Shown in pieces: positions 1 to 64,000 of a DNA stretch of 64,000 nt (positions within the stretch are counted from its first letter, which is position 1; each line of letters starts with the position of its first letter). The stretch is taken from contig OZ017749.1 of the NCBI GenBank assembly GCA_963969365.1, positions 3,844,001 to 3,908,000 of the forward strand, in the 5' to 3' direction. This DNA comes from Asterochloris sp. CNOR1 (lineage: Eukaryota > Chlorophyta > Trebouxiophyceae > Trebouxiales > Trebouxiaceae). The translations under genes were made by a program, and so were the position numbers. The notes under the pieces are model-generated. The model had not been told where the DNA came from and made no database searches. It saw only the letters and a list, made by a program, of their open reading frames with translations.

Positions 1-3000
1 GACTGCGTATTGAAGGCCATAAGAGGGCAGCTAAGTCCTTGTGCCATTGCTGCAGGCACTAGCAGCGATCAGGACGCAAACACCTGAGCACATGCCACTC
101 ACCTGAGCAACCTTATCTGTCCAGGAAAAGATGAGGACATCTTGCTGAGCATGCAAATCATCCCTTGTTCCCATGAAATCGCCGATTATGAGCAAGCTGA
201 AGAAGGTTTCTGATGAACCTGCAGCCATATTCAACATTCATGCATTGATGGCAGGAGTTCGAACTGTGAAATGCAACCTGTGCCATGCTGGAAGTCACAT
301 GTCGCCTGCTTACCTCTCAAGGTACAAAGCTGGGCTGTGGTCTCCCCAAACATGATACAGAGGAGGTATGGAATGAACAACAGCAAAATAAAGATCAGCA
401 GCATCATGTGCAACAGAGCTGGCAAGGCCCTTGCCAGAGTTCTGGCCACCACTCCAAGGCGGGGCTGGAAGTCCCTGCATTGCACTGTCTAGTGTGTAAT
501 GCTTATCTCACCAAAATCAACAAGACAGACAACACAACTCACCATTGTTGCAGCCAGCGAATGACAAGCTGCACCAGAATGCTGGTCTGAAAGAATATGA
601 ACCAGCTGTGCAGCTCATACAGGATGTTGATGGCCTCAGCAAATTGAAGATATTGCTGAAACCCTGAAATCAAGCGCCAGCCAAATTCATCAGTGGACTC
701 TTTTGCTGCCAGCATTCCACCTCTGAGAGCCAACAGACTCAGCTCATTGAGGATACCATCACAGTACATCACCTGTGGTGTTTCTTGGCAGCTCCCAACG
801 ATCTGGGCCGCCTAGTTCTGTGGAGGTTGTGATTGTGTTGGTGACCATCAGGTGCCGTGCGTGCCCTGTGGGATCTGCATCGCCGGGAATCTCTGCATGG
901 CTGAGTGGCACGTGGGGCCACAATCTCTCCAGACCAGGATCTGGCCGCTCAGCTGCTGGCAAAGATGACCAGCAGCCATCTGCCAGGTATTGCAACTTGC
1001 GCGAGGTCGCTGGAGAGCTGCTCAGAGGTGCTGGTGGGGGGGAGGCCAGCATCAGTGGTGGCAAGGGGGGGGCCTCGACGAGAGGAGGCGGTGGAGGAGG
1101 CTCCATACGGTTGAGCAGGAAGAATCTGGCTTGGGCATACTCATCTGAATCATAGACCTCATAGTACGGCTGTGGCTGCAGATTGGTGCACTGACGCACG
1201 GCAAATGTCACGTACAAGGCCAGGCCTGCAAGCAAGAGCCAGAAGCATGAACGACACAAAGTTGTTGTCGCTCCCTCAGCAGCAACATCATACACACGTC
1301 ACCTGTCCATTGTGCGACGCAGATGGCCCAGTCATTGCCTAGCTGGGGGTGTTCCTTCAAGGCCTTCCAAAGTGATCCGCCAACATCCCGCTGAGCGCTT
1401 TGCACTTTGATGACAGTGAATGCTGTGAAGCATGCTGCCAGAACCACCAGGAATGCATCTGTGATGATGGGGCGCCATCTGCATTGCCAAGCACTATCTT
1501 TGGTAAGATCCTTTTGCCTCAGCAGGATGCGGGGGGTGTGCTTCACACACGAGGCCAACCTGCTCATCTTGATGCACAGCCAAATGATGCACAACATGTT
1601 TCAGCTAGCCTTGGAGGCTCACTCTGCGTTCGCAGCGCTGTAAGGAACGACTTGAAGCGCAGCAAAGGAGACGCTGCTGGTGATGGAGCCATCCCGATTC
1701 CAGGTCAATCTCAGTGCAAAGTAACCAAAGAGCCGTGCATTGCCATTGTAGGCCACCATCCTGAGCTGCATCTGCTGCACCCCATTGGCCAAGTACTTCC
1801 CGTCCTGCAATGAGACAGACGTCAGGTAAGGTGCACACCATCTAGATATGGCTTGAGGTCTGAGATCACTCAAATTTTCACTGCAAGTACAGGGCAATCC
1901 TTGGGTGCTCACCAGGAGGTATTGCAACACATCTGCACTGCGATTGGCTGACATCTCTGTCGTGAATAATGCAGGGAAGTCAACAATAGCACCAGGCATC
2001 TTCTCGTCCATGAAGCCAAAAGGATTGCCAGAGAAGTCTGCCTCTCCAGAACCCTGCAGGAGATAGAGCTGAAGCATGACCAGACAAGAAACCTGTGCAT
2101 GCAAGTTGCTTTCAGGGCAGCACGTTGAAAGCGCTCTCACTGTTGTGAGGTTGTAGAAAGACCCCTCCTGACCAACGAGCTGAATGTTCCACAGACTGGA
2201 GTAGGTGCCAAACACGGGGTCGTAGCCAAAAGGGCTGTTGGCTGTGGCCCCTGTCCGGTTTGCAGAGGCTGCATCAAGCAACCCTTGGTTGATAGCTGAG
2301 GGGTAGGCATACAACAGCAGCAGACAATGAGGACCAGCTTTTGCCTCACACTGACTGAGGTAGGCAAACTGCTGGTCCTGGCACGCAGAACCTAGCCTCC
2401 CAAAATGGCCTTGACACTTCAGCACAAAGCGTTCCTGCAAGGACCAGAGAAGATGTCTCAGGGTGTGACACAGGTTGTGAATGTTGTGCTCCAGTCATGT
2501 TGTTCTGTCAGCTGCAAAGGTGCCGCACCTGCTGTAAGAACAGGCCTGTCAGCAGCCTGTTGCTGCCCTTTGAGCCTAGGAAGCGCTCCCTGTATTGCTC
2601 TGTGACAGTCTCAGCAGGGTTGAGGTCTCTGGTGCTGTACACGTCGTAGCCATACCACAGACGCTCAAGCCAAGGCACTGCAGTTTCTGCTGATTGAGTA
2701 GCCGTCGCTGAGGTGTTGGCACTGGTACCATGGTTGACCTGCAAGCAGGTCACCATGCTGGGAGCAGGCCCCATGTTTCTCTTGCACAGCGGCGCAAGCG
2801 TTTTGTCCAGACCTGGAAGTAGTACTGTCCCTCGCCATCAATTCTTGCGCATGGGGTGCCAGACTGTGCAGCCAGCGCAGCTAAAAGTGTGGCAGCTTGC
2901 AACTGCTGAAGCTGCACCTGCAAGCTGACTAATGATAGCCGCATGGACTGCTCAGTTGCCTGCATGCCAAGGCAACTCAGTGATGCAGTGCACAAAGCCA

Positions 3001-6000
3001 TAGGGCTTGCATGAGTGCTTGCCAGTTTGCAAAGCCCTCAGCAGATCAGATCCATACTCACCGATACAGAGCCGAAAGAATAATTTGTGGAAGCGCTGGA
3101 GATGAGATTGAAGGCGGCCTGCACATTGCTGATTGAGGCATCCACTGAAGCTGAGGATGCAGCTGATAGGGCTGCCAAATCCTGCACAGTTACTGATCGC
3201 GCTGCCGCTGCCCCTTGAGACTGGGACGTCACTGCCACGGCAAGGGCTGTGACGATGGCACCTCCGCCGGCGCTTTGCTGGACGAGTTGCTGGGTCGCCT
3301 CCATCACTGCTGCCAGCTCAGCAAGCGATGGATCCACAGCTGGGGTGAGGGTTGCCGCCGCCGGCATGCCTGAGAGCTGTAGCACCTGATATGGCAGCAG
3401 CTGATTGCTAGCCACTGAAGCTGCTTGCAACAGGTAGGCATTCAGGGCTGCCAAGTTGCTGCTGGACTGAGCACTGTTGTTGTCAGCACTGCAGCTGGCA
3501 GCCAGGAAGAGGGGAGCCACTCCGTCATAGTAGAGGGAAGTGATGGCAGTTGCGTTGCACGTTGACACGCCCTGGAAGGCACTGGTCAGTAGGTGTAGCT
3601 TCAGCTGCAGAGCTGAGACAGTGGTGCTGGTGTCTGCTTGAAGTTGCCTGCGCTGGGGCCTGCCAGCAGCCGCGGCAACGGACACCAATTTTTTGGTGTG
3701 GGTGGCTGCCAGCGTGAAGGCAGTGTCAGCCTCTGCTTGCACCAACAGCTCCCGCCGCCGATAGCTGCTGCTATTGACGGTGGTGGCGTAAGCCGTGGTG
3801 TTGACAATAACTCGCACAGCCACCAGCACAGCAAAGTTGCCGCTGGTGACCGTGCCAGAGCTGTTAGAGGTATTGCTCACGACGTATGAGCTGAGGTTTT
3901 GCATGAGGCCTGCACTAACCAGGGTCACATCGCTCTGCTGCACTGCTGAGTAAGGAAAGGCGTCCACGTTGTCGAAGACAGTCGTGGCTGCCTCTGCCAC
4001 TGAAGTTCTGGGCCGCACCATGGTCAGCCATGCTGTCAGGGAGCCGGCCAGCGCTGAGCGCAGGGCAGCATTACCGCTGTAGTTCGTGCGGGGCAGGGCA
4101 GCTGCCCGTGCTGCCGCAGCTGATGCATTGGGGGCTTGGCTGATCAGCAGAACGCTGGCCACTACCTGCCCGGACTGGTAGGTGTTCACATTCAAGAAGA
4201 GGGGCAAAGCCGCTGTGCCTGAGGAGTCTGTGACGGAATATGTGAGCTGGTACCTGTATTGAGTCAGGGGCCAGGTTGGGGATTGGTCACACCTGCATGG
4301 GACTGAGCACCATCACTGGTTGGGCAAAGGAAAACCTGAATCCCACCTTGCCGGGAAGCACTGGCCTGCTTGCAGAGAGGCCAAGTAGCATGAGACGCAT
4401 GTGCCACTGGTGGCGTCTAGGCACCGCACTGTGGGGACCACTGTCACGGAAGCAGAGAGGTCACCATCCTGCTTGTCAAAGGCAGTGACTGCACAGTTGG
4501 CCTGGGACGCTGCATGAAGGCCACATGGAAACTTTGGTTGGTTCGCTGTGGCAGTGGGGCTCATCAGCTGAAGGGGCACAGGGGTTAGCCTACCAGAGGA
4601 GCGACAGGGTAACAGAGAGAGTGGGGCCGCAGAGCCGTAGGCAAAGTTGATGGCTGACCCTGCCCCCAGCAATCGAGTAGCTGCGGTGGACAGGCTGATG
4701 ACTGGAGGTGAGGGGATGAGCCCCAGTGATGCTGCCACAGAGCAGGTCAGTGGGTAGCACTTCCCGCCACAGAGGTACTGCCCTGCGCAAGGGCAATCCT
4801 GTCAGCGTGACTGGCAGCTGGGCACAGCTCTGCTGGGCACAAGTAGGCGTGATAACGATGATCTTCAAGGTGTCCACATCACCTGTTGCACAAGGGGACC
4901 CAATGACCAAGGTGCGATCAGCAGTCGCATTCAGCACAGGAGTGCCTCTGTCAAAGACCAGGAAGCTGATGCTGATGAGGGTGCCCACAGGCTGGCTGGT
5001 GTTGACGGCACAGTTTGCCAGGCCAACTCGACTGAACTCCTGCCCTGCATGCACAGAGATACAATTGCCATCGCGCAGGTGGTTGAGGTGGCCACTGTCC
5101 GGACAGGAGTCCAAAGCTGCAGGGGCAATTGCAAATTCTAAGCAGATCTCACCTGTGCAGTAGGTAGACAAGCAGCTGGAGGGTGGGCATGCCAGGATGT
5201 TGGCTGTCAAGTTGCCGTCCTGTGTGTCTGTTGCACTGCCTCCAGGCTCGCAGGGTGCAGCAAGGGATGGCTTCACACCTGAGCTGCAGGCGGCATATGT
5301 GCTGCTCTGGTTGACCTGGACTGTCAGCCCCAGGACGCTGGTGTCCAGGGTCAGGTTGGGCGCTGTGTTGGACGCCACGGAGGTGCTTGGCAGACAGACA
5401 CCATACTTGGAGCAGGCACCTGCAGGTAAATCAAAACCCTGGACGTACACCTTTTGCACAATCCCCAAGAGGCTGGAAGCAAACCACACTCACCAACGTT
5501 GCTGCACCAGCCCTCAGGCAGTATGCAGGGGTCCAGCACTGTGACTGTTCTGTTCACACTGCCAGTCTGCCCCTGGGCATCAGTGGCTGTGTAAGTGAAG
5601 ACGAAGGGCTCTGGGGAGGAAGCACCGTTAGGAGGGGTGGGCTGGGCAGTGCTGAACGCTCTGTTGCCTGCAGACTCAGCAGCAGACCTCGTTGCAAGCG
5701 CTGCTGTCTGCAGGTTGGGCAGGCAGGTGCTGCAGCGCTCAGAGGCTTCACCTTTGATGGTGACAGTGACTTTCAGGGCGCTGCCAGCTGAGTCTACAGC
5801 TGTGGCTCCTGGGTCGCTGTATGTGGTGCCTTGCCGGACTGTGATGCTGGCCTGCCCATTGAGAACAATGCTGGGCCCTGGGGGCAGAGATGGGCTTGGC
5901 GCTCGGGTTGTGGTTGAGGGTGCAGCTGCAGAGGCCCCAGACGGTCAATGCCAAATTGCTTGTCAGCTTTAAGCAATACACTTTGAGGTTGCACCTCAGA

Positions 6001-9000
6001 CAGGGTCAAGGCGCCATGCTTGGCCGTGCTCACTTTGTGCTGTGCTGCTGGGACGAGCTGTCGTGCTGGTCGCCACAGTGGTGGTGGGTTGCCTGGTTGT
6101 GGTAGCAGGAGGAGCTGAGGTGCTGGGTAAGGCTGTGCTAGGCTCTTCAGCTGTGATGTTGGGGGGAGCTGTTGCAGAGCCGGACGGAGCCGTTTTTGGC
6201 TGTGCAGCGGGTACAAGGACAGGTGCAGGTGCCGTGGGCTCCTCTGTGGAGGTGGTGGGAGCAACTGAAGTGGTTTCTGGATCTGTGATGGGCGCAGCTG
6301 TGGTGGACTCCTCACTGGAGGTGTATGGCGCAGCTGACGTGGACTCTGGAGCTGTGGTGGGCGGAGCTGTGGTGGGCTCCTCACTGATGGTGCTTGGCGC
6401 AGCTGAAATTGATTCCAATTCTGTGGTGGGAGGAGCTGTGCTGGGTTCTTCTGTGGTAGGCGGGGGCTCCGTGGGTTCCGCTGTGGTGGTGCTGGGAGGA
6501 GCCGTGGTGGGCTCACTGATCGTGGTGCTGGGCAGAGCGGTGGCAGGCTGCTCTGTGGGTGAGCTGGGTGACGCCGTTGAAGGTTCAGCTGTGGTTGAGC
6601 TGGGAGCCTCTGGTGAAGGCTCCCCTGTGGTGGTGCTGGGGGGCGGCATAGCAGGCGCCTCTGTGGGCGTCTCTGTGCTGCTTGTGGTGGGTATCACCAT
6701 GCTGGGTGGCTCCATGGAAGTTGGGTTGGGCACCTCTGTGGAGCTCGAGCTAGGCGGCTCTGTGGATGTCAGAGATGCTGTTGTGCTGATTGGTGGTGGC
6801 GGACTGCAAGGCAAGGGCTGCTTTAGTGAAACTAAGGGGGTCAGCAGGGTCGGATTGCGGTGGCGAGGTGGTGTACAATGCATCAAGAAGCCAGCTCCAG
6901 CGTCTGTGGCGGAATTGGCAGAATGCTGCCAAGGAAGCCTCATTGTTCGTGCCGAGCAGCATCATCAAGCTCAGAGCGCACACCTTGGAGGTGAAGGCAG
7001 GCTCTCAGGTGGTGGCGGGCTGGGACTGCACTCACAACACAGCATCTACAGGACAGCTCAGTGCACCAAGCCATGTGTGGTGCTTTGAAGGTCAGCACAC
7101 TGCTGAGCAACACTTCTATATGGTGCGGGTGGCAGATGGCATTTCAAACAGCTCAATGCAGCAGCCAGCAAGACCCATAAGCAGTAGTGTTGCCTTGGTA
7201 GTCAGATACGTCATGCTAAGCAACATATGCATGACCCTGGTGTGTGCTGGCTTCAAGCAGCCAGAAAAGGCAATGGGCTTTCAGACAGGTTAGTGCGACT
7301 TTGCAAAAACAAAATGTGTTGTTGTAGGCTGAGTGCAGTGGAGGCATTGTGGCCTACCTGACTGTTGTGGGAGGGCTTTCAGGTGGGGGCTGATCTGGTG
7401 GCGGCGGACTGCAGGCAGAGGACAGTGGATTGAACTGGTATGTCGCAAAGAAACTCAGCAGGCATGCTGGTCCTCGCTGGAACTGATGGCAGTCAGCAGA
7501 CGTCACTGAATGCCATTTGACACAGCCATGACAGGCTCAGCCAGGCACTGTGCAGGACTGCAGACACATGTCAAAGTCGAAGGCACCAGGAAAGGTTCTG
7601 CACAGGCTCTACACCTCACTGGGGGCAGGCTTTCTGGCAGTGGCAGACTGCAGGTTGACGGACTGGTCCTCAGAGAGGGGCCGTATCAATGAGGACAACA
7701 GTGGGAACTCCAGGCAACCATTCTGGGAATGGACAGCACAGTTTGCTGGGCAGCTGATCATGATGATGCTCCACAGATGTGATGCAGCCGCCAGCAAGCA
7801 ACAAGAACTGTACTTGCCTTGATGGCAGCGGAGGGCTTGAGGGCGGCGGAGGGCTGGGAGGCAGCAGACTACAGGCAGCATGTGAGCCAGGTCAGCAACA
7901 TAGCAGTCAGTGCAGTACTTTGCGTATAAGTGGACAGGTGCATATTGTCGTTAGCACAGGTGCATCTCATGTTGCCTTGCACAGCCTTGGTAAGCACGGC
8001 AGACCAGCACGGTGCTCTAAAGGCATCTTGGTGCGGGGCAAGATCTCAAAGTTTGGGGGCGATGGATGTGGCGATGGGCTGCAGGCAACGTCTTTGAGCC
8101 CGATGAGGAGCACTAGCAGTGATGAACTGTGACCCAGGCATGTGCATACAGCTGTGCAATCAGTGAGCAAGCATAACAGGGCAGCACAGGGACACAAAAG
8201 CTGTCAGTTTAAAGCAGGCTACAGTACCTGGGTGGCGGTGGAGGGGGCAGTGGCGGACTGCAGGCAGCAGACCAGATTTTAACCAGCTGAGAGCAGCGGC
8301 GAGCAACGGCTGCCAAACCATTTTTGCAGCCAAGCCTGACCATGGACAGCACCAGCAGAGGCAAGTGAGCAGCAGATGCTGCTTACAAAGCTTGGCACCG
8401 GAAAGGTCAGCGTCAGCATGCATTGCAGGCTCCAGGTGGCCGTCAAGACAGCATTGGACAGCTATGGGCCACACTATGAGAAGCAGCATGGGCTGGAATC
8501 GAGCTTGCCTTGGTGGCGGCGGTGGACTCGAGGGCGGATCAGGCGGTGGTGGACTGCAGGCAGCATGTGAGCCTGCTCAGCAACAGTAGCAGTCAGTGCA
8601 TTACTCTGCTTATAAGTGGACAGGTGCATATTGTCGTCAGCACAGGTGCACCTCATGTTGCCTTGCACAGCCTTGGTAAGCACGGCAGACCAGCACGGTG
8701 CTTTAAAGGCATCTTGGTGCGGGGCAAGAACTCAAACTTTGGGGGCGATGGATGTAGCGATGGGCTGCAGGCAATGTCTTTGAGCCCGATGAGGAGCACT
8801 AGCAGTGATGAACTGTGACCCAGGCATGTGCATGCAACTGTGCAATCAGTGAGCAAGCATAACAGGGCAGCACAGGGACACAGAAGCTGTCAGTGCAAAA
8901 GCAGGCAGCAGTACCTGGATGGCGGTGGAGGGGGCAGTGGCAGACTGCAGGCAGCAGACCAGATTTTAACCAGCTGAGAGCAGCGGCGAGCAATGGCTGC

Positions 9001-12000
9001 CAACTTGATCTTGCAATCAAGCCTGACCATGGACAGTACCAGCAGAGGCAAGCAGCAGATGCTGCTTACAAAGCTTGGCACAGGAAAGGTCAGCGCCAGC
9101 TTGCACTGTAGGCTCCAGGTGGCAGTCAAGACAGCTATGGGCAGCTATGGGCCACATTGTGAGAAGCAGCATGAGCTGTAATCAAGCTTGCCTCGTTGGA
9201 GGCGGCGGACTCGAAGGCGGATAAGGCGGTGGTGGACTGCAGGCAGAGAGCAACGCGGTCAGCGTGCAAAGAGCTCGACAGCATGCACTGCACCTGCAGT
9301 ATTGAGCAGCCAAAGGGCACCGTGGACACATCGAGCATATCAAGCCACAGCTGAGGCTTCATCAGCTCGGCATTGCAGTCAGCCACAGCCTTGCCTTGGT
9401 GGCGGCGGGGGGCTTAAAGGTGGAGGCGGAGGGTTTGGAGGTGGAGGCGGAGGGCGTGGAGGTGAAGGCGGAGGGTTTGGAGGTGGAGGCGGAGGGTGTG
9501 GAGGTGGAGGCGGAGGACTTGGAGGTGGCGGCGGAGGGTTCGGAGGTGGCGGCGGAGGGTTTGGAGGCGGAGGCGGCCTGCAGGCAGCCACGAGAGGTGC
9601 TCAGACAGATTAGCAAGACACATGAGGATGTGTTCAGGCAGCCGGCACAGGCAATCAGGTACCATGAGCATGCACCATAGTGGCTGGGTGGGGCTCAAGT
9701 CTGCCAAGGGTAACTTGGGAGCCTTAAGAGCCGTCAAGCTCAAGCAGACAAACGCTGGCGCTTCACACAGCGCAGTGCAGTGCAGTATTGAGCAATGGCC
9801 GACATTGTCCCTGCCTTGGTGGCGGCGGAGGACTTGGAGGCGGATGTGGTGGTGGTGGACTGCAGGCAGAGAGTAGCAGGTCAGGGTTGAAAGAGCACGG
9901 TAGCATGCACCACACCTGCAGTATTGGACGGCCAGACAGCACCGCAGACAACAGAATCATTTGCGCCACAGCAGATGCTTCATTAGCCAGGCACCAAAGT
10001 CAGCAGCAGTCTTGCCTCAATGGCGGGTGGCGGCGGAGGTGGCGGAGGGCTTGGAGGTGGGTGCGGACTTGGAGGCGGCGGCGGAGGGTTTGGAGGTGGG
10101 TGCGGCGGTGGAGGGCTTGGAGGTGGGTGCGGCGGTGGCGGACTGCAGGCAGGCGCCTCCTTTTATAACCAGCAGCAGCCAATGTAGGCAGCACACAGTG
10201 CAGCAGATGAAGCGCTTGAGAAAGCTGCAAGCCCCAGGCAGCAAGGGACAGACTGCAGGAAGCAGATGGCAGTGAGTGCCAGGCAGCGCAGCAATCAGCA
10301 CCTGGGAGGAGGTGGAGGGCTGGGAGGTGGAGGGCTGGGAGGTGGATGAGGTGGCGGCGGACTGCAGGCAGGCGCCTCAGCTCATGAACAGCAGAAGCTA
10401 GTGAAATAAACTAGGCAGCATGCAGTGCAGCAAGTAAAGCGCTTCAGAAAGCTGCAAGCCCAGGCGGCATGGGACAGACTGTTGGAAGCAGATGGCAGTG
10501 AGTGCAGCAAGCCCAGTGCAGCAGTCAGCACCTGGGTGGAGGTGGGCTTGGCGGTGGCGGACTGCAGGCAGCAAAGCAACAGGTTCAGGCTGCAACGCGG
10601 ATGGCAGCATCAACTGCAGGTGTACAGGAAACACAAACCAAACAGCAGCACAGCTCAGTTGAAGCAGATGTGAAACCACATCTGGTGCTTAGCATAGCAT
10701 GCGCAGCACACTGCCCGCCTTGGAGGAGGGGGCGAAGGACTCGGAGGTGGGGGCGGACTGCAAGACAGAAGAGGTGTAGCTCAGACAGCTGGGCCAGCAA
10801 TACACAGCGCTGGTTTCGAGGATCTGGTGGTGCTCAAGGCAGCACAAGCAGTACCATGAGCGAGCCGGCTGGCAGGGGCATCTTCAGTGTGCTTCTTCAG
10901 GAGACCCAGTGCCTCAGGTGCGAGACAGCAGTGGAAGTGGCACGGCCTGACTCACGGTGCGCATGTGGTCCCAATGGCTGTGCCTGCCGAGTGAAGTTTT
11001 GTGGGGGGCGTGAAGGGGTTGGCCCCGCACATCGCTGTGTTTTGTTGCACGGTGCTGACAGGGAACAGTAAAACATGTCAGTACATTGCTGGCAGGGAAT
11101 GATGAAAGACATGGGCAGTGATACAAATCAACACGTTTTTGGCAGGGAACAGTGAAACAAGTAGGTACAGTGCTGATAGGGTATAGTGAACGAGAATAGC
11201 ATTGACCGCTTGGATGGAGCCTTAGCATGTTTTCAGATGCCGCAGCAAATATACAAGGACGGGGCCTCTGATTCATGCCAAGAAGGCAACTCACAAGGTG
11301 GTGATCTGTGTTGAGTTAGCTAAACTGGGAGGCAGCGATCCCACCAGGACATTGTTGTCCATATTGCTGCAGAACAGGCGCAGCATCAGCAGGCACCAGC
11401 TGCAAGGTGCAACGAGCCATGCAGACCTGGTAGGCTGTCTTGCTGAGCAACTTTGGCAGCTGTGTGGCAGCAGGCGTCCAGAGCAGTGCAGACTGGCAGG
11501 CAGATGTGCTTGGCCATACTCACAAATTCGTCATGGAAGTGCAGAATGTGACGTTGGAAGAGATGGTACCTGTTAGCCCGAGGCCGTTCACAGCACTGCA
11601 GACAGCAGTGGCAGGGAGATTATTTGCAGCTCTGGCAGACATATGTTGCGCCAGATGGCTCTGCATCTTGATTCCAACAGAACTCACAGCCATCAGAGGG
11701 CGGGGCGACCAGCTTGGCAAGCAGCAGGCAGGAGCACCCTTGTACTAGCTACCAGGAATGTGGCAAGACATTGGCAAGCAGCTAGCCGACTGCCGCTGCA
11801 GCCACATGACAATGCCAAGGCGTGCAACTGGCGTGCAGTCAGCTGGCTGGCACAGCAGTTGTTGCAGCATATGGAATCCCAGAACCACCATTGAGTTCCA
11901 GGCCCAACAGCAGGCCAGCAGTCAGTGCTGCCTCAGCAGTGCCGTCAGACTGCTCTGGTGAGACGTCGCCATGCATTGGACTCACTGCTGCCTCAGCAGT

Positions 12001-12495
12001 GTGAGCGCAGTGCTATGTGCTCATATGTCTGTGAAGAGCATTGCACCCTCAGTGCTGCTCCAATTGTGCACTCACATTTGTGTGATAAGACCTGCAGGAC
12101 TGCATGTCACCCCTGTAGCTGTGGAAGTGTAGCCTGTCACCACGCTTTGCGCATTGTATTGGGGCGCGCACACAGGGTCGCTTGGCGGCTTCCAGCCTGT
12201 CAGCTTGCTCTGAGGGTCCCCGATGCCTGCTCCCAGGCCAGACAGGCAGTTGTCTGCATGGCAAGAAAGGTGCCGTGTGACTGGGGGTCACGCGGCGCGC
12301 GTGGACTAGCAACACAGCATCTCACTGCAACTGTCCTGCACAAGCTGTGATCAGTATCAGTGCTGCTTCACAAGGCGTGTTGGGAGTGTACTCACAGTCG
12401 TCGAACTGAGCTGCTTGTGCTGCTGTCAGGTAAAGCAATCCAAAAGTGGCGGCACATGTGACCCTCCATGGCAAGAATATGCCTGTGCTGATCAT
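1..12495 (-). CDS. LRR/Ig-like polycystin-family channel, tandem copy A (3' end off window)
   Basis: Multi-exon gene read right to left. It starts at the ATG at 12495 and runs off the left edge just before the S6 exon. Exons: 12396-12495 (signal peptide), 12076-12253, 11524-11595, 11295-11366, 10956-11054 (LRR module), 13 proline exons between 10757 and 7358, 6034-6803 (mucin-like), 5494-5877, 5153-5419, 4883-5116, 4594-4782, 4347-4509 (Ig-like), 3062-4253, 2813-2959, 2529-2780, 2141-2434, 1913-2053, 1623-1804 (TOP domain), 1303-1478, 773-1225, 543-663, 314-474, 103-218 (S2 to pore). Phases agree at every junction except one 127-nt proline exon. About 2,180 residues lie in the window. The channel part matches PKD2-type polycystins; the ectodomain order (LRR, Ig-like, large extracellular domain) recalls polycystin-1. 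Likely role: surface or ciliary cation channel with a wall-contacting ectodomain (inferred from family). No lesion is seen in the coding exons apart from that stalk exon. Confidence 0.8.
103..1478 (-). other. Copy A channel module, S2 to pore
   Basis: Five exons encode the polycystin channel core without S1 and, in this window, without S6. The 1303-1478 exon carries S2 (FLVVLAACFTAFTVI) and the start of S3 (GNDWAICVAQW). The 773-1225 exon completes S3 (LALYVTFAV), then has a long proline-rich loop with runs of P and a Thr/Asn-rich stretch. Exon 543-663 is S4-like (SWFIFFQTSILVQLVIRW). Exon 314-474 has the S4-S5 linker and S5 (LLIFILLLFIPYLLCIMFG). Exon 103-218 has the pore helix with LLIIGDFMG; IGD lies where PKD2 has its LGD filter. 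The S3-S4 loop is far longer than in PKD2. Confidence 0.75.
1623..2780 (-). other. Copy A polycystin (TOP) extracellular domain
   Basis: Four phase-compatible exons (2529-2780, 2141-2434, 1913-2053, 1623-1804) encode the extracellular domain that in PKD2 sits between S1 and S2. Recognisable motifs are NRLLTGLFLQQ, FGYDPVFGTYSSLWNIQLVG, FGYFALRLTWNRDGSITSS and the closing LQVVPYS. It follows the secreted N-terminal ectodomain directly. With a cleaved signal peptide the domain would be correctly outside the cell even though no S1 helix is visible. The preceding 147-nt exon (2813-2959) is Gln/Leu-rich and could form a short coiled coil. Confidence 0.75.
3062..4253 (-). other. Copy A 1,192-nt exon for large Ala/Ser/Asn-rich extracellular domain
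   Basis: The largest exon of the gene encodes about 397 residues placed between the Ig-like modules and the channel. It is rich in Ala, Ser, Val and N-glycosylation sequons (NASA, NYSG, NTSN, NSSG). It lies where animal polycystin-1 carries REJ/GAIN sequence; that assignment is by position and composition only, since no GPS cleavage motif was recognised. The start is phase 2 and the end phase 0, in agreement with both neighbours. Confidence 0.55.
4347..5877 (-). other. Copy A Ig-like module (five exons, DUF5011/Cry22-type)
   Basis: Exons 5494-5877, 5153-5419, 4883-5116, 4594-4782 and 4347-4509 all begin in phase 1, as typical shuffled ectodomain exons do; all end in phase 1 except the last, which ends in phase 2. 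The first has the clear DUF5011/Cry22 Ig-like signature: SITVRQGTTYSDPGATAVD near the start and YTATDAQGQTGSVNRTVTV at the end. The others are cysteine-bearing relatives with signatures such as TDTQDGNL and FDKQDGDLSASV. The family name comes from a bacterial protein, but the fold is a generic extracellular beta-sandwich; nothing here suggests a toxin. Copy B lacks the exon corresponding to 4347-4509. Confidence 0.7.
6034..6803 (-). other. Copy A mucin-like Thr/Ser/Pro exon
   Basis: A single 770-nt exon (starts phase 2, ends phase 1) encodes about 257 residues of imperfect repeats of the type EEPTTAPPTT and PPSTTTAEP, with almost no other residues. This is the composition of a heavily O-glycosylated stalk. 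The 5' end still begins with SPPPP, so the exon looks like a proline exon that has been extended. The donor is GTGAGC after a CAAA context at 6034. The opposite strand is also open and reads as a Val/Gly-rich protein, a composition artefact. Confidence 0.75.
7358..10757 (-). repeat. Copy A array of 13 symmetric Ser-Pro(n) micro-exons
   Basis: Inferred exons: 7358-7408, 7615-7647, 7818-7868, 8228-8257, 8509-8553, 8915-8944, 9192-9236, 9395-9577, 9815-9859, 10016-10142, 10302-10361, 10532-10561, 10719-10757. Each starts after CTGCAG (or CTGTAG) with one base that completes a Ser codon, continues as CCN codons, and normally ends in AG two bases into the next Ser codon. All are multiples of three and phase 2 at both ends except 10016-10142 (127 nt). 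Exons can therefore be gained, lost or skipped without changing frame. Seven of the 13 donors are GC rather than GT. The encoded polymer (S-P4-6 blocks with N, H or D) resembles algal hydroxyproline-rich and pherophorin stalks. Confidence 0.7.
7876..9240. repeat. About 685-bp tandem duplication carrying two proline exons each
   Basis: The sequence from about 7876 to 8555 is repeated from about 8561 to 9240 with high identity. Landmarks such as TATAAGTGGACAGGTGCATA recur about 685 bp apart, as do the intron text before them and the CAGACCAGATTTTAACCAGC block. Each unit carries one 30-nt exon with a GTACTG donor and one 45-nt exon with a GCAAGC donor. It shows how the array grows: an intron-exon-intron-exon cassette is copied whole. 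Confidence 0.8.
10956..12253 (-). other. Copy A leucine-rich-repeat module
   Basis: Exon 12076-12253 encodes an LRR N-cap of plant type (NCLSGLGAGIGDPQSKLTGW, then a Cys and a GVTC motif). Exons 11524-11595 and 11295-11366 are each exactly 72 nt, phase 2 at both ends, and each encodes one 24-residue LRR (LGLTGTISSNV and VLVGSLPPSLANSTQITTL). Exon 10956-11054 is the C-cap with MCGANPF and a second Cys. The layout is LRR followed by a Ser-Pro stalk, as in plant LRR-extensins, here fused to a channel. Confidence 0.75.
12396..12495 (-). other. Copy A first exon with signal peptide and displaced start codon
   Basis: The predicted start is the ATG at 12493-12495, giving MISTGIFLPW followed by a hydrophobic run and an AQA cleavage motif. 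At the position where copy B has its ATG, copy A has ATA. The upstream in-frame ATG, five codons earlier, therefore replaces it. The exon ends at a GTGAGT donor in phase 1 and joins 12076-12253. Confidence 0.65.
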
Positions 12496-12628
12496 GCTGG
12501 CTCAGCTTCAGTTCCTCTCAGCCCAGCAGGCGTGGCCTGCTTGCTGCTGCGATGATAATGACACATTTAGCGTTGCCGAATGCTCAGCAGTTCGTGACTT
12601 GCAGGGCCAAAGAGGAGAAAGAGGAAGT

Positions 12629-12653
12629 GGGGGGGGGGGGGGGGGGGGGGGGG
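12629..12653. repeat. Poly-G tract of 25
   Basis: An uninterrupted run of 25 G followed by GAGAGAG, about 135 bp upstream of the copy A start codon. The same place upstream of copy B (36270-36313) has a purine-rich GA/G stretch instead. It may form G-quadruplex or triplex DNA, and its length is prone to sequencing error. Confidence 0.9.
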
Positions 12654-12837
12654 AGAGAGTCTGAGAGCATATGAGTGGTTGACCAATAGTTGAATGGCGG
12701 GTAAGTGTCTAAGTACCTGATTTCAGATGACCGTTCCATGCGGAATATCAGTGCGGAGTATCAGCATAACTGCAAGGATGCACCAACGACGACTTCAGCC
12801 AAGTGGTCATGATCAGCAAGTCCCTTATCTAGATGGC

Positions 12838-12842
12838 TTACA
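12838..12842 (-). terminator. TGTAA poly(A) signal for copy B
   Basis: On the minus strand the pentamer TGTAA, the usual chlorophyte poly(A) signal, lies about 340 bp after the copy B stop codon at 13181. It is the most likely 3' end signal in the spacer. Confidence 0.45.
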
Positions 12843-13180
12843 AGGCGTGAAAGTCTGTATGATGCTCCACACTCTGCCCAGCTGTGGACCTGAGACACCC
12901 CATCCTGGAATGCTTTGCTGGTGGTGATGCACGAATAGTCTGCCAATATCATTATGTTGGCTCTTTGGCTTTGATGAGATGGTTTGTGTGGTTTCACCCG
13001 ACTGTCTGTGACACATGCCTTCCAAGCCAGGGAAAGGGACCAAAGCAAGTCATTTGGTGTTGAGTGCCAGGCAGACAATGCAGACTTAAAACATGCAGCG
13101 CGGCCTGTACTACGCAGGATGGGTAGCAGGTTATCCATACCACTGGTCATGAAGGGTTCTTGCTGAGTTGAACTAAAGGC

Positions 13181-13616
13181 CTACAAGTCAGCTGGAGCAT
13201 CACATTGTGAGCCCTTCAGAACATCCAAAATTGCCTGTGCCTGTTGCAAACTGTCAGCCAGAGCAGCCTCACTATCTTGCTGCACGGTCTCAATACGGGC
13301 AAGCTGCTGGGTGAAGGCAGCCACTGTCTTGGTGGCCTGCCGAATGAATTGAGTGTATGTCTGCCTGATAGGTTTCTCGTTGGAGCCAAGGGTTGCCAGC
13401 CGCGACAGACTCTTCTTCAGGAAGCGTGCGAGGAACTTAGCACGCTCCACAAAGGTGAGCACCTCAGACTGAAGGCCCACTTCCTTGACAGTAGGCCCCT
13501 CCATGATGACCACTGTGCCGTCAACTCCAGCGAGGAGGGTGCCTGGGCCTGTCACCATTGGCTCTGGCAGGGCTGCCTCATTGCCTACTGGCGCCCATGC
13601 AGCATTGAAGCTGTGC
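13181..13616 (-). other. Copy B last exon: helical C-terminus and stop
   Basis: A 436-nt exon enters in phase 2 after a CTGCAG acceptor and ends with a TAG stop at 13181. It encodes about 145 residues. A Gly/Val-rich stretch (GTLLAGVDGTVVIMEG) is followed by a long Gln/Ala/Leu-rich helix (FTQQLARIETVQQDSEAALA) likely to form a coiled coil, as many polycystin C-termini do. The 684-bp intron before it (13617-14300) shows nothing recognisable. Confidence 0.65.
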
Positions 13617-16600
13617 CTGCAGGCAGCAAAGGCTCCATCATGTCTAAGAGGGCTGCACATTCCTTGCAGCAAGCCGCAGCACGAGACGGCTTGTGCAAAG
13701 CATGGCTTGTAGGCTGGCAGGCTGCTTGCATTTCTGCTGCTGCCAACACTTCTTGCTAATTGTTCACAGTGGGCCACTGTGCTCTGAAGGTGTGCAGGTT
13801 CTTGTATGTTGCCCTACAGCCACTCAGGGCAGAACTCAGCAGGGACAGGTGCAATTCCCCGTGCAATGCTGGCCTCTGGGCCTCCCATGCTGCTTGCAGC
13901 ACAGTTGAGCACTTATCTGAGCTGCCTTCGGAGGGCATGACAAAGGGCATCAGTCAATCTTGCTGAGGGTTGCAGTATGTAAGCAGATGGTGCCGCTGCG
14001 CTGGCCAGACAGCTTCAGGCTGGTTCTGGACGCAACAGGTGCTGCACGAGCAGGCGCTTTACTGCACCCGGAGTGCAATTCCCTGTGACTTGACGGCTTT
14101 TGCTTTCCTGCTTGCCTTTGCTTGGCAGGCCTGGCAAGCAGCAGCTGCCCTGCTTGGCACCCGTGCAAAGCAGGGCAGTGAAGAGCCCTTGCTTCAAGCT
14201 CAGGACCCGCAAGGCACCAGCAACTCAACTGTCATACTATGGCATGGCACATTGTCTCAAAGGAGCCCAACACCAGTGCAGTGCATGACAGGAAACCCAC
14301 CTGCTTCCTCTGCATGTGAGGGTGGCATCGCTCGGCCCTTCGCCAATCTCACTACCTGTTGCTGCCGCCATGCCTCTGCTGGCTGCTGCTGTTTGGCTTT
14401 CTGTGCAGTCTAGAGCCTCCGGCTGCAGCTGTTCAGGCACTGCAAACATGCTTGCTTCTAGCAGAGCTGCCTCCAGCTCCTCCTGACCAGCTGCAGAGCC
14501 AGCAGCCCCCTGCTGCTGCTCAGCCAGGAGGCGCCTGTTGCCAATGACAGCCACCTGGGCAAAGACCGACCTTGCCAGGCTGGGGGTTGGCTCAGCAAAT
14601 TGCTGCCTCTGCTGGCCAGCTGCAGAGTCAGCAGCCCTCTGCTGCTGCTGCTCAGGCAGGACGCGCCTGTTGCCAATGACAGCCACGCGGGCAAAGACCG
14701 ACCTTGCCAGGCTTGGGGTCAGCTGGGCAGACTGCTGCCCCTGCTGGGCTGTCAGCAGAGACCTGCTGCTGTATGGGTGCTGGCTCTCCTCTGGAGGGGC
14801 AGGCACCACCTGAGAGGGACCATAGCGGGAGGCCTTGTGCAACCGTGGAGAGCGAGACTTGCCCTCTGGGGTGGCAAGGGGATTGAGCCTTGGGGCTGCT
14901 GGCTGTTGAAGCTCAGCAAAGCTGGCTGCTGCCGAGCTCAGGCTTGTCAGGCTGGCTGTCCTGTTCAGACCCCTGACTGAGGCATCAGCAAGTGCTGATG
15001 CCACACCTGCTTGGGGCCGGGCAGGTGCATCCTGTGCGCCACTTTGGCTGCTGATGAGGCCCTCTGGTCCATCAGCGGGATTCTGCACAGCTTCCTGCAG
15101 CAGCGCATGCAGAAACCTGAAGCCACCTTGGAGCCACTGCTCAGGATGACCAACATGCCTATAAAGACAAACTCTCTGTACTCAAACACCTGACAGCATG
15201 GCATGAAGCGGAAGTGCTGCATGTCCAGATCATGCTGGCGCCAGAGCTTATGGGCCAGCTCACCCGTTGAGTGGCGCCCTCCACCTCCCACGACACATCA
15301 CTCCAGCTGCGGTCAAGCTCTTCAGCCATGTCAGGCCCTTGCCTGGAAGATGCCCCTGGCAGCCCAGGGCTGGGCACTGCCAGCAGCACTGCCCCTGGGG
15401 TGGCAGCATGGCTGGAGGGCCAGCTGTCCACCTCTGCCTCCAGCAGCAGGACTCCATACTACACAGTCTGTGTCAGACATCATGACAGCGCCAGAGGACG
15501 GCCACATTTTACAGCATCTGCATTGCACCTTCTGGTCAATGAGACTCATTTCCAGCCCTGGCAGTGCTGCAGCAGAAGGCTGCCTGCGCTGGTGAAGTGG
15601 GTTGTCCAGCTCTTGTTGCAGCTGCGTTGCTGTCTGCACGGCAGCGGCTGTGGGACATCAGGCAGGGTTGCAGATGTGTTGGTGAAATGGGAAGGGAAGA
15701 GAAGCCCTCCTGCGCAGACATGATTTGCTGCCCAGGACCCATGTGGCCCCACATCAAGTGGCAGTCTGCTCCTAAATGCGTCCTGCATGTATGCTGCTAA
15801 GAAAGCCACCTGCATACAGGGCCAGACCACCTGCCAAGCTTGGCTGCCAGTGCACAGGAGCCAGTGCATGCTGCGCAGAGGCAGCTCACCCAGTTGCCGC
15901 TCAGCTGGGTGGCGGGGCTGACTTCTCCCTGTCTGGAGACATCCAGTGGCAGGAGCCGCCTGGGCGCCGTCATGCGCTCCAATGACCACGCCTCCACACG
16001 TGGGCTTGCAGATGCTGAAGAGGCAGCGCCAGCTGCAGCGCTTGCTGCCTGCTGCACAGGCTCTTCCTCAAGGGTCTCGCGTCGCTCCGCAAACATGACA
16101 GTCTCCAGACCAGCTGCAAGGCGGCCATGACCGCCGTTCATATGCAGCTGACCAAAGGGCTGCTGGCCAGGTTCAGGGTTGCCCACGCGGCTGGGAAGGG
16201 CGCCACCAGCACGTGGGCTGCGCTTAGCGATGGAGGAGAGGGAGGCGAGGCCACGCGGCTGCCTGCGACGTGCTGCACTGCGGTCTGCTTGCACGGCTCT
16301 GTTTGAGCCCAAGGCAGAAGCCTGGTCTGCGGGCCCTCCTGAATTAGCCTTGCACTTTTTGAGGCTGAGGTTTCCAAGCTGCCGCTTTGTCAAATGCTGC
16401 TGCAGCTTTGCAGCCACGCCTTGCAGCACGGCCTGCGGCTCTGGCTGGCTTCTGGGCAGCACTTGAGGCATCAGCCTTTCATGTGTTTCCGCACTGCAGC
16501 ACCAGCACTGGTTGTCACACTTTCATGGAGATACACCAGATGATGCCCAAGACAGCCCTAAATTGTCACCTGGGCTGAGCAGATGTCCCTGCTGCCGTGT

Positions 16601-19600
16601 CACCCAGCACTTCAAGCAGGCTTGCTGCAGAGCTCGTAGTCTTTTCCAGCCTGCAGGTTAGAAAACCCTATGACAGTCCTGATGCAGTGGTACAACCCTG
16701 CCTCAGGCCACACAGCTTGTGATGGGCCAGGTTACATCAGCACCGATCCCACATTCCAAGCTCACCTGCTGTCTGTCGTCTTCACACTGTTGGGATTGCT
16801 GCTGCCATTCCTCGTCATGCTGCATAGAAGTAACACAAGATCATGTTTTGCCATGTCGCATGAGCTTAAATCACCTGGTGCGGGTATTATATTTGTCATG
16901 TAGCATGAGCCGGGAACTCACCTGGTGCAGGCAGTATCGCCTGCCAGCTCACCATCTGAGTCCCTGAACACAAGTCTGCTCTTCCTTTGAGAACAACGGT
17001 GCGAGAGTCAACATATGGCCACATGATTGCAGCCATGACGCTATGATGCATGGGTATCCATGCAGAACAAGCTAGACGGCCCTGAGAACTCACCTTAGAC
17101 CAGCTGTGGAAAGGGGGGCGTCGAATGGAACATCGCTGGGAGGGAGCAGAGCTGACTTAAGGCGCTGCTTGCCCCTGCATGGCGTTTGCCCGTCAGGCTG
17201 AGACATCCTACATATGCAAGCTACGCCATATGAACGCAACATGGGCTGGCTAGGGGACCTGAAGATCCATCAGTGGGGAGCAAGCCGATCAACATCGCTG
17301 CCAAACAAAATATAAGAACAAGAGCTGTCAGGCGCATCAGACAGTGACAAGGCTGGAAATGCTGTCTGACAGTGGAGGCAACATGCAAGCTGCCAGCTTG
17401 TAGGCCGCAAAATGTACCTTGAAGGACTTCTGAGCTGCTCCCTAACTGCCTCTGGCGCCTGACCAAGGTCTTCCAAGCTGGCTACTCTGCTGCCCCTCCT
17501 CCTGAAGCTGCATGCATAGTGAGCAGGACCCCACTGATCCACTCCTGGCAGTTTATGCAGGGCTCCTGTCAAGATGTGAAAGGATGTGGTCACATCTCAC
17601 CTCTCAACATCAGCCTCGATGGGGTGTGGTTGCAGTGCAGCCAACACATCCACCAGGTTGCTGTTGCGGCGCGCGCGCACAGTCCTGCAGCAGTCAGGGA
17701 GGGAAGGGAAGGGACTCATGTCACCCTGGGTGGACTCATGTGCTTGGCGCAGGCGGTGAATCTATTGAGCAGTGCCATTGCATGGAGCTGCCAGCCTACC
17801 CTGCACGGCGGCTGATTGATGTGCTGTCCTCATCTGGTTCAAGAAGCAGCTGCTGTGAGCGCCTTGGGCTCATGTCCAGCCCAGCTGCATCCTCCATGCT
17901 GCCACGGCTACTCCTCAGGCTGCAGTTCAGCAAGACGGCTGACACAGCTGGCAATCGACCATGGCATTGGCCCAGCAAGCACCTAAGCGGCAGAGTAGCT
18001 CAGACAGGGGCACCGCCTCAGCCTGCCGTTGCAAGCATGGTCAAGACCGACCTGGCTGGTGCCGGTGCAGGTGGCGCCTGCATGGCTTCCATCATATCTG
18101 CCAGATTACTCTTGCGCCTTGCAATGCTGCAGGCAAGCAGTCCCGTACTTGACAAAATTGCAGTGTGGCACTTGTCTCTGCATGCTTTTGCTGATGAACT
18201 GATGCACTACCTGTGGCTGCTTGTCACGTCCACCGGAGGTCCCTGCATTGCCTCAAGCATATCCGCTAGATTGCTCTTTCGCCGGGTAATGCTGCAGGAG
18301 AGGGCAACCTTTGAGGCGGGGTCCCCAGACAAAAGCAACAAACAGTGCTGAGACAGCGACTGCAGGCTCAAATTTGCCCCTCAAATTTAGATTTGGCATT
18401 GCCAAAACTGCTTCTGCGGCGATGCCTGTGCCTTGGACTGTGTGTGCAACAGACCTTGACAGAACAACATATGCACACATGGCCATGGAGCGCTTGAGTC
18501 ATGGGTACAACAACTCTGCGCAAGAGGAGCAAGCAGATTGCTTGCCCAACTCACAGTGAGCCGCCCAGCGACTCTGTCATTTCTGGCAGCGCAGCATTCT
18601 GCAGCAGATCTGCAATGTTGCTGTTGCGTCTGGTCTTCCGCCTGCAACACATTCACGGCCTGCAACAGCTGTCCAATGGGCGCACTGCCTATGCAGATTT
18701 AGAGTGGGGCACAAAAAAGCATCAGCGTGCACCCCATGAGATGCAGCACTTACATTGTCTGCCTCATTAGCAATGCTGTTGGCTGGCTCTGAGCGTCCAT
18801 CAAATCCGCTAGGTTGCTCTTGCGCCTTGTCATGCGCCTGCACATAGACAGCTCATTCTCTTGCTCCTCGGCCAATGTACCAGTGCCGCCACACGCAAGG
18901 CAAGGCAAAGCCTTGGTTGGCATATCAACACTCTGCCAGGAGGACTTCATGACGCACATACTATTAGATAGATCGCTGGTCTGCTTGGCATCCACAGCCA
19001 GTCCTTGGCTTTCCAAGATGTCTGCCAGGTTGCTCTTGCGTCGTGCCCTCCGCCTGTAGATTCATGCAGCAGGTCACAGCCTGTGGCCGCTGCTTGAACT
19101 GCAGAAGGCTGCAAGAACGTTTGCAACTGCAGCAGTACATATCTAGTGTGCTCACACTGTGGTTGAGAGGGCTCGCGGCTCAGGCCTGGCATCTTGTTGC
19201 CTGCAGAGGTGAGCGAGAGCCTGTAATGCACCCAGTCTGCAAGGCAGATGTCAAGCGTGCTGTAGGTGTGCACACATCTGGCCCTGCACAGGGCACTCAC
19301 CCTGCAATCTGAAAGCTAGACATTGTCATAGCTCTCACATTGCCAAATCCTGAAGCAGGCATCAAAGCATGTTGGTCCGCACCTGGGGCTGACTTGCCCT
19401 TGATAGCCTGCCAGCACGTCTCCAACACTGGCTGCCTTTGGCTGCACACAGCCCTCCAAGGCTTCACCGCCTGGTAGGTCTATCTGGAGGGTGCTCTTGG
19501 AGCGCCCTGCCATGCCAATCATGGACTGGCTGCGCCTGGCTGTTTGACGCACCAGCTTAGCAGCAACCTGTTGCTGGGCATTTGCTGCCAAGGCATGCAA

Positions 19601-22600
19601 AGTGTGCCGCCGGTGCCTGTTGGCATAGTCCTCGATGCCACGCATCTGCAGACAACTTGACATGATAGAGCACAAGCACATTTGGCGCCAGCAGATTACG
19701 TCTGTGGCAATGTATGATGCAGTGCAAGGTATGCCACACTCATTCTGCTGGATCCACCCAGTGCCTAGCCTGATCAGCATAGTGTTGAGCCACAAAACTC
19801 AAGCAGACATGGTGCAGACTCAAATGAAAGCTGAACAATTGCAAGCTGTGATGCGGACACACCTTGCCGAATTGATTTTGAGCCTCGCGCCCCATGTCAT
19901 CAACAACTCTCTCTGCCCAGGCTATGAGCGCTTGTATGTGCTGACTGTCATCCCAAAGGACCCACCAGCTGTGTTGACTATTGCCACTGAGGCAGCCTTG
20001 CAACCTCTCCACAAGCCAGCCAAAAGTGCGATACCTGTAATGTTTGGGAGAAAACGGCTCTCTCACCCAACAAGCAGAGCAAGCTTATGACATCTTTTGA
20101 AAAATGACATGACAAAGAGCATGACAAGTACCTTTAGCACAGTTAAGAGGGCCGCGACAGCCCTGCATTGCTGAAACTTGGTGTAGGCCTGAACTTGGAG
20201 CCCTGAACACTTGGCTCACCAGCGAGTGCTCTTGTAGCCAAAGAGAGCCTCAGGCGCATGCGCCAGGCTGACAAGCAGGCGCACTGCCTCGTCAATCTCA
20301 ATACGCAACACTTGTTCGCCAGCTAATAGATTGCCCTCCATGCCCTCTTGCTGAATGACGCCCTGGTGAACAGCCATCAGCAGACCACGTGTGGCCTCAC
20401 GTGACATGCCCGTGCTGGCCTTGGCTTGCTGTAGTGCCGCAAGCCAGGTGTTAGCAGGGTTGCCCTCCTTCGACTCATGAGGCTTCTTGCTAAATATCCT
20501 GCAACAGACGATCGTCGACATGATGAGGGAACAGCTCTTAAGGCGCTTCACCAGACAAGCAGACTCCTCTGCGTCTAATGCCTGGTGTCCAGCTCAGGTG
20601 GACACAATCCATAAAACAGGCATGACATGATCTGAACAGATCGACTTGGTCCCTACCTCATCAGCAACATTGAGCTGCGGATGCCTGTGGCCTGAACCTT
20701 GAGCTGGCGCAGACGCATGACCAGCTGCAGGACGCGGAGGCTAGATGACTTGTGACTGCGAGAGGGCGACTTGGTGAGGAGCTTGGTCAGCACTGGCCTA
20801 AATTTGCAGCATCAGGCAGACCTTATGAGCATGCGCCACGTGTCCAGGCCAAGGTAGTACAGGTTTTCTGCCACAGCCAAGGAAGCTTTGGCCTCTTTGG
20901 CAAGGCGCCGTGCTCGAATCTCTTGCCTGCACATCGTACAAAGAAGGTGAGCACTCTTGGCACCATACTGTCAATACTGCATGTCCGGCCCTTACCCATG
21001 AAACGTGTCGATGATGATTCCAATGATGATGCCAAGGAAGCAAGCCTTGATGAAGAAGGGAAAGCCCCACAGGTAAAGAGACTGCATGGTTCAAGATATA
21101 AGAGGCAATTTGAGCCCTTGTGCAATTGCTGCAGGCACAAGCAGCAATGAGGACACAAATGCTCTGCCAGATATCAGTCACCTGAGCAACCTTATCTGTC
21201 CAGGAGAAGATGAGGACATTTTGCTGAGCATGCAAATCATCCCTTGTTCCCATGAAATCGCCAATAATGAGCAGGCTGAAGAAGGTTTCTGATGAACCTG
21301 CAGACGTGTTTATCACTCTTGCATTGATGGCAGGAATTCGAACTGTGAATTGCAACCTGTGCCATGCTGGGAGTCACATGTCGCCTGCTTACCTCTCAAG
21401 GTACACAGCTGGGCTGTAGTCTCCCCAAACATGATGCAGAGGAGGTACGGAACGAATAATAGCAAGACAAAGATCAGCAACATCATGTGCAACAGAGCTG
21501 GCAAGGCCCCTGCCAGAGTTCTAGCCACCACTCCGAGGCGGGGCTGGAAGTCCCTGCATTGCACTGTCCAGTATGTGATGCTGGCTTGTGGCCAAAAGCA
21601 GGGACGAAAAACACAACTAACCATTGTTGCAGCCAACGAATAACAAGTTGCACCAGAATGCTGGAGTGAAAGAATATGAACCAGTTGTGCAGCTCATAGA
21701 GGATGTCAACGGCCTCAGCAAATTAAAGGGATTGCTGAAAACCTGGAACCAGCTGCCAGCCATGTTAGTGGTGGACTCTTTTGCTGCCAGCCTTGAGAGT
21801 TATAGATACCTGTACAAGGAAAGGCCAGGCTCATGAAGACATGTGCACAGCACATCACCTGTGCTATTTGTGGGCAACTCCCGACGGTGTGGGCCGCCTC
21901 GTTCTGTGGCGTTTGTCGTTGTGTTGGTGACCATCAGGTGCCCTGCGTGCCCTGTGGGATCTGCATTGCCGGGGTCCACTGCATGGCTGAGTGGCATGGG
22001 GGGCCACCATCTGTCCAGACCAGGATCTGGCTGCTCAGCTACTGTCAAAACTGACCAGCAGCCATCTGCTAAGGACTGCAACTTGCGAAAGGTCCCTGGA
22101 GAGCTGCTCAAAGGTGGTGGAGGTGGAGCTGCCAGCATTGGTGGGGGCCAGGGAGGACTCTCGATATGTGGAGGTGGCGGAGGAGGCTCCACCTCAGCTG
22201 GAGGCGGTGGTGGAGTATTCATGCGGTCAAGCAGGAAGAACCTGGCTTGGGCGTACTCGTCTGAATCATAGACCTCATAGTACGGCTGGGGCTGCAGATT
22301 GATGCACTGACGCACGACAAATGTCAGGTACAAGGCCAGGCCTGCAAGCAAGAGCCAGAAGCATGAGCTACATCAGGTTGTGTTGGCTCCTAAAACAAGA
22401 GCACTGCAGAGAGGTCAGCCGTCCATTGTGCGATGCAGATGGCCCAGTCATTGCCTAGCTGGGGGTGTTCCTTCAAGGCCTTCCAAAGTGACCCGCCAAC
22501 ATCCCGCTGAGCGCTTTGCACTTTGATGACAGTGAATGCTGTAAAGCATGCTGCCAAAACCACCAGGAACGCTTCTATGATAATGTGGCGCCACCTGCAT

Positions 22601-25600
22601 TGCCAGGCAGTATCACTGGTAAAAGCAGTTCAGCCTCAGCAGCAGCAAATCAAACAACAAGGTGGCCTGTGTGTCACACATGAGGTTTTTTACTGATGCG
22701 ATGCAGATGGATGCACAGTATCCTCAGCAAGCCTGGAAGGCAGCTCAAGACTCACTCTGTGCGTGCAGCGCTGTAGGGAACCACTTGCAGCGCAGAGAAT
22801 GACATGCTGCTGGTGATGGAGCCGTCCCGATTCCAGGAGAGTGTCAATGCAAAGTAGCCAAAAAGCCGTGCATTGCCATTGAAGGCCACCATCTTCAGCT
22901 GTATTTGCTGCACCCCATTTGTCAAGTACTTGCCGTCCTGCAACGTGACATGCAAAATTGAGGTGCACACCATCAGGCTATGGCGTGAGATCCAAAGCTG
23001 CACGCATTGTCATTGCAAGAGCAGGGCAAGTATGGTGCTTACCAAAAGGTATTGCAACACATCTGCACTGCGGTTTGCCGACATCTCTGTGGTGAACAAT
23101 GCAGGGAAGGTGACAACAGCACCAGGCATATTCTCATCCATGAAGCCAAAGGGATTGCCAGAGGAGTCTGCCTCTCCAGAACCCTGCAGAAGTGGGATAT
23201 GAAGCATGACCAGGCAGAAACCCTGTGCATGCAAGCTTCCTTCAGGGGCAACATTGATAGCACTCTCACTGTTGTGAGGTTGTAGAAAGACCCCTCCTGC
23301 CCAACAAGCTGGATGTTCCACAGACTAGAGTAGGTGCCAAACACGGGGTCATAGCCAAAAGGGCTGTTGGCTGTGGACCCTGTCCGGTTTACAGAGGCTG
23401 CATCAAGCGACCTTTTGTCAATAGCTAGCAGGCAGGCATGAAACCATCGTAGGCAACAAGGACCAGCTATCGCATCACACTGACTGAGGTAGGCAAATTG
23501 CTGGTCCTGGCACGCAAAACCTAGCCTCCCCAAGTGGCCTTGGCACTTCAGCACAAAGCGTTCCTGCAAGACACAGACAAGATGTCTCAGAGTGTGACAC
23601 AGGAGCCAGATTGTGAATGATGTGCTCCAGTCATGTTGTTCTGTCAGCTGCAAAGTTGCCGCACCTGCTGTAAGAACAGACCTGTCAGCAACCTGTTGCT
23701 GCCCTTTGACCCCAGAAAGCGCTCCCTGTATTGCTCTGTGACAGTCTCAGCAGGCTTGAAATTCTGGGTGCTGTACACGTCGTAGCTATACCACAGACGC
23801 TCAAGCCAAGGCACTGCAGTCTCCGCTGATTGATGTGCCGTCGCTGATGTATTGGCACTGGGGTTGATACCATGGTTGACCTGCAAGCAGGTCACCATGC
23901 TGAGAGCAGGCCCCACATTTCTCTTGCACAGCGGCGCGAGATTTGTGTTTTGACCTGGAAGTGATATTGCCCCTCGCCGTTGATCCTAGCGCATGGGATG
24001 CTTGACTGTGCAACCAGTGCAGTTGAAACTGTAGTGCTTTGTAACCCCTGGACCTGCGTCTGCAAGCCGGTCAATGAGTTTCGCATGGACTGCTCAGTTG
24101 CCTGCATCAACAAGGCAGCTCAGTGATGCAAGGCACAGAGTCATGGGGCTTACACTAGTGCTTGCCAAAAATGCATGCATATGGAAGGCAACTCAGTGAT
24201 GCAGTGAGAAAAGCCGTAGGGCTTGCACTTATGTATGCCACAGATGCTACACTGTCAGCAGGTCTGGTGGTTACTCACCGAAACAGAGCCGAACGAATAC
24301 AGTGTGCCAGCACTGGATATGAGATTATAGGCTGCCTGAACATTGCTGAATGAAGTGTGCTCTGAAGCTGAGGATGCAGCTGATAGGGCTACCAGGTCCT
24401 GCAGTGTACTTGATCGCGCAGCCACTGCCCCTTGAGCCTGAGACGTCACTGCCACGGCCAGAGCTGTGACAATGGCACCCGCGCCGACGTTTTGCTGCAT
24501 GAGTTGCTGGGCTGCCTCCATCACTGCTGCCAGCTCAGCAAGAGATGAGTCCACATTTGGGGTGAGGGTCGCTGCCACTGGCGTGCCTGAGAGTTGTAGC
24601 ACCTGGTAGGTCTGTAGCTGATTGCTGGCAACTGACGCTGCTTGCAACAGGAAGGCGTTCAAATCTGCCAAGTGATGGTGGACTGAAAACTGTTGTTGGC
24701 AGCACTGCAGCCGCCAGCTAAGAAGACAGGAGCCACTCCGTCATAGTACAGGGAAGAGATGGCAGTTGCATTGCACGTCGACACGCCCTGGAAGGCGCTG
24801 ATCAGTTGTTGTAGCCTCAGCTCCAGGGCAAAGACAATGGTGCTGGTGTCAGCTTGAAGTTGCCTGCGTCGCGGCCTGTCAGCAGCCGCAGCAGCTGAGA
24901 CCAGTGCCCTGGTGTGGGTGGCTCCCAGCGTGACGTCAGCGTCAGCCTCTGCTTGCACCAGCAGCTGCCGTCGTCGATGGTTGCTGCTAGTGATGGTGGT
25001 GGCATAAGCTGTGGTGTTGACAATGACTTGCACAGCCACCAGCACAGCAAAGTTGCCGCTGGTGACTGTGCCAGAGCTATTGGAGGCATTGCTCACGACG
25101 TATGAGCTGAGGTTCTGCACAAGGCCTGCACTGAGCAGGGCCACATCACTCTGCTGGACTGCAGAGTAAGAAAAGGCATCCGCGTTGTCAAAGGCGGCTG
25201 TGGCTCCCTCTGCCACTGCAGTGCTGGGCCCCACCCCGGTCAGCCATGTTGACAGGGAGCCGGCCAGCGCTGAGCGCAGGGCAGCATTGCCGCTGTAGTT
25301 TGTTTGGGGTATGGCGGCCGCCCATGCTGCCGCAGCTGACGCATTGGGGGCTTGGCGGGGCAGCCTACCAGAAGAGCGGCATGGTGACAGGGAGAGTGGG
25401 GCTGCAGAGCCGTAGGCAACGTTGATGGCCGACCCTGAACCCAGCAGTCGAGTGGCTGCGGTAAACAGGCTGATGACTGGAGGTAAGGGGATGAGCCCCA
25501 GTGATACTGCCACAGAGCAGGTCACCGGGTAGCACTTCCCACCGCAGAGGTACTGCCCTGCGCAAGGGCAATATTATTAGCATCACTGGCAGCTGGGCAC

Positions 25601-28600
25601 AGCTCTGCTGGGCACAAGTAAGCGTGATAACGATGATCGTCATTGTGTCCACATCACCGGTGGTACCTGTTGCACAAGGGGATACAATGACCAAGGTGCG
25701 CCCAGCGGTTGCATTCAGCACAGGAGTGCCTCTGTCGAAGACCAGGAAGCTGATGCTCATGGGTGTTCCCACAGGCTGGCTGGTATTAATGGCACAGTTG
25801 GCCAGGCCAACTCGGCTGAACTCCTGCCCTGCATGCACAGGAGATGCAATTGGCATGGTCCAGGAGATCTTTACTGTGCAGGGCAGTGGCAACTTGCATT
25901 TTTGAGACAGGCCTCACCTCTGCATTGGGTAGGCAGGCAGCTGGAGGGTGGGCAGGCCAGGATGCTGGCAGTCAAGTTGCCGTCCTGTGTGTCTGTTGCA
26001 CTGCCTCCAGGCTCGCAGGGTACAGCAAAGGATGGCTTGACACCTGAGCTGCAGGCGGCATATGTGCTGCTCTGATTGACCTGGACTGTCAGCCCCAGGA
26101 CGCTGGTTTCCACGGTCAGGTTGGGCGCTGTGTTGGACGCCAGGGAGGTGCTTGGCAGACAGACGCCAAACTTGGAGCAGGCACCTACAGCTAGACATAA
26201 ACCCTGGACGGACACGTTTTGCACATTACCCAAGAGGCTGGAGGCGAATTACACTCACCAAGGTTACTGCACCAGCCCTCAGGCGATATGCAAGGATCCA
26301 GCACTGTGACTGTTCTATTCACACTGGCAGTCTGCCCCTGGGCATCAGTGGCTGTATAGACAAAGACGAAGGGCTGTGGGGAGGTAGCACCTTTAGGAGG
26401 GGTGGGCTGAGCAGTGCTGAACGCTCTGTTGCCTGCAGTTTGAGCAGACCTCTTTGCAATTGCTGCTGTCTGCAGGTTGAGCAGGCAGGTGCTGCAGCAC
26501 TCAGAGGCTTCACCTTGTACGGTTGCAGTGACTTTCAGGACATTGCCAGCCGAGTCCATGACCGTGGCTCCTGGGTCGCTGTATGTGGTGCCTTGCTGGA
26601 CTGTAATGCTAGCCTGCCCAACAAGAACCATGCTGGGCCCTGTAGGTGAAGCTTGGCTTGATGCTTGGGTTGTGGTGGGGGCTGCAGCTACAGAGGCACC
26701 AGGTGGTCAGTGTGGAGTCTCTGTTGCACAGAAAAGCAAAATATTTGGGTGTAGGTTTGCACCTTGGGTCAAGGCGCCATGCTTGGCCGTGCTCACTTTG
26801 TGCGGTGCTGCTGGGACAAGTTGTTATGCTGGTTGCCACAAGGGTGGTGGGTTGCATGGTTGTGGTAGCAGGAGGAGCTGAGGTGCTGGGTAAGGCTGTG
26901 CTAGGCTCCTCAGCTGTGGTGTTGGGGGAAGCAGCTGCAAAGCCGGATGGAGCTGTTTCTGGCTGTGCAGCGGGTACGAGGACAGGTGCAGTTGCTGCAG
27001 GCTCCTCTGTGGCGGTGCTTGGGGGAACTGAAATGGTGTCTGCATCTGTGGTGGGCGGAGCTGTTGTGGGCTCTCACCAGTGGTAGTTGGCGCAGCTGAA
27101 GTGGTTTCCGAATCTGTGGTGGGCAGAGCTGTGCTGGGTTCTTTTGTGGTAGTGCTGGGCGGGGCCGTCGTGGGTCCTGCTGTGGTGGTGCTTGGAGGAG
27201 CTGTGGTGGGCTCACTGGTCATGGTGCTGGGCGGAGCAGTGGCGGGCTGCTCTGTAGATGAGCTGGGTGATGCTGTTGAAGGCTCAGCTGTGGTTGAGCT
27301 GGGAGCTGCTGATGAAGGCTCCTCTGTGGTGGTGCTGGGGGGAGGCATAGCAGGCGCCTCTGTGGGCGTTGTGGGCGCCATTGTGCTGCTTGTGGTGGGT
27401 GTCACCATGCCGGGTGGCTCCATGGAAGTTGGGCTAGGCACCTCTGTGGAGCTCGAGCTAGGAGGCTCTGTGGATGTCGGGGGTGCTGCCATGCTGATTG
27501 GTGGTGGTGGACTGCAAGGCAAGGGCTGCATTTGTGGAACTAGGGGGATCAACAGGGTAAGATTGAGCTGACAAGGTGGTGAACAAATACATTGAGGAGC
27601 CAGCTCCAGCCTTGGCAGCAAACTGTGGCAGGATGCTCCCTGAAAGCCTTACTGTCTGTGATGCATATCAAAGCACAGCTCAGACACTTTGAAGAAGGTG
27701 CCGGGCGTTCAAGTAGTGGCGGGCTGGGACTGCAGACTCAACTCAGCACGTTGCAAATAAGGGACGCCTCAGCACATTGAGCCATGTGTGGTGCGATGGC
27801 GCTCATCATGTTGCTGAGCAACTTCTCCAATGGTGCAGGCAGGTGGCATGGTACTTCACGCAGTTCAGTGCAGGGGCCAGCGCGATCCGCAAGAGAAATA
27901 ATATGTCATGCTGAGCAATATCAGCATGCCCCTGGTGTACGCTGGCTTTGAGCAGCCTGTGATGGCAATCGGCAAGTAGGATGTGATGCTTTGGGCTCAG
28001 TGCAGTGGAAGCAGGGTGCCTACCTGACTGCTGGCGGGGGGGGGCTTTCAGGGGGTGGACTTTGTGGCGGCAGCGGACTGCAGGCATATGGCAGTGATCT
28101 GAACCCGAACCATGTCTAGCAGAAACTCAGCAGGCATGCTTGTGCTTGCTGTACCTTTGTTGCAGGGCGCATATAGTTGCCAATCACAGCAGCCAGCACA
28201 GGCTCACCAGGCACTGTGCAGGACAGCAAGCACACTTCAATGAAACGGGCACCAGAAAAGCTTTGTAGAGGTTCTGCACCTCGGTGGTGGCGGGCTCTCT
28301 GGCGGTGGCGGGCTCTCTGGCGGTGGTGGACTGCAAACCGCAGAAGTGGTCCTCAGGAAGAGGGTCAAAACACAGCTTGCACTCCAGGCAGTTGCTTTTG
28401 AGGGACTGGGCAGCAATGTTCCCTGGGCAAATGATGTTTGCTCCACAAGACATAACGCAGCACAAGCACAGTAAGCCAACACTGAGCTTGCCTTGGTGGC
28501 AGCGAAGGGCTGGGAGGTGGCAGAGGGCTGGGAGGCGGCGGAGGGCTGGGAGGCAGTGGACTGCAGCCAGCATATGAGCCAGCTCAGCAACACCAGCAGT

Positions 28601-31600
28601 CCCTGCAGAACTTTGCGTATAACTAAACAGGTGTTTACATCATGTAAGCCACCATGGCAGCACAGCCCACAATACTGAAACAGCTCTGTGCAGGGTAAGC
28701 AGCAGCACCTTGGGGGCGGTGATTCCGGCAGCGGCGGGCTGCAGGCACATTTGAGACAGCTAGGAAGCACATGCAGTCAAAGCTATCTGAGCAAAATGGT
28801 GGCAAACTGAGAGCAGTGACAAGCAATGGCTGCAACCTATTTTTGCAGCCAAGCATGACTGTGGGCAACACCAGCAAAAGCCAGAGAGCCATGGGTGCTG
28901 CTCAGACAGGTTGGCAAAGCAAAGGGCAGCGTCAGCATGCACTGCAGGCGCCGGGTGGCACTTGTGACGGTACAGGTTCAGGTATAGGCCACATCACTAG
29001 ACGTGAGCTTGCCTTGGTGGCGGCGGGGAGCTTTCAGGTGGAGGAGGACTTGGAGGTGGAGGCGGCGGCGGACTGCAAGCACGCCAAGGCTTTGTGACAA
29101 TACAGGTTAGGTATAGGCCACATCACGAGCAGGCAGACGTGAGCTTGCCTTGGTGGCGGTGGGGAGCTTTCAGGTGGAGGAGGACCTGGAGGCGGCGGCG
29201 GACTGCAGGCAGGCCGAGACTTGTGACAGAACAGGGTGGGTTTAGGCCACATCACGAGAAGGCAGACGTGAGCTTGCCTTGGTGGCGGTGGGGAGCTTTC
29301 AGGTGGAGGAGGACTTGGAGGCGGCGGCGGACTGCAAGGCAGGCCGAGGCATCAGATAAGCACAAGTCTGGCAGCAGCGGGCTCTGCTTCTGATGGGAGC
29401 AGTCAGCACTGGCAGCAGTAAGTGCAGCAACTGGAGCAGTGACAGGGAACGCAATCCAATGTGCAGCAATGAGCACCTTGGAGGAGGCGGACTTGGCGGC
29501 GGTGGACTGCACGCAGCAACTGACAGGGTCAGGGTGGAGAGGGCACGTCAGCATGCACTGCACCTGCAGAAGCCGGCAGCCAAACAGCACTGTGGACAAC
29601 ATGAGCCTTTCCATGAGAGCCACAGCAGGTGCTCCTTAAGCTTGCCACTGCAGTCAGCAACTTGCCTTGGAGGCAGAGGAGGGCTTGGAGGTGGGGGCGG
29701 GCTGCAGGCGGCCAGGGTTGGGTATTAGACAGACCAACGAGACCCTTCTGCATGTGTGCAGGCAGCTGTGCACGTGCAATGTGAAATTAGGACCATATAC
29801 TGCAGGCAACACAGGGTAGATGCAGGCAGGTGGGCACAGGCAGGTGAATTGCAGGCACTGGTTGGGGCTCCAGTCTGCCAAGGGTAAGTACAAAAAATGT
29901 GTGCGCTGTCAAGCTTAAGCGGGCATAGCACAGCTTAGAAAACAGGTGGTGGCAACCCCTGCGCCTGCCTTGGAGGCGGTGGAGGACTCGGAGGCGGCGG
30001 AGGGCTTGGAGGCGGCGGAGGACTGCAGACAGCATATCATGCAGTCGACTTGATCTGCATCTAGTGCAGAACCTAGTTGTGACTAAAGTTTGAGGTGTGT
30101 AGCCATACATAAATTGGGTGCCCACGGCAGGGCAGCAAAGGAATCTGGAGATGGGGTCAACAGGGTTGGCAGTGGGGGCAGACTCCGACAGGAATCCAGT
30201 TCGAGTGTCCTGAAGCGGCAGAGAGCGCTGCACAGACAGCTTGGCAAGGCAAAGGGCAGCATAGACATGCACTGCAGGCGCTGGATGGCGACAGCACAGG
30301 GTTGATGTGGGCCACATTTTGAGAAGGCAGACATGGGCTGGCACGGAGCTTGCCTTGGTGGCGGCGGGGGGCTTTCAGGTGGAGGCGGCAGTGGTAGACT
30401 GCAGGCAGCAGACCAACAGGTTCAGGCTGCAACGGATGTCATCAACAATTGCAGGTGCAGATGAGATACAAAACACAACCAGCACAGCGCATCTGGTGCT
30501 TGAAATAGCATGCACAACATGAGTACCCGTCTGACAGGAGGCAGCTGAGGACTTGGAGGTGGTGGTTGACTGCAAGGCAGAAGAAGTCATGATCAGGTTA
30601 ATTTGTGTGACTCATCAGCGTGAAATCAGGCAACTGTGCACAGGCAATGGGGATCCATGAGCATATACTGCAGGCAGCACAGGATGGCGTGGAGGCAGCT
30701 GGGCACAGGAAACTGCATCGCAGTTGCTGGTTAAGGCTCCAATCTACGAAGGGTGAGCAGGCAACCTTGTAAGCAATTAAGCAGGCAGATGTCAGCTAGT
30801 TCCATAGCACATCGTGGCAATAAGGAGTGGCAAACACTGTGCCTGCCTTGATGGCGGTGGAGGACTCGGAGGAGGCGAAGGGCTAGGAGGTGGCGGAGGA
30901 CTGCAGGCAGCATTGGACTGTGATAAGGAATACTGGCAGTCAGTGCAAACTTTGCCAGAGTTGCCCACCTATGGGCTGGAGTATGCAGACAAAACAACTG
31001 CAAGAAAATGCACCAGGGCAGCATAAGCATCTGAAGGGGGCTCAGGGCAGGGTAGGCAGTAATGGAAACTTCTAGTTGTGATGTAGCAAAAATGCTCTAA
31101 AGCATTAGGGGCCGCTACTTGGCACAGCAAACAGCAGCGTCAGCACACACTGAAGCCGCTGAACGCTTGTGACAGCACAAGGTGACTTGGGCCCCTGTTG
31201 AATTGGCAGATGTGGCTGCAGCTCACCTTGGTGACGGCGGGGGGCTTTCAGGTGGTGGAGGATGTGGAGGCGGCAGCGGACTGCAGGCAAGGCGGGCCAT
31301 CAAGCTACAGCAAGCCTGGCAGCCGCAGGTAAATTATGATAAGTGTTTGTCAAGACAGCAGCCTGGCAGCTATGCAGCTATGCAGCAACGTGAGCAGCTG
31401 CACACCACAAGCACCATCAGAAAGAGTGTGGGAAGCAAATGACAATGTTTGCAATCCAGTGTGCAGCGACGAGCACCTTGGAGGAGGCGGGCTTGGCGGT
31501 GGTGGACTGCAAGCAGAGAGCAACAAGGTCAGGATGATGCGAAGAGCACGACAGCGCATCTGCACCTGCGGAATCTGGCAGCCACACAGCACTGTTGACA

Positions 31601-34600
31601 AGATGAGCACAAGTCAGTTCAGCCACAGCAATTGCTCCATCAGCAACTTGCCTTGGTGGCGGCGGAGGGCTTGGAGGTGGGGGCGGGCTGCAGGCGGCCA
31701 GAGTTGCGTGTTAACAGACCAACGATACTCATCTGCACAAGAGATTTTCAGGCAGCTGTGCACAGGCAATCATGAAATATGACCATATACAACAAGCAGC
31801 ACAGGGAGGAATGCAGGCAGCTGGGCACAGAGAGGTACACTGTAGGCACTGGGTAGGGCTCCAGTCTGCCAAGGCTGGAAATACATTGTGAGGTGTGAAG
31901 CCTAAGCTGGCACCTCTACATAGCACAGCATAGTAACGAGCAGTGGCAAGCACTGTGCCTGCCTTAGGGGTGGGGGAGGCCTCGGAGGTGGCGGAGGGCT
32001 CGGAGGCGGCGGAGGGCTTGGAGGCGGTGGAGGGCTCGGACGCGGCGGAGGGCTGCAGGCAGCACTGGATGCTGACGAGAGACACTAGCTTTCAGGTGGA
32101 GGAGGACTTGGGGGCAGCGGCGGACTGCAGGCAGGCCGCGGCATCACCCAAACAGCAAGCCACCCGCGGCAGACAATGTCTCGTTATGGGCATCAGTCAG
32201 CATTGGCAGCATGAAGTGCAGCAACTGGAGCAGCTTCAGAAGGCGGCATGCAACAAGCACCATCAGACAGACTGTGAGGGTGAGCGCTATCCAGTGTGCG
32301 GCAGTGAGCACCTTGGAGGAGGCGGTCTTGGCGGTGGTGGCTGCACGCAGCAACTGAGAATGTCAGGGTGCAAAGAGCATGTTAGCATGTACTGCATCTG
32401 CAGAATCTGGCAGCCAAAAAGCACCGTGGGCAGCATACGCAAACTTCAGTTGAGCCACGCAAAAGCTCCCTCAGCTTGCCACTGCAGGCAGCAACTTGCC
32501 TTGGTGGCGGCGGGGGGCTAGGAGGTGGGGGCGGGCTGCAGGCGGCCAGAGGTGGGTATCAGACAGACCAACGAGACCCATCTGCATGTGTCCAGGTGGC
32601 GATGCAGAGGCAATGAGGAACCATGAGCAGATACTGCAGAAAGCACAGGGTGGAATGCAGACAGCTGAGCACAGAGCGGTGCACTGCAGGCCCTGAGCGA
32701 GGCTCCAGTCTGCCAAGGGTGAGTAGGCAATCTTGTGAGCTTTCAAGCTTAAGCAGGCAGATTACACAGCACATCATAGCAAACAGTGGTGGCAGACACT
32801 GCGCCTGCCTTGGTGGCGGTGGGGGACTCGGAGGCGGTGGAGGGCTTGGAGGCGGCAGCGGGCTGCAGGCAGCACTGGATCCTGACAAGAGACAAGCAGC
32901 ATGCAAGTTGCACCTGTTACTTGGCCTGACATGTGCAGCCATAGACACATGAGCAAGCACGGCATGGCAGTAAAGCAATTTGAAGGGGGTTCAGCACAGG
33001 TTTATTGTGGGAAGCAAGTGACGGTGAGCACAATTCAGTGGGCGGAATGAGCACCTTGGGGGAGGCGGACTTGGCGGTGGTGGACTGCACGCAGCAGTCA
33101 ACAACGTCAGGGTGCAAAGAGCACGTTAGCATGTACTGCACCTGCAGGATCTGGCGGCCAAACAGCGCTATGGACAACATGAGCCATTTCAGGTGAGCCA
33201 CAGGCGAATGCTCCATCAGCAACTTGCCTTGGTGGCGGCGCAGGGCTTGGAGGTGGGGGCGGGCTGCAGGCAGCCAGAATTGGTATTAAGATAGATCACT
33301 GAGACTCATCTGCATGTGTTCAGGTAGCCATGCAGAGGCAATAAAGAACCATTAGCACGTATTGCAGGGAGCACAGGGTGTAATGCAGACAGCTGCACAC
33401 AAAAAGGTACAGTGCAGACACTGAGGCCGGCTTCAATCTGCCAAGGGTGAGTAGGCAGGCTTGTAAGCTGTCAAGCACAACAATGCAATTCATACAGCAC
33501 AGCAGAGCAAAGAGCTGTGGCAGACACTGCGCCTGCCTTAGTGGCGGTGGAGGACTTGGAGGTGGTGGAGGGCTGCAGGCAGCATTGCATCCTGATGAGA
33601 CACTAGCAGAGTGCAAGTTATGCTTGTCGCCCAAAGTGGGAGCCATGAAGACGTGAGCAAGCACAGCTTGGCAGTGAAGGGATGTGAAGGGGACTCAGTA
33701 CAGGTACAGTGTGGGAAGCAAGTGACGGTGAACACAATACAGTGTGCGGCAGTGAGCACCTTGGAGGTGGCGGACTGGGCGGTGGTGGACTGCACGCAGC
33801 AACTGACAGAGTCAGGGTGGAGAGAGTGCGTTAGCATGTACTGCACCTGCAGAAGCTGGCAGCCAAACACTACTGTGGACTAAGTAAGCAAAAGTCAGGT
33901 GAGCCACAGCGAGTGCTTCATCAGCTTGCCACTGCAGTCAGCAGCTTGCCTTGGTGGCGGCGGAGGTCTTGGAGGAGGGGGAGGGCTGCAAACAGCATAT
34001 CATGCAGTTGACCATAAGTAGCAGTTAGGGCAGCAACTATTTGTCATTCATTTTGCGGTACCTATTCATACATAATGCGAATAGGCACGGCAGGACAGCA
34101 GAAGCAGCTGAAGATGGGTCGATGGAGTTGCAGCGAGTGAGGCTCAAGCAGGAATCCAGTTAAAACGTCTCCGAATGGCAGAGGGCGCTGCTCAGACAGC
34201 TTGGGAAAGCAAGTGCAGCATTGCCATGCACTGCAGACAGTGAGTGGCACTTGTGACAGCACAGGGTTTATGCCCCGTTTTGAGAAGGCAGACATGGGCT
34301 AGCACTGAGCTTACCTTGGTGGCGGCGGGGGGCTCTCAGGCGGAGGCGGCAGTGGCAGACTGCAGGCAGCAGACCAACTGGGTCAGACATGGCAGCATCA
34401 ATTGCAGGTGTAGAGAGATACATGACAAGAACAGCACAGCTCATCTCAGCCACATCTGGGGCTTAGCGTAGCATGCACAGAATGATTACCCACTTGACAG
34501 GAGGCTCCGGAGCTATCTGAAAGAGGCGGCGAAGTAAGGCTGGGGGCGGGCTGCAAGGCAGGAGAGGTGTTGCTGGGACAGCTGGGTCAGCGATGAGCAG

Positions 34601-36161
34601 CACCAACCAGGATCTGGTGAGGACTGAGGCAGCTCAGGGTACTGATGGGCATGACCATGAGCAAGCTGGCAGCAAGGGGCATCTTCAGCATGCTTCTTCA
34701 GGACACCAACAGTCTCAGGTCCAACAGTACAGCCTGACTCACGGTGCGCATGTGGTCCCAATGGCTGTGCCTGAGGACTGGAGTACTGAGGGGTCTGTGA
34801 AGGGGTTGGCCCCGCACATCGCAGAGTTGTATGCCGCATTGCTGAAGAGGAAGACCAAAACAAATCAGCATCGAACATGCTGAAGCTTTCACAAGACTGC
34901 ACATGCCACGGCAAATCAACAAGGACTGGCTGTTGCTTGACCCAAGCAGCCAGCAAGCATGCCAAGAAAGGGACTTACAAGGATGTGATTTGTGTTGAAG
35001 AAGACAGACTGGCAGGCAGCAATCCCACCAGGACATTAGTGTCAATGTCGCTGCGGAACAGGCAGCCACTGTCACACAGCGGTGTCAACAGGCACCTGCT
35101 GCAATGTGCAACAAGCCACGCAGACCAAGCAGCATTATCTTGCCGAACAGCATTGGCGGCCATGTGGCAGCAAGCATCCAGAGCAGTGCAGGCTGGCAGG
35201 CAGATGTGCATTACCATACTCACAATGTAGTCATGGAAGTGCAGGATGAGATGTTGGAAGAGATGGTACCCGTTAGCCCAAGGCCTTTCACAGCACTGCA
35301 GACAGCAATGGCAGGCACGTTATTGGCAGCTCTGGAAGACGAGCAGCGCGCCAGATTGCTCTGCAGCTCTACTCCAACACAGCTCACAGCCATCAGAGGG
35401 CGGGGTGGTCCATCTTGGCAAGTGGCAGGCAGGAGCATCCTTGTACAAGCTCCCAGGAATGTGGCAACACATTGGCAAGCAGCAAGCTGCCTGCAGCTGC
35501 AGCCACATGACAGTGCCAAGGCGTGCAACCAGCTGGCTGGCACTGCAGTTGTTGCAACATACAAGAGCCCAGAGCCACCAGTGAGGTCCAAGCCTGACAG
35601 GACGCCAGCAGTCAGTGCTGCCTCAGCTCTACCCTCAAGCTGCTCTGATGAGATGATGGCTGCAGCAGACTCACTGCTGCCTAAGCAGCGTAAGCTTAAT
35701 GCTATGCGCTCGTCTGCCTGTGAACAGCCCTTTATCACCAGTGCTGCCTCCATGTTACACTCACATTGCTGTGATAAGACCAGCCGCATTGCATGTCACC
35801 CCTGTGGCTGTGGAGGTGTAGCTTGTAAAGCCCCCTTGCGCATCAATAGTGGCCGTGCACACAGGGTGGCTTGGCGGCTTCCAGCCTGTCAGCTTGCCCT
35901 GAGGGTCCCCAATGCCTGCTCCCAGGCCAGACAAGCAGTTGTCTGCAAGGCAAGAGAGGTGCCGTGTCCCAGGGCGACGTGACCATTGACACGCAATGGG
36001 ATCTCAATTGCAATTGTCCGCATAGCTGGCATCAGTGTCAGTACTGCTTCACAAGGCACGCTGGGAGTCTACTCACAGTCGTCGGTCTGAGCTGCCTGCG
36101 CTGGTGTCAGTTGAAGCAATGCAAATGTGGCCGCCCATGTGACCCTCCATAGTAAGGACAT
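13181..36161 (-). CDS. LRR/Ig-like polycystin-family channel, tandem copy B (several lesions)
   Basis: Complete second copy, ATG at 36161 (MSLLWRVTWAATFALLQ, cleavage near AQA), stop at 13181-13183. Exons: 36077-36161, 35765-35942, 35224-35295, 34979-35050, 34743-34841, about 28 proline exons (34550-28024), 27078-27511, 26259-26639, 25918-26184, 25667-25873, 24279-25557, 23955-24101, 23665-23922, 23270-23563, 23043-23183, 22756-22937, 22420-22594, 21859-22341, 21622-21742, 21393-21553, 21182-21297, 20996-21081, 20822-20926, 20657-20755, 20220-20498, 19863-20034, 19398-19645, seven repeat exons (19053-17418), 15890-16451, 15529-15633, about 15264-15455, 14301-15082, 13181-13616. Lesions relative to copy A: TAA in the S4 exon, 1-nt deletion in the large ectodomain exon, lost donor after the S2 exon, fused Ig/ectodomain exons. 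As it stands it cannot make a full channel, unless these are assembly errors. The tail exons remain in phase throughout. Confidence 0.7.
14301..15082 (-). other. Copy B tail exon with two copies of a LARSVFA..VAVIGNRR repeat
   Basis: A 782-nt exon (phase 0 in, phase 2 out) encodes a low-complexity tail. Two adjacent blocks of about 44 residues share TPSLARSVFA, VAVIGNRR and a Gln-rich spacer, at about 14460-14590 and 14590-14720. Nearer its start is RTASLTSLSS, similar in style to the RRxS repeats farther upstream in the tail. No known domain is recognised. Confidence 0.6.
16452..17417. other. Intron in copy B tail, nothing recognised
   Basis: A 966-bp stretch between the exon 15890-16451 and the repeat exon 17418-17507. 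Short open frames on either strand are not supported by splice phase or composition. No RNA gene or mobile element was seen. Confidence 0.4.
17418..19053 (-). repeat. Seven serial tail exons with RRxS phosphosite-like repeats
   Basis: Exons 17418-17507, 17800-17919, 18052-18126, 18211-18291, 18555-18641, 18754-18837 and about 18946-19053 are all multiples of three and phase 2 at both ends. Five encode the same motif: ARRKSNLADIL, TRRKSNLADLM, TRRNSNIADLL, TRRKSNLADML, ARRKSNLADMM. The other two are looser (RRGSRVASLEDL; SSRGSMEDAAGL). R-R-x-S is the textbook PKA/PKG-type phosphorylation consensus, so this part of the cytoplasmic tail may be a serial kinase target. The donor of the 19053 exon is weak (GTCCTCC) and its left end uncertain. 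The exon before it ends at a GC donor at 19398, which phase supports. Confidence 0.7.
19398..21297 (-). other. Copy B pore, S6 and proximal cytoplasmic tail
   Basis: Exon 21182-21297 has the pore (SLLIIGDFMGTRDDLHAQQ). Exon 20996-21081 encodes S6 (FFIKACFLGIIIGIIIDTF), the part missing from copy A. It is followed by 20822-20926 (RARRLAKEAKASLAVAE helix), 20657-20755 (SSSLRVLQLVMRLRQLK), 20220-20498, 19863-20034 and 19398-19645. All junction phases fit. The tail is basic and helical just after S6, as in PKD2-family channels. Confidence 0.75.
21723..21725 (-). other. Premature TAA in copy B S4 exon
   Basis: In exon 21622-21742 copy B reads CAG CAA TCC CTT TAA TTT, where copy A reads CAG CAA TAT CTT CAA TTT at the same place. 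No alternative acceptor in the needed phase lies downstream inside the exon. Translation would stop before the S4-S5 region and pore. Confidence 0.75.
22413..22420 (-). other. Lost 5' splice site after the S2 exon of copy B
   Basis: Copy A ends this exon at GGACAG followed by GTGACG. In copy B the aligned text is GGACGGCTGACC, with no GT in the required phase and no good GC donor. Reading through reaches TAG within 13 codons. Confidence 0.6.
24279..25557 (-). other. Copy B fused Ig/ectodomain exon with deletion and frameshift
   Basis: A deletion relative to copy A (equivalent to about 4144-4588 there) removes one Ig-like exon, its introns and the start of the large ectodomain exon. The remaining pieces join in frame near 25351-25365 (RSSGRLPRQAPNAS). 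Farther on, near 24672-24678, one base is missing compared with copy A; the frame then meets a stop at 24659. The sequence beyond is open again in the shifted frame to the donor at 24278. Confidence 0.7.
27078..27511 (-). other. Copy B mucin exon, shortened by a new donor
   Basis: Relative to copy A a base is missing near 27070-27078, which would shift the mucin frame. The same change creates a GTGAGAG donor directly after ACTG at 27078. Splicing there ends the exon in phase 1, exactly the phase needed by the next exon (26259-26639), so the frame would be kept at the cost of about 80 residues of stalk. Without use of this donor, translation runs into a stop at about 26824. Confidence 0.55.
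28024..34550 (-). repeat. Copy B array of about 28 symmetric Ser-Pro(n) micro-exons
   Basis: Same design as in copy A but doubled in number. Inferred exons include 28024-28077, 28280-28330, 28492-28560, 28709-28738, 29013-29072, 29149-29202, 29278-29331, 29477-29506, 29666-29701, 29969-30022, 30354-30398, 30847-30900, 31227-31280, 31477-31506, 31652-31687, 31963-32052, 32500-32535, 32809-32862, 33055-33084, 33228-33263, 33537-33572, 33760-33789, 33950-33985, 34315-34359 and 34494-34550. Less certain are ones near 30541 and 32092, and a 29-nt one at 32312-32340 that breaks frame if used. About 15 donors are GC. A cassette of 30-nt, 36-nt and 36- to 90-nt exons recurs at 29477, 31477, 32312, 33055 and (partly) 33760. 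Confidence 0.65.
34743..36161 (-). other. Copy B signal peptide and LRR module
   Basis: Exon 36077-36161 encodes the signal peptide. Exon 35765-35942 is the LRR N-cap (NCLSGLGAGIGDPQGKLTGW, Cys, GVTC). Exons 35224-35295 and 34979-35050 are single 24-residue LRRs of 72 nt each. Exon 34743-34841 is the C-cap (MCGANPF). All sizes after the first exon equal those of copy A (178, 72, 72, 99 nt), and all reading frames are open, so this end of copy B is undamaged. Confidence 0.75.
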
Positions 36162-37192
36162 GCCCGTGAACAACCAGCTCAGCAGGCATGGCCTGCTTGC
36201 TGCTAGGATCATAACCAAACGTTTAGCATTGCCTCCTGCTCAGCACTTCGTGATTTGCTGCTCAGCTATGAGGAAAAGAGAGGGGGGGTGGAGAGAAAGA
36301 GAGAGAGAAAGAGCTCAGCTAAAAAATGGTCGACCAGCCCTGAGATCATGAGTCATGAATGATAAGGGCAGTGTCATTCTGTCGCTGATATCTGTGCTGA
36401 ATGTCAGCATCACTAGGGAAGTAAGGCGCGGAGCAGGACACGAGACACAGAACATTGCTGAGTGCAGACTCGGTGAAGGGGCCTGACAAAGTGGCGGCAA
36501 AAGTCAAGACTACACGGGCCATTAGTGCCCTGCACAGCACTTAGGAAAGGCAGCTGGCAGCTGCCGGGTGAAGGCCGCTACCATGGAGTTGGTTGCTGGA
36601 TGATTGGAAGTCAGTCTTCTGACAAGCCAGCTCTAATCATGGTGGCTCAGCTGGCGTGTTTCATGATGATCATCAGCCATTGATTCATTAAGCTGGCGGT
36701 TCAGAAACTTGTTGCTGTAACAAACATGGTCGATCAGCGTGGTTGAGGGGCGTCTATCTCGCTGCGTGGTGTCTCTGTGAAGTCTGGTGAGAGCAGTGTC
36801 GTCTTGTGTTCAGCATTCATGCAAGGATAGTTAGGGGCAGCAGCCAGAGCACTAGAAATCGATACTGCTGAGCACAAAAACTGCACAGCGAAGAGGCTTG
36901 TCAAGAGTCAGCAGAAGTCAACATCAAATGGGCCATCTGGAGCTGTGCATGCGAGAGCTCATCAGTATCCAGCTCAGAGTCCTCGAGGTCACCCCGGACG
37001 CCTGTCACTCTTGCAGCTTGTCTGCCAGAGCCCTCAACATTGTGCTGCACACCTGATAGCTGGGTGACCGCAGCCTCCATGGAGAGGGTTGAGGCTTGCT
37101 GCGTGCATCTGGCACGCCATAGCTGGGCCCTGCTGAAGCCTGAGGCAGTGGCCGTGCAGCAGCAGCCCCAGCTCCAAAGGGTTGCTCGCTCC
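36162..37192. other. Spacer: TIMELESS 3' end and copy B promoter
   Basis: About 1 kb between the TIMELESS stop at 37193 and the copy B start at 36161, both genes reading leftwards. It holds a purine-rich GA stretch at 36270-36313. A frame at 36346-36540 begins with a mildly hydrophobic stretch but is not conserved upstream of copy A. No TGTAA signal was found on the minus strand here. Confidence 0.5.
36270..36313. repeat. Purine-rich GA/G tract
   Basis: Nearly pure purine on the plus strand, with a GGGGGGG core and GAGAGA flanks, about 110 bp upstream of the copy B start. It occupies the place of the 25-G run upstream of copy A. Confidence 0.7.
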
Positions 37193-38901
37193 CTAGCTAC
37201 TGCCAGCAGGCTGCGCATCAGGCCTTCCCAGCAGGGACTCCTGCTGGTCCTCCTGCCCGTGGACAGCAGGCTGCCCGCTGACCTGTTCAGTCTGCAGGTC
37301 AAGCCGCAGGGAGGCTTGATGGCCGCCCTGGCTGCTGCCAGCAGGCTGCTCGTCAGGGGCCTGTGTCTGCAGGTTTGGCAGCTGAGGGCCCTGCTGGTCC
37401 TGCTGGTCGTCCTGCCAGCTGCCAGCAGCCACATGAGGCAGCTCCGTCTGCAGGTCAAGCTGCAGGGAGGCCTGCTGGCCCTGCTGGGGGCTGGCAGCAG
37501 CCAGCCCCTCCGTCTGCAGGTCGAGGAGCAGCTCAGGGATGATCCCTCCTTGTTCATCATCTCCAGCAGCTGGACCTGCTGCTGCCGACCTTTCTGCTGG
37601 CGTGCCGCCCCCACAGCAGCACTGCAGTTACCTACCTTCAGCCTCCCTGGGGGACGTCAACTTCAACTCCATGCCTCACTTGCTCAGCCAGGCAGGCAGC
37701 TTGTCCATAGCACACCCTGCAGGTCAGCTCACCAGGGAGGTCCTCTCCATGGCAACCCCACCCTCCTCAGCAGCAGCTCCTGTCTCTGCGCCAGCAGTGC
37801 CCCCCAGCTGTCCTGCCACCCCAGCACCGGCCTGCTCTGGTTGGCCGGCCCCGCCCACAGCTCGACCAGCCCCCACAGCTGCCACATCTGCCGGGTCAGC
37901 AGGCTTGGTGAGGCGCTTGCGCTTGGCTGGCTGCTGAGGGCCCGGCTCCCCGACTCCGGCCTGTGCCTTGTCCTCAGCATCCGCAGCTGCAGGTCTGAGT
38001 ATCGCGGAGCCGCGTTTGGCCGTGCTCTGATGCTGCCTGGACCCTCCTGTGCCTGTGGCGGCGCCCTTGACTGCCTCAGCTGAATCAGGGCTGGTCCTAT
38101 TGTCTGCACTGCCGCTAGCATCCTCCGGGCCAGCAGCCCGCATGTCCTTAACACTGTCAGCACCCTCTGAGCTGGCAGCCCTCATGTCTGTATCACACCC
38201 AGCAGCCTCACGGCCAGCAGTCCTCATGTCTGCATCATTGCCAGCAACCCAGGGCTCAGGTGTGGCCCCGCTCACTTGCTGCTGCTGCCTGACGGCAGCC
38301 TGCTCCTTTGCTGCCTCGTCAGCAGCAGTCACGCCCTCTGCAGCGCTGCTGCGGCGCTTGGTGAGGCGTCGCCGCCGTGCAGGGGCGGGCTGCTGCTGGT
38401 CCTCCTGTGGCTTCGGCTTTGACGCTGTCCTAGCACCCTCCAGGCTGGGCTCGGCAGGCCTGTCAAGGGGCAGCCCACCTACTGGGCTGCTGCTGCCTGC
38501 CTGCTTGCCATGGTCCAGGCTGGGCAGGGACACAAAACCGACAGCATCAGCAGCAGCTGCTGTCCCGGGGCCCGGCGGAGAGGGCCCCCGCTTCCTGAGC
38601 CGCTTCCTGGCAGGCTGTGCATGCGCTTGTGTTGCAGGCACCAGCTCGTGAGGGTCCAGCTTAGGGCTGCCTGGTGGGTCTCCTGCCTGCCTGCGCTGCT
38701 GCTGACCCGCAGTGCTCAGGCCTGGCCCCTGCCCTGATGAGGTTTCAAAGGGTGCTGACCCGTCAGCACCATCATGGCCAGCTGCCATGGCCTCGGCACA
38801 GGGCTCTGACCCGCCTGCCGCTCCCCAATTGCCGATGGGGAGCATCCTGGCACCAGCACGTGCTCCGCCTCGCGCCTGCGAGGATGCCACCCCATCCTCA
38901 G
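37193..38901 (-). other. TIMELESS C-terminal tail with basic and Gln-rich repeats
   Basis: Exon 37733-38901 contains three spaced basic blocks of one pattern, KRLRKRGPS, RRRRLTKRRS and KRKRLTKPAD, each suited to nuclear localisation or DNA contact. They are separated by Ala/Gly/Asp spacers with DADMR and DTDMR repeats. The last exon (37193-37621) repeats the octamer LLLDLQTE, LQLDLQTE, LRLDLQTE between Gln/Ser-rich linkers. Neither part resembles a known domain. Confidence 0.6.
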
Positions 38902-41900
38902 CTGCAAATGGCTCTGACCCACCCGCTGCGCCCCATCCTGCAGATCATCAGGAGTCTCTGGTGCTATCCACCACACATTTCCAGTTGGTTCTTGAGCTGG
39001 CACCAGAAAGACCAGACTTGCATGGCGACGTTCAGAAATGGGCTGCTAACCCCTAGAAGATGCTGTCATTGCTGCCATGTAAACACTGTGCTGCCAGCGG
39101 CAGGAGCACGCCATTGTGGCAGCAGCTTCCCTCCAGGGCTGCCAGCTGTGTAGCAAGCACCAGTGCAGAGGTGCAGCTGCAACATCTCAACTGCAGCAGC
39201 CGAGGGTGGTCACATGGCAGCTCCCCCTGACTGCACATGTGGAGCAGACTTCACAGGTCCAAAGGGAGTGATCATGTGACGCTACTGACCTGGGGCCTGT
39301 GCAGATCGGCCAGCGCCCTCGCCCTCGCTGCTCTCAGAGGACCATGCCAGCATTGCTGCACGTGTGGGGCGCTTCTTGGGCAGGAGAGTGCTCCTGAGCT
39401 GGGCACTGGGACCTGCAGAGAGACAGCTGCAGTGTCAAAGATGACTTAAGAGCCACAAAGAGGTGTTGGCATTGCAGGAGATGGGTGGGCTTCTGCATTG
39501 CAAGGTTCCACACAGAAGTGTCAGTGGTGACATAGGAGTTGAGACCAGGTCTTTTGGGCAGCAGGGCGGCTTCAAGCTTGGCAGGTGCCACAGGGCTCAG
39601 CCCTCTGTGAATGCTGCTCCAGAAAGGGCATACATAATGACGCAAAGTATGGGCAGCTGTACATGCAGGTGGCGAGAGCGCTTGCAGGGTAGACGTGAGG
39701 CGTCCAATCAACATTGCAGCAGATGTGCATCATCTGCGCGGACACCAAAGTGGCTGATCACCATGGGCAGGGAGCAGAATGGTGCTGGGCCATGTCGTTT
39801 GTGGCTTGATTGAGCCACTTAGTGCTGACGTTCAGTCCGGACCCGTCACTGCTTGTGACTCCCTGTGTGATGCGGGAAAGGTTGGCATCCTGTGCACAAC
39901 AGCCGGCAAGTGCAAACCGCAATGTGTGGAAGTCAGCTAGTCATTCAGCTGGCCCCATTGGTATCGTATGATTCCTTCCTTTTCAGCCGCCCCACCTGCA
40001 CTGGGCTGCGCCTGCTCCCCTTCGCCCTCTGACAGCTCCTCCATCCTCCCATCCTCGTGGTGGGGACTGCCATCTGCAGTGCAACAGGGACATGCTGTCT
40101 GCCAGTACAGTGCAGTGCAGTGCAGTGCAGTGCAGCCATTGCATTGCAGCAGCAGCCTGCCACTGAATCCATGCAGTACACATTTTGTGATGGGCAGTGT
40201 ACCAGGGGGAGGCTGCATTTGCAATAGACCCCAAGCCAGGCAGGCATGGGGGCATCTCACAGCAGTGGGGCTGGCAGTAGGTCCGCAAGACACTCCACCA
40301 GTAACCAAATTTCCCCAGGCCGCCTTCCTGGCTACGCCAGCAGCCAGATGCCAAGCAAGGCATCTTGCTAATTTAGGCAGGAGAGCTTTCAAGCATCACA
40401 GGTGGCAGCACACCTGCATACCCTTGCTGGTGTTTCTTGGTGTGGCCAACAGCACCTGCATCTGCATCAGAATCGCTGCCCTCATCAGAGGAGCTGGCTG
40501 AAACCTCTTTGCCACTGTCTGACTGCCCACTCCCATGGGACACATCGTCCTCAGACAGCGCCTGCGCAGAGTGCTCACTATGAGAAATGGTGTCACACTG
40601 ACGTTCCATCAAGGGACTGTACTGGTGCAGGGAAGACCACCATGGCCCATTGGCTGTTTGTCTTTTGTGAGGACTCACTAGGTGTAGCAACACATCAAAG
40701 TGGCTCTTGTTGCAACCAATAGACTCTCACCACACCGGCCCACCTGTAGCCCAGCTGTCAGACGGCCTGAATGGCAGTGAGGCACAGCCGCAACACCCAT
40801 GCGCCGGCCAAGACAGCTGCAGACTCACCCCGCTGCCAACCTGGTTAAGCCGCCGTGCTGCACCGCTGCCCCCACGCTTCTGCTTGCCCTGCACCAGCCC
40901 CAACTTGCGCAGCTGAGACCCAATCTGCCCCTTGCTGAAGCCGCCAGACAGACTGGCAGCGATGAGGGGCAGGCTGTCAGACTCGCGGCCATGCTCCTCC
41001 CAAAGGGCTCTCAGGTGTCGCTCCTGCAGTGGTCAGATGTGCAAGGTCAGGGAGGCTGCAGGATACAAGCTCTGGCGGAATGACACGTGCTCCACCTCCA
41101 GCAAGCCTCAGGATGTGTGCTGCTTGCGGTCATGCTCACCCTGCAGGCCATTCTGTAGTTGCGGCAACTTTTTTATGAGGCATGCATGTGTGAAACTGAG
41201 GCGTAGGGCAAGCACAGCCACCACAAGCACGCAGCCAGTTGAGGGTGGGCTGTGCTGTCCTGCAGAGCTCTCAGGTGGTGCCCATGCTCAAAAAGCACAG
41301 AAGGCTGGAAGCCCCTGACAGCAGCCTGGCAAGCTCAAAGCTGCCTGTCCACCAGCCCATGTGCCAGATGAGCACAGTCTGCAGGCTAAACTGCATTGTC
41401 AGGTGCTCTCAAGGCTGCAGCGCGTCTTCTCTGGGGCACAATCACAGGCGACCTGGCAGCCCCACCTGATCTGCCGTGAGCCTGTTGCACTTCAGTCCCA
41501 TGGCCTTCAGCTGGCGACTGATGTGCCCCTTCTTGAAGGAGCCCCCCATGGCAACCAGGCACTGCTGCAGGCAGTCCTTCTCCCCGTTGCACTGCTCAAA
41601 GACATCCCGGAGCTCCTGAGCCTGCGGCGCAGCTGGACAATGTCAAGCGCGCCTAACTCCTGAGGCGCTTCACGGTATGTCCCAGATGATAGCTTTGGCC
41701 TGGAGCTTACTGCAATTTTGCAACAACTTGCTGGCTGGTTCTCAGGGCTGTCTGCTCTGTCATCTATCCGATGGACGCATGGCATGTGCAAGCCCGGTGG
41801 CTGAGTTTGACAGCTCCAGTCACTGCCCCCTGTGACCTCTACAGCTGCTTGCCTGAACAGTTCTCAAGCGCCTGCTTGTTTTTGGGCAGCCTGGACATGC

Positions 41901-44900
41901 AGACAGCAGCTGCGCCACCTGCAACCCAGAAACTTGCTCAAAGCAGCCATCACTGCTTGCCTGCTCATCGCTGAAGCGCCCCTTCTTCTTGGGCAGCATA
42001 GCATGCAGCTCCAGAAATCCCTCATACTCGTCATCTCCCAGCCCAGCTGCTCTGCTCTTGCTCAGCTGCTGCTTGGCATGGATCTCCTGCAGCAGAGGCA
42101 GGCACACAAGGCTTTAACTGCCACATCACTGCCTTGCAGACAGCTCCTGCTGCCATTTCCTACCAACAGTTTCACCACCAAGACGCTGCACGTGCCTGCC
42201 GCAGCCTGCCTCTTGCCAGCAGTCAGGCAGCCCTGTTCATGCACCAGCTGACACACTGCTCATCTGCTGCATGATTGGAAGGCTGTCCCAGGGCAGACAG
42301 GGGAGGGCAGATATGGGAGCTGTAGATATGGCACCGTCTGCGGCGACAGGCATTGGTGCAGAATACTTCACATGACACCGGCAGCATATTAGTGAATGAT
42401 AGTGCTGGCAGGATGTATAGCCTGCAGCAGTTAAGCCAGAGCATGTCCAGCGCATCAGCAGGGCTCTCCTTCACAAGCTGCAGATGCTGCATCTGTCGGG
42501 AGCAGGATGGACGCTGCTCATGTCAGGAGGCCCACAAAGGCCACCCTGCACTGCCGCAGACTAAGAGCATTTCAGACACCCAAGCTGCTGGCTGGATACA
42601 GCGTGTTGCTCAGCAAACTCTGCACTGGACATACAGCCCCGCACGCATTGCAGGGACCCACCAGCCAGTTGTAGCGCTGCCCCACTTCCTCAGAGGTGGC
42701 AGCACTCTTCCAGAAGAGCAGTTCAATGAACATCATTTGGGCCGCCCCTTCCTCCACCTGCAGGTCATCTACCTTATAAATTGTGTACGGTGGATGTAGG
42801 CCTCTCAAAGCAGAGGTGGATAACAGTTTGCATCCTCATTGTTGCCCTGCCGCACACAGCAGGACCCAGCGGGGCACACAAACGTGCAGCCGCCTGGGCA
42901 TTGGCGACCTCATCACAAAACGGCATTAAAGGCTCAGCAGCAGTGGCCTGCTGCACTACAGCAGGCACTTCACTGGGACATACCTGACACAGCATGGGAG
43001 CCTCACAGCCTGGGAGTGGCCATGATCACAGCTCACCATGCGCTTGTTCTTCTCTATCCTCCTGGCTGCCCTCCGCTTGCAGCGCTCAGAGTCAGCCTCC
43101 TCACCATCATCATCCTCTGCACATGGGGATCAGCTTGGCAGGGACCTGCTGCAGGTTGATAATCAATGCATCAATCATTGTGATGTCCCTATTTGCCACA
43201 AACCTGTGGCAGAGCGGTGGCAAAACAAGGCACCTGTCTCACTTCCACAGGGCAGGAGATGTCTTGCAGTGCATCATTGCAAGGCAGTTTGACAGTAGCT
43301 TGATCAGCTACAACTGCTTCTGAGAGTGGCATACAGGGACGTGACCCAGCAGCTTTCTGTAGTGGGCAACTGATGTCGCTGGATGTGGAGTCTGGGGTCG
43401 TTAACTGCAAGGCTGTCATCCCTGATACTGACCCCACATCTCACCCGACTCCCTGATGTCAGGCAGGCGGAGGGCCAGCCATGGCCACTTGCCCCTTACT
43501 AGAACCAGCTTGCGTGAACATGCCACATTGTAACAAAAATGGCCTGGCATGCAACAGGACACTGCGCAGCTGACCTGCAGGATGCTGGCAGCTTGGCCAT
43601 GTCGCTAAAAGATCCGTGCATGGGCCTGTGCAGCTCCACCTGACTTTTCCAGAGTTCACAGGTGGGGTGCTAGTGACAGACAAACAAGTTGCATCTTCTT
43701 GTTGCAACCAGGTCAAGGCAGCTTGCCTCATAAAGCAACTGGACACTATGTAGCCCACCTGCATGGTGCCTGCCATCTTGTTGGACTCCTCAGGCAAGCA
43801 GGACCTCGGCTGTTCAGCGTGCCTATCAGGGCAACAGATCAACCTGCCAGTTTCATATATCCTTCTGGCAGCTCACCTGACTCCTCGATCTCAGGCAGGC
43901 GGGGCACCAACCGCGCAAAGAGGTTGCGGGTGATGCCTGTGCAGGTTTGCACCAGCTCCCTGGCCCCTGTCTGACGCCGGAAGCTGGAGTCTGCCAGGAT
44001 GGCCTGGAACACGCGCAGGACCGACAGCTGCATGCAGGCACTTGATTTCAGTGTACTCTCAAACGGGGGAATGTCAGCTTGGGCTTAAGAGGGAGAGAGG
44101 GGCCTAGGGCAACTGGTGCGCGCTGTGTCCTGGGGGGCCATGATGCAGCTGAATTTGATGCGCCTACCCATGCTGCAATGCAACACAGGTTGAGCTGCCG
44201 CTGTGTGCTGTGTCCTGGGGTGCACACAATGCAGCTGCATGTGATGCAGCAGCACATGCTGCAGTGCAACGCAACTTCAGTGGCCGGGCTCTCACATCCT
44301 GTCTGACGGGGCAGATGGAGGTGCTCAGCACCTCTGCATCAAGCTGCTGCAGCCAAGTGACAGCAGAGCAATGCAGAGCCCACTCCCCCACCAAGGTCTC
44401 ACCTGGTACAGCATGGGCTCAAGGTTGAGACCCTTAGGGTCAGCAATGCGCCTGAAGTAGGCTGCCAGACAGTGGTTGAGGAATGCAGTGTTGGTCGCGT
44501 ATCCTGCAGTGAGTGATACAGATCAGCTCAGCTTAAAACTTCAGGGGGACATGCTCCTGGTAGCAAGCCCCTGCAGCGGCAGCAATCTCAGCTCAGTTGA
44601 GAAGGCAGGACCAGGGAGAGAGCCTTCAATTACAACACATGTACAGAGCTTGAAGTGTTGCCCATGCCAAGCAGAGACTTCAATCAACAGCAGCCAGCCG
44701 CCCAAGGTGCAAGCCTGAAACACCACTCACCTCTCAGCAGCCATGTGTAGAAGTGCACGACCGCTGGAAAGGCGAGTTCCTGTCTGATGCGGTGGTTGAG
44801 GTTTAGGGCACCCTCCCTGAACCTGCGGCGAGCCTCATGCTGTGCCTGCAGCAACAAGATGTGGGTCTTCAGCAAGCCCACAGACTAGCAGCAGGCAATC

Positions 44901-47900
44901 GCTGGCCACACCAATGCTGCTTGCCAGACATGTCAGAACGCCTGTGCGGCTGGAGTCTTGATCACTTACAACCCAAGCACGTGAAGCACATGTCTGGTGG
45001 CCCCAAACCCGGGCTGGCCCTTTCATTCAAGCTCATCCTCCCTGGCATGCCTGAGCGCTTCCCAGTACCTGTAGGCGTCGCGAGCACGCACAAGACCTGC
45101 AACCCCCTGCTCCTCTGCATCAGTGTCATACTCAATAAGAGTGGTGCTTGGGCCCTTACGGAGTCACCCTGCGGCAATGCTCCATTACTGGTCAGCACCA
45201 AAAGTGTCGTGGAACAGGTCCCATTGAGCCAACCCTGCAGTGTGCTCAAATCCTTGCAGGCATCACAGGGGCTGTGTGCTTGGCCGCCATTGAGACACCT
45301 TGCCGTTCCTGTGGGTACCACAGGGACTGATGTGCACACCTCTTCAGCGTCAGCCTCCTCAAAGGGGTTGTGCTTGCCCCCGCCTGGGGTGCCAGCTGCC
45401 AAACTGGCAGGGGAAGCCGCTGGCGATGTAGAGCTGGGCGGCGTCCCCTCCTTGGCCCTGGCTTCATCTGCACGTGCAGACTGATCAGCCTCATTGCTGA
45501 AATCACTCTACACTACCCTCACTTGGCCCGTCCTTGGAGAGCAGCCGTGCAGCAAGAGGAAGGCCTGCAGACTGACCATGAGTTGCTGATGATGACGGCT
45601 TGAGCCTCATTCCATGCTGTAAAGCAGCTCTGGCAGGGGCAGACAGGCTGGATGCAGATTGCATCGGTGCGCCCAGCATGTTGCGGAGCTAGGCAGGGCA
45701 CAGGGTGTGTGGCGAAGAACCCGAGCCCAGATTCCCCAAAGAAGCAGCCAGGGCAGGGGCATGTCACCAGCTGCAAGGGCACTGCCAGCAACTGGGCGAT
45801 CAGCTTGCGAGCAGGTGCGGGAATGAATACCTGAATCACCTGCATCTCCACCAGGCGCATCTTTGTTAGGGGTCCCACTCTCCCCGTCACCTTCTGGGGC
45901 GTCGTGCTGCTCAGGCGGAGCAGGCTTGGTTTGCCGTGGCTTTTGCTGTCGGGCCTTCTGCTTCACAAGGAAGCCACCAGCCTCTGCAGTACAGGGTGAC
46001 GGGCACTTTGAGCAGGAGGCAGCAGCGCCTGTTGTCAATGTCTGAGGCTCTGAGGCTGTCTTGAGCTGACTGGGATAGTAGTGGGAACAAGCTCTAGCCC
46101 ACACCTTGACCAGGCACCAGTAAGCTCTGTAGGCTACGTTGCAAGTCTGGCTGCAGATGGTGTTGTCAAGGAGAAACATCCTGCTTGAGGAAGCTTCCAG
46201 CATGAGGAGCTGACCTTGGGCTTGACTTGCACGTTAGCTGCATTGCACTCTCACCACCACCTGCGTCAAGCCACTCCTGTGAGGTTGTGAACTTACGGCT
46301 GCTGAGAAGCCCACCCAGCACAGCTGCAGCTGTGCCCTCTCTTGTCTGCCCAACAGGAACTCTGGAGTAATGATCTACCCAGCTGGCCTGATTCCCCACC
46401 TGAGGCGTTGAGGCGCTCCAGCATCCTCAGAATGACGTGCACAGTCTGTACCAGGTCCTGTGCATGGGTGGCAGGCTGAGTGCGCCCGCTGAAGTTCTTG
46501 ATGGCACGCGCAGTCACAGGCAGCAGGCCAGACTCCCGCAGGTCATCGTGGAACAGCCTGCAGCCAGCATGAAGGCTTGAACCTAGCTTCAATGGGGAAT
46601 TTCCAGACTGCTATGAGTGCAGAGGTCTTAGTCGCATGCACAGCAGTGTGCAACATGCCAGACTCCATGAAGGTGTCGCAACAGCCTGCAGCCAGCACGA
46701 AGGCTTCGGCAGTTGTGGAGGGCTGTTCCAGGTGACAACAGAGCCAATTTTGTGGCATACACAAAAGGGTGGGCAGCAGGCACACTCCTGCACCTTGTTG
46801 CAGACCCAGCATTTGATCTATCAGCCTGTATATCTCCATAGCATAGCAAGCGGCAGTGCATGTTTGTGCACCTGTCTGGTTCAGACAGCACCAAGCAGCC
46901 CGATGAGCCCCTTCCTGACAAGGCTGACAGGTCCCCATGGCATCAGGACCTTATAAACAGAGTGAGGCCATGAGCAGGCTGCAGCTGAAATTTGCACGTA
47001 CAGGCTGCGCTCGCCATGAGAGCTGAGCTGTAGAGGGGCCAGTGCCGAAGCAGCAACAGGCCCCACAGAGCTCTAGGCTGCTTGTTAATTGGCGGGCAGG
47101 TGTTTTTACTCAGCAGAAAGCAGCACCTTGTGAGGCTGTGCTCCAACAAACTGTCTCTGCCGCCAGCTGTGCTGACAAAGCATGCAAGCCACCAATATCA
47201 GAAATACCAGCCGGCTGACCTCCGTTGCAGGCGGTCTGCAGCCTTTCTGTCAGCAGAAGTGCCCAGTGCCTGTGCCAGGTCCAATGCCAGCAGCATCTCC
47301 TTCAGCAGCCCCAGCGACAAGTGCTGCAGCCAGGCCACAGAAGGTGTTCAGTCAGATCATTGCTTGCTGCAGCCTCTGGCGGATTGGCAGCTCTGCTGTG
47401 GGGGGGCCCTATCAGCTGCTGCCCAGCTTTCAAATGCTATGAGCAGTGCCGGTCGTCTTTTCAAAGGGGGGGCTCACAGCAGCAACTGGGAATCATGAGC
47501 TGGTCCGGCTTTACAACTGCAGACCTTGCCCCACTGGGTTGTCCTGCTGCTGACCTGCATGTCCCAGTCCTTGTCTGGTGCCTTCACAGGCAGCTCCATC
47601 AGTCCCAGCCACAGGGTGTGCACCATGTGGAAGGTCTCCCAGCCAAGCGTGGCGCTGATAGATGCGTATGGGGACGCTCCTGCAGGCTAAGGTGGTTGTC
47701 TTGCAGACAGGTCGACGATGCAGATTTCTGCGAAATGACGAGCAAACGAAGCGATGTTGCGGCTTGACCATGAGTTGGAGTGGATAGAGTTTATGCTGCA
47801 TCATTGCAAAAAAGACGGCACTGCCCAGGCACCAAGATCAGCACTGCCTGCCTGCTAACTGCAGGAACTGCTGTTGAATGCTGCAATGATGCAAGAACAG

Positions 47901-50900
47901 CCCTAGATGTTAGCTTGCAGGCATGAATGCTCTTCATCATCCTGCACGCACAAGCGGATGGCAATGCCGTTTGGCAATGTGCAACTGATATTACAGCTGG
48001 CTGTTGCTGCCAGCTCACCACACAATGCGTCAAGCACCATTGCTGTCTGCACCCTGCACAACACCAAGGCTGAATGCTGCTTCACCGTTCTGCTCCTTGT
48101 CAGGGGATGGGCCGCCCCCATCTGCCTCTGCAAGGCCAGGCTGCTGCTCAGCCACCGCCTTAGATGTGGCATCAGTGTCCACTGTGTGTCCCTGCCTCTG
48201 CTTCTCCTGCTGCAGTTGCCTCCTCTCCACAGCTGCAGTCTCCTGCATGTGCCACCATGTGTGAGGGTCCATGCTGCTCTACACAACAAGTCACATACGG
48301 TGCAGCAGACCTAAGTCACTCACATGCTGCATGTGGCACCCTGCGTACAGATGTTGGCTGTGTAGCAGAGCGGCAGACACACTGCCGCTGCCACAAAAGT
48401 CTGCTTCCTGCACTGCTGCAGACTGGGATGCCACCTTGATGTGCGTGGATGGTCATTTGTTGATGTTGCTGGTTAGACTGCAGTGGCATGGCAGGGAGTC
48501 TCTCGAGAATCTAGCTGGCAAGAGGGCAGCAGCACGGCTGATTGCTGTGCTGCTGAACCTTTACCCACCACAGCCCACCCAGTCACTCCTTACAGTGTCC
48601 TGGTCGTTCCTTACAGTGCCCGCAGTTCGCGCACATGGTGTGTCTTGGCGAAATGTTAGCCACTAGCATGGCTGATTGAGCGCACAGCGTCATTAAACAT
48701 GCCTACTTCCTTTGGACATGCAAAGCAAGGGCAACAATCACCTGCTTGATGCGCACAAAAGCGGTCATTGTCCGCGCTAAGCGAAAGAACTGCGCAAAGT
48801 CCTGCCTGCCCAGCCTGGAGATGTGCAGCCCAGGCTCGAGGTCCTTCCTGCAGTTGCACGTGAACCCAGTCTGGCAGGTCCTAGAGCAGTTGTAAGGCAC
48901 TGCAGACTTCACAATGGCAGTGCCGGGGCACTCCTGCCATCCTTGCAGACTTTCAACATGGTGCACTCAAAGCAGGCCCAGCAAGCAACCCTGACCCACA
49001 CACTGAGGTCCTTCGCCGGCGACAGCTGCAAGGCAATGCGTTCGTGCAGGAAATAGGCATGCTCAGCAGCTAGGTGTTCATGTGGTAGCTGGCATCCCCT
49101 TTCAAAGGGAGTCCAGCAAAGGAAGCCCAGCAAAACACGCAAGGCTGGCTGTTGACCAGGAAGCCTAGCTAGACATAGGCCAGGCCTTCTGCACATCTGC
49201 ACATCACCAGCTGAGGAGATCAGTTCTGACCTTCCAGGACATCGCTGCTTTCTCTGCATGTGGCGTGAAGGGTGCCTGTCATGGGACTAGCAGTATTCAC
49301 CTGATGACCTCCATCAGGACATCGTACCCTGCCTCCAGGAACTGCTCTGCATATGCTCGCAGGTGGGACAGGGTCCGGGCGGCCAGGGCTGCGGGCTCAT
49401 CATTCGCCTGCATGCAGGGCACACCAAACTGGCTCTCAGGTGGGACATAGGCTGCCAGGACTGCGCAGGAAACTGCTGGCCGCCAGCGGGGGCGCACCAG
49501 ACTGGCTCGCAGGTGGAACATAGGCTGCCAGGGCTGCGCAGTAAACTGCTGGCCGCCAGCGGGGCTCCCAGCAGATGCTGAATCCCATGGAAAGATTCTC
49601 CAGACGGGCCCAACGCCAACATAACTGACAGACAGCTCGCCACTATGTGCACTAGGTGCAAAGAGACTCCTTGCAGACAGAAGCTAAGTGCACCAGCCCT
49701 GGCCCGGTTGCTTAGCCCCTCCAGCTAGGCAGTGACCAGTCTGAATTGCAAGGACACACTGTGTGACTCACTGAAGAGGCCAGCTCAGCATTTTATGGGC
49801 ACTGGCTCCACCTTCACGCAGGTCCTGTAGCCAGGACCACAGATCAGGAGTTGACTGCATTCACGGCTATATCAGTTGTATGCCCTCTGAAACTTGACTC
49901 TTGTCTGGGCAATGCTCTCGGCTCATGGACTGTGGCCTACACCTCACTGCAGGGGCAGGCAGCGGTCTCAGCCTTGTCGTTTGTGTGCCCTCTGAGACTC
50001 ACCTCCCGGTCTGCACCTCACTGCAGGCGTGGGCTGCAGCCTCTGCCTTGTCCCGTTTTTGGTCCCCTCTGAGACTCACCTGTGACCTGGACCTCAGTGC
50101 AGGCGTGGGCAGAGATCCCAAGGAGGACTTGGAGGGGTTGTTCCTCAGGTAGGTGGAGCGAGCCTCGTCCCTGTGGCGCCGCACAAACATGCCGCCAAAG
50201 CGGGCGTGCCGCGGGGCGCCTCGGTTGCCCAGGCTCGACAGCGCCCGCCTCTCCTTTGCCAGGAAAGCCCTCTCAGCTGTCGCCCCAAACCCTGCGGCCA
50301 CCCGGCAACATTCAGCGGCTTGAGATGGCTTGGGGGAACATGCCTCTCCCATGAAGACCCTAGCCCTGCAACAGAGGTGAGACCAGACACAAACTGTCTG
50401 CACCGCACAGCCAGCCTGTTCTTGGCAATGCAGCCTTCTCAGCCCAGCAATGGTCATCAGTATAGTGCAGGGGCCGAGACATGTTCCTGCTACTCGTGCA
50501 TGCAGCCTACGCACAGACTGTCTTGCTGGCGTGTGGTGCAGCCTCTGCCTGGCTGCTGGCTGTGGCCCCTTGCCGCCAGCCACAGAGGTGCAGCTGCTGA
50601 CGCATGTGCCACCTCCTGACATCAGGCCCACATGAATGCCCTGCCTGTCCGCACACCTTTAGGTCGCGGCCGGACTGGCTGGCGCCGCTCTCCCCTGCCA
50701 GCCTCTGGTGCCACGTTTTCCTGTGCAGCGGCGCGCGGCTGGGGAAGACAGGCAGCTGCCAGCTGGCCGGCATCAGCACCCTTGAAGATGTCAGAGAAGA
50801 TGTCCAGCAGCAGAGGGGCCTCTGACCTGAATGGCCTCTGCATGCAAGAGATGGGAAGTGCGCCCTTATCTGTCTGGCAGATGTGCTTGCTGGAGAGCAT

Positions 50901-53900
50901 GCTGCAGCTCAGTCATTAAGGAAAATGAGTTGCAAGCATGATATGCATATCCGCTTGTTGTCCACCCAGGTTGAAAGATCCACAACTTTGCTCAGCATGG
51001 CAGTCTGGTCAATCAAGAAAAGCCAGTGCAAAGCAATGACTCCCTGCTGTCATTCAGAGGCCAGATCTGGTTGAGCAACAAAAGCTGGTGCATGGCACTG
51101 CCTCCGTGCTGTCACGCAAATGCCAGGTCTGCAATCCCCTGTGTCTGGCAGCCAGGCTTGACTTCCAGCCAGGGTGTTCCTGACCCCAGCTACTGTCCAG
51201 CCTCTGCAATGCTGGAGCCCCAGCTACCAGCACTTGAGACACTTTGATTTGCTCACACTTATGGCAGTGCAGAGGCTCATGGTGTTTAGTACTGGGCAGT
51301 GGTTGCAAGCCAGGGTCCTTCGCGTATGCATGCAATAAGAATTATTGGTTGCTCAGGTACTCCCTGCTGAACTGCTCAGGTACCACACCTGCGCATGTCA
51401 ACTACCTTGTGAATATACATCGGGCCCCAGCCAGTGGGCAGCTGGTGCTCTGCACCGATAGCTGCTGCCAAGGGCTTGTGACTATGCGGTAACTTGGAGT
51501 TGCAACCAGGGCTTGCTGCGTCTTTGTACTAGGTTGCCTCCACACTGCTGGCTGCTGCCAGGGGCTCATGCAGTAGCAGTGCATCAACCTTGTACCCAGG
51601 GCTCACTGCATCCGTGTATTGGGCCATGACCGCCAGCAGCTCCATTACGTGGTCTTCAAACAGGCGCATCAGCAGCTTCTGGCGCAGATGGCTCTTGTGG
51701 TCCCCAGCTGAGCCTGCGGGCAGGCACACACACCAACATGGTAGTGTAGATTGCTTCCACTCTCAAGTCTTTCCAACAAGTATGTTGTGGTCTTTGTCAG
51801 GATACAGAAGCCAGCATGTCGGGGCACCTCCTGCTGCAGCAGTGAACAATGTGTGGGTTCCAGCTGGGGTGCCAAGCAGCGGCACCAGCGTGCGCCTCCA
51901 GGCTGGCCACCATCTTGAGACACCCTGTGGCTGTGCTGCCAGCAGGTGCAGATGCAAAGGAACAAAGTGCAGGCTGGCAGTCGAGCACCAGGACGCCTCT
52001 CAGGAGGTGCCTGCAAGTGCTCCCGTGTTCCTGGCTGAAATGACGTTGATTGGTGCAACTTTGCCTGCCAGTAGTGCAGCAGCACAACAACAGCAAGGCC
52101 TTAGGGGCCCTGACTGTGCTGCACAAAGTGCACAAAGCCTGCTCAATATTGCCCACCTGCTGTGGCAGCTCAAAAAAGAACCCCAATATGCTGCAGATAG
52201 CTGTTTGGCCAGCAAACGCCGGCTGTGCACTGCCTACCTGCTGTGGCAGCCCTGTCTGGTATCTTAAGCAGGTTGCGGATGAAGGTGATGACCAGCTGCA
52301 CAATAAAGCCATCCGCTTCGCTCATGCGTGGATGCCTGCACGTCATATTGTTTGCCAAGTTTTGCAGTAGACCAACGCTGCCAGTAGGCCAGAGCTTGTG
52401 CAACATGGGCCCACTGCTCTCTGCACAGTGGAACTGCTGGCAGCAGTGCTAGGGACATACAGCTGCCTGCTGTTGTGCGCACATCACATGGTCAGCCACC
52501 TGGCTGCGCCCTACATGAGCTCTTCCTACCCATGCCCCCACATCCAGCTGGCGGGCGTTCCAGGTGTCTGCCATCCAGCATCCCAGCCCACAAGGCCGAT
52601 GACCTCTCATGTCTGCCCCAACCCATGCCCTCACACAAGAGGCTGCCAAGAATGCCACCCAACAGTTAGGCTGTTCCTTAAACCTGCGCAGGGTGTCCAC
52701 TGCTGAACTTTTTGTGCCGCCCCAGCACAGTCGGCTGCCACAAATACCATCAACAGATTTGGCCACCCTTCCCACCTGCCCAGGGGCTCTGCCACCAGCC
52801 AATAAGGTCCTCAGATAGAGATGTCACCCAGTAACTATGCTGCACCTCACACCTGCACAGGTCTCTCATCAACCAACCCTGCGTGCTGCCCGGGCACAGA
52901 TGCGAAGACAATTCAAGTTGCCTCTCCCACCTGCCCAAAGGCTCTGCCACCAGCCCCACGATGACAGTCATGGCGTCCTGCGCCAGGAAGGCCTCCTTGA
53001 CCTGCTGCATGTACAGGGCCTGCGTGGGCGCGCTGTTGCTGTCTGCCGCGATGGGCATGGTCAGGAAGGTCACCACCTTCACTGCAGGATGCAAGGGGGC
53101 GCATGTAAGCAGCGGCAGGCAGATGTCTTTGTGGGTCACATGTACCACAGCGCTGTCTGCTGTGATGGGCATGGTCAGCCGCGTCACCAGCTTCACTGCA
53201 CAGCACAGGGGTTGTGCTCATCAGCCCGCTGTGGTGGCAGCATAAGCGTGACGCAGGTGTGGCCGGCACTGCGCCTGGCTGTGCAGCCATGGGAGCACCC
53301 AGCAGCAGAATGGAAAGACCCTGCAGCTCTGGCATGACAAGCAAATGCTGGTTTGGGTCCACACAGCAAGCAGCAGCTGGCAGCGATGTGCAGCTCTGAC
53401 AGGAACACAAAGTGAGTGCTGGCTTCAACGTTGGCAGCGAGCGGCAACGTGAAGTTGATGACGGCAATGTTGTGGCTGCAACAAGGGCTCACATGCATTG
53501 TACACCACGTCAGTGTCCTGAGGGTAGGTGACAATCAGAGGAACCAGGTCTGTTTTGGCGATGTTGTACTGGCCCAGGATCTGCAAAGCCTCGCGCGTCT
53601 TAGGGTCGTCGTTGCGCAGGAAGCGCTGCAGGTCCTTCAGGCAGGCTGCAGCAGGGGCAGGCGCTGGCGTCAGCTCGCAGCTGTGCGCTATCCATGGCGT
53701 GGGGCCATAGGGCCAGGTAGCAGAATTCATCTGGTGCTCTGTGTCCCTGGCTGAGCACATATGACAGTGTACACCAGTGCTGATGGCAAGAAAGCGCTAT
53801 CAGCCAGGGGAGATCTTGGCAGGTATCCCTTGCCGCCAACATGTTGCTCTGATTGTTGCCCCAATCAGGCTCACCTAGGCAATCCTCATCCTTGCAGTAC

Positions 53901-53983
53901 ACTGGCTTGCCATCATCATCCCCCACCAGCCCTCCAAGCCCGCCCGTCACAGACAGCAGCAACTCTCGATCCACCTCCGACAT
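37193..53983 (-). CDS. TIM: TIMELESS/TOF1-family replication fork protection protein
   Basis: Twenty-six exons, all joined in consistent phase, about 1,593 codons: 53875-53983, 53493-53645, 52931-53081, 52238-52320, 51607-51713, 50657-50837, 50080-50291, 49301-49407, 48742-48847, 48053-48242, 47555-47679, 47220-47323, 46400-46557, 45840-45983, 45340-45467, 44731-44845, 44403-44503, 43877-44027, 43037-43116, 42662-42757, 41961-42086, 41466-41621, 40829-41023, 40456-40561, 37733-38901, 37193-37621. Family marks: CLKDLQRFLRNDDPKTREAL, LKVVTFLTMPIAADS, VQLVITFIRNLLKIPD, RHARFGGMFV, NTAFLNHCLAAYF, MFIELLFWKSAATSEEVGQR, and two late repeats ending QLKAMGLKCNRL and QLRKLGLVQGK. Known family role: with its TIPIN/CSM3 partner it stabilises replication forks and the checkpoint in the nucleus. 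The last 530 residues are low-complexity and basic. The intron after 41961 uses a GC donor (CAG then GCAAGC). The exact donor of exon 10 is uncertain (48053 or 48038). Confidence 0.9.
38902..40455. other. Longest TIMELESS intron, with a TGCAG pentamer run
   Basis: A 1.55-kb intron between the acidic exon 40456-40561 and the tail exon. It contains five uninterrupted TGCAG units at 40111-40135. Open frames on both strands lack supporting splice phase. No RNA gene was recognised. Confidence 0.5.
40111..40135. repeat. (TGCAG)5 microsatellite
   Basis: Five perfect tandem copies of TGCAG inside a TIMELESS intron. The unit equals the most common intron 3' end of this genome (CTGCAG), which may help explain how new acceptors arise here. 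Confidence 0.9.
49432..49565. repeat. 72-bp tandem duplication in TIMELESS intron
   Basis: Two adjacent near-identical units share CATAGGCTGCCAGG and AAACTGCTGGCCGCCAGCGG, spaced about 72 bp apart, between the exons 49301-49407 and 50080-50291. Confidence 0.75.
49880..50120. repeat. Three-fold repeat of a splice-donor region of TIMELESS exon 7
   Basis: The block containing CTCTGAGACTCACCT and CTCACTGCAGG recurs at about 49885 (degenerate), 49990 and 50067. The rightmost copy includes the real donor of exon 50080-50291. The middle copy could provide an alternative exon end. This is another case of local copying of exon edges. Confidence 0.6.
52777..53201. repeat. Two truncated copies of TIMELESS exon 3 flanking the real exon
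   Basis: Real exon 3 is 52931-53081. To its right (about 53150-53201) lies a copy of its 5' part, with acceptor and frame encoding KLVTRLTMPITADS. To its left (about 52777-52800) lies a copy of its 3' end, encoding LVAEPLG with the same GTGGG donor. The fragments suggest a duplication that straddled the exon, or two unequal events. Either fragment could be a decoy splice site. Confidence 0.7.
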
Positions 53984-54212
53984 CGGGACAGATCTGCCTG
54001 CTCGATGTCACACAAGAGAGCCCGCAGCTATTTTGGGTTCCACATGTGTGGTCTGCTGGAGCATAGTCTTGACTGAATTGCGCTGTGCCACTTGATTGTC
54101 GTGGGGCATCGGTGAGCTGGACGGGCGCCTCAGACAAAGCATAGCACAAAAGAAGGTGGAGCTTCCTATACTTTACGTCTTGGTCATTGCGGGCACTCAG
54201 GCCTGGCGCAAG
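53984..54212. promoter_or_regulatory. Shared divergent promoter, TIMELESS and ADF
   Basis: Only 229 bp separate the start codons of TIMELESS (minus, 53983) and the ADF gene (plus, 54213), so both 5' UTRs and promoters must share this stretch. No clear TATA box is visible. The function as a two-way promoter is inferred from the arrangement. Confidence 0.6.
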
Positions 54213-57200
54213 ATGACAGACAGCCTTTACACAGCCAAAGCAGCCGTTGAGCAGGGGCTCATATCGCAAGATGACTACAGCGCGGTGAAGGCAGCTTTCC
54301 TGCGGGCTCAGCAGATCAAAGCAGGCCTTGACTCTGGCTTCCTGAAGCCTGAGGACTACCAGGAGGTGAAGAGGGCCTTCCTCCAATCCCTGGAGAGCCT
54401 GTCCCTGGGATCCCCGGTGGTGCAGCCAGGGGAGGCAGGGCAGGGCATTGCAGTGCAGCAGGGCGCCAATGGCATGCCACAGTCTGCTCAGATGCCTGCA
54501 GCAGCATCGCGGACTGGCATGGGCAGCTCTCAGGCCGCCCCTCATCAGCAGGCCCCAGGCGGAGGGCCAGCAGGTGCGCTTCCGCCGTCTGAAGCGCTTC
54601 TGTTGGCCAGACAGATGTGGAGGGAGTTACCTCCACATAACATGAGATGGCTGTCTGAGACATCCAGCTCATGCGGCCCCTGCCTTTACATCAGAGCTGT
54701 CATCTCAGCAGCATGACCGCTGGCTACAGCCTGCATGCCTTTCATTCACATCCTGACAGTCTCTCACTGATTGAGAGAATATCGTGGCTTGGCAGATGCA
54801 CACGGCAAGTGCAAGTGCAGGCATTCAGCAAGTGTGCTCAAGCCTGGCTGTCTGGCTGCACGCTTGCTAGGCGCCTGGCCAGTCCCTGTCCACCAATACG
54901 CTCATTGCGCAGCACCAACTCCACGGGGTCGAATCCCTGTGCAATGCAGACATGAAACATGTTCATACTGGCCCTCTGGAGAAAGCCCGGAGGACGGCTA
55001 TGGGCTGCTTCAATGTCGGCAGCACTCCTCTGGCTGCAGGCCTGCTGCCTCTGCCTCCCAGACAAATTGAGTGGCAATGCAAGCGGCAGCATAGGTTTCC
55101 ACAAAAGCCTTGCTGTGCTCGGGGTGATCATCCTCTATCTGCAGGCCCGCCGATAAAGCGCTGCCATTACAGCTGCTCCTCAGAGCAACTCCTCTGCCGG
55201 CTGGAGTTTGCGCTGCAGCTGCAGCTGCTCTCTAGAGCTGTTCCTGTCCCCGCTGGCTGTGCTGCAGCTCCAGCCGTTTTAGGGAGCAGTGCCTGTACAG
55301 ACTGCACACTCTCCAGCTACCTGTCACCTGAGAGGAAGAGTACTTCACTGCACTCAGTGTGGTGTTCCTCTGGCTGCAGGCCGTGGAGTCTGCGCCACTG
55401 CTGCTTGTACCCCTTTCTTTTCCATTGTAGCAGTGTTCATGCACACAGCTGGACCAGCACTACAGACCGCTGCACTCAGCGGAGTACCCCCTGCAGGCCC
55501 ACAGGCGTCCACGCCACAGCTGTCGCCGCGCAGCAGGACCGCCATTCCCACAAACATCCCCAAGCTGGGAGGCATGCGGCCGAAGCAGACGTCTTCGGTG
55601 AGGCTGCAAAGCTGCACAGCCTGGCACCTCTCAGAAGCACATGCGTCCAGCCATAACTGCATCAACAGCCATGCTTGAAGAGAGTGGTGCGGCCCAACCA
55701 GCTGGGTCTGCAGCCAGAGAGGCTGCCCTGGCTCTGCAGTCTGCCCTCCCGATGCCTGAATGCGGCTTGACTTGATACTTGGGTGTGCCCAGCAGATGCC
55801 TGCATGAGGCACAGCTCTCGTGATTGGGCTGGCTGCTGCAGCCTGTGGCATTGAAAGAGTGTGCTAGTTCTGCCAGCAACAAACTCGTTATGTTGCAAGC
55901 ATTGCTGACTGCTCTACACCGCAGGTCTCCATGAGTGGCATCACAGTCAGTGAGGATGCAGTCAACCTATACTACTTCATGAAAGCAAAGTCAAATGTGA
56001 GCCACCTGCCCCAAAGCTTCCCAAACATCACTTGCCTGGCAATAGCAGAGCAGCCACAGAACCAGAGCACCTGTCTGGGTTCTGGCTTGCCCCAGCTCAG
56101 CCTGGCTGCTTGCTGGTCCTGTTTGCTCAGCACGTGCTCACTGTTTACTACAAGCTCACTGTTCACCATAAGCTCACTGTTTACCTTGCTCTGCAGTATC
56201 GGTGGGCGCTGTGGCGCATCAATGATGCAGGCAATGAGGTGAGAGTTCAGGGGCTTGATAAGCTTACCCTCTGGTTGGCACTCACCCACTGCATTCCTGC
56301 CTGTGCCCGTTAGCTCCTCACAGCTCCAGCAGATAGGGACAGGCCCAATGTCAGCAAGCCCCTCATGCTCATCTTCATGGAAACTCTGCAGGTCATCATC
56401 GCTGGAGTTGGCGACAAGGATTCGCCCCTGTCTGAGTTTATTGACTGCTTGCCCTCCAACGACTGCCGATATGGAGGTAAGCTGCGCTGCACCTTTTGCT
56501 GCCCTGTCTTAGCTGCCCTGCTACCTGTGCCGCTCTGCCCCTCTGCATTGCAGACCGTGCGCCTGCAATGCCTGTGACAGCCTATACGTGAAGGCAAGCT
56601 GCTCTGCACCCTCCCTGGCTCCTGCGCTGTGCTGCGCGGAGGCAGGCTGCGCTGCAATCTGTGCTGCCATGCGCCTTCATTGCTCTTTTGATGAGACAGA
56701 CTGTACTGGATACCCTGCAGTCACTGCCCTTCTTTAGCTCCTTTGCTGCACCACCATCACCCCCACCTGCAGCACTTGAAGCTGGCCCCTCTCCTCTGTA
56801 GTGTATGACCATCAGTTCACCAACAGTGAGGGCTTCATCTTCAACAAGCTGGTCTTCGTCAACTGGTAAGCACCCCTTCTGCACACTCAGGTGGCTACTG
56901 CAAAGGCATTAGCTCCTGCACTGGGCCACAGCTCGCTTCGTGTTTGGCCAGATGCAGGGCATGTCATTGCTCAGGTGTGCTGCTCTGAGGCGCTTCCGCA
57001 GCTCTAGCAGCACACCTGCATCAAGCGCATACATGAGCCACGCATCTTCCTTGGTCTGGCTTGTACTGTTATCAGACACTGAAACTGCATGCAGACGACC
57101 TTCTGGCTCCTGTGCAGGGCGCCAGACACAGCCAGGATCAAGTCCAAGATGATGTATGCCTCCACAAAGGAGTACTTCAAGGGCTACCTGGACGGACTCA

Positions 57201-57286
57201 GCATTGAGCTCCAGGCCAGCGAACCTGATGAGCTCACTGAGCAGGACATTGCTGATGCTGTTCGCTCAGTGATCACCAGGTCATGA
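54213..57286 (+). CDS. ADF: Actin-depolymerising factor/cofilin with N-terminal extension
   Basis: Seven exons in continuous phase: 54213-54573, 55449-55597, 55925-55996, 56197-56238, 56392-56476, 56802-56865, 57118-57286 (TGA), 313 residues. The last 140 form an ADF-H domain starting at MSGITVSEDAVNLYYFMKAK, with FIDCLPSNDCRYGVYD, LVFVNWAPDTARIKSKMMYA and the long actin-binding helix; family role is severing and depolymerising actin filaments in the cytoplasm. Residues 1-170 are extra. The first 65 contain two related helical units (DDYSAVKAAFLRAQQ and EDYQEVKRAFLQS), followed by a disordered Pro/Ala/Gln stretch ending in PKLGGMRPKQTSS. The start ATG has an AAG context. The internal ATG at 55931 could alternatively start a conventional 141-residue ADF. 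In the fused form the usual N-terminal regulatory Ser becomes internal. Confidence 0.85.
54574..55448. other. First intron of the ADF gene
   Basis: An 875-bp intron with a GTGCGC donor and a CACACAG acceptor. No exon in a matching phase was seen inside it, though a symmetric one cannot be excluded. No other feature was recognised. Confidence 0.5.
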
Positions 57287-57421
57287 CTTGACACTTGTTG
57301 ACAGCCCCAAAACCAGAGTCAGAGCTGGCAACTGCTCATGCTGCCTGGCAGCTCTTCTGGGCAGACCATATACACAGCCCTTGCTGGCAGTAGCAGTCCC
57401 CCCTGGACACTGCATCAGAAA

Positions 57422-57426
57422 TGTAA
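57422..57426 (+). terminator. TGTAA poly(A) signal of the ADF gene
   Basis: TGTAA, the chlorophyte poly(A) signal, stands 136 bp past the ADF stop in an AT-rich patch unlike the surrounding DNA. Confidence 0.65.
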
Positions 57427-57548
57427 ATATTTTATTTTGAAATGTAGATGTGGCAAAGCATGTCAAATGGATTTCTTTTGCTGCGTGCACCCCCAACCCC
57501 TGTACAGAGTGCATACTATTGCGTGCAGACAGTAGTCCCATAAGTCAG

Positions 57549-57553
57549 TTACA
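57549..57553 (-). terminator. TGTAA poly(A) signal of the GIN-domain gene
   Basis: On the minus strand TGTAA lies 217 bp past the stop at 57770. Together with the ADF signal at 57422-57426 it marks two convergent 3' ends in the 483-bp spacer 57287-57769, which holds no other feature. Confidence 0.55.
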
Positions 57554-57769
57554 TGTTGATCCTTACCCTCCGACATAATGCTAGCATCTAGACGATAAGT
57601 GGTCAGGCACATGCTGTCATTGAGCAAAGCAGGCTTCACAAAAGCAAGACAGAATCACGCAGGCTGTACACAGCAAGATGGGTCAGGTGTCTTCAATTCA
57701 GTCTGCAGGAGTCACGGGCTGACACCAAGAGCCTGCTCCAGTGCTTCACTGTTGCTGGGCAAGGCTGTC

Positions 57770-60700
57770 TCAGCCTTGGGCAGCAACATTGTCAACAGCA
57801 CACTGAATGTTTGTGAGCTGAGCACCTCCAGAGCCAGTGTCAAGGCTGCCAATGGTCTGCCCTGCAGCAAAGGCACAGCACAGCATGGGGCAGAGCAGCC
57901 AGAGGGCCAGGTCTGATGTAAGGAGGCATTTCATGTAGTGCTCCTTCCGCACTGTGGTCCGACAATGTACTGAGCAGCAAAGGGTGCCGGTCCTCTCACC
58001 ATTATTGGAGGTCGTGGTGGATCCAGAGGTCTGGCCATTTATGTTGCTGCCGGTGGAGGAGGCTGATACTGAGCCAGTGCCTGAGGAGCTGCTGATGGAG
58101 GAGATGCCATTGTTTCCCGTGCTGCAGGCACACAGATGCAGTTGCACCAACAATGTTGCTGGAGGCTGGAAGCCAGTTGCTGGGGAGCTGCTGATGAATG
58201 CAATGCTGTGAGTTGCCATGCCGCAGGCTCAGAAAGAAGTGCACCCGCAATGCTGCTGCTGGTGGACGAGGTGCCTCTGCTACAGAAAACCTCGAGGGTT
58301 TGGGGCGTTCACACACACCAACAGCTGATGGGTGGCCATGTTGCAACACAGCTGATCCTAGGGGCCTCAGCTGCACCACACGCAGTGCTCTGCAGTCGGC
58401 AGCCTTGACGCTTGTCCCAGTGCTGCAGCCATCCGACACAGGCAGTGGCCCAGTGGTTGGCAGCCTCAATCAACTTCACAGTGCTGCGGCTCTCAGCACA
58501 GGCTGTACACTTGTGACTGGCAGCCTCAACTTCTTGCCATTGTTGCGGGTCCGCACTGGGCCGCAGCTATATAGGATATGCAGTCAAATTCATGCAGAGC
58601 ATGGCTGCAGTCTCAAAAGCAGGTGTTGCTCTGAAAAGGACCAGCCCCAATGCTGCACTGGTCGCTGTAGAACATGTAAGCCAGTCAAAGTGCTCTGCTG
58701 GCGTTAGGCCTGCCAGACTGCTCAGCACCCAGTCAGAGGCACAGTGATGCCATCCTGAAGGATGCAGACTCACTTGATGCCGCTGCCCGAGATCTGGTTG
58801 TTGCCACCTGAGCTTGAGATGCTGCCTGCAGGACTTGAGAGTTTGTGAATCCAAGCTCTCTGCTGGTTGAGGCGTAAGAGACCACATGGCCATTAGGCAT
58901 GGTGTCAGTTGTGGAGCGCGTCATGGCCCTAGTTCCTACTTTAGCTGAGAGAGGCTTGGTAAGGCCAGACCTCTGAACCTGCTGCCAGGAATCCTGCTGA
59001 AGTCTGTCATGTAACATCTACCACCACCTGTGCATGTTTCAGCAAGGGCTGCAGCTCCTGTGGCACTACAAGAATGCATCTGTGCACCAGTGCAGGTGGA
59101 GGCACCATTCAAATTCGCTACGGGAAGGGGAACAGTGATCGAGTTCTGTCATGCAGGGCTTGCTGTTGTCTGTGCACGTATCAGCCTTGAGAGCCAAGAC
59201 GGCTGCGCCAATGCAGCACCCCAGAAAGAGTCTGCATACCTGTGCAGGTGGAGGCACCATTCACAGCGATGCCGCAGGTGAAGCTCTGGCCTCTCGGTGG
59301 TGCAGCAATGGCAGTGTTTGTGCGGCACACCCCGCCGAAGAAGCTGCTCCCCTGCATCAGGCACAGTTGGTCCCAATCAGAGGGTGGCCACTGTCTACGT
59401 GGCCATGGGCGCATGGTAAGACCTGCACCACCACCAGCCACCCTGTGGTGCACACCCCTTCTGACCGCCATGCAGACATGCAGACATGCTGCCTGCTGTC
59501 CTGCAGCACGCGCAGTCGTTCTGAATCAGGTGTCACTCGCTGTCTGCGCGGGCACAAGAGTATTCAAGCACCACCGGCAGCTGCCTTTGTAAAGAGACAG
59601 CAGGCAGCAGGCAGCATACCTTCACGGCCGCCCAAGGAGTGTGCACTGCCCAAAGCTGCCCCATGCAGGAGAGCAGAACAGTGTGGCAGTACTGGCCCTA
59701 GTGCAGTATGCTGCTGGACAGACTAAGACTGGCATCTAACAATCAGGTCCAGGCAGCACCATGCTCATGCGCATGCAGACTTTCAAAAGCTCAACCTGGC
59801 CCCCTCATCCCGCAGAGCTGCCTTGAGATGTAAGGAAGGTGCATGTTCTAGAGCATACTTGACAGCGTTGCCCTGCTGACCAGCGTTCTGGAATTGATTA
59901 CAGTGGTGGTCAGCGTCATCGATGAGCATGCTGTGACACTTTCAGCACAACAGGCAGGTGCAGCCCAGGCAGGGTAAGGTGGTCATAAATATGACCTGCT
60001 TGCTGCAGCCAGGTAGGAAGCATAGCTCTCACCTGGACGGAGCACTGTCCCTGGTTGTACTCAACATGGGCCAGCCCGCTGGCTGTGCCTGTGATGGCCA
60101 CATTGGCTGCAGCAGGAAGCCAGGCCGTCGTCAGATGCAAGCCAGCCTGATTTGGCAGTGGCAGGTCACATGCATATGTAAGCTGCACCACCAACTTAAG
60201 CATGGCTCGTAACTTGCATGGCAAACCTGTGCATTTGAGATGAATGGACCAGCTGGCGCAGACTGTGTGAGGCATATTGGATGCAGCTGAACAGGTGCTA
60301 CGCCAGACAGTGCCTACGATTCTCTGAGCTGTGGCCACCAGGTCCTTGTCTCTACACACACGGAGGCATGACAAAGGACCCATCAGATCCAACCAAACTT
60401 AAAACACGAACAAGCACCACTGTTTGCAGTGTTGCTGCTCGAGACTAAGTTGCCATGCACCACGCAGTCAAAGAGCCTGTCCAAACTGAAGGACACAGGC
60501 AGCTTGACACAGCATGCTGCTGGTCCCTGCTGTTGCAGTGCCCTCACAAGTAACCCTCCCCTCTTCCACTCTCCTATGGCTGCAATGATGCTGAGGACAA
60601 TCATGAAGACTGGTGACAGGGTTGGGCTTCAGGCTCAGCCAGCTGCTTACCGCTGCTGTTGCAGTGTCGCCACAACAGGCCTCACCATTGGCTGCAATGA

Positions 60701-63280
60701 CGCTGAGGACTGCAGTGCCAGACACTTGGGCAGACACAGAGCCGGTCACGCCTGACACAGTGGCAGCGCCCGTCCCATCCAGCGTCACGGCCGCGGTGGC
60801 GATACTCCCGACAGCAGACATTGAGCCCGTCCTGCAGGCCAGACACAGTTTGTTCAGTGCACTGAACAACCGCCCAAAAACAACACCGCCCACTGAACAA
60901 CACCGCCCAAGCACGTGCTTGGGCGTTGCCCCATATCTAGCTGCAGAAAAGACACCCCTGCAGGCCCAGGTGCTGGCTGATTGGACCTGCAGCTCCCATT
61001 GACAGGACAGGCATAGACTGGTTGAAGATGCAGGCAGGGTAGGAATGCAACAGCAAGTGAACCCGCAGCGTACATAGCCGCTGTGCTAGCTTGCGACCTC
61101 TGCAGGTGAGACACAGCTTTGATACTGGAGGTGGGCTCAAATCTTTCATAGCTGACATCGCAAGCATGCTACTTGAATGGACACAGGCCGCTGTGCCTGG
61201 CTCCTGTTCCCTGCAGAGGACATGCCGCCCATGCTGCATCTGCTGTTTTCTGCAAAAGAAACAATGCAGCGTGGCCAGCCAGTGGGTCACGGGTTTGGGG
61301 TCCCTCAGCAGCACCGCCAAGCTTGCACTTGACGTCAACCATGCTGACAACAGTCAAGCAGGCTCACCCAGAGTTGCGCAGGGTCAGCGTCTGAGCGGTC
61401 AGGCCCTGTGCACGGAGAGTGCCGGCGCCCTGGTTTTGCAGGGTGAGGGCGGGCACTTTGAACCCATCTGACACCAGCACGCCAGCAGCGCCGGTTGAGG
61501 TGACGCTGGTGAGGGCGGCAGCTGGCGCATTGACCCCGAGCTGAATGGGCTGGCTGGTCTGGAAGCCGGTGCCGCTGGTGGTCAGCTGCAAGACGCCGCT
61601 GCTGATGGTGGTCTGGATGGCGTTCAGCACTGCCTGGTCGCCATCGATGACCTAAAGCGCAGGGCAGGAGGAGATGGTAAGCCATGAACTGAGCTTGGCA
61701 GGGGCTGGCCTGCTGATGAGCTGTGAGGCAGGGCGTGGAGAGGTTGTCAACTGATTATGTCAACCAGACTGCTGCAGGGCCTAGCGTTACAGGCCTGAGG
61801 GCAAAGCCGCAGATTCTGAGGGGTTCCAGATGTGTTTCATCACTGCCTGGCGGCCGCTGTATGACCTGCAAAGCATTGCAGGCACAGCCTTTGCCGGCAG
61901 CTGCAAAATGTCTCAAGCAGTGCGCCCTGCCAATGCCTGGCATTGATGACCTGGAGAGCAGGCCTGGAAAGCCTAGCTGACAGCTGCAACAGGTTGACGA
62001 GACCATTGATAGTCACTGGGTGTGGGGTTAGATGATCTGAAGGGCATAGCATGGCAAAGTTGGGCTGGCAGCTGCAAATGTTCAAGTGTCCTGCCAGGTC
62101 AGGTTTTGATGACCTGCAGCTGCAGGGCAGCACTGATGCAGTACTGATGCAGTACTGATGATGAGCAGTGAGGCAAGTCATCGTCCTGGCCTGCAGCTGT
62201 GCCGCTGGCCAGCACGATTTTTGCACGGGCTGGCATGAGCAATCTGCAGGGCGGGTGGAAGTAAGGCTGAGAGGTTAGTTTCCAAGCAATCTGGTCAGGA
62301 CATGCCCTGTGGCACAATTTGGTGGTGGACTTCAGACCCTGCACGGCAGGAAGTGGCACAGGCAGATGTTGAAATAGTCAGGCAAAGCATGACAAGCAGA
62401 GTTTGCACTGTGGGCCTCGTGGCACCACGTTGGGACTACATAGTGCAGTATACTGCAACCCCACTGCCGTATAGTTATGAGTGCAGGCCGGCTGCGGCTG
62501 TGCAGCTATCCATTTGCAGCTGGTGGTGGACCAGAGATGCCTCCCTTTTTTTATCAGGTGCAGGCACAGCAACAGGGTTTGGCCAAACCCTGCCATGGCA
62601 GCAAGTGAGTGTGCAGAGCTCACCACGGAGTGACCCGTGCCTGGCTGGATAACAACGTTGAAGGGGACGCAGACCTGCACGCCTGCAGCAGTACAGGGTG
62701 TGGTATTGCTGGCGCAGGGCTTGAAAGTCTCTCAGCATGTGTGCCCTCCAGAAGGCAGCCCTCCAGAAGGCAGCGCTTGTGGGGCTGATCTGACGGGGCA
62801 GCGCCTCCAACACTGCCTGACAGGAGGACGCGACCTTTTCCTGCATATGTGCCCCTCAGAAGGACGGCAGCACTTTTCAAGACACCAAGAGCCAGCGCCT
62901 CTGGCACTGCATACTGCCACACCAGGTGGAGGGGCGCTGCACATAAATAACCTTGCAGGAGATTACCGCCATCTCATGACTGCCTCAGGGCTTGGTAACA
63001 CACTACATGCGCATGCATAACGCTCTTGCTGTGAGTGCTTGACGAGAGGAGCCTGCCGCACCACACCAGATATTGGTACTCGCCTCAATGTCTGAGTGGG
63101 CATCACGCCCCTCAAATGCAGCTTGTCTCGATGCACCTCAGAGTGATCAGTCAGCTCCTCAGCTGAGGCTGGAGCCTGCAGGTCCAGCAGCTCACCTGTG
63201 AATGATGCCAGGCTCCTTGTGACAGATGCTGCCTTGATTGAAGCCGTCAGCAGGAGGAGTGCCAGGGCGATCGACAGCAT
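57770..63280 (-). CDS. Secreted protein with GIN/DUF2807-like domain
   Basis: Exons in matching phase: 63196-63280 (signal peptide MLSIALALLLLTASIKA), 63067-63162, 62624-62682, 61368-61651, 60686-60831, 60033-60106, 59240-59351, 59088-59117, then an unresolved stretch (58130-59050), then 58000-58121 and 57770-57861 (TGA). The domain reads VQVCVPFNVVIQPGTGHSV, DGDQAVLNAIQTTISSGVLQ, TGFQTSQPIQLGVNAP and LTLQNQGAGTLRAQGLTAQ, then TLDGTGAATVSGVTG and ITGTASGLAHVEYN. This matches the beta-repeat head (GIN) domain DUF2807 of bacterial surface proteins. It is followed by a Cys-containing segment and a Ser/Thr/Gly-rich end. Likely an extracellular or wall protein of unknown function. Exon 59088-59117 is a duplicate of the end of 59240-59351. 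Confidence 0.7.
59076..59270 (-). repeat. Duplicated exon end in the GIN-domain gene
   Basis: The stretch GTGCAGGTGGAGGCACCATT at about 59090 recurs at about 59240. On the minus strand both copies encode NGASTCT followed by a GT donor. The shorter copy has its own acceptor (CCCGTAG) and forms a 30-nt exon that is phase 1 at both ends, so it could be used without loss of frame. A similar partial copy of the end of exon 60686-60831 lies at about 60575-60606. Confidence 0.65.
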
Positions 63281-64000
63281 GCTGCACGTAGCTTCTGCTG
63301 GCAGGCGAAGGTGCAGTGTGCAAGGGAAGTTCAAGCTGCCGGCATCTGGGGTCGCCCCAAGAAACGCTCTGCCAGCTGTCGCTGTATGCCTCGAGCAGCC
63401 TTGAAACACTGAACTGATCAGCTCTGCTCGGGGCGATTCGTGCAGGCCCCCGGATCGAGCCCACCGAAATGAAAATCCAGAACTGCCTCTTGTGGGCCTT
63501 CGCAATATTGGCAACTGCTGGTGTCAATGCTGGTGTCAATGCAAGGGATGCAGAGCACAATTCAGGTGGGCACAGCAGATGAAGGCCATATCTACTGCTC
63601 AGCAGGCCTTGATGCTGGTAGAGCGCGCACTTAAGCCTGAGATGCGCTTGCTCTAAAATGCCACTGAACTATGCAGGCAATGAGGAGCTCTTAGCAGGAC
63701 TGCCAAGGCATCTGCTCCAGCCAGTGTCCAGCTCAGGTGACTTAAAACACTCCTCCAGGCCTCTGAAGGCTGTGCAGTTTTGCCTGCTGGTAAGCTGGAT
63801 GAGTATGGGGGCTGCCCCCTGTTCAACTGCCAAGGTGCAGTCTCAATGACTGAATACAGGCATGCATGCTTGAAATCAAGGCTGGAAACAGCTGGCACTT
63901 GCAGACACTCTGACCTTCAGCTGTGTCCTGCAGTCACCTCAACAGCGACGGGCTCAGCGTCTTCCATTGTCAAGCCTGCAGCTGCAGCAGCCATCGCGCA
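63281..64000. other. Upstream region of the GIN-domain gene, right window edge
   Basis: About 650 bp of mostly unassigned sequence that should contain the promoter of the GIN-domain gene. The frame of that gene extends open to 63514, but the signal peptide argues for the start at 63280. A possible first exon of another gene lies at 63938-63994. Confidence 0.4.
63938..63994 (-). CDS. Possible first coding exon of another minus-strand gene
   Basis: An ATG at 63994 begins MAAAAAGLTMEDAEPVAVE, followed directly by a GTGACT donor at 63937. Composition and the strong donor are typical of a first exon, but no second exon was found in the 650 bp before the next gene starts. It could instead be 5' sequence of a longer transcript running into the GIN-domain gene. 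Function unknown. Confidence 0.25.

Follow-up and report, generated by a model that had tools for sequence, protein, structure and literature searches.

Arrays of phase-symmetric proline micro-exons in predicted polycystin-type channel genes of the green alga Asterochloris

Two arrays of proline micro-exons, which lie in paralogous gene copies A and B on the minus strand of a 64,000-nucleotide window of the Asterochloris sp. CNOR1 genome (GenBank assembly GCA_963969365.1, contig OZ017749.1, positions 3,844,001 to 3,908,000), are confirmed here as real. We propose, with good confidence, that such arrays encode the stalk of polycystin subunits related to the Chlamydomonas protein MST3, and that this stalk is assembled from modular exons and has evolved in length by their duplication and deletion. 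At the level of DNA, we show the predicted anatomy of copy A, the phase rule of its micro-exons, units of exon plus intron that have been copied, a block of exons missing from one paralogue, and the relation to MST3.

In algal cilia, poly-proline rods serve as rulers and, it is proposed, as membrane tethers, and in this case the unit of length looks like the exon, with gains and losses visible in the DNA of eight paralogues. The arrays offer a natural experiment on the tether length of a polycystin channel in a lichen photobiont, an alga for which the genome paper reports activated expression of flagellar components (PMC6652019). The open-access literature searched yielded no account of proline micro-exon arrays in genes for algal HRGPs or polycystins, which is weak evidence of novelty.

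Predicted anatomy of copy A and its relation to MST3

Copy A is predicted to combine, in this order, a plant-type LRR head, a proline stalk, a Ser/Thr-rich linker, an Ig-like domain and a PKD channel, all on the minus strand. Exon 1 (12396..12495), which carries the start codon and, by eye, a signal peptide, is aligned in copies B, D and E. The LRR head (10956..12253) comprises an N-cap exon (12076-12253), two 72-nt LRR exons (11524-11595 and 11295-11366) and a C-cap exon (10956-11054), its last donor being in phase 2; single LRR exons are also in phase 2 on both sides (2/2). For residues 30-175 the matches are LRR receptor kinases of plants (best E=2.2e-18), and the N-terminal protein search returned 30 LRR proteins, for the most part plant receptor kinases, and no Asterochloris gene model spanning the array; Pfam LRRNT_2 scores under its cut-off on this head (E=0.48). 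The whole proline array occupies 6984..10757. Beyond it lie a Ser/Thr/Pro-rich, mucin-like linker exon (6034..6803, phase 2 to 1), the homologues of which in D and E are open in one frame, an exon for an Ig-like domain (5494..5925; PF16403, E=1.3e-12, 48 bits vs a cut-off of 27), further exons for extracellular domains (2529..5419), with no Pfam family above its cut-off in the pieces scanned, and the TOP-like region with the PKD channel (1..2434), which runs past the edge of the window (G000:C4 below 3844001).

PKD_channel (PF08016) was found in copy A with E=7.5e-9 (35.8 bits vs a cut-off of 22.4), its six-frame matches exceed the cut-off at A and D, and channel-end matches were obtained at five of the eight loci. 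When a profile of A, D and E was compared with the PDB, the only match at E up to 0.01 was 9b4h_X, Chlamydomonas MST3 (E=1.1e-35), with homology spanning both the TOP region and the channel. PF20519 (TOP) had no six-frame match in the genome, a result shared by the controls, the region being split over exons, and it was below threshold in the copy A pieces. Hydropathy of A places S2, S3, S5 and S6 above threshold, whereas S4 and the signal peptide do not reach it; at the position expected for S1 it shows no helix, and one marginal peak (1.51) falls in an extracellular exon. A search for full-length relatives of the channel end (residues 1497-2088) returned none, for which word and length limits are probably to blame, and we do not read this as absence. 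Judged from its sequence, copy A is a gene for a predicted polycystin-type channel subunit related to MST3.

The preliminary description of this DNA had seen an extracellular tether in the arrays, which fits, because the only PDB relative of the profile is MST3 (structure 9B4H), the proposed membrane tether of mastigonemes at the ciliary membrane, whose poly-proline N-terminus is seen as a thin rod, with repeats described as a molecular ruler (PMC11015965). Here the poly-proline stalk is predicted from genomic exons and we infer its extracellular side; PKD2-like channels (C3:2723.4 kb and C5:598.8 kb) and IFT57 are present in the genome. The only public gene model found, Asterochloris jgi/Astpho2/8787 (P0023), covers the C-terminal part alone and partly supports copy A from inside the 3062-4292 exon onward; in it the donor inside that exon is a different one, the exon that ends at 2813 begins further upstream, and part of the TM exon is absent. 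The copy A model is not exact, and its splice junctions within the array are all predicted from DNA.

Micro-exon census, phase and splice sites

Candidate exons of the copy A array lie at 10719-10757, 10532-10561, 10302-10361, 10016-10142 (see below), 9815-9859, 9395-9577, 9192-9236, 8915-8944, 8509-8553, 8228-8257, 7818-7868, 7615-7647 and 7358-7408, with one more, 6984-7025, just outside the range covered by the preliminary description. In copy B (21098..36161, with a provisional lower end) the array (27688..34550) consists of 25 finder exons, damaged candidates and a 42-nt last exon (27688-27729), which has its GT donor placed as in its A homologue 6984-7025 and is likewise just outside that range. 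About 41 exons had been counted, 13 in A and about 28 in B; the 13 in A are recovered at 7358-10757, and for B the number becomes about 27 within 28024-34550, made up of the 25 finder exons and two damaged candidates near 30527-30569 and 34510-34550. Accepted exons agree with the sizes of 30-183 nt given earlier.

Across eight paralogous loci of the same genome the finder called 131 micro-exons as a lower bound, 8 to 25 per locus, with predicted stalks of 146-382 residues. This set came from a phase-restricted scan, so that the divisibility by three of 131/131 exons is true by construction and is not used as evidence. In the separate scan that permitted all nine phase combinations, 130 of 137 exons were 2/2, four were 2/0 and three 0/2 (with 11/12 in A and 24/25 in B being 2/2), in line with the description of nearly all exons as multiples of three with phase 2 on both sides; this all-phase finder called 0 exons in 100 dinucleotide shuffles of the B region. 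Over the 337 kb scanned on both strands, 131 of 135 finder hits lie inside the arrays (35 kb), the four others, in about 302 kb, being two in the C5 locus, one in C12 and one in C1. The pattern TGCAGTCCNCCNCCNCC has 84 matches genome-wide vs 0 for a reversed control; 79 fall in the eight loci, 17 of them without a called exon (six linker exon starts and 11 that are mostly unscored GC-donor exons). The count of 131 omits unscored blocks in A (10719-10757, 7615-7647, 10016-10142), B (27688-27729) and D (3817481-3817519), as well as eight matches to the pattern (one in C2a, five in C5, two in C6), seven of which, in C5 and C6, are followed by weak GC donors of the GCACGA, GCATGC or GCACGT type; it includes a 29-nt B exon (32312-32340) as a mis-extended 42-nt reading and takes A 7818-7868 as a 36-nt instead of a 51-nt reading.

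Exceptions to the phase rule are this 29-nt exon, the two damaged B candidates and the 127-nt exon of A (10016..10142), the D homologue of which has 126 nt, there being one extra C in A. Inclusion of the 127-nt exon would shift the frame, so that it may be skipped, damaged or an assembly error; the copy A model stays open without it. Among the points that run counter to the explanation that we favour are that this exon breaks the frame if included, that symmetric phase could pass down passively from one founder exon by duplication, that the signal peptide stays under the hydropathy threshold, and that channel-end matches cover just five of the eight loci.

The frame of the array can be read from its neighbours, since in copy A both the end of the LRR exon before the array and the start of the linker exon behind it are in phase 2. 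Among 65 selected pairs of related exons (equal length, flank identity above set limits, mismatch at most 35%), mismatches at the three codon positions number 46/22/115, and codon differences are synonymous in 105 cases vs 53 non-synonymous. The first gene-finder run, trained with the linker exon included, had taken the array for phase-0 blocks of Ser/Ala/Thr; we discarded this reading, since phase 2 is set by the exons on either side and, in the proline frame, substitutions gather at third codon positions. Array exons mostly end in AG and begin with T or C, which in combination with phase 2/2 means that joining nearly any exon to one further along would keep the frame and remake a serine (AG|T or AG|C). 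Serine is remade at 111 of 123 consecutive junctions and in 1031 of 1142 possible skips among the predicted exons.

Splice sites had been described as near-constant, which holds for the acceptors (TGCAG) but not for the donors, a mixture of GT and GC in which GC makes up about half (33/59 in the A, B, D and E arrays). With GT donors only, just 15 candidates were obtained on the minus strand of the window, and GC donors were needed. The GC or GT state is the same in 82 of 83 related exon pairs; the sole mixed pair, B 34315-34359 (GTAAGC) vs 30354-30398 (GCAAGC), has its donors at the same place in related exons and is the best single support for GC donors.

Array length and selection among the paralogues

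Copy D is without the block A05-A10, at least six exons that are present in A, and between the homologues of A04 and A11 it has 162 bp vs 2369 bp in A. Within a locus, the identity of exons with their intron flanks reaches 100% (upstream flank of E10/E11, 1.00), and flank identities are 1.00/1.00 for two C5 exons and 0.93/0.91 for A06/A08. Change in length without frame damage is seen here as duplication and deletion of DNA, as in D, and not as splicing; from these alignments the stalk appears to have been altered by copying or deleting whole exons, with the protein unbroken. Outside array and linker, dN/dS is 0.28-0.35 in six pairs of A, B, D and E, and in-frame stops are absent from ~1600 aligned codons of A, D and E (dN/dS about 0.3); copy D looks intact although the missing block comprises six exons or more.

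As a paralogue of A, copy B is broken: its linker exon and its large extracellular exon each carry a 1-nt frameshift, one GT donor has become CT (one non-array donor without a match was not counted in this comparison), TAA at 21723-21725 stops the reading frame, and some 440 bp are missing relative to A. With the stop, the two frameshifts and the lost donor, the ~27 exons of B do not amount to a functional long form. There are hints of different heads (LRR, PA14-like) on related stalks; the PA14-like ones at C5 and C13 score under the Pfam cut-off, and when the genome was searched in six frames with PF07691, the one place listed was on C1 and is neither of them.

Proposed mechanism, alternatives and known systems

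We hypothesise that the arrays would form a stiff extracellular stalk in a family of polycystin-type subunits, most micro-exons being self-contained Ser-Pro(n) modules with phase 2 on both sides. Arrays would grow and shrink as exon-plus-intron DNA is duplicated or deleted, each typical 30-54-nt exon adding or removing roughly 3-6 nm if ~0.31 nm per residue is assumed as in MST3, and head and channel would meanwhile be kept under purifying selection. The stalk may be a Hyp-glycosylated polyproline-II rod that would tether wall or ECM to a cation channel, perhaps in partnership with PKD2.

One symmetric phase-2 proline exon beside phase-2 LRR exons could instead have been copied by unequal crossing-over, with length drifting and no tuned function, and we give this appreciable weight, if somewhat below even. 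Flanking introns are copied along with exons, the GC/GT state is inherited with the unit in nearly all related pairs, the single LRR exons share the 2/2 phase, and broken copy B holds the largest array (finder). Exons are, however, more alike than their flanking introns (0.93 vs 0.84 in the 65 selected pairs), third positions carry an excess of differences, and the frame-neutral architecture is kept in eight diverged loci, although drift in length is still compatible with all of these. Far less probable is that the whole set consists of decaying pseudogenes with the arrays as debris: the several independent lesions in B and the frame-breaking array exon in A would agree with decay, but the uninterrupted codons of A, D and E with their low dN/dS and the open linker exons of D and E, evidence of intactness that covers these three copies, speak against it.

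It has also to be considered whether weak GC donors make exon inclusion variable or regulated, giving many stalk lengths per gene, which we hold to be unlikely. GC donors account for 18/34 in the arrays of A, D and E vs 1/66 elsewhere in these copies, where Fisher p=1e-9 is description only and overstates certainty because the exons are copies of each other. As a splicing oddity, this clustering of GC-AG introns is strong and easy to test; such introns average 1.2% in plants (PMC6310983), and human and mouse genes that have them show weaker sites and likelier alternative splicing (PMC7242645). Most skips would retain the serine, the 127-nt exon of A would have to be skipped, and the additional weak GC donors behind the seven unscored C5 and C6 blocks point the same way. 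Against this, the GC exons come from few founders, so that the 18 cases cannot be counted as independent, the context of scored GC donors is for the most part otherwise good (GCAAGC or GCAAGT in 33/49), and two loci are almost free of scored ones (C6 1/23, C13 0/21). More speculative, and in our opinion doubtful, is the idea that the genome holds a length rheostat for a mechanosensitive channel, in which interchangeable Ser-Pro exons with purposely weak GC donors would give each subunit gene a spread of tether lengths, tuned by splicing in the short term and by exon duplication in evolution, with swappable heads (LRR, PA14-like) on a common stalk kit.

The modular stalk that we favour can be set beside several known systems. 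SPn blocks are expected to be hydroxylated and glycosylated, as in volvocine pherophorins and plant extensins; these have such blocks in common with the arrays but are soluble wall proteins, whereas here a channel subunit is predicted, with no pherophorin domain among the Pfam matches of the A pieces scanned. Schistosome micro-exon genes are dominated by small symmetric exons, as here, but encode unrelated secreted proteins from smaller and diverse exons instead of near-identical proline modules. The PEVK region of titin has frame-neutral exons and variable splicing. Across 41 mammals, 74-109 exons lie within its bounds, the number varying (PMC6469411). It shares with our arrays (130/137 predicted exons 2/2) a series of frame-neutral exons for a Pro-rich tether, but belongs to an intracellular muscle protein without homology, in contrast to a predicted extracellular channel stalk with prominent GC donors. 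In Chlamydomonas, seven predicted SIP-binding, partial PKD2-like proteins are described, with LRR among the named domains and poly-proline regions in all but one (PMC11015965). Together with MST3 they resemble the proteins predicted here, which likewise would have a large N-terminus outside the cell that contains poly-proline, along with Ig-like domains, a TOP region and a PKD channel. MST3 itself, with 8,572 residues, has 42 long P13...P11(XXP)3 repeats binding MST1, plus C-type lectin domains (PMC11015965), whereas the far shorter stalks predicted here would be built from one short block per exon.

Copy A and its relatives in the genome

Copy A lies on the minus strand; its start codon is at 12495 and the gene extends beyond the left edge of the window. 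Its model of 2088 residues is open to the last in-window exon (103-218) if a 127-nt exon (10016-10142) is left out. From the N- to the C-terminus it incorporates a signal peptide (assigned by eye), an LRR N-cap, two LRR exons, an LRR C-cap, the array of proline micro-exons, a 770-nt Ser/Thr/Pro linker, an Ig-like domain (PF16403), unnamed extracellular domains, a region resembling the Polycystin domain (TOP) and a PKD channel (PF08016). In the LRR head the similarity is to plant LRR receptor kinases. A channel-end profile built from copy A and its close paralogues D and E gave one match in the PDB, 9b4h_X (E=1.1e-35), and 9B4H is the entry given by the paper on the mastigonemes of Chlamydomonas, whose polycystin-type protein MST3 is 8,572 residues long (PMC11015965). 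The single-LRR exons of copy A (11295-11366 and 11524-11595) are 72 nt each and in phase 2 on both sides. This is a unit size known from plant LRR receptor genes, and the two exons may have supplied the phase-2 setting of the array. A run of 25 G (12629-12653) lies just upstream of the start codon.

Domains related to those flanking the array were found at copy A and at seven other places in the genome searched (56.4 Mb, 21 contigs; the window is G000:C4:3844001-3908000), namely copy B within the window, D (C4:3817-3820 kb) and E (C2:1765-1770 kb), and four more distantly related loci, on C2 (1283-1287 kb), C5 (2334-2337 kb), C6 (1714-1719 kb) and C13 (315-320 kb). Channel-end matches come from A, B, D, E and the 1283-kb locus of C2; at C5, C6 and C13 the clear pieces were only TOP-like or otherwise extracellular. 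Upstream of the C5 and C13 arrays (about 2337.3 kb and 322.0 kb) are PA14-like pieces scoring 22.2 and 22.7 bits, just under the Pfam cut-off of 24, which were not among the results of a six-frame genome search. The stalk may thus belong to a kit with differing heads, LRR or PA14-like. A possible further member (G000:C12:1735830-1738924) combines an LRR N-cap match with Ser/Thr-rich linker-like sequence and only one proline exon. Two PKD2-like channels (G000:C3:2723340-2724023 and G000:C5:598750-599847), near which our exon finder detected no proline array, are possible partners of the stalked subunits.

Asterochloris, a lichen photobiont of the Trebouxiophyceae, has flagellated gametes and zoospores (PMC6652019), and IFT57 is present in the window's genome. 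A copy A exon and the Asterochloris gene model jgi/Astpho2/8787 have, by the tool's figure, 100% identity over the aligned 52%, although the sequences as printed differ at a few single residues.

The module rule and stalk length

The finder returned 131 proline exons (A 11, B 25, D 8, E 15, C2 17, C5 11, C6 23, C13 21), which is a lower bound, as it misses further blocks, mainly ones whose GC donors were left unscored. Seven such blocks, with exon starts at G000:C5:2334040, 2334551, 2335071, 2335586 and 2336082 and at G000:C6:1716376 and 1716990, are 30-39 nt long and precede weak GC donors (GCACGA, GCATGC, GCATGT, GCACGT). The preliminary description had proposed symmetric phase-2 exons, and this is borne out: with all phases allowed, 130 of 137 exons are 2/2, four are 2/0 and three 0/2. 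Of the 131 finder exons, 125 have AG as their last two nucleotides; the first nucleotide is T in 89, C in 34 and G in 8. Serine is predicted at 111 of 123 consecutive junctions (arginine at 6) and at 1031 of the 1142 joins of an exon to any later one of its locus, whether adjacent or reached by skipping. Since serine is remade at most predicted joins, most exons appear to be interchangeable Ser-Pro(n) modules. Of the residues encoded by the finder exons, 1522 are Pro and 220 Ser, with Glu (34) third in frequency.

As evidence of coding, differences at codon positions 1, 2 and 3 across 65 pairs of related exons number 46, 22 and 115, and likeness is 0.93 in exons versus 0.84 in flanking introns (n=65 pairs). 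With array and linker excluded, dN/dS is 0.28-0.35 for the six pairs among A, B, D and E, and about 1600 aligned codons hold no stop in A, D or E and one in B. On the scale of the MST3 rod, in which 429 residues span 133 nm (PMC11015965), the finder totals of 146-382 residues convert to about 45-118 nm, and the 228 residues counted by hand in copy A (127-nt exon excluded) to 71 nm.

Array turnover, GC donors and the state of copy B

Introns are copied together with exons. Median flank identity over all pairs is 0.54, but between exons of one locus it goes up to 100% in E (on one side) and in C5, and to about 0.9 or higher in A, C6 and C13. D matches exons 01-04 of copy A as well as its final exon, but the stretch that in A spans 2369 bp and holds six finder exons (A05-A10) and a hand-added one (7615-7647) is 162 bp long in D. 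Because likely homologues of A09 and A10 are present in B and E, the block was most likely lost on the D side, and as D otherwise looks intact this would be a natural, frame-neutral loss. The 183-nt exon of A (9395-9577) matches a 99-nt exon of D (G000:C4:3819170-3819268), with a 21-nt tandem repeat within; judged from this alignment, in-exon 21-nt repeats are a second route for changing stalk length. Tandem repeats of 62-74-nt units occur elsewhere in the window, in unrelated sequence (49417-49564, 49930-50112, 51014-51131).

GC is found at 18 of 34 scored array donors of A, D and E versus 1 of 66 other introns of these genes, and at 33 of 59 array donors once B is added; the 87 non-array donors read in A, B, D and E comprise 85 GT, one GC and one CT. 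The average for GC-AG introns in plants is given as 1.2% (PMC6310983). Donor state is GT/GT in 59 related pairs, GC/GC in 23 and mixed in one, and this agreement in 82 of 83 indicates that it is inherited. GC donors are rare among the scored exons of C6 (1/23) and absent from those of C13 (0/21). Human and mouse genes with GC-AG introns tend to be alternatively spliced more often (PMC7242645), and by analogy the array exons may be skippable through their GC donors.

Copy B (21098-36161) carries four disabling changes outside its array: relative to A, one nucleotide is missing from the linker exon and one from the large extracellular exon, CT stands at the position of a GT donor, and the S4 exon has an in-frame TAA (21723-21725). 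It also lacks about 440 bp of A (4141-4586), and its array includes a 29-nt exon. Several independent lesions make assembly error unlikely as the sole cause, and from its sequence copy B appears to be a paralogue that broke recently, although its dN/dS in comparisons with A, D and E is still about 0.3. With the gene broken, the long form of about 28 exons proposed for it provides no evidence of a working long stalk.

Proposed mechanism and known systems

The anatomy of copy A, the module rule, the copied units, the missing block and the relation to MST3 can be read directly from the sequence. By analogy with MST3, the prolines would form a glycosylated polyproline-II rod, and the stalked subunit would join PKD2 and tether an outside structure to the channel. 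MST3 lacks S1, for which SIP has been put forward as supplier (PMC11015965), and no S1-like helix was seen by hydropathy in copy A either.

Poly-proline, with LRR among the domains, is already published for polycystin-like subunits of Chlamydomonas (PMC11015965), and titin is a known case of a Pro-rich tether encoded by an exon array (PMC6469411). What appears to be new, as far as the literature was searched, is the encoding of a polycystin-like stalk by near-interchangeable phase-2 Ser-Pro micro-exons at eight loci, the cluster of GC donors in the arrays and the natural loss of multiple exons.
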